From positions 1-20,038 of the IMG/VR virus record IMGVR_UViG_3300042197_002278: a stretch of 20,038 nucleotides of DNA. One strand, given 5' to 3'. The stretch is from a virus. The notes under the pieces were generated by a model. It saw only the letters and a list, made by a program, of their open reading frames with translations. It searched no databases and was not told where the DNA came from. Positions 1 to 20,038 of this stretch are shown here, piece by piece; positions within the stretch are counted from its first letter, which is position 1, and every line of letters begins with the position of its first letter. Position numbers and translations under genes: made by a program.

Positions 1-203
1 AAAATAACCCTGATTGGTATAGTTGGAGAACAGTTAGTAGTGTATGTCAAATGGCAGGCCGTGTGATTCGTTCAGATCAAGATTGGGCTGATACAATAAT
101 AATTGATGCTAATTTTGGAGATTTATTTAGGCATTCTGGTCATCTTTTTCCAAAGTGGTTCACTGATTCAATTAATAAGATAAATATTAAAACTACCGCT
201 TAA
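1..203 (+). CDS. C-terminal end of a DinG/Rad3-type SF2 helicase (5' partial)
   Basis: Read in the frame that starts at base 3, an open frame runs in from the left edge and stops with TAA at 201-203. Its 66 residues include CQMAGRVIRSDQDWADTII, which matches helicase motif VI (Q-x-x-G-R-x-I-R-x-x-x-D) of the Rad3/XPD/DinG group, followed by a D-A-N-F and HLFPKWF ending typical of the last helicase domain. In this family the arginines of motif VI contact ATP and the enzyme unwinds DNA 5' to 3'; that is family knowledge. The Walker motifs and any Fe-S cysteines lie outside the window, so the subtype cannot be fixed. The gene ends convergently with the next gene and overlaps it by 11 bases. Confidence 0.7.
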   Translation, partial: NNPDWYSWRTVSSVCQMAGRVIRSDQDWADTIIIDANFGDLFRHSGHLFPKWFTDSINKINIKTTA

Positions 204-900
204 GTGCGTCAATACACTTTTCTATTGCCTCTATTCCTCGCTTATCAAAACCAAATACTTTTGATTTAGCACTTTTTTGTAGTTCTGGTTGCATATATCG
301 TTCTTTGTCAGATTCTCGTATAGACCATAAATTAACTGCTGCCCATTCGTCATCGGTCATTACAACATCTGATATATCTATACCAGATTGAATATCATTG
401 TGACCACCTCTTTGAAAAACTATTACAAATCTATTTTGTGTTTCTGTGTCGACATCTAATTTTAATTGAACTCCTGTTCTGTGTGTTTCAAGATCTGGAA
501 TATAAACTTCAGTGTCGAATTCATAGAATGTTAAATCTAAATGTTTTTCTACATATTTTTTAAAGTCTTCGAATGATTCTACATTCTTATTTGGTGAACT
601 TGAATTTAAATCTTTATATTTTATATAAAATCTACACATTGGAATTCCATTGATAAATCCTGTATAAATATGAAATTTATCATTTATGATTTCATATCCT
701 AAAGATAGTATTCTTTTATTCAAATTTAGTACATCCTCAATAAATTTTACTCTATCTATATTGTCTTTACTCTCAGCGCTTACATGTATTGAGCCTTCGT
801 ATTCATCATATCCGACTTCAAAATCATCATCTTTGAAATCTAAGAGCATTGCTTCAATTTGTTGAGTATTAACTGATTCATTAAATCTTTTTATTCTCAT
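193..900 (-). CDS. Hypothetical protein with capsid-targeting-like N-terminus
   Basis: This 235-residue protein has no family I recognise. It starts with MRIKRFNES, the same style (basic residue at 2-3, Phe near 6, Glu near 8) as several other proteins here and as T4 internal head proteins such as IPIII (MKTYQEFIAE). The body is mixed charged and hydrophobic, with no membrane segment or signal peptide. An acidic N-terminal third (residues 20-45) is followed by what look like alternating beta strands. The start ATG at 898-900 lies three bases after an AATATATAAT box on the same strand, and an intrinsic terminator separates it from the gene upstream (951-1400). The stop overlaps the end of the helicase fragment on the other strand. 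A role as a virion or internal head protein is only an inference from the N-terminus. Confidence 0.75.
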   Translation of the reverse strand: MRIKRFNESVNTQQIEAMLLDFKDDDFEVGYDEYEGSIHVSAESKDNIDRVKFIEDVLNLNKRILSLGYEIINDKFHIYTGFINGIPMCRFYIKYKDLNSSSPNKNVESFEDFKKYVEKHLDLTFYEFDTEVYIPDLETHRTGVQLKLDVDTETQNRFVIVFQRGGHNDIQSGIDISDVVMTDDEWAAVNLWSIRESDKERYMQPELQKSAKSKVFGFDKRGIEAIEKCIDALKR

Positions 901-903
901 AAT

Positions 904-913
904 ATTATATATT
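904..913 (-). promoter_or_regulatory. AATATATAAT box before the 193-900 gene
   Basis: Exact copy of the recurrent 10-base box, three bases before the ATG at 900. It may be a -10-like promoter element or a translation-initiation element. Confidence 0.45.
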
Positions 914-921
914 AAAACAAA

Positions 922-945
922 AAACCCACTTTAAAAAGTGGGTTT
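922..945 (-). terminator. Intrinsic terminator after the 951-1400 gene
   Basis: A perfect 10-base inverted repeat (AAACCCACTT / AAGTGGGTTT) with a 4-base loop. Read on the minus strand it is followed by a T-rich run (TTTTGTTTT). It lies 5 bases past the stop of the 951-1400 gene, so it ends that transcript before the 193-900 gene. A weaker T-rich tail on the plus strand could also make it work in the other direction. Confidence 0.85.
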
Positions 946-950
946 AATTT

Positions 951-1400
951 TTATTTCTTTTTAGCTTTAGCTTCTCTTGCTGCTTTAGATATTGGTTCTT
1001 TTTTATCACCATCTTTATCTAAATCTGGAAAATCTGGTTTGAAATTTTTCTTTTTATCAGTAGTTTTGCTTGACTTTTTCTTTTTATCTAAATAAGCTCT
1101 AAGTCCTGCTGGGATTTTTTTCTTCTCATAAGCATCCATTGTTGAATCTGAACTACCCATCATAGTAGGATCATCTTCTTCTGGATTATCAAAATCATCT
1201 TCTTTCATTCTTCCTCTTACAACATCACCTAAGTCATGTTCTGGTCGGAATTCAGTCTTTTTTGTATAATCAATTGATGGTCTTCCAGTATCATGTGGAT
1301 TTCTACCAGCAACTAAAGAACGCAAGCCTTCTTGGTCTTTGTTTTCTTCTTCAACATCTGGTGGTAGATAGAAGTTTTCAAATTTACGTAAGTGTTTCAT
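951..1400 (-). CDS. Small charged, disordered protein with D-x-D-x-D-G-D motif; likely virion-associated
   Basis: This 149-residue protein is mostly charged and low in hydrophobic residues, so it is probably disordered. It opens with MKHLRKFENF, the shared capsid-targeting-like start. The middle is acidic (EDDFDNPEEDD). Near residue 100 it has IPAGLRAYLDKKKK, and the tail carries FPDLDKDGDKKEPISKA followed by an AKAKKK end. The D-L-D-K-D-G-D stretch resembles one calcium-binding loop of the EF-hand/dockerin type. From memory, similar lysine-rich tails with this loop occur in other large-phage hypothetical proteins; I could not search for this. The gene has an exact AATATATAAT box 19 bases before its ATG and a strong terminator after it, so it is probably its own transcript. 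The function is unknown. Confidence 0.75.
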   Translation of the reverse strand: MKHLRKFENFYLPPDVEEENKDQEGLRSLVAGRNPHDTGRPSIDYTKKTEFRPEHDLGDVVRGRMKEDDFDNPEEDDPTMMGSSDSTMDAYEKKKIPAGLRAYLDKKKKSSKTTDKKKNFKPDFPDLDKDGDKKEPISKAAREAKAKKK

Positions 1401-1419
1401 ATAAAATTTTTTTATTTTA

Positions 1420-1429
1420 ATTATATATT
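1420..1429 (-). promoter_or_regulatory. AATATATAAT box before the 951-1400 gene
   Basis: Exact copy of the recurrent box on the minus strand, 19 bases before the ATG at 1400. This spacing would allow a normal short leader if the box is a promoter. Confidence 0.45.
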
Positions 1430-1456
1430 AAAACATTTTTTCAAATTATTGATTTT

Positions 1457-1466
1457 TATATATAAT
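1457..1466 (+). promoter_or_regulatory. TATATATAAT box before the 1470-2648 gene
   Basis: One mismatch from the recurrent AATATATAAT box; it ends three bases before the ATG at 1470. With the box at 1420-1429 it forms a divergent control region between two genes. Confidence 0.4.
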
Positions 1467-1469
1467 TAG

Positions 1470-2648
1470 ATGAAAATTTTTAACTTTTTTGATTTTATTT
1501 TTGAAAAATATAAACCAATTTTAGTACCATTTCAATTTTCTACTGATTTTGAGAATGTTATTAAACAAATTGATAGTCCAATATCTAATGATCTAATTGA
1601 CATGCGCCTACAACCTTCTGAAATATCATTAGTGAATATAGGTTTATCAAATGATGATGCTACTTTTATAACATCAACAAAGTTATCACAACATTTTAGT
1701 ACAGAAGACGATAGAATTTTATCAACACTTATAAAACCTTTAACAAGAGTCACTGAAATATATTTCAAAAATAAAACAGATATCAAAATAGGTAGATTAG
1801 TTAGGAAATTATTTGGTAATAAATTTACAGATCAACAAATTGAAAAATTTGTTAATCAATATAAATCTATATTAGATTCTAAATCCTTGAATTTTGTAAT
1901 ACTTAGTGGATATTCTATAATACAGGCTTATACTTCTGATTATTATACTCAAGATGCACCGAAAGTTAATCCTCTATATAATTCTTGTATGAATGATCAA
2001 TCACATTTGATTGAATTTTATAACTATGTTCCGGTCAGACTTTTAACATTATGTAATTCTGAAAACGATATTTTTGGAAGAGCATTACTTTGGAACACCG
2101 ATAAGGGTGTATTTATGGATCGTGTCTATGTTGCAAATGATCAAGATTATTTTAAATTTATAGATTATGCTAAAAAGAATAATTTTATTTATAAATGGGA
2201 AAACAAAAGTGGGGATAAAATTTTGTATGTTAAAGGTGGAACTACGACTTGGTTTCCAATGAAGGTTAAATTGAATTTTAACATATCGGAATATAACTTG
2301 TGTGAATGGGATCGTGTGCCAAAAGATATTCCATACATGGATACTTTTGTTTTTGGTCACCAAAATTATTTACAAAACTATGAGCCAAGTGGTGATAGAT
2401 ACTACATCTTAACTCAAACAGAAGGAGAAGTTATAGAAATAGTAGTACAGTATGACATATATGGTCAAAGAATTGAACAAGATCAGTCACAAAATTATGA
2501 ATGGTCTGTAACACAAGATGGTTGGATACATACATCACAGTGTCAGTGGATAGAATGTATGAATGATTATTTATCATTTGATTATTTAAAAGACCCAAAA
2601 AATGGTTTTGTTTTACAAGATGGCAAGTGGATTAAAATAAAGAATTAA
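1470..2648 (+). CDS. Paralogous phage family protein with NSCM / GRALLW / MDRVY motifs (short member)
   Basis: The 392-residue product is a paralogue of the 781-residue protein encoded at 3498-5843. Shared landmarks in order are IGRLVRK (107-113), NQYKS (129-133), NSCM (171-174), GRALLW (203-208), MDRVY (216-220) and PYMDTF (288-293). The last 90 residues are rich in Trp, Tyr and acidic residues, in a W-x(n)-C/D-x(n)-W pattern that hints at small repeated units. The N-terminus MKIFNFFDFIFEK is like a T4 capsid-targeting peptide and contains I-F-E, which fits the T4 prohead protease rule (Ile/Leu-x-Glu). I recognise the motif set as recurring in hypothetical proteins of large phages but know no proven function. 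It leads a three-gene unit, with the next gene 10 bases downstream. The conserved Cys172 could be structural or catalytic; nothing here decides. Confidence 0.8.
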   Translation: MKIFNFFDFIFEKYKPILVPFQFSTDFENVIKQIDSPISNDLIDMRLQPSEISLVNIGLSNDDATFITSTKLSQHFSTEDDRILSTLIKPLTRVTEIYFKNKTDIKIGRLVRKLFGNKFTDQQIEKFVNQYKSILDSKSLNFVILSGYSIIQAYTSDYYTQDAPKVNPLYNSCMNDQSHLIEFYNYVPVRLLTLCNSENDIFGRALLWNTDKGVFMDRVYVANDQDYFKFIDYAKKNNFIYKWENKSGDKILYVKGGTTTWFPMKVKLNFNISEYNLCEWDRVPKDIPYMDTFVFGHQNYLQNYEPSGDRYYILTQTEGEVIEIVVQYDIYGQRIEQDQSQNYEWSVTQDGWIHTSQCQWIECMNDYLSFDYLKDPKNGFVLQDGKWIKIKN

Positions 2649-2656
2649 TATATAAG
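2647..2656 (+). promoter_or_regulatory. AATATATAAG box before the 2659-3501 gene
   Basis: One mismatch from the recurrent box. It straddles the end of the upstream gene (stop at 2646-2648) and ends two bases before the GTG start, so it may drive or help start the second gene of the unit. Confidence 0.35.
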
Positions 2657-2658
2657 GT

Positions 2659-3501
2659 GTGAAAATTTTAACTTATAAACAACATAAATTAGCAGACGAA
2701 TTTTGTGAGATGATTTCTAATCCAATTATTAATGAATCTGATGAAACAAATACTGTAGTACAAGGTATTTTAAATAAACTACACCGTGATTTAAAATTTA
2801 ATTGGAGTTTAGTATTTACTTTTGGAATAGGTGTTAAAGTTATGATTCCAATTGTAGATAAATTAATAAAAAATGGAAATATCAAAGTAGATTGTAATTT
2901 AGAAAATTTGGTATTAGTTTCCTTAGCGGCACTTACAATAACTTATTTAAAAGAAACTAAAAATAATACGGGTGATGCAAAAACTACTTGTGGTTGTGAA
3001 AATATTGACCCAGATTGTGAAATTTGCCAAGGCACTGGTATGATTGATAGTGTTGTCACTAAATCAGATGCTAGAACATTATTAGAAGAACTTAAACTTC
3101 GTGGTATAGGTAATGGAATTATACAAAAATTAGTAGAGTGTTTCAAATTTTTTGGAAGCTTATTAAAACCACTTTTTACAAATCTACCTAAAATTGTAAC
3201 TGGTTTAATTGATATGTTGGCTTATACTTCCATATTATTACCAACTATGAATGCAATTTTGGGCATTATAGGTAAATATGATTTAACAATTGATACTTTG
3301 ATTGGAAATGCTACTGCTATAGCACTTGGTATATCCGCATTTTTGACCAAGTATGGATTTGAATATTTAGCAACTAAATTTAAAGACAAGTTTGGATTTC
3401 AAACGACTGATCTTGATAAACCAGGTATTGTGAGTAATGTTGATATTATAGATACCGAAGAAGATAATTTAAGTGGCACAAAACTAATTAAAGAACAATG
3501 A
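2659..3501 (+). CDS. Multi-spanning membrane protein with a CxC...CxxCxG cluster
   Basis: This 280-residue protein starts at GTG, which gives MKILTYKQHKLADEF. Hydrophobic segments lie near residues 47-68 and 83-97, and again near 179-204 and 211-230, so two pairs of membrane helices are likely. Between the pairs is CGCENIDPDCEICQGTG (residues 112-128), four cysteines whose second half (C-x-x-C-x-G-x-G) looks like a DnaJ-type zinc knuckle. The C-terminus is charged and ends in IKEQ. Its stop overlaps the next gene's start as ATGA (3498-3501), so the two are probably translated in a coupled way. The gene lies between two paralogues, which suggests a shared job. I do not recognise the family; a holin is possible but not supported by size or by the zinc-knuckle-like insert. 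Confidence 0.75.
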   Translation: MKILTYKQHKLADEFCEMISNPIINESDETNTVVQGILNKLHRDLKFNWSLVFTFGIGVKVMIPIVDKLIKNGNIKVDCNLENLVLVSLAALTITYLKETKNNTGDAKTTCGCENIDPDCEICQGTGMIDSVVTKSDARTLLEELKLRGIGNGIIQKLVECFKFFGSLLKPLFTNLPKIVTGLIDMLAYTSILLPTMNAILGIIGKYDLTIDTLIGNATAIALGISAFLTKYGFEYLATKFKDKFGFQTTDLDKPGIVSNVDIIDTEEDNLSGTKLIKEQ

Positions 3502-5843
3502 TAAAAAAATATTTTGATTTTAGATCTTTTTTTCTTCTTGAATCTTTACTTAAAGTTGATAAAGACTTGCATGTTATTTTAAGTAAGATCTCTGATAAAG
3601 ACCCTGTTGCCAAAATGCTAGTTGGTTTAATTAATCAAGATATTACAACAAATGTAAATTACTTGAAATCATCTGATAAAAATGATGATATTAAATTTGT
3701 TAATGATACTCAAGTAAGTAGGTTTATTGATGCTGATATTGATCCATTTGAAAGAGCTGCAAATACTGCAAAAATTGGCAGAACTATTAGACAAATTTTA
3801 ACACTTAACAAAATTTCAGTCACGGATTCTCAAATTGAACAGTTTGTTAATTCTTATAAAAGTGCTTGGGATATCAAAAATAAAAAAGGTGGATTTCAAT
3901 TAGTTTCAGGTGATGAAATTAAACATTGGTACTTAGAAGATAATTATGTTGGAGGCGGTGGCCAGTTAAACAATTCTTGTATGAGATATGATACTTGTTA
4001 TAATTTTTTTGATATTTATATCAAAAATCCAGATGTGTGTCAATTATTAATTATGCTTGATGATAGGAATAAACTATTGGGAAGAGCACTCGTTTGGAAA
4101 TTAATGCCTGGAACTGGTAAATCTGAATATTTTTTAGATAGAATTTATACAAGATTTGATAGTGATATTTATAAGTTTGAAGATTGGTTTAGAAACTATC
4201 TAAAAATTTCAGAAGATGATGATTTCAGCGGACATATTTTAGGAATTACACAAGGATGTAAAGTTCAATTAAAAAACTGGAAATTTAAATTTTATCCATA
4301 TATGGATTCACTTTATATTCTTGATTATGAAACAGGAATTTTAGGAACTTATGATAGTAAAGATAATAAAAAACTTCAATTCATTCTACAACAAACTGGT
4401 GGATTACCAAGTGTACCTGGTTATGTTTACTCAAAAAAGTATGACAAGTGGTATAAGAATGATCAGTGTGTTTATTTTAATGATCAAGATGACTACTTTC
4501 CACTTGAAGATTGTAAAAAAGATTATTTAGGAACTTGGAGACTTAAAGATGAAGTAGTTTATTCTGAATACTTAAAAGATTGGGTGTATTCTAAACGAGC
4601 TGTAGAATTAACAGGTTTCGGAATTGTTGATGAAGTGGACATAATTTTCGTATATGATGATGTTGATGAGGTTGGTAATCCAAAAAATTCAAAAAAAAAT
4701 TTAAAATCAAAAATTGAAGACTCTGATTATAAAAAAGTTGAAGTAGGTTGGAGAGATTTTTGGATCAAGTCAAACCATCTTGTATATGATCCATTTAACT
4801 CACAGTGGTTACTTAATACAAAGCAACTAAAAAAAGACTTTACAAAGTTGCAAAGAATTGACCACCGTAATTTTTTAAAACTTCGAAATATTTTTGGACC
4901 ATTAGATCAAGAAGTAGTTTATTTTAAATCTTTTGGTATTTCCGATTCATATACAATACTACCAATTATTTTTGATTTCACTCATGGTAAAATAAAAGAA
5001 GATGAAGGTGATTACTATTTTATTATTGATAGTCTTGTAAAATCTTTTAAATTAGAGGATTTAGTAGAAAAAGATAATAAGATATTTTTTCTCAATAATA
5101 TTGATTTAGATAAGGGATTTAAAAAAATGTGCTATAGTCATTCAGTACAAATTTTTAATAAAATAGCTAAAAATAAAAATGTAGATATTAAAGAATATTT
5201 AGATTTTTTACAAGAAGTAAATTCACGACTTTTAATTAGCTCGAAACATTATAAAAATTTAAATCTAAACTATGATAAAATGATTGAACATGCATCATAT
5301 TTAAAATTTTATAATACTGAAATCGCCGAAAAATTTGAAGAATTAAAAGTTTTAGAAATTTTACAAAGTGATAAATTTATTGATCATTTTATAGATTGGG
5401 TTTCAAGTTCTGAATCTCGGTTTGAATTCACTGAAAATTATAGAGAACCCGATGAAGAAGTGATTGAAATTTCTAAAGATGTTACGGACTTAAAATCAAA
5501 AGTTAAGAGGTTTTTCAAATCTTGTAGAGATCAAATTCTTTTTGTTGGATACTGGTATGTAATTATATGTGATATGGATGATGTTATTGAAAGATATAAT
5601 AATTGGGCTAAAAAATTATCATCTGTGAATACTAATTTACTTAGAGTTATTAACCTTAGAGAACGAGTTGGATCTGATTATGCGAGTAGTATTCTAAGTT
5701 TATCTGAATTTTTTGAATATTTAGATATAGATAATATATTCAAGGAATTTAATACTAAGACTGGGAGGTATTTTCATGAGTTTGAACATGATGCTCAAAT
5801 TTTCAATGATTTTATACAAAGATTAGATAAACGCAAACAATAA
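3498..5843 (+). CDS. Paralogous phage family protein with NNSCMR / GRALVW / LDRIY motifs (long member)
   Basis: This 781-residue protein shares its first 275 residues with the 1470-2648 product: KIGRTIR (92-98), NSYKS (118-122), NNSCMR (158-163), GRALVW (195-200), LDRIY (213-217) and PYMDS (267-271). Residues about 305-445 contain imperfect repeats of the form Y-x-x-x-x-D-x-W-x-x-x-x-x-x-V/C-Y (for example YSKKYDKWYKNDQCVY and YSEYLKDWVYSKRAVE). The rest is Lys/Glu-rich and probably helical up to the end (DKRKQ). It starts MIKKYFDFRSFFLLES; L-L-E then Ser would fit cleavage by a T4-type prohead protease. Translation is probably coupled to the preceding membrane protein through ATGA. No transmembrane segment is evident. 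I infer a virion or head-related protein, with low certainty about the role. Confidence 0.8.
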   Translation: MIKKYFDFRSFFLLESLLKVDKDLHVILSKISDKDPVAKMLVGLINQDITTNVNYLKSSDKNDDIKFVNDTQVSRFIDADIDPFERAANTAKIGRTIRQILTLNKISVTDSQIEQFVNSYKSAWDIKNKKGGFQLVSGDEIKHWYLEDNYVGGGGQLNNSCMRYDTCYNFFDIYIKNPDVCQLLIMLDDRNKLLGRALVWKLMPGTGKSEYFLDRIYTRFDSDIYKFEDWFRNYLKISEDDDFSGHILGITQGCKVQLKNWKFKFYPYMDSLYILDYETGILGTYDSKDNKKLQFILQQTGGLPSVPGYVYSKKYDKWYKNDQCVYFNDQDDYFPLEDCKKDYLGTWRLKDEVVYSEYLKDWVYSKRAVELTGFGIVDEVDIIFVYDDVDEVGNPKNSKKNLKSKIEDSDYKKVEVGWRDFWIKSNHLVYDPFNSQWLLNTKQLKKDFTKLQRIDHRNFLKLRNIFGPLDQEVVYFKSFGISDSYTILPIIFDFTHGKIKEDEGDYYFIIDSLVKSFKLEDLVEKDNKIFFLNNIDLDKGFKKMCYSHSVQIFNKIAKNKNVDIKEYLDFLQEVNSRLLISSKHYKNLNLNYDKMIEHASYLKFYNTEIAEKFEELKVLEILQSDKFIDHFIDWVSSSESRFEFTENYREPDEEVIEISKDVTDLKSKVKRFFKSCRDQILFVGYWYVIICDMDDVIERYNNWAKKLSSVNTNLLRVINLRERVGSDYASSILSLSEFFEYLDIDNIFKEFNTKTGRYFHEFEHDAQIFNDFIQRLDKRKQ

Positions 5844-5867
5844 AATATATTTTAACTATAAAATCAA

Positions 5868-5877
5868 AATATATTAT
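5868..5877 (+). promoter_or_regulatory. AATATATTAT box before the helicase gene
   Basis: One-base variant of the recurrent box, two bases before the ATG at 5880, in the short gap after the 3498-5843 gene. Confidence 0.35.
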
Positions 5878-5879
5878 CC

Positions 5880-7208
5880 ATGACTTCATCACTCGAAAAA
5901 GTGTTTTTTAACTACATTCTAAAGAATAAAAAGTATTACGAAATAGTTCGTCCTTTTTTTTTCAAGAATACTGAAATACAATTTGTATTTGGTGTAATAC
6001 GAGATTATATCTTAAAAAATACAGATGCTCAATTACCAACAGCCAGACAAATCTGGGAAATGATATCACTTGTAGATAAAGAAGGTGTTATTACTAAAGA
6101 AGTTCTAAAATCATTACTTACAGATAATTTAAAAGAATATGATGAAAAAAATTTCATAGAACCTAAATTTAATGCATGGGTTTTGGCCAATAGGATAAAA
6201 GCCGGTACTGTTGATATCATAGACGAAACTAGAAGCTTTGATAATATATCTGACTTTGATATTGCAATAGAACGAGCAAATAAAATTCGTTCAATTGTGG
6301 ATGAAATGTCTTCAACTAATTTTATAGATGATGATGACTTAGGATCTGATTTTGATGAGCCTGAGTTACACGTTCAAGACAGTTCGAGATTTAAAGTAAA
6401 ATCAGGCTTTGAAACACTTGACCATATATTAGGTGGTGGATGGGATATTGGTACTTTAAATTGTATTATGGCAATGACAAACGCGGGTAAATCAGTTTGG
6501 ATGCAGAACTTTTCAGTGAAGTCAGCTGATTTGGGGTATAATGTTCTTTATATAACTCTTGAAATGAGTGAGAGAAAGGTTTTAAAAAGACTTGGTTCAA
6601 TGAGACTCAAAATACCAATTAATGATTATGATAATATTAGTAAAGATGTTGAGATAGTGAAGAAAAAGATAAAGGCACTTGGATCTATGAAAGAAGGCGC
6701 TGATTTATTTACAAATAAAGTTGGTAAAATCTATACAAAATTCTGGGCTGCTGGAACCGCAACAATAAACGATTTTGATAATTATATTCAAAAGATTAAT
6801 CAAAAAAAGGGCGTCAAATTTGATCTGATTGTAGTTGATTATATAACATTAGTGGCCTCACCAAAAGGTCAAAATGATTCATTATATACACGTGGAAAAC
6901 ATCTAGCAGAAGGATTGAGAGCTCTTGGATCAAAGTATAAATGTCCTATAATAACCGCTGTACAAGTTTCAAAAGATGCTTGGAATGCATCCGATATAAC
7001 ATTAGAGAGTGTTCCTGAAAGTAAAGGAATTCCAGAGACCGCGGATACTTTTTTTTGTATAATTCGAACAGAGGAAATGCGCCGTCTTAATAAATATCGA
7101 TTTAAATTATTAAAACAAAGAGATGGTGATTTTTTAAGATCTCAGATTAAAGTTGATCTTAATCCAACATTTCTAACATTAGAGAATGATCAATTTATAG
7201 ATTCTTAA
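5880..7208 (+). CDS. Replicative DNA helicase, DnaB / T4 gp41 type
   Basis: This 442-residue protein is close in length to T4 gp41 (475). An N-terminal helical domain (1-145) is followed by a RecA-like core. The core has a Walker A variant AMTNAGKS (198-205, Lys204), TLEMSERKVLKRL (226-238) as seen in DnaB-family motif 1a, Walker B LIVVDY (316-321), a polar motif 3 AVQVSKDAW (360-368, Gln362) and a C-terminal KLLKQRDGD (409-417) that fits the DnaB arginine-finger region. In this family six subunits encircle the lagging-strand template and move 5' to 3', and they interact with primase. The acidic linker DDDLGSDFDEPE (151-162) is unusual but sits in the flexible joint. No intein or frameshift is seen. 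The 114 bases after it carry two small hairpins. Confidence 0.93.
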   Translation: MTSSLEKVFFNYILKNKKYYEIVRPFFFKNTEIQFVFGVIRDYILKNTDAQLPTARQIWEMISLVDKEGVITKEVLKSLLTDNLKEYDEKNFIEPKFNAWVLANRIKAGTVDIIDETRSFDNISDFDIAIERANKIRSIVDEMSSTNFIDDDDLGSDFDEPELHVQDSSRFKVKSGFETLDHILGGGWDIGTLNCIMAMTNAGKSVWMQNFSVKSADLGYNVLYITLEMSERKVLKRLGSMRLKIPINDYDNISKDVEIVKKKIKALGSMKEGADLFTNKVGKIYTKFWAAGTATINDFDNYIQKINQKKGVKFDLIVVDYITLVASPKGQNDSLYTRGKHLAEGLRALGSKYKCPIITAVQVSKDAWNASDITLESVPESKGIPETADTFFCIIRTEEMRRLNKYRFKLLKQRDGDFLRSQIKVDLNPTFLTLENDQFIDS

Positions 7209-7226
7209 TAATGTTTAAAAAATAAT

Positions 7227-7267
7227 ATAGGTTTGATTAGGATTTCCTATCTTGAAAGAGTTCAAGA
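7227..7267 (+). other. Two small inverted repeats in the 114-base gap after the helicase
   Basis: TAGG-ATTT-CCTA (7238-7249) is followed at once by TCTTGAA-AGAG-TTCAAGA (7250-7267), a perfect 7-base stem with a 4-base loop and then AAAAACT. On the plus strand there is no T-run, so a classic intrinsic terminator is not supported. It may be an RNA processing, stability or protein-binding element. Confidence 0.4.
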
Positions 7268-7289
7268 AAAACTAAATCACATTATTTGA

Positions 7290-7297
7290 TATAAATA
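7290..7297 (+). promoter_or_regulatory. TATAAATA, identical to the T4 late promoter core
   Basis: The 8 bases match the T4 late promoter -10 element exactly and lie 25 bases before the ATG at 7323, a sensible leader length. One match to an AT-rich 8-mer in AT-rich DNA is weak evidence. Confidence 0.3.
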
Positions 7298-7322
7298 TTA
7301 CTTTAAAAAAATATTAAAATGT

Positions 7323-8258
7323 ATGCCAAAGAAAATTTCACATGACGAAGAAGATGACTTTGATTCTTTTGAAGAGTCAAAAGATACTGAACAGGAATTT
7401 GAAGATTCTGATACTGTAGAAGATACTGAAGTAGAACCACAATTTTCGGAATCATTTTCTGATGAAGTTGATGATATCAATATTGTCATAGAGATTTCAG
7501 AAGAAATATCACAACAAGAAGTCACAACAACTGAAGAAGATGTTGTTTTATCTAAACATAAAGTTCAAGGTAAGCATTCTCTTAAGTATGATTCAATCTT
7601 CAAAGGAAAAAAAGATGAGAAATTAGATGAAGAGTTGCCAGATCACACTTCAAATTACTTTAATGAGAAATTTGAAGTAGATAAGTCTTCATTCTTCTTT
7701 GTTGAGTCTTATGATAATGAAAGTTATATTAGACAAAAAAATGTTAAAGAAAAGGTTTATAAAGTATTATCTACTAATACTACTATGAATTTTATGAATA
7801 ATCGTAGAAAACCATCTAAATCTGATTTTAATCACTATTATCATTTATTGAAAACAAATTTAGAAGGTGACGGATTTACTAATGTTGAATTATTCAATGA
7901 GCTTTCTGTATATTTTTCTGATAATTTATTTAATATGTTTAAATTATTAGATAATAAGTGGAGAAATTTAATTATAAATGAATTACAAGAACATATTGGA
8001 AAAAATGTTAATTCAAAGGAAATAACAAATCGAAATATTTACATTGGAACAGAATTAGAGTTTCTACAAGCGGATCCATTAGGTCAAGAAAAAATTTATA
8101 CTGGTGTTGTTCTTGAAACATACTACCAAGAATCTGTTTTTAAGATTGATTCTTTTGAAAATGTTTATGAAGTACATATATCAAGCATTACAAAAATACT
8201 GAATAATACAAAATTTAAATATAATTTAAATAAATTAAACAATATTGATTTTTTGTAA
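7323..8258 (+). CDS. Hypothetical protein with strongly acidic N-terminus
   Basis: This 311-residue protein sits between the replicative helicase and nrdA. Residues 8-70 are dominated by Asp and Glu and are probably disordered. After a Lys-rich linker (80-105), residues 115-225 look helical and include HYYHLLKTNLEGDGF and the Phe/Leu-rich YFSDNLFNMFKLLDNKW. Residues 230-295 alternate strands in a pattern that could be a small beta barrel (GTELEFLQADPLGQ then VVLETYY, FKIDSF, VYEVHISS). I know no family. Acidic tails are common in DNA-mimic, DNA-binding and replication accessory proteins, and the location beside the helicase makes a replication or transcription role possible, but this is inference. 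The ATG at 7319 is out of frame, so 7323 is the start. Confidence 0.7.
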   Translation: MPKKISHDEEDDFDSFEESKDTEQEFEDSDTVEDTEVEPQFSESFSDEVDDINIVIEISEEISQQEVTTTEEDVVLSKHKVQGKHSLKYDSIFKGKKDEKLDEELPDHTSNYFNEKFEVDKSSFFFVESYDNESYIRQKNVKEKVYKVLSTNTTMNFMNNRRKPSKSDFNHYYHLLKTNLEGDGFTNVELFNELSVYFSDNLFNMFKLLDNKWRNLIINELQEHIGKNVNSKEITNRNIYIGTELEFLQADPLGQEKIYTGVVLETYYQESVFKIDSFENVYEVHISSITKILNNTKFKYNLNKLNNIDFL

Positions 8259-8297
8259 TTTTTCAAAAAAAAAGATTTTTAACATAAAAAAGACCAC

Positions 8298-8307
8298 AAT
8301 ATATAAT
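8298..8307 (+). promoter_or_regulatory. AATATATAAT box before nrdA
   Basis: Exact copy of the recurrent box, 24 bases before the nrdA ATG, leaving a leader rich in A and T. Confidence 0.45.
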
Positions 8308-8331
8308 CTCTAAAAAAAATTAATCATTAAT

Positions 8332-10647
8332 ATGCAAGAAGTTTTTATCAAAGAAACAAAAAAAACACCATCAAAAAATGAATTGAATGTCACAAAACGT
8401 GATGGTAAAACTGAAATATTTGAAGCTGAAAAAATTAATAAAGTCTTATTATGGGCTACATCCGGTATCAGCGGTGTATCAGCCTCTGATGTTGCCATGA
8501 ACGCGCATTTACAATTTTATCCTGGTATAAAAACTTCTGAAATTCATAAAGTATTGATACAATCAGCTGTTGATTTAATTAATGAAAAAAATCCAAATTA
8601 TCAATATGTAGCATCAAATCTTTTGAATTACCTTCTTCGTAAAGAAGTTTTTGAAACTAAAAAAGTTCTACCTACTTTGTTAGAATGTATCAATCGTAAT
8701 ATCGGTGTTGATTTATATGATTCTCTAATTTTAGAAAAATACACACCAGAAGAAATTGCAAAATGTGATAATTTTATTAAACACGAAAGAGACTATGATC
8801 TTACATTTGCTGGTTTACAACAATTGATTGATAAGTATTTAGTAAAGGATAGATCAACTGGTAAATCATATGAAACACCACAATTTTGTTTTATGATGAT
8901 TGCTATGACTGTTTTTGCTGACTATGATAAATCAAGTAGATTAGAATTCGTTAAAGAGTTATATGATATGATTTCTGAACACAAGATTTCATTACCTACT
9001 CCTATTATGGCTGGAATTAGAACACCTAATCGTCAATTTTCAAGCTGCACCTTAATTGAAATCGGAGATTCATTGGACTCAATTTTCCATGGAAATGTTG
9101 CAATAGGTCAATATGTAGCTAAAAGAGCTGGTATAGGAATCAATGCTGGTTCAATTAGAGCAATGGGCTCTAAAGTTAGAAATGGTGAAGTTGTTCATAC
9201 TGGAGTTATACCATTTTTCAAAATGTTTCAATCAACTTTACACTCATGTTCTCAAGGTGGTATTAGAAAAGGTTCGGCTACACTTTATTTTCCTTGGTGG
9301 CATAAAGAAATTGAAGATGTTCTTGTTTTAAAGAATAACAAGGGAACAGACGATAATCGTGTTAGACACATGGATTATGGTATTCAATTTGAAAAAATGT
9401 TTTACACAAGATTTATTTCAAATGGTGATGTATCACTTTTTTCACCATCTGATGTACCTGGTTTATATGAAGTATTCGGTCTTCCACAATTTGAAGAAAT
9501 TTATTTAAAATATGAATCAGATAAAAAGGTTCCAAGAAAAGTCGTTAAAGCTCGCGATTTAATGAACGCATTCGCACAAGAAAGAATTGGTACAGGCCGT
9601 ATGTATGTTATGAATATTGATAATGCAAATACCAATTCACCATTCATTCAAAGAATGAAAATGTCTAATCTCTGCGCAGAAATTGTCTTGCCAACATCCC
9701 CTATTGAAAATATTTATGATATTGATAATAAAAAAGAAACTGAACAATATTCAGACGCTGAAATCGCACTTTGCACACTAGCCGCTTTTAATTTAGGTAA
9801 TATTAAATCTTGGCCAGAACTACATAAAGTTGCTGAATATATTGTTAGAGTTCTTGAGTATGTTATCCAGAATCAAGACTATCCAATCAATGCTGCTAAA
9901 AAGATGTTGAAGCGTAGAAGTGTTGGGGTAGGTGTGACTAATTTTGCTTATTGGTTGGCTAAACAAGGTGTTAAATATTCTGATAGAGAAGCTCTATTTT
10001 ATGTTGATGAATTATTTGAAAATATACAATATTCATTATTAAAGGCATCAAATAAATTGGCTCAAGAATTCGGACAGTGTGAATGGTTTGATCAAACTAC
10101 ATATTCTAAAGGTGTTCTTCCAATTGATCGTTATAATAAAAATGTTGATGAATTGGTAAAAAGAGATCATTCTTGTGATTGGAATCAATTAAGAAAAGAC
10201 ATTGAACAATTCGGATTAAGAAATTCAGTATTAACGGCTATAATGCCGGCAGAATCGTCCGCGGTGGTACAGTCAGCGACGAACGGAATCGAGCCGATTA
10301 GATCTCTTGTTATTACTAAGAAATCCAAATCCGGTTTGGTTAAACAAGTAGCACCAGAGTGTATTAAGTTAAAGAATAAGTATGAATTGGCGTTTGATAT
10401 GCCGGATAATCGTGGTTATACCAATATCTGTGCTGTGATTCAAAAGTGGATTGATCAATCTATTTCGGCTAATCATTATTACCAGTATTCTAATGACGGT
10501 ATTTCAATCGGTGGTGTTATTAAAGATGTATTATATGCTTATAAATATGGTCTTAAAACTTTATATTATGCCAATACTGATGATAAAAAGTCAGATGATT
10601 TAGATTCTATGGGGGCTGGATGTGATTCAGGAGCTTGTAGCATATAA
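8332..10647 (+). CDS. nrdA: Ribonucleoside-diphosphate reductase class Ia, large (alpha) subunit
   Basis: The enzyme reduces ribonucleoside diphosphates to deoxyribonucleotides, together with NrdB. The 771 residues match the full family length (E. coli NrdA, 761). An ATP-cone at about 19-90 (VTKRDGKTEIFEAEKI) suggests allosteric activity control. Catalytic residues are all present: Cys239 in SSCTLIE and Cys481 in ALCTLAAFNLG (the redox pair), Asn446-Cys448-Glu450 in SNLCAEI (Cys448 as thiyl radical site), Tyr745-Tyr746 in LKTLYYANT (radical transfer), and the tail cysteines Cys764 and Cys769 in AGCDSGACSI for re-reduction. It appears intact with no intron. A 63-base patch at 10234-10296 has very different codon use. 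An endonuclease gene follows after 39 bases; nrdB is 3.7 kb downstream, which is an unusually split arrangement. Confidence 0.98.
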   Translation: MQEVFIKETKKTPSKNELNVTKRDGKTEIFEAEKINKVLLWATSGISGVSASDVAMNAHLQFYPGIKTSEIHKVLIQSAVDLINEKNPNYQYVASNLLNYLLRKEVFETKKVLPTLLECINRNIGVDLYDSLILEKYTPEEIAKCDNFIKHERDYDLTFAGLQQLIDKYLVKDRSTGKSYETPQFCFMMIAMTVFADYDKSSRLEFVKELYDMISEHKISLPTPIMAGIRTPNRQFSSCTLIEIGDSLDSIFHGNVAIGQYVAKRAGIGINAGSIRAMGSKVRNGEVVHTGVIPFFKMFQSTLHSCSQGGIRKGSATLYFPWWHKEIEDVLVLKNNKGTDDNRVRHMDYGIQFEKMFYTRFISNGDVSLFSPSDVPGLYEVFGLPQFEEIYLKYESDKKVPRKVVKARDLMNAFAQERIGTGRMYVMNIDNANTNSPFIQRMKMSNLCAEIVLPTSPIENIYDIDNKKETEQYSDAEIALCTLAAFNLGNIKSWPELHKVAEYIVRVLEYVIQNQDYPINAAKKMLKRRSVGVGVTNFAYWLAKQGVKYSDREALFYVDELFENIQYSLLKASNKLAQEFGQCEWFDQTTYSKGVLPIDRYNKNVDELVKRDHSCDWNQLRKDIEQFGLRNSVLTAIMPAESSAVVQSATNGIEPIRSLVITKKSKSGLVKQVAPECIKLKNKYELAFDMPDNRGYTNICAVIQKWIDQSISANHYYQYSNDGISIGGVIKDVLYAYKYGLKTLYYANTDDKKSDDLDSMGAGCDSGACSI
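10234..10296 (+). other. GC-rich, recoded patch inside nrdA
   Basis: This stretch encodes residues 635-655, including the conserved PAESSAVVQSATNGIEP core. Its codons are ACG, CCG, TCG, TCC, GCG, GTG, CAG, AAC, ATC and GAG, unlike the A/T-ending codons around it. The 60 bases from 10241 hold 34 G/C. It is a local change that keeps a conserved protein motif. Confidence 0.75.
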
Positions 10648-10674
10648 TAATACAATAGAGGAATCACATGGCAT

Positions 10675-10684
10675 AATATATAAT
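10675..10684 (+). promoter_or_regulatory. AATATATAAT box before the first endonuclease gene
   Basis: Exact copy of the recurrent box, two bases before the ATG at 10687. The mobile-type gene therefore carries the same start context as the phage's own genes. Confidence 0.45.
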
Positions 10685-10686
10685 AT

Positions 10687-12756
10687 ATGTTATTAAGTGA
10701 TGTAATTAAAATAGAAATAACTAATAAAAATTTAAAATACTATCAACGTTCAAATAAGGATTTGAATATTGGTAGTATTATTTTTATTCCATTAGATGAA
10801 TTAAGCAGTAATTCTGGGTTAAAAGTAGATGTTAAATGTGATTATTGTGGTATTGAATTCAAGATGGAATACCGTAAATATTTAAGGAGTGTGAGAATAA
10901 TTAATAAGAATTCTTGTAAAAGTGTAGATTGTTCAAGTTTAAAAGTAAAAGAATCTAATAGTGAAAAATATGGTGTTGAAAATGTAATGCAATTGGCTGA
11001 AAATATAGATAAAGCTAGACAAACCAATCTAGAAAAATGGGGAGTTGATCATCCAATGCAGCTAAAAGAAATTAAAGATAAAATCAAAAATACAAATCTT
11101 ATCAAATATGGAACTGAAAATCCCATGCAGTTGGATGAATTTAAAAATAAAGTAAAGAAGACTAACTTGATTAAATATGGTTCTGAGAGTCCTATGCAAT
11201 TAGATGAATTCAAAAATAAGGCAAAAAAAACAAATTTGAAAAGGTATGGTGTAGAGAATTATACTCATACTGATGAGTATAAGGTCAAATCTAAAAAAAC
11301 CAATTTAGAAAAATATGGAGTTGATAATTATACAAAAACAGAAGAATGTCAAACAAAAATTAAAAAAACCAATCTAGAAAAATATGGCTTTGAGTATTTA
11401 TTTCAATCAAAGGAATTTAGAGATTTGATTAAAAGCTCAAATTTAGATAAATTTGGAGTTGAATACTACTCACAAACAGATGAGTTTTTAGAAAAAATAA
11501 AAAAAACTTGTTTGGAGAGGTTTGGATTTGAAAATCCGATGAAATCTGATGATATAAAAGAAAAATTAAAAAACTCTTTTCTTGAAAAGTATGGTGTTGA
11601 TAATCCAAATAAACTAGATTATATAAGAGAAAAAATAAAAAACACAAATTTTAAAAATTTTGGATTTCAATTTCCCACACAATCACCAACAATAAAAGAA
11701 AAAATAAAAAACACAAATCTGAAGAATTATGGTGTCACAAATATAATGTACAGTGAAGAATTCAGAAAACAAAATTTTATAATTTCAAATCATTCCAACT
11801 ATTTAAAGTTTTTAACTGAAGATAAAACTAATGAATTTAAGTGTGATTGTGGTGAATCTCATAACTTCAGAATACTTGCTGATAACTTTTACAAAAGATT
11901 GGATTCAAATCTTCCACTCTGTACTGTATGTTATCCTATTAGTGATTCGCGATCAATTAAAGAAGAAGAATTATATAAATTTATTCAATGTGTTTATGAT
12001 GGTGAAATTATACAATCCCATCGTGATAAGTTTGAGATTGATATTTATCTACCACAAATAAATTTAGGATTTGAATTCAATGGATTAAGGTGGCATTCAA
12101 ATGTATATCGTGAAAATGATTATCATCTACAAAAAACCAATTATTTCAAAGAAAAGGGTATCAGAATAATTCATATTTGGGAAGATGATTTTGACTTTAA
12201 AAAAGATATTATTAATAGTCAAATAAAAAATATGTTAAACAAAACAGAAAGTAAAATTTATGCCAGAAAGTGTGTGGTTAAAGAAATGAAATCAGTTAAT
12301 GATTTTTTAGAAAAAAATCACATACAGGGTGCAGTTAGAAGTGTTATAAAATTAGGGTTGTACCATGATAGCGAATTGATATCAGTGATGACATTTGATC
12401 AATTTGAAGGTCGGAAAAAAATGAATATTGGTGAATGGAACTTAAATAGATTCTGTTCTAAATTAAATACTACTGTGATTGGTGGTGCTTCTAAACTATT
12501 ACATTTTTTTATTAATAAATATAATCCAAATAGAATCATTTCATATGCTGATGCAGATTGGAGTGTAGGAAATTTGTATGATTCTTTAAAATTTAATAAA
12601 ATATGGGAATCTAAACCAGACTATAAATATGTTGTTGGTGGTAAACGAATTCATAAATCTAATTTTAGAAAATCAGTAACTAAAATCAGTGAATCTAAAC
12701 TAAATCTGCCTAAAGTTTATGATTGTGGTAAAATTAAATTTGAAAGAATTATTTAA
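10687..12756 (+). CDS. Homing-type endonuclease with 12 DNA-binding-like 23-residue repeats and a Vsr/EDxHD-like nuclease domain
   Basis: The 689 residues divide as follows. Residues 1-91 hold a zinc-site candidate (Cys51, Cys54, Cys77, Cys82). Residues 92-364 are twelve 23-residue repeats of the form LEKYGVDNPMQ-x-D-E-F-K-x-K-x-KKTN. A second cysteine set follows (CDCG 386-389, CTVC 412-415). Then comes a nuclease-like region with FEIDIYLP (Asp452), LGFEFNGLRWHS (Glu463, His470) and GIRIIHIWEDDF, similar to Vsr-like PD-(D/E)xK homing enzymes of the EDxHD kind. The C-terminal 180 residues (NRFCSKLN, GGASKLL, ISYADADWS) form a domain often fused to such phage nucleases and possibly GNAT-like. 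The place right after nrdA suggests that nrdA is or was the target. The stop shares TTAA with the convergent gene at 12753. Activity is untested; the fold assignment is from motifs only. Confidence 0.8.
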   Translation: MLLSDVIKIEITNKNLKYYQRSNKDLNIGSIIFIPLDELSSNSGLKVDVKCDYCGIEFKMEYRKYLRSVRIINKNSCKSVDCSSLKVKESNSEKYGVENVMQLAENIDKARQTNLEKWGVDHPMQLKEIKDKIKNTNLIKYGTENPMQLDEFKNKVKKTNLIKYGSESPMQLDEFKNKAKKTNLKRYGVENYTHTDEYKVKSKKTNLEKYGVDNYTKTEECQTKIKKTNLEKYGFEYLFQSKEFRDLIKSSNLDKFGVEYYSQTDEFLEKIKKTCLERFGFENPMKSDDIKEKLKNSFLEKYGVDNPNKLDYIREKIKNTNFKNFGFQFPTQSPTIKEKIKNTNLKNYGVTNIMYSEEFRKQNFIISNHSNYLKFLTEDKTNEFKCDCGESHNFRILADNFYKRLDSNLPLCTVCYPISDSRSIKEEELYKFIQCVYDGEIIQSHRDKFEIDIYLPQINLGFEFNGLRWHSNVYRENDYHLQKTNYFKEKGIRIIHIWEDDFDFKKDIINSQIKNMLNKTESKIYARKCVVKEMKSVNDFLEKNHIQGAVRSVIKLGLYHDSELISVMTFDQFEGRKKMNIGEWNLNRFCSKLNTTVIGGASKLLHFFINKYNPNRIISYADADWSVGNLYDSLKFNKIWESKPDYKYVVGGKRIHKSNFRKSVTKISESKLNLPKVYDCGKIKFERII
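10960..11778 (+). repeat. Twelve tandem 69-base (23-codon) coding repeats
   Basis: The repeats lie wholly inside the endonuclease gene. The protein periodicity is exact (23 residues, the last copy about 20), while the DNA has diverged between most copies; copies 3 and 4 are the closest. They are likely DNA-binding modules related to those in phage homing nucleases. Confidence 0.85.
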
Positions 12757-13493
12757 GTATTCTGAGCCTTTTTAATAATTTCAGCTAATTGTTGTTTATC
12801 TGAACTATTCATACGAAAACGATTGCAAAAGGTCTCAAAATCTGAAATTATTGAATCCGGAATCGCAGATAGATATTCATTACCTGGTTTGAATAGATTT
12901 ATGTCTATTGGTTCTGAAATATTAATGAAGTAATAATTGCTTTCTTTGTTGATCTCTTGATTATTATCTGATAAGTTTTTAATCCAAGATTTTAAAAGTT
13001 TACAAGTTTCACGAACATGTTTTTTAAAATCTACTATTTCTTGTCCAAAAGACATACTATTCCAGTGTTTTGCATCCCATCCCATAGATTTTAGAGTTTT
13101 TACTAAGTTAGTAATCTCGGTAAAAACTTTATTTTCATCAACATCACTTGTAGAAATTCCTATTGTATAAGAAAGTTGCATCTTTGTTGCAATTTCAGTT
13201 TTTGCTAAAAAATTTGTAAAATACTGTTCATCTGATTTTGATAAAGGTTCTTGATTATTCAAATATGAAGTCAAAACTATGTTTTTACCTTGATTTCGGT
13301 TTGACATTTTGTACCACGTATAAATCACACTTTTGTTTACATATTGTGCATTTTGTAGTTCATCACATACATCAGTTGCTAAAACTTTAACCACATCATT
13401 AACTTTATTATATCCAGATGTTTCGGCCAAAAACTTTAAGTTTTCTTGATAATCAGATGAAACTTTTTCATTAATAGAAACTAAATACCTCAT
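12753..13493 (-). CDS. Hypothetical protein, inserted on the opposite strand between endonuclease and methyltransferase
   Basis: The 246-residue product has no family I recognise. I chose the ATG at 13491-13493 (MRYLVSINEK) over an upstream TTG at 13535 because the TTG would lie inside the divergent gene, and because the ATG has the AATATATACT box two bases before it. The sequence looks mostly helical, is mixed in charge, and has no membrane segment or cysteine cluster. Tryptophans occur in pairs (SMGWDAKHWNS, about residues 137-147). It points against all neighbours and ends on a TTAA shared with the endonuclease stop. This placement among a nuclease and an orphan methyltransferase suggests an accessory or transferred cargo gene, but nothing in the sequence names its function. 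Confidence 0.7.
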   Translation of the reverse strand: MRYLVSINEKVSSDYQENLKFLAETSGYNKVNDVVKVLATDVCDELQNAQYVNKSVIYTWYKMSNRNQGKNIVLTSYLNNQEPLSKSDEQYFTNFLAKTEIATKMQLSYTIGISTSDVDENKVFTEITNLVKTLKSMGWDAKHWNSMSFGQEIVDFKKHVRETCKLLKSWIKNLSDNNQEINKESNYYFINISEPIDINLFKPGNEYLSAIPDSIISDFETFCNRFRMNSSDKQQLAEIIKKAQNT

Positions 13494-13514
13494 TAAGTAT
13501 ATATTTAAATTAAA
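13494..13514. promoter_or_regulatory. 21-base divergent start region
   Basis: Only 21 A/T-rich bases separate the ATG of the minus-strand gene (13493) from the ATG of the methyltransferase (13515). They contain AATATATACT on the minus strand (13496-13505). A TATATATTTAAAT run lies before the plus-strand start. Any promoters for both genes must overlap each other or the coding regions. Confidence 0.5.
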
Positions 13515-14282
13515 ATGGACATTATTAGAAATCAACTTTTCAATGAAGATTGTAAAATTACGATGAATAGAATGTCTGATAAATCTATTGAAGGTATAAT
13601 CACATCACCACCGTACAATATATGTTCAAAAAGAAATGATTGTTATTATAATAATGGATATTCACATATAGATGGACTTTCTGAAGAAGAATATTTAGAA
13701 ATTAGAACTTCAGAGTTTAGGGAGTTTTCCAGAGTAATTGTTGATAAAGGAGTTATATGTTATAACATTTCTTATTCTAAAGATAATCCGATATTACCAA
13801 CTTTGCTTGTTTCTAAAGTGCATAATGAAACTGATTTAACAGTTGCTGATATTATTTCTTGGAAAAAGTCAAATTCTATACCTTTTCAAACAAGTTCTAC
13901 AAAATTAAGTAGATTAGTTGAATTAATTTATGTTTTTGTTAAAAAAGAACATTTACATGATTTTAATACCAATAAAGAAGTAAGCACTACTAATAAAAAA
14001 ACTGGTCAAAAATTCTATAAAAACTATGTCAATTTAATTGAAGCAAAAAATAATGACGGATATAAGTCAAAATTAAAAGCTTCATATTCACAAGACCTAG
14101 TGGATCAGTTATTACATATTTATTTCAAACCACAAAATATTATATATGATCCATTTTCTGGAATTGGAACTACACAACTTAGTTGTATTAGAAATGGTTT
14201 ATATTTTTTAGGAAGTGAATTAGATAAGGAACACTATGATATTGCAACAAAACGTATTTTAGAATTACAACATAGTGTATAA
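13515..14282 (+). CDS. DNA methyltransferase, N6-adenine or N4-cytosine (N6_N4_Mtase family), orphan
   Basis: This 255-residue protein has catalytic motif IV TSPPYN (30-35) near the N-terminus and the SAM-binding motif I DPFSGIGTT (212-220) near the C-terminus, followed by LGSEL with Glu235. The motif IV-before-I order is that of beta-class amino methyltransferases. TSPPY occurs in both N4-cytosine and N6-adenine enzymes, so the base cannot be decided. The target-recognition part lies between (about 90-200). No restriction endonuclease of a matching system is next to it. In phages such orphan enzymes usually protect DNA from host restriction or mark phage DNA; that is general knowledge. It sits between nrdA and nrdB, 33 bases before nrdB, and may be transcribed with nrdB. 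Confidence 0.92.
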   Translation: MDIIRNQLFNEDCKITMNRMSDKSIEGIITSPPYNICSKRNDCYYNNGYSHIDGLSEEEYLEIRTSEFREFSRVIVDKGVICYNISYSKDNPILPTLLVSKVHNETDLTVADIISWKKSNSIPFQTSSTKLSRLVELIYVFVKKEHLHDFNTNKEVSTTNKKTGQKFYKNYVNLIEAKNNDGYKSKLKASYSQDLVDQLLHIYFKPQNIIYDPFSGIGTTQLSCIRNGLYFLGSELDKEHYDIATKRILELQHSV

Positions 14283-14315
14283 AATTAATATAATAGAAAC
14301 AAAATTATTTACAAT

Positions 14316-15395
14316 ATGAAACAAATACTTAACACCACAACAGACATTGATTTTACAAATTTACCCTTATTTTTTGGATCAGAATCTCTGGGATTGCAAA
14401 GATATGACAAGTTCAGATACGAAAAGATATTCAATATGTTTAAACAACATATCTCTTATTTCTGGCGACCTGAGGAAGTCAATCTTTCAAAAGATAAAGC
14501 TGATTTTCAATCATTAACCGAGCATGAAAAATTCATTTTTACTAAAAACTTAGGATATCAAATTTTACTTGACTCTGTTCAAAGTCGTGGTATTTCAAAT
14601 CTATTAGAAAACTGTTCTAATCAAGAAGTAGAGTTGTTTTCTAAAACTTGGGAATTTTTTGAAACGATTCACTCGTATTCTTATACTTATATTATAAAGA
14701 ATATTTATGCTAATCCAAGTGAAATTTTTGATAATATTTTAAAAGATGAAGAAATTATCAAAAGAACTACATCAGTTACACATTACTATGATGAATTAAT
14801 TAATTCTATTCCTGATGAATCAGAACATGATAAGAAAAAGAAATTATATTTAACACTTGTTTCAATTAACATACTTGAGGGTATCCGTTTTTATGTATCA
14901 TTTGCTTGTTCGTATTGTTTTGCTCAAAATAAGAAAATGGAAGGAAATGCTAAGATTATTTCACTTATTAACCGTGATGAAAACCTACACATGGGTTTTA
15001 CTTCTTTTTTATTAAAAACTTTAAAAGAAGAATGGTCAGAAGGATTTCAAACTATTGCAAGTGAATGTGAGCCACTTGTGATTAAGATGTATGAAGATGC
15101 TGCTAAAGAAGAACTAGAGTGGGCTGAATACTTATTCAAAGATGGATCAATGATTGGTTTAAATGCTGAGATCTTGACTCAATATATGAAATGGCTTACA
15201 AATAATCGTATGAAGATTATTGGACTCGAGCCTCTTTTTGATAAAATTCAAAATCCTATAAGTTGGATCAATCAGTGGACAGGAGATAGTAGGAGTTTAC
15301 AGGTGGCCCCTCAGGAAAGTCAATTGCAGTCGTACACTATTGGTTCATTTAAACAAGATGTAGATGAGGAATCTTGGGATGAATTTTCCTTCTAA
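14316..15395 (+). CDS. nrdB: Ribonucleoside-diphosphate reductase class Ia, small (beta) subunit
   Basis: NrdB carries the diiron-tyrosyl radical that starts catalysis in NrdA. The 359 residues hold all metal ligands by comparison with E. coli: Asp86 (LLDSVQSRG), Glu116 and His119 with radical Tyr123 (FFETIHSYSY), Glu188 (NILEGIRFY), and Glu222 with His225 (RDENLHMG). The conserved tyrosine shows a standard class Ia enzyme. The C-terminal tail QDVDEESWDEFSF is acidic and ends in aromatic residues, as needed to dock to NrdA. Near the 3' end, 15273-15335 has unusual codons (four of the five Gln codons are CAG; every other Gln codon in the gene is CAA). An endonuclease gene starts 39 bases downstream. 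No intron is present. Confidence 0.97.
   Translation: MKQILNTTTDIDFTNLPLFFGSESLGLQRYDKFRYEKIFNMFKQHISYFWRPEEVNLSKDKADFQSLTEHEKFIFTKNLGYQILLDSVQSRGISNLLENCSNQEVELFSKTWEFFETIHSYSYTYIIKNIYANPSEIFDNILKDEEIIKRTTSVTHYYDELINSIPDESEHDKKKKLYLTLVSINILEGIRFYVSFACSYCFAQNKKMEGNAKIISLINRDENLHMGFTSFLLKTLKEEWSEGFQTIASECEPLVIKMYEDAAKEELEWAEYLFKDGSMIGLNAEILTQYMKWLTNNRMKIIGLEPLFDKIQNPISWINQWTGDSRSLQVAPQESQLQSYTIGSFKQDVDEESWDEFSF
15273..15335 (+). other. Recoded, GC-elevated patch near the 3' end of nrdB
   Basis: It encodes residues 320-340 with the conserved LQVAPQE motif. Gln codons are CAG at 320, 329, 333 and 338 against CAA at all 12 Gln outside the patch. AGG, GCC, GTG and TCG codons also appear. G+C over 70 bases from 15271 is 33 of 70, well above the surroundings. 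Confidence 0.65.
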
Positions 15396-15421
15396 AATTC
15401 TTGAGTGGAAGTTTGAATTTT

Positions 15422-15431
15422 TATATATAAC
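15422..15431 (+). promoter_or_regulatory. TATATATAAC box before the second endonuclease gene
   Basis: Close variant of the recurrent box, three bases before the ATG at 15435. Confidence 0.4.
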
Positions 15432-15434
15432 TCA

Positions 15435-17060
15435 ATGTTAGAATTTATAGAAAAGTGTGAAAAGATTCACAAAAATAGATTTGATTACTCACTTGTTGAA
15501 TATAAAAAATCAAAAGAGAAAGTTAAAATTATTTGCAGAGAACATGGTGAGTTTTATAGCTCACCATTAGTTCATTTACGAACAAAATCGGGAGGATGCC
15601 CTAAATGTATAGGATATAAATCAATTGATTATTTTAAAGAACTTTCAAATAAGATTCATAATTTTAAATATGATTATTCTTTAGTTGATATAAGGAATAC
15701 TAGATCTCATGTTAAAATCATTTGTAATAACCATGATGAACCTTTCATATTTAAACAAACTCCTTACTGTCACATAAACCGAAAACAAGGCTGTCCTCTT
15801 TGTGCTGGAAAATATTCTTATGATTATAAAGAGTTTATAAATAAGGCAAATAAGATTCATAATTTTAAATATGATTATAAGTATCTTGAAGAAGATTACA
15901 AAGATAATAAAACGAAAGTAAGAATAGTTTGTAAAGAACATGGAATTTTTATTCAAAGTCCAAACGCTCATCTAATGCCAAGAGGATGTAACACCTGTGC
16001 TAGGCGAGATTTCAAATCAATTGAAAGTTTTATCACGGAATCCAATAAAAAACACAATTCAAAATATGACTATTCAAAAGTTAATTTTGTTTCTGTTAAA
16101 TCTGATGTGATTATAATTTGTCCAAAACACGGTGAATTTGAACAAAATGCTTATAATCATGTTTTAGGATCTGGATGTAGAAAATGTTCAGAGTGTGAGA
16201 AATATACTCAAGAATCTGTTTTGGATAAATTTAAGGAAGTTCATGGTGATAGATATGATTATTCACTAGTCAATTTTAAATCTATAAGAGAAAAGGTAGA
16301 AATTATTTGTAAAAAACATGGTTCTTTTTTACAAGAAGCCTTTTCACACTATCAGAATCAAGGTTGTCCAAAGTGTAAATCTTCTAAAGGAGAAGAAAGA
16401 ATAATGAAGTATTTAATTAGTAATAAAATTCAATATGAATATCAAAAGAAATTTGAAGGATTGAAAAATCAAAAGTATTTACCTATTGATTTTTATTTAC
16501 CGGATTATAATTTATGTATAGAGTATGACGGTAAACAACATTTTCAACCAGTTGAGGTTCGGGGTGGTACAGAGTCATTTGAGATTTTAAAAGAAAATGA
16601 TTCTAAGAAAGCTCACTTTTGTCAAAATATGGGAATAAATTTATTAAGAATTGCTTATTATGATTTTGATAATATTGAAAGTATAATCGGTGAATTTTTG
16701 GGCAATTTGCCAAAAAAACTAATATCCAATTATAGGTTGCCAAAAAAATCGGACAATTTTTCTCAAGTTTTAGACTTATTTGGTAAAACACCTTTAAAGG
16801 TTAAATTAAATGTTAAGCCAAATTGTTTAGAAAATAATTGTCATAATAATGTTGATAAATATGTTGCCATGTATGGTGGAATAAAAATTAGTGGATACTA
16901 TTTGGTTTATGATATTGATTATGAAAGATTAATTGCCATACGTCATTCAATTTGGAAAAATAGTCATGGTGAAGTTATAGATATTACTCCTTTTTCTGAT
17001 GGTAGAAAATGGAACTTATTTATTGAGTCCAATAAAAACGAAACTTATATTAATATATAA
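15435..17060 (+). CDS. Homing-type endonuclease with five zinc-ribbon-like repeats, PD-(D/E)xK core, and an extra C-terminal domain
   Basis: The 541-residue protein begins with five repeats (about 3-58, 66-123, 133-188, 198-251, 262-314) of the form IH-x-x-x-YDYS ... I-I-C-x-x-HG-x-F ... GCPKC, each with cysteines and a histidine that could bind zinc. A nuclease core follows: GEERI (319-323), IDFYLPDYNLCIEYDGKQHF (351-370; Asp352, Glu363, Asp365, His369) and GINLLRIAYYDF. This resembles Vsr-like/DUF559-like PD-(D/E)xK enzymes. Residues about 430-541 form a separate domain with ENNCHNNVDKY (Cys469), AIRHSIW (His504) and GEVIDITPF (Asp516); the Cys-His-Asp order is that of papain/transglutaminase-like folds. 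The gene lies directly after nrdB, so nrdB is the likely target or former target. Nuclease assignment is fairly firm; the last domain is a guess from three motifs. Confidence 0.8.
   Translation: MLEFIEKCEKIHKNRFDYSLVEYKKSKEKVKIICREHGEFYSSPLVHLRTKSGGCPKCIGYKSIDYFKELSNKIHNFKYDYSLVDIRNTRSHVKIICNNHDEPFIFKQTPYCHINRKQGCPLCAGKYSYDYKEFINKANKIHNFKYDYKYLEEDYKDNKTKVRIVCKEHGIFIQSPNAHLMPRGCNTCARRDFKSIESFITESNKKHNSKYDYSKVNFVSVKSDVIIICPKHGEFEQNAYNHVLGSGCRKCSECEKYTQESVLDKFKEVHGDRYDYSLVNFKSIREKVEIICKKHGSFLQEAFSHYQNQGCPKCKSSKGEERIMKYLISNKIQYEYQKKFEGLKNQKYLPIDFYLPDYNLCIEYDGKQHFQPVEVRGGTESFEILKENDSKKAHFCQNMGINLLRIAYYDFDNIESIIGEFLGNLPKKLISNYRLPKKSDNFSQVLDLFGKTPLKVKLNVKPNCLENNCHNNVDKYVAMYGGIKISGYYLVYDIDYERLIAIRHSIWKNSHGEVIDITPFSDGRKWNLFIESNKNETYINI
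15441..16376 (+). repeat. Five coding repeats in the second endonuclease
   Basis: The repeats have a spacing of about 65 residues and conserved Cys, His and YDYS positions. Copies 2 and 3 share a 32-base identical stretch (15646-15677 and 15847-15878), which shows a recent duplication or conversion between these copies. Confidence 0.8.
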
Positions 17061-17061
17061 T
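17052..17061 (+). promoter_or_regulatory. AATATATAAT box before the 17077-18585 gene
   Basis: Exact copy of the recurrent box. It overlaps the end of the second endonuclease gene and lies 15 bases before the ATG at 17077. Confidence 0.45.
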
Positions 17062-17076
17062 ATATTAAAAGAACAA

Positions 17077-18585
17077 ATGGAAAGAAAGATATTACCTTAT
17101 TTAGTCGTTATTTCAGCCTTGTCTGTTTCACTTTCAGCGGCGTTTTATTCAGTTACTGGTCTAGGAAAAATGTTTTCAGGTGCAAGTGTTCAAGTCATGA
17201 TAATGATGACTTCGTTGGAAATTGCAAAGTTAGTTTTAGCATCACTCTTATACCAGTATTGGAGTAGATTAAATAAGGCTTTAAAAACTTACTATTTTGT
17301 TGCTCTTTTTGTTTTAATGTCTATTACATCTGCTGGTATTTATGGTTACTTATCATCTGCTTATTCTGATACTTTGAATAAAGTTGAAATAATAGATAAA
17401 CAAGTAAAAGTCTTAGATACAAAACGTGAGATGTTTCAAACACAACTGAATGATGCCAGAGTTGAAAAAGAAAGATTAAATCAAAATATTGCTGAATTAA
17501 CTAAAGGTGTATCAAACAATTTCATACAAACTAAAGATAAGCAAGGAAATGTTTTGACGACTACTTCTTCTGCAAATAGAAAGGTTTATGAAGAACAGTT
17601 AAAGGTTTCACAAGCCAGAAGAGATGATATATTTCGTCTTGAAACTGTTTTGGGTGACTCCATACGAAATATAGATCTTAAAAAATTAGATTTAGAAACT
17701 AATACAGATGTTGCTGGTGAAGTAGGTCCTTTAAAATATATTTCTAAATTGACAGGTAAAACAATGGACCAAGTAATCAATTGGTTCATTATTGCCTTAA
17801 TGTTAGTGTTTGATCCATTGGCAGTTTCTTTAGTTGTAGGTGCGAATGTAATTTTTCGTGATAAAAAGAAAGAAGAAGAAAAATTAAAACTGAGTAAGGA
17901 AATTGATCAGAAAATAATTCAATTCGAAGAACGAAAATTAGAAGTTGATAAAATTAACGAAGATTTAGATAAAAGAATATTGAATATTGACTTAAAAGAA
18001 ATTGAATCTGTCCAAAGAATTAATCAATTAGAAGAAGATACTAATATACGATTGAGTAATTCAGAAAATGATCTAAATAAAAAAGAAGAAGACATAAAAA
18101 AACTTGAATTGCAAACAATTCAATTCATAGATGATTCAAACAAAAAATTTAAAATTAAAGAAGATACATTTGATTCATTTGTTAAAACTGAGAAAGAAAA
18201 ACTTCAAGATGTTAAGTCTAAGTTAGATCTAAAAGACCAAGATTTGGAAATCAGAGAAAAAAATTATAAAGAGCTTATACTTAAAGAAGAACAAGAATTG
18301 AAGGAGAAATTAAAAATTCAAGCAGATAAGATTAAGTCTGAATGGGAAGATTTGAAAAAACAGAAAAAAGAATTTCAATCATTAAAGAAGAAAATTACAG
18401 AAGAAAAAGAAGATTTAGAGGATTTGAAAGTGCAACTTGACAATAAAAATGAGGATCTTCTTGAAAGAGAAAATATTTTAGAGAAAGTAAAAGAAGAATT
18501 ACTAAATCTTGATTCAGAAATTAAGAGTTGGGAGTCTAAAAATACTAAAATGCGAAGAATGCAACCACCGCCTTCAGCTATTTAA
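17077..18585 (+). CDS. Four-helix membrane protein with a long C-terminal coiled coil
   Basis: The 502-residue product starts at the ATG at 17077 (MERKILPYL). A further upstream in-frame ATG at 16999 lies inside the endonuclease gene and would remove the box-to-start spacing, so I reject it. Membrane helices are at about 7-27, 38-60, 71-93 and 233-260. The segment between helices 3 and 4 (97-205) is a shorter helical, coiled-coil-like region with a Thr/Ser-rich loop (QTKDKQGNVLTTTSS). The fourth helix holds LMLVFDPLAVSLVVGANVIF. Residues 261-495 are almost pure Lys/Glu/Leu coiled coil, ending MRRMQPPPSAI. I recall similar membrane-plus-coil proteins in large marine phages, but their role is unknown to me. 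It may link the inner membrane to cytoplasmic phage structures. The stop shares TTAA with the convergent gene. Confidence 0.8.
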   Translation: MERKILPYLVVISALSVSLSAAFYSVTGLGKMFSGASVQVMIMMTSLEIAKLVLASLLYQYWSRLNKALKTYYFVALFVLMSITSAGIYGYLSSAYSDTLNKVEIIDKQVKVLDTKREMFQTQLNDARVEKERLNQNIAELTKGVSNNFIQTKDKQGNVLTTTSSANRKVYEEQLKVSQARRDDIFRLETVLGDSIRNIDLKKLDLETNTDVAGEVGPLKYISKLTGKTMDQVINWFIIALMLVFDPLAVSLVVGANVIFRDKKKEEEKLKLSKEIDQKIIQFEERKLEVDKINEDLDKRILNIDLKEIESVQRINQLEEDTNIRLSNSENDLNKKEEDIKKLELQTIQFIDDSNKKFKIKEDTFDSFVKTEKEKLQDVKSKLDLKDQDLEIREKNYKELILKEEQELKEKLKIQADKIKSEWEDLKKQKKEFQSLKKKITEEKEDLEDLKVQLDNKNEDLLERENILEKVKEELLNLDSEIKSWESKNTKMRRMQPPPSAI

Positions 18586-19355
18586 TCTTCAAATCCTAAA
18601 GTCATACCACATCCACCTCTTTTATATTCTTCAACAGCACGAAGTATTTCATCTTGGTGTATGAATATGGATTGTTTTTGTGTATCATAATCAGCAATAA
18701 CAATTATTTCATCATCTGATAAAAATCCATACATAATTATATTGTGTTCACTGATGTCCTGTGTGTCTATAAGTCTTTCGGCTTCTTTAACACCTTTACT
18801 TTTGAGTATTTTTACTAATTCATCAAAATGTTTTTTTACAGGATTATTTGATTGTTCAAATTTAGTTCTTGCGTGTTCTAAATCTTTAGTTTCTATTTTT
18901 TGAATTAAGTGTATCCTCCAAGTAAAATCTGAAAATTCTTTCATATTACTACCTGCTCCCCAGAATGGGCACTGTATAATTAAATTGTTTTCTTGTTTTA
19001 GATCTTGAATATCACACAATCTTTTTATTGACTCTTCTGAGATTTTTAAAAGATTTAATTGATCTTTAAGAAAAGATTGGTAATCTATATTGGTTGGAGC
19101 TGATCTTGGTGTTTTACCTGGATGTGCAAAAGACTTAGTAATTTCTATTGAATAGTTAATTAAGGCTCCATAACTTTGTTCAAACATTGTTGAATTAATT
19201 TCTATATCGGCTGCTTCGTCTAATAGATCAGTTAAGTATTGTTTAATAGTTTGATCTGGTAATTTGTATTTGTCTTTTACTTCAAGAAATTCGTCACTTT
19301 CTTGAAAATGAATTGTTAATTTACTTTCAAAAAATTTTTGCCAAGATTTAATCAT
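18582..19355 (-). CDS. Hypothetical protein with capsid-targeting-like N-terminus
   Basis: The 257-residue protein starts MIKSWQKFFESK, again basic-aromatic-Glu as in the other candidate capsid-targeted proteins. The middle is mixed and largely helical (FLKDQLNLLKISEESIKRL). The last 60 residues look like strands (NIIMYGFLSDDEIIVIADYD, then QSIFIHQDEIL) and it ends RGGCGMTLGFED. I recognise no family and see no membrane segment. The start ATG at 19355 is five bases after an AATATATAGT box, and the end overlaps the stop of the coiled-coil gene by a shared TTAA. It lies 21 bases after the stop of the next minus-strand gene (stop at 19377), so the two may be co-transcribed. A virion role is inferred only from the N-terminus. 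Confidence 0.72.
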   Translation of the reverse strand: MIKSWQKFFESKLTIHFQESDEFLEVKDKYKLPDQTIKQYLTDLLDEAADIEINSTMFEQSYGALINYSIEITKSFAHPGKTPRSAPTNIDYQSFLKDQLNLLKISEESIKRLCDIQDLKQENNLIIQCPFWGAGSNMKEFSDFTWRIHLIQKIETKDLEHARTKFEQSNNPVKKHFDELVKILKSKGVKEAERLIDTQDISEHNIIMYGFLSDDEIIVIADYDTQKQSIFIHQDEILRAVEEYKRGGCGMTLGFED

Positions 19356-19360
19356 AATAT

Positions 19361-19370
19361 ACTATATATT
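19361..19370 (-). promoter_or_regulatory. AATATATAGT box before the 18582-19355 gene
   Basis: Two mismatches from the recurrent box, five bases before the ATG at 19355 and 6 bases after the stop of the upstream minus-strand gene. Confidence 0.35.
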
Positions 19371-19376
19371 ATGATA

Positions 19377-20038
19377 TTATTTCCATATTTTAGCAAGATC
19401 TAATTTAGAATTAACATCAATTATTTGAGAGTTTTTTTTCAAGGAGTATCTACCAATAACTGATAATACTTTTACTATTTTAGATATTTTATTCTTATCT
19501 TTTTTATCCATTTCTAAATTGAATATTTGAATTAGATTTTCAATTTCATCAAATGTTAATTTGTTTTTGTTACCAAGAAAATATAAAAAATCATAGCTGT
19601 AGTTTTCATATTTTTCAGAGGTTTCATTCTCAGCTTTACTTATTAAAAAATTAGTTAATGAATTTTCTATACCAATACTTGGTAATGAGTATTTCCATCC
19701 TTCAAAATCAAAGAATTTATTTTTAGGATCATATTTAGACATCAAATTTTCGCCTAAATCAAAATAATTAAAATTACAAGATTCAAAAGTAATTGGTTCT
19801 TCTTTACCTTCTAAAGTATTGAAATAGTTTAAAGTAGCTGGTTTTCCATTTGTAAATTTAACAATTTCTAAAAAAATAAAAATTATATCAATGGCTTTGA
19901 TATCATCATGACAGTATCCATTTTTAACTTTGATATTTTTTTCAACAATATTTTTAAGTTTAGAAATAATTAGTGCTAAGTTTTCTTTATTATAATCATA
20001 TTCATAACTAATAATATCTTCTAATTCAGCTTTTTTGA
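19377..20038 (-). CDS. C-terminal part of a larger protein, possibly a gp26-like baseplate hub protein (5' partial)
   Basis: A short reading starting at 19742 (MSKYDPKNKFF) would give about 121 residues, but the same frame has no stop codon from there to the right edge of the window. The gene is therefore probably longer and its start lies outside. At least 219 residues are visible. The upstream part reads DIKAIDIIFIFLEIVKF then NGKPATLNYF and FESCNFNYFDLGENL, which resembles the T4_baseplate (gp26/gp51-like) pattern in which a D-x-x-x-I-F-L segment is followed by K/R-x-x-S/T-x-G and a Cys-containing loop. The tail has LTFDEIENLIQIF and GRYSLKKN. This resemblance is from memory and is modest; the alternative is an unrelated phage protein. 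No membrane segment is seen. Confidence 0.6.
   Translation of the reverse strand, partial: KKAELEDIISYEYDYNKENLALIISKLKNIVEKNIKVKNGYCHDDIKAIDIIFIFLEIVKFTNGKPATLNYFNTLEGKEEPITFESCNFNYFDLGENLMSKYDPKNKFFDFEGWKYSLPSIGIENSLTNFLISKAENETSEKYENYSYDFLYFLGNKNKLTFDEIENLIQIFNLEMDKKDKNKISKIVKVLSVIGRYSLKKNSQIIDVNSKLDLAKIWK

Follow-up and report, generated by a model that had tools for sequence, protein, structure and literature searches.

Some internal proteins of the phage T4 head, namely IPI, IPII, IPIII and Alt, bear an N-terminal capsid-targeting sequence (CTS) (PMC9026906, PMC3012670). In the giant phages phiKZ and SPN3US, head proteins are cut after x-x-E by a gp21-type protease and many of them are delivered to the host; eight of the approximately 50 head proteins of SPN3US are cleaved (PMC5694885). 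The largest phages of the Mahaphage clade described by Al-Shayeb et al. (2020), with genomes of 634, 636, 642 and 735 kb, have predicted Bacteroidetes hosts, and in the portions of that text which were searched a common N-terminal tag is nowhere mentioned (PMC7162821). Within the open-access literature searched, which is a part of the whole, no prior description of the tag considered below was found.

The window, i.e. the whole stretch of 20,038 nucleotides analysed here, is a fragment from a Bacteroidetes-type huge phage whose nearest complete relatives have genomes of 634-642 kb. It was placed among the huge phages using its DnaB-like helicase gene (5880-7208), the product of which is 72% identical to those of LR756502 and LR745206. 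A preliminary description had proposed that five products of the window share a T4-like capsid-targeting N-terminus. These N-termini (of the 193-900, 951-1400, 1470-2648, 3498-5843 and 18582-19355 products) are exactly as quoted there, the 1470 and 3498 products do belong to a shared family of paralogues, and the two protease sites noted are present as I10-F11-E12 in the former and L13-L14-E15, followed by Ser, in the latter. Further gp21-like sites are evident in the 193 product (F6-N7-E8, then Ser) and the 18582 product (F8-F9-E10, then Ser); no clean site of this kind was found in the N-terminus of the 951 product. To these five can be added the 2659-3501 product and perhaps that of 12753-13493 (Table 1).

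Table 1. Tagged genes, untagged contrast genes and upstream motifs in the window; a slash marks the predicted cut.
Feature	Position	Strand	Remarks
Tagged protein, 235 aa, MRIKRFNE/SVNT	193..900	-	Predicted targeting peptide, residues 1-8 (877-900)
Late-type promoter motif TTTTAATATATAATATT	901..917	-	Just upstream of the 193-900 gene
Tagged acidic protein, 149 aa, MKHLRKFENF...	951..1400	-	Targeting-like peptide without clear L/I-x-E site
Late-type promoter motif AATATATA	1422..1429	-	Upstream of the 951-1400 gene
ATATATA motif	1458..1464	+	Upstream of the 1470 gene
Tagged protein, 392 aa, MKIFNFFDFIFE/K	1470..2648	+	Tag residues 1-12 (1470-1505); paralogue of 3498-5843
Tagged protein, 280 aa, GTG start, MKILTYKQHKLADEFCEMISNPIINE/S	2659..3501	+	Longer leader ending I-N-E/S; missed by the preliminary description
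Tagged protein, 781 aa, MIKKYFDFRSFFLLE/S	3498..5843	+	Predicted cut L13-L14-E15/S16 (3498-3542); paralogue of 1470
DnaB-like helicase, untagged	5880..7208	+	phrog_19; 0/55 homologs strictly tagged, 0/55 with AATATATA upstream
NrdA, untagged	8332..10647	+	0/39 homologs tagged; AATATATA upstream, also in 23/39 homologs
Possible tagged protein, 246 aa, MRYLVSINE/K	12753..13493	-	Weak, single sequence; AAATATATAC motif upstream
NrdB, untagged	14316..15395	+	0/11 homologs tagged, 0/11 with AATATATA motif
Tagged protein, 257 aa, MIKSWQKFFE/S	18582..19355	-	Tag residues 1-10 (19326-19355)
Late-type promoter motif AATATATA	19363..19370	-	Upstream of the 18582-19355 gene

Under a loose definition a tag-like start is kept in all seven homologs of the 193 product and all seven of the 951 product, in 30 of the 34 members of the HMM family of the latter (e.g. 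MKYLKKFENF), in 10 of 11 members of the 18582 family (with starts such as MRIFKWSKFLES, MIKKFHKFFEA and MKLKKYNDFIKES) and in 41 of 63 members of the 1470/3498 family, where orthologs of the 3498 product begin MIKKYSDFKYFFLFES and MIKKYFDFSFFLLLES. Orthologs of the 2659 product begin MKVLSYKQYQMAEDLANFIANPIINES and similarly, with the pattern MKVLSYKQYQ...NPIINES, or MKIQRYNEH...IITES in the 642-kb relative, and its hydrophobic segments suggest a membrane protein. A homolog search with the 12753 product gave none. An alignment of seven sequences of the 193 product shows F6, E8 and S9 to be invariant, and in its structural model residues 1-9 have pLDDT below 50 while most of the remainder is folded; its first domain is similar to a 'DILLDLxDDGFxV' module that recurs on dozens of other tagged proteins, and a comparison with the PDB yielded only weak ferredoxin-like matches, from which no function was taken. 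The C-terminus of the 951 product matches phrog_24078. The model of the 1470 product (mean pLDDT 88) has a folded body after a tag mostly below 50, and residues 138-264 might tentatively be a GNAT-like domain, to judge from weak matches (Foldseek E-values no better than 0.01, VIA Z-scores not above 7.2).

The shared start is not peculiar to the window. In the 642-kb relative (W01) a strict definition of the tag recovers 125 of 825 predicted proteins, or about 160 with near misses, and, as with the T4 CTS, the short peptide is common to proteins with otherwise unrelated bodies (e.g. MKHLKKYNES, MKHLKTYKIFES, MKIKNYIQFIKES). The corresponding nulls are 4.4 for internal methionines, 23 for block shuffles (maximum 35) and 24 for column shuffles (maximum 37), an excess of about 28-fold over the first and about five-fold over the composition-preserving ones. 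Counts also exceed the nulls in two other relatives, W02 (102/844) and W04 (47/776); in W05 the strict definition gives no excess (5/599), and only a pattern read from W05 itself does. Lysine, isoleucine and phenylalanine are common in this genome, and the lysine-rich N-termini of AT-rich phage genes might merely look alike; with such an excess over all three nulls, and with the tag conserved among orthologs, chance likeness is a negligible prospect. The Lak phage has a different recurrent N-terminus (LYESIMKSVSKSVKKSINE), which lies outside the tag definition. About one-seventh of the proteins in this giant-phage group begin with a short and probably removable tag resembling the head-address tag of T4, which suggests that a large cargo of helper proteins is carried into infected cells.

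The tag is a basic, hydrophobic N-terminal peptide with the layout M-K/R-x-hydrophobic-K-x-aromatic-...-E. It ends in a gp21-like site, in which the L/I-x-E of T4 is widened at P3 to [I/L/F/Y]-x-E (the 951 family being the exception), and the cut predicted from sequence falls at a variable distance, at residues 7-16. Serine follows the predicted cut in 45 of 125 tags, as against 7.7% after Glu generally. A long sub-form (class B) and the 1470 product retain the aromatic-x-x-Phe-hydrophobic-x-Glu spacing of IPIII (residues 4, 7, 8 and 10); class B tags number 31 in W01 (5-8 expected) and 27 in W05 (1-5 expected). The short sub-forms (YNES, KIFES) retain only the aromatic residue and x-E. In structure predictions the tag is poorly modelled and detached from the body.

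The first codons are biased, with AAA at codon 2 and CAC preferred for His, and the promoter motif described below lies close to many starts, as might be expected if the shared start were a nucleotide-level device, namely a promoter and translation-start cassette disseminated by recombination, whose encoded peptide has no role of its own. This is very improbable: proteins beginning MKHLKx have an upstream DNA identity of 0.34-0.36, against a random level of 0.36, and only 8-10% identity downstream of the tag; the distance between the start and the [hydrophobic]-x-E-S end varies; and in distant lineages the logic of the peptide is preserved with other residues. A recently copied DNA cassette was rejected because upstream identity is random and synonymous codons vary. 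A ribosome-binding site was also rejected as the cause of the conserved start, the upstream DNA being AT-rich without a Shine-Dalgarno peak. Conservation is confined to the tag and is at the protein level.

The window itself has no head genes. In the relatives, a gp23-type major capsid protein (MCP), with a conserved INENAY at its N-terminus, is present in nine of nine records, as are S77-protease matches, with scores mostly below the Pfam cut-off. Their gp21-type protease has as its fusion partner a scaffold made up of YSEYIAENLDKNI repeats in tandem (YSEYIAEN), which are similar to the targeting peptide of T4 (YQEFIAE). A cultured relative, Sphingomonas phage PAU (NC_019521), which infects a Sphingobacterium (PMC3738902), has 18 of 269 proteins starting MKTLxxLYE or similarly, often followed by KLNE[AS]; most of these are encoded beside head genes, and they include scaffolding and internal capsid proteins within the head gene cluster (gp142 and gp154 being the latter), as labelled by record annotations whose basis is untraced. 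Tenacibaculum phage PTm1 was rejected as a second cultured example, having few tag-like starts. A basic, hydrophobic peptide could also bind membranes, and one tagged family (2659) looks membrane-embedded, so that the tag might instead address proteins to a membrane, the baseplate or a replication compartment. Such a destination is improbable, given the gp21-type site at the end of the tag, the likeness of the tag both to the T4 CTS and to the repeats of the phage's own scaffold, the head annotations of its PAU counterparts and the scarcity of TM-like segments among tagged proteins (2.4% vs 5.3%).

The preliminary description had also observed that the enzymes of the window lack the start, and for the helicase, NrdA and NrdB this holds, under the strict definition, in every homolog (Table 1). 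The refuting condition named in that description, a tag equally common on cytoplasmic enzymes, did not hold on a genome-wide scale: of the 76 proteins with conserved counterparts in a 462-kb relative, not one bears the strict tag, and in a Pfam scan 116 tagged proteins matched 21 families, whereas 114 untagged proteins of matched length matched 74. The few tagged enzymes include an RNA ligase, a lysozyme, a methyltransferase and DHH/Toprim-like proteins.

Transcriptional context points the same way. In W01, among genes with a free upstream gap, AATATATA precedes 42 of 57 tagged and 80 of 341 untagged genes (p=4e-13), and the association recurs in W02, W04 and W05. Untagged genes with the motif match the major head protein, portal, terminase and tail fibres. 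Matches to polymerase, RNR, helicase and NAMPT come from untagged genes that lack it, and it is missing from the majority of replication genes. Virion genes are not its sole bearers, since NrdA and some endonuclease genes share it. Nor is it a mere marker of short accessory genes, as the contrast persists at 80-250 aa and among genes without a W02 homolog (26/35 tagged vs 20/131 untagged). Judged by this promoter motif, the tagged genes would be made late, together with the virion proteins.

The tagged bodies turn over rapidly. Orthologs of W01 proteins were found in W02 for 39 of 125 tagged and 314 of 618 untagged proteins, in W04 for 3 and 136, and in W05 for 0 and 75, respectively; 36 of the 39 tagged proteins with a W02 ortholog retain the tag there. 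The 1470 family and the RNA ligase occur both tagged and untagged, i.e. the tag is modular. The bodies were not classified as homologs of the T4 internal proteins because they have no family match and are acidic, with a median net charge of -3.8 per 100 aa, rather than basic. It is possible, if unlikely, that the tagged proteins are addressed to the head purely for assembly, as core filler or for control of head size, rather than for injection into the host, as acidic bodies unlike those of DNA-bound proteins, the small recurrent module on dozens of them and the precedent of T4 gp67, a constituent of the core that is broken down inside the head (PMC9026906), might indicate. However, enzymes that act in repair or on the host are among them (Acb1/2'-5' ligase-like, T4-type RNA ligase, lysozyme, methyltransferase), and fast turnover with scarce conservation fits the cargo of an arms race.

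The reading favoured here, with a probability of roughly 0.8, is that the shared start is a T4-like capsid-targeting sequence deployed on an unusually large scale and working as it does on T4 internal head proteins. The capsid-targeting proposal of the preliminary description is supported by the enzyme comparison, the protease-scaffold fusion, the promoter motif, the confinement of conservation to the tag, the poorly modelled and detached tag in structure predictions, and the PAU counterpart. Under this reading, tagged proteins would be made late in infection alongside the capsid proteins, and their N-terminal peptide would associate with the prohead core formed by the protease and its tag-like repeats; after the shell closes round the core, the protease would cut behind [I/L/F/Y]-x-E, so that the mature bodies would remain inside and the scaffold and tags would be shredded. 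The bodies so released would probably be ejected with the DNA and be active at once in the next host. Packaging and cleavage we infer; ejection and function in the host are plausible and the most conjectural of these steps. Counting against a T4-like reading are the more than 100 different cargoes, the acidic bodies, the 951 family without a clear cut site, the tagged enzymes, the motif on NrdA and endonuclease genes, and the strict count in W05.

Whether huge Bacteroidetes phages load considerably more than 100 different proteins (12-20% of their genes) into the head by a peptide code shared with the scaffold, and whether they inject these as a fast-changing arsenal for host takeover and counter-defence, is a question on which the odds appear even. 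Functions are known for only a minority of huge-phage genes; the tag would sort 100-160 genes per genome into a single late-made, head-packaged class and so predict where and when they act. If true, this would account for some of the excess genes of huge phages, furnish many candidates for injected anti-defence proteins, with Acb1-like and RNA-ligase-like members already among them, and provide tags with which reporter proteins could be loaded into capsids of very large size. The idea is testable in a cultured relative.

Compared with known systems, the closest parallel is the T4 CTS, with which the present tag shares a short N-terminus (here predicted to be cleavable), unrelated variable bodies, an L/I-x-E site and a gp23/gp21 head system; MKIFNFFDFIFE and MKIKNYIQFIKE follow the T4 spacing Y4-x-x-F7-I8-x-E10, and the T4-type pattern, when run on T4, recovers the two MKTYQEFIAE proteins, MKTFKEFIKED and one doubtful match. 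It differs from T4 in occurring on over 100 proteins rather than a handful, in its several sub-forms, in the fusion of protease and scaffold with CTS-like repeats in the latter, and in the acidic rather than basic bodies. With phiKZ and SPN3US it shares a giant-phage setting and processing after x-x-E by a gp21-type protease, predicted here from sequence. In those phages, however, propeptides often exceed 100 residues, have no single shared short tag and are cut at A-x-E or S-x-E, unlike the present tag with its [I/L/F/Y]-x-E end at residues 7-16, which departs from the inner-body pattern of phiKZ. PAU has a short shared start and a related MCP, but its tag uses other residues, its protease and scaffold are separate genes and its genome is of 219 kb.

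The window, a 20,038-base virus record, encodes a DnaB-like helicase with 72% identity to its counterparts in two uncultured phages (LR756502, 642 kb, W01; LR745206, 634 kb, W02), 43% to that of a 735-kb phage and 31% to that of a 462-kb phage (W05). Complete genomes of 634, 636, 642 and 735 kb have been assigned to the Mahaphage clade, with predicted Bacteroidetes hosts (PMC7162821). As the window fragment contains no head genes, the genome-wide test was performed on complete relatives, namely W01, W02, W04 (LR756504) and W05, the last almost in full, using a simple codon-score gene caller.

The preliminary description had proposed that five window products share a T4-like N-terminus. All five N-termini were quoted exactly, and a tag-like start, i.e. 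a short N-terminal peptide common to otherwise unlike proteins, is kept by most members of every family under the loose definition (see table). Predicted structures show a detached, poorly modelled tag, with pLDDT <50 for residues 1-12 (bar one) of the 1470 product and 1-9 of the 193 product, and most of each body folds. The 1470 body tentatively contains a GNAT-like domain, too weak a match for naming a function. Its large paralogous family, shared with the 3498 product, displays a conserved SCM...GRAxxW...DRxY core, includes both tagged and untagged members (both kinds occur in W01, W02 and W04), and has 16 matches at 16 places in the 735-kb phage LR756501.

Coordinates of the features (tag-like starts by the loose definition)
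Location	Feature	Observation
193-900	Tagged product	Tag-like start in 7/7 homologs
951-1400	Tagged product	Tag-like start in 7/7 homologs; 30/34 in wider family
1470-2648	Tagged product	Tag-like start in 41/63 of family shared with 3498-5843
3498-5843	Tagged paralog of 1470-2648
18582-19355	Tagged product	Tag-like start in 10/11 of family
2659-3501	Additional tagged product, previously overlooked	GTG start backed by orthologs starting MKVLSYKQYQMAEDLANFIANPIINES
12753-13493	Possible further tagged product, previously overlooked	Starts MRYLVSINEK; no homologs found
8332-10647	NrdA	Late-type motif upstream in 23/39 homologs
10687-12756	Large protein, apparently a free-standing homing-type endonuclease beside NrdA/NrdB	Internal repeats K-x-x-N-x-x-x-Y-G, C-x-x-H-G segments; related to W01_603993, of a set matching a homing endonuclease family
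15435-17060	Large protein, apparently likewise	Same repeats and segments
L007:6524; L010:5614	Split NrdA in two close relatives	Second piece begins MLKIK(I/R)ISQ(K/R)KNVGDLTVKDNHNFYANN; resembles an intein C-terminus, perhaps that of a split intein
L088:5272-7371 (LR756502 225272-227371) and orthologs	Prohead protease-scaffold fusion	Roughly a dozen YSEYIAENLDKNI-type repeats in tandem, gp21-type cut site in each
MK250024, e.g. 227676, 231476	Other recurrent N-terminus in Lak-B5, LYESIMKSVSKSVKKSINE	May be its own head-targeting leader

A survey of N-termini across the relatives bore out the tag as a genome-wide feature: by the strict definition it occurs in 125 of 825 W01 proteins, the expectation being 4.4 from segments that follow internal methionines, 23 (maximum 35) from shuffles preserving the lysine-rich start and 24 (maximum 37) from column shuffles. 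The near-miss list suggests that the true number is nearer 160. The sub-forms include MKHLKKYNES, MKHLKTYKIFES and MKIKNYIQFIKES, and strict tags are also found in W02 (102/844) and W04 (47/776). In the more distant W05 the strict definition gives no excess (5/599); its form of the tag is MKYIxxYxxF[L/I]xE, near the T4 peptide MKTYQEFIAE, and the long-form pattern was found there 27 times versus 1-5 expected. Applied to 226 called genes of T4, the T4-type pattern recovered both MKTYQEFIAE proteins, MKTFKEFIKED, which resembles a capsid-targeting sequence (CTS), and one doubtful match.

Judging from sequence, the conserved unit is the peptide and not the DNA. Among proteins with MKHLKx, upstream DNA identity is at the random level (0.34-0.36), identity over residues 13-40 is only 8-10%, and synonymous codons differ, with some bias. 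The tag ends anywhere from residue 7 to 16 and is directly followed by Ser in 45/125 cases, versus 7.7% after Glu elsewhere; position P3 of the predicted cut site is I/F/Y/L, which is partly forced by the tag definition.

Tagged W01 proteins have fewer homologs than untagged ones in W02 (39/125 versus 314/618), W04 (3/125 versus 136/618) and W05 (0/125 versus 75/618), and 36 of the 39 W02 orthologs retain the tag. In all, 116 tagged proteins matched 21 Pfam families, as against 74 for 114 length-matched untagged ones. Those recognized include a phage lysozyme, an Acb1/2'-5' ligase-like protein, a methyltransferase, an RNase T-like exonuclease, DHH- and Toprim-like proteins, and a T4-type RNA ligase that is tagged in W01 and untagged in W04, where it starts at the next segment. 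A recurrent small domain, 'DILLDLxDDGFxV', was detected in 87 proteins across these genomes. Under the loose definition 74 carry a tag, a share biased upward by the tagged search seeds, one being the window 193 product. The copies of this domain in LR756502 and LR745206 lie mostly soon after the tag and are highly divergent from each other.

Upstream motifs were compared among genes preceded by 30 or more free bases. In W01, 42/57 tagged versus 80/341 untagged genes have AATATATA no further than about 40-45 bases from the start (p=4e-13); for those without any W02 homolog the figures are 26/35 versus 20/131. ATATATA likewise favors tagged genes in W02 (88% versus 35%), W04 (97% versus 23%) and W05 (7/7 versus 20%). 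The families matched by untagged genes with the upstream motif are major head, portal, large terminase, tail fiber and endolysin, plus some homing or HNH endonucleases; for untagged genes lacking the motif, the matches are to DNA polymerase, ribonucleotide reductase, helicase, NAMPT and thymidylate kinase. By this association the motif is a late-type promoter. NrdA is an exception, unlike NrdB and the helicase, which lack the motif. In LR756502 and its relatives, virion and tagged genes are marked by TTAATATATA, frequently placed some 11-15 or 26-35 bases 5' of the start; this is apparently their late promoter.

The nine records searched all yielded a gp23-type major capsid protein above the Pfam cut-off and S77-protease matches; the protease matches have E values of about 1e-4 or lower, and the majority fall short of the family cut-off. 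In W01, W02, W04 and a further record, G003, the protease forms the N-terminus of a ~700-aa protein, the middle of which is occupied by the repeats; each holds I/L-A-E, a gp21-type site, and the repeat's YSEYIAE resembles YQEFIAE of the T4 targeting peptide. In W01, W02 and G003 the N-terminus of the capsid protein contains INENAY, by analogy probably the region where T4 gp23 loses its propeptide. In a cultured relative, phage PAU, whose capsid protein is 25.6% identical to that of W01 over 99%, 18 of 269 proteins begin MKTLxxLYE or similar, several continuing with KLNE[AS]. Most adjoin its head genes, and they include proteins that carry the annotation internal capsid protein (gp142, gp154) or scaffolding (gp152).

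The best-supported reading is that the tag is a T4-like capsid-targeting peptide deployed on a very large scale: tagged proteins would be made late, bind the protease-scaffold core through the tag and be cut after x-x-E, the body staying in the head. Judging by T4 Alt and IPI* (PMC3012670, PMC9026906), the likely purpose would be ejection of the body into the next host, as the preliminary description had envisaged; the main rival to this final step is that tagged proteins act in assembly only and are not ejected. The CTS as a kind is already known; the open-access literature searched gave no account of its use on this scale, of tag-like repeats in a fused protease-scaffold or of a link between tag and promoter class in huge phages. 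Unlike T4 internal proteins, the tagged bodies are acidic, and are therefore not assigned to those families. T4 gp21 cleaves after L/I-x-E, and substitutions at residues 4 and 7 of the T4 peptide affect targeting and those at 8 and 10 processing (PMC9026906); the long sub-form of the tag retains this spacing.
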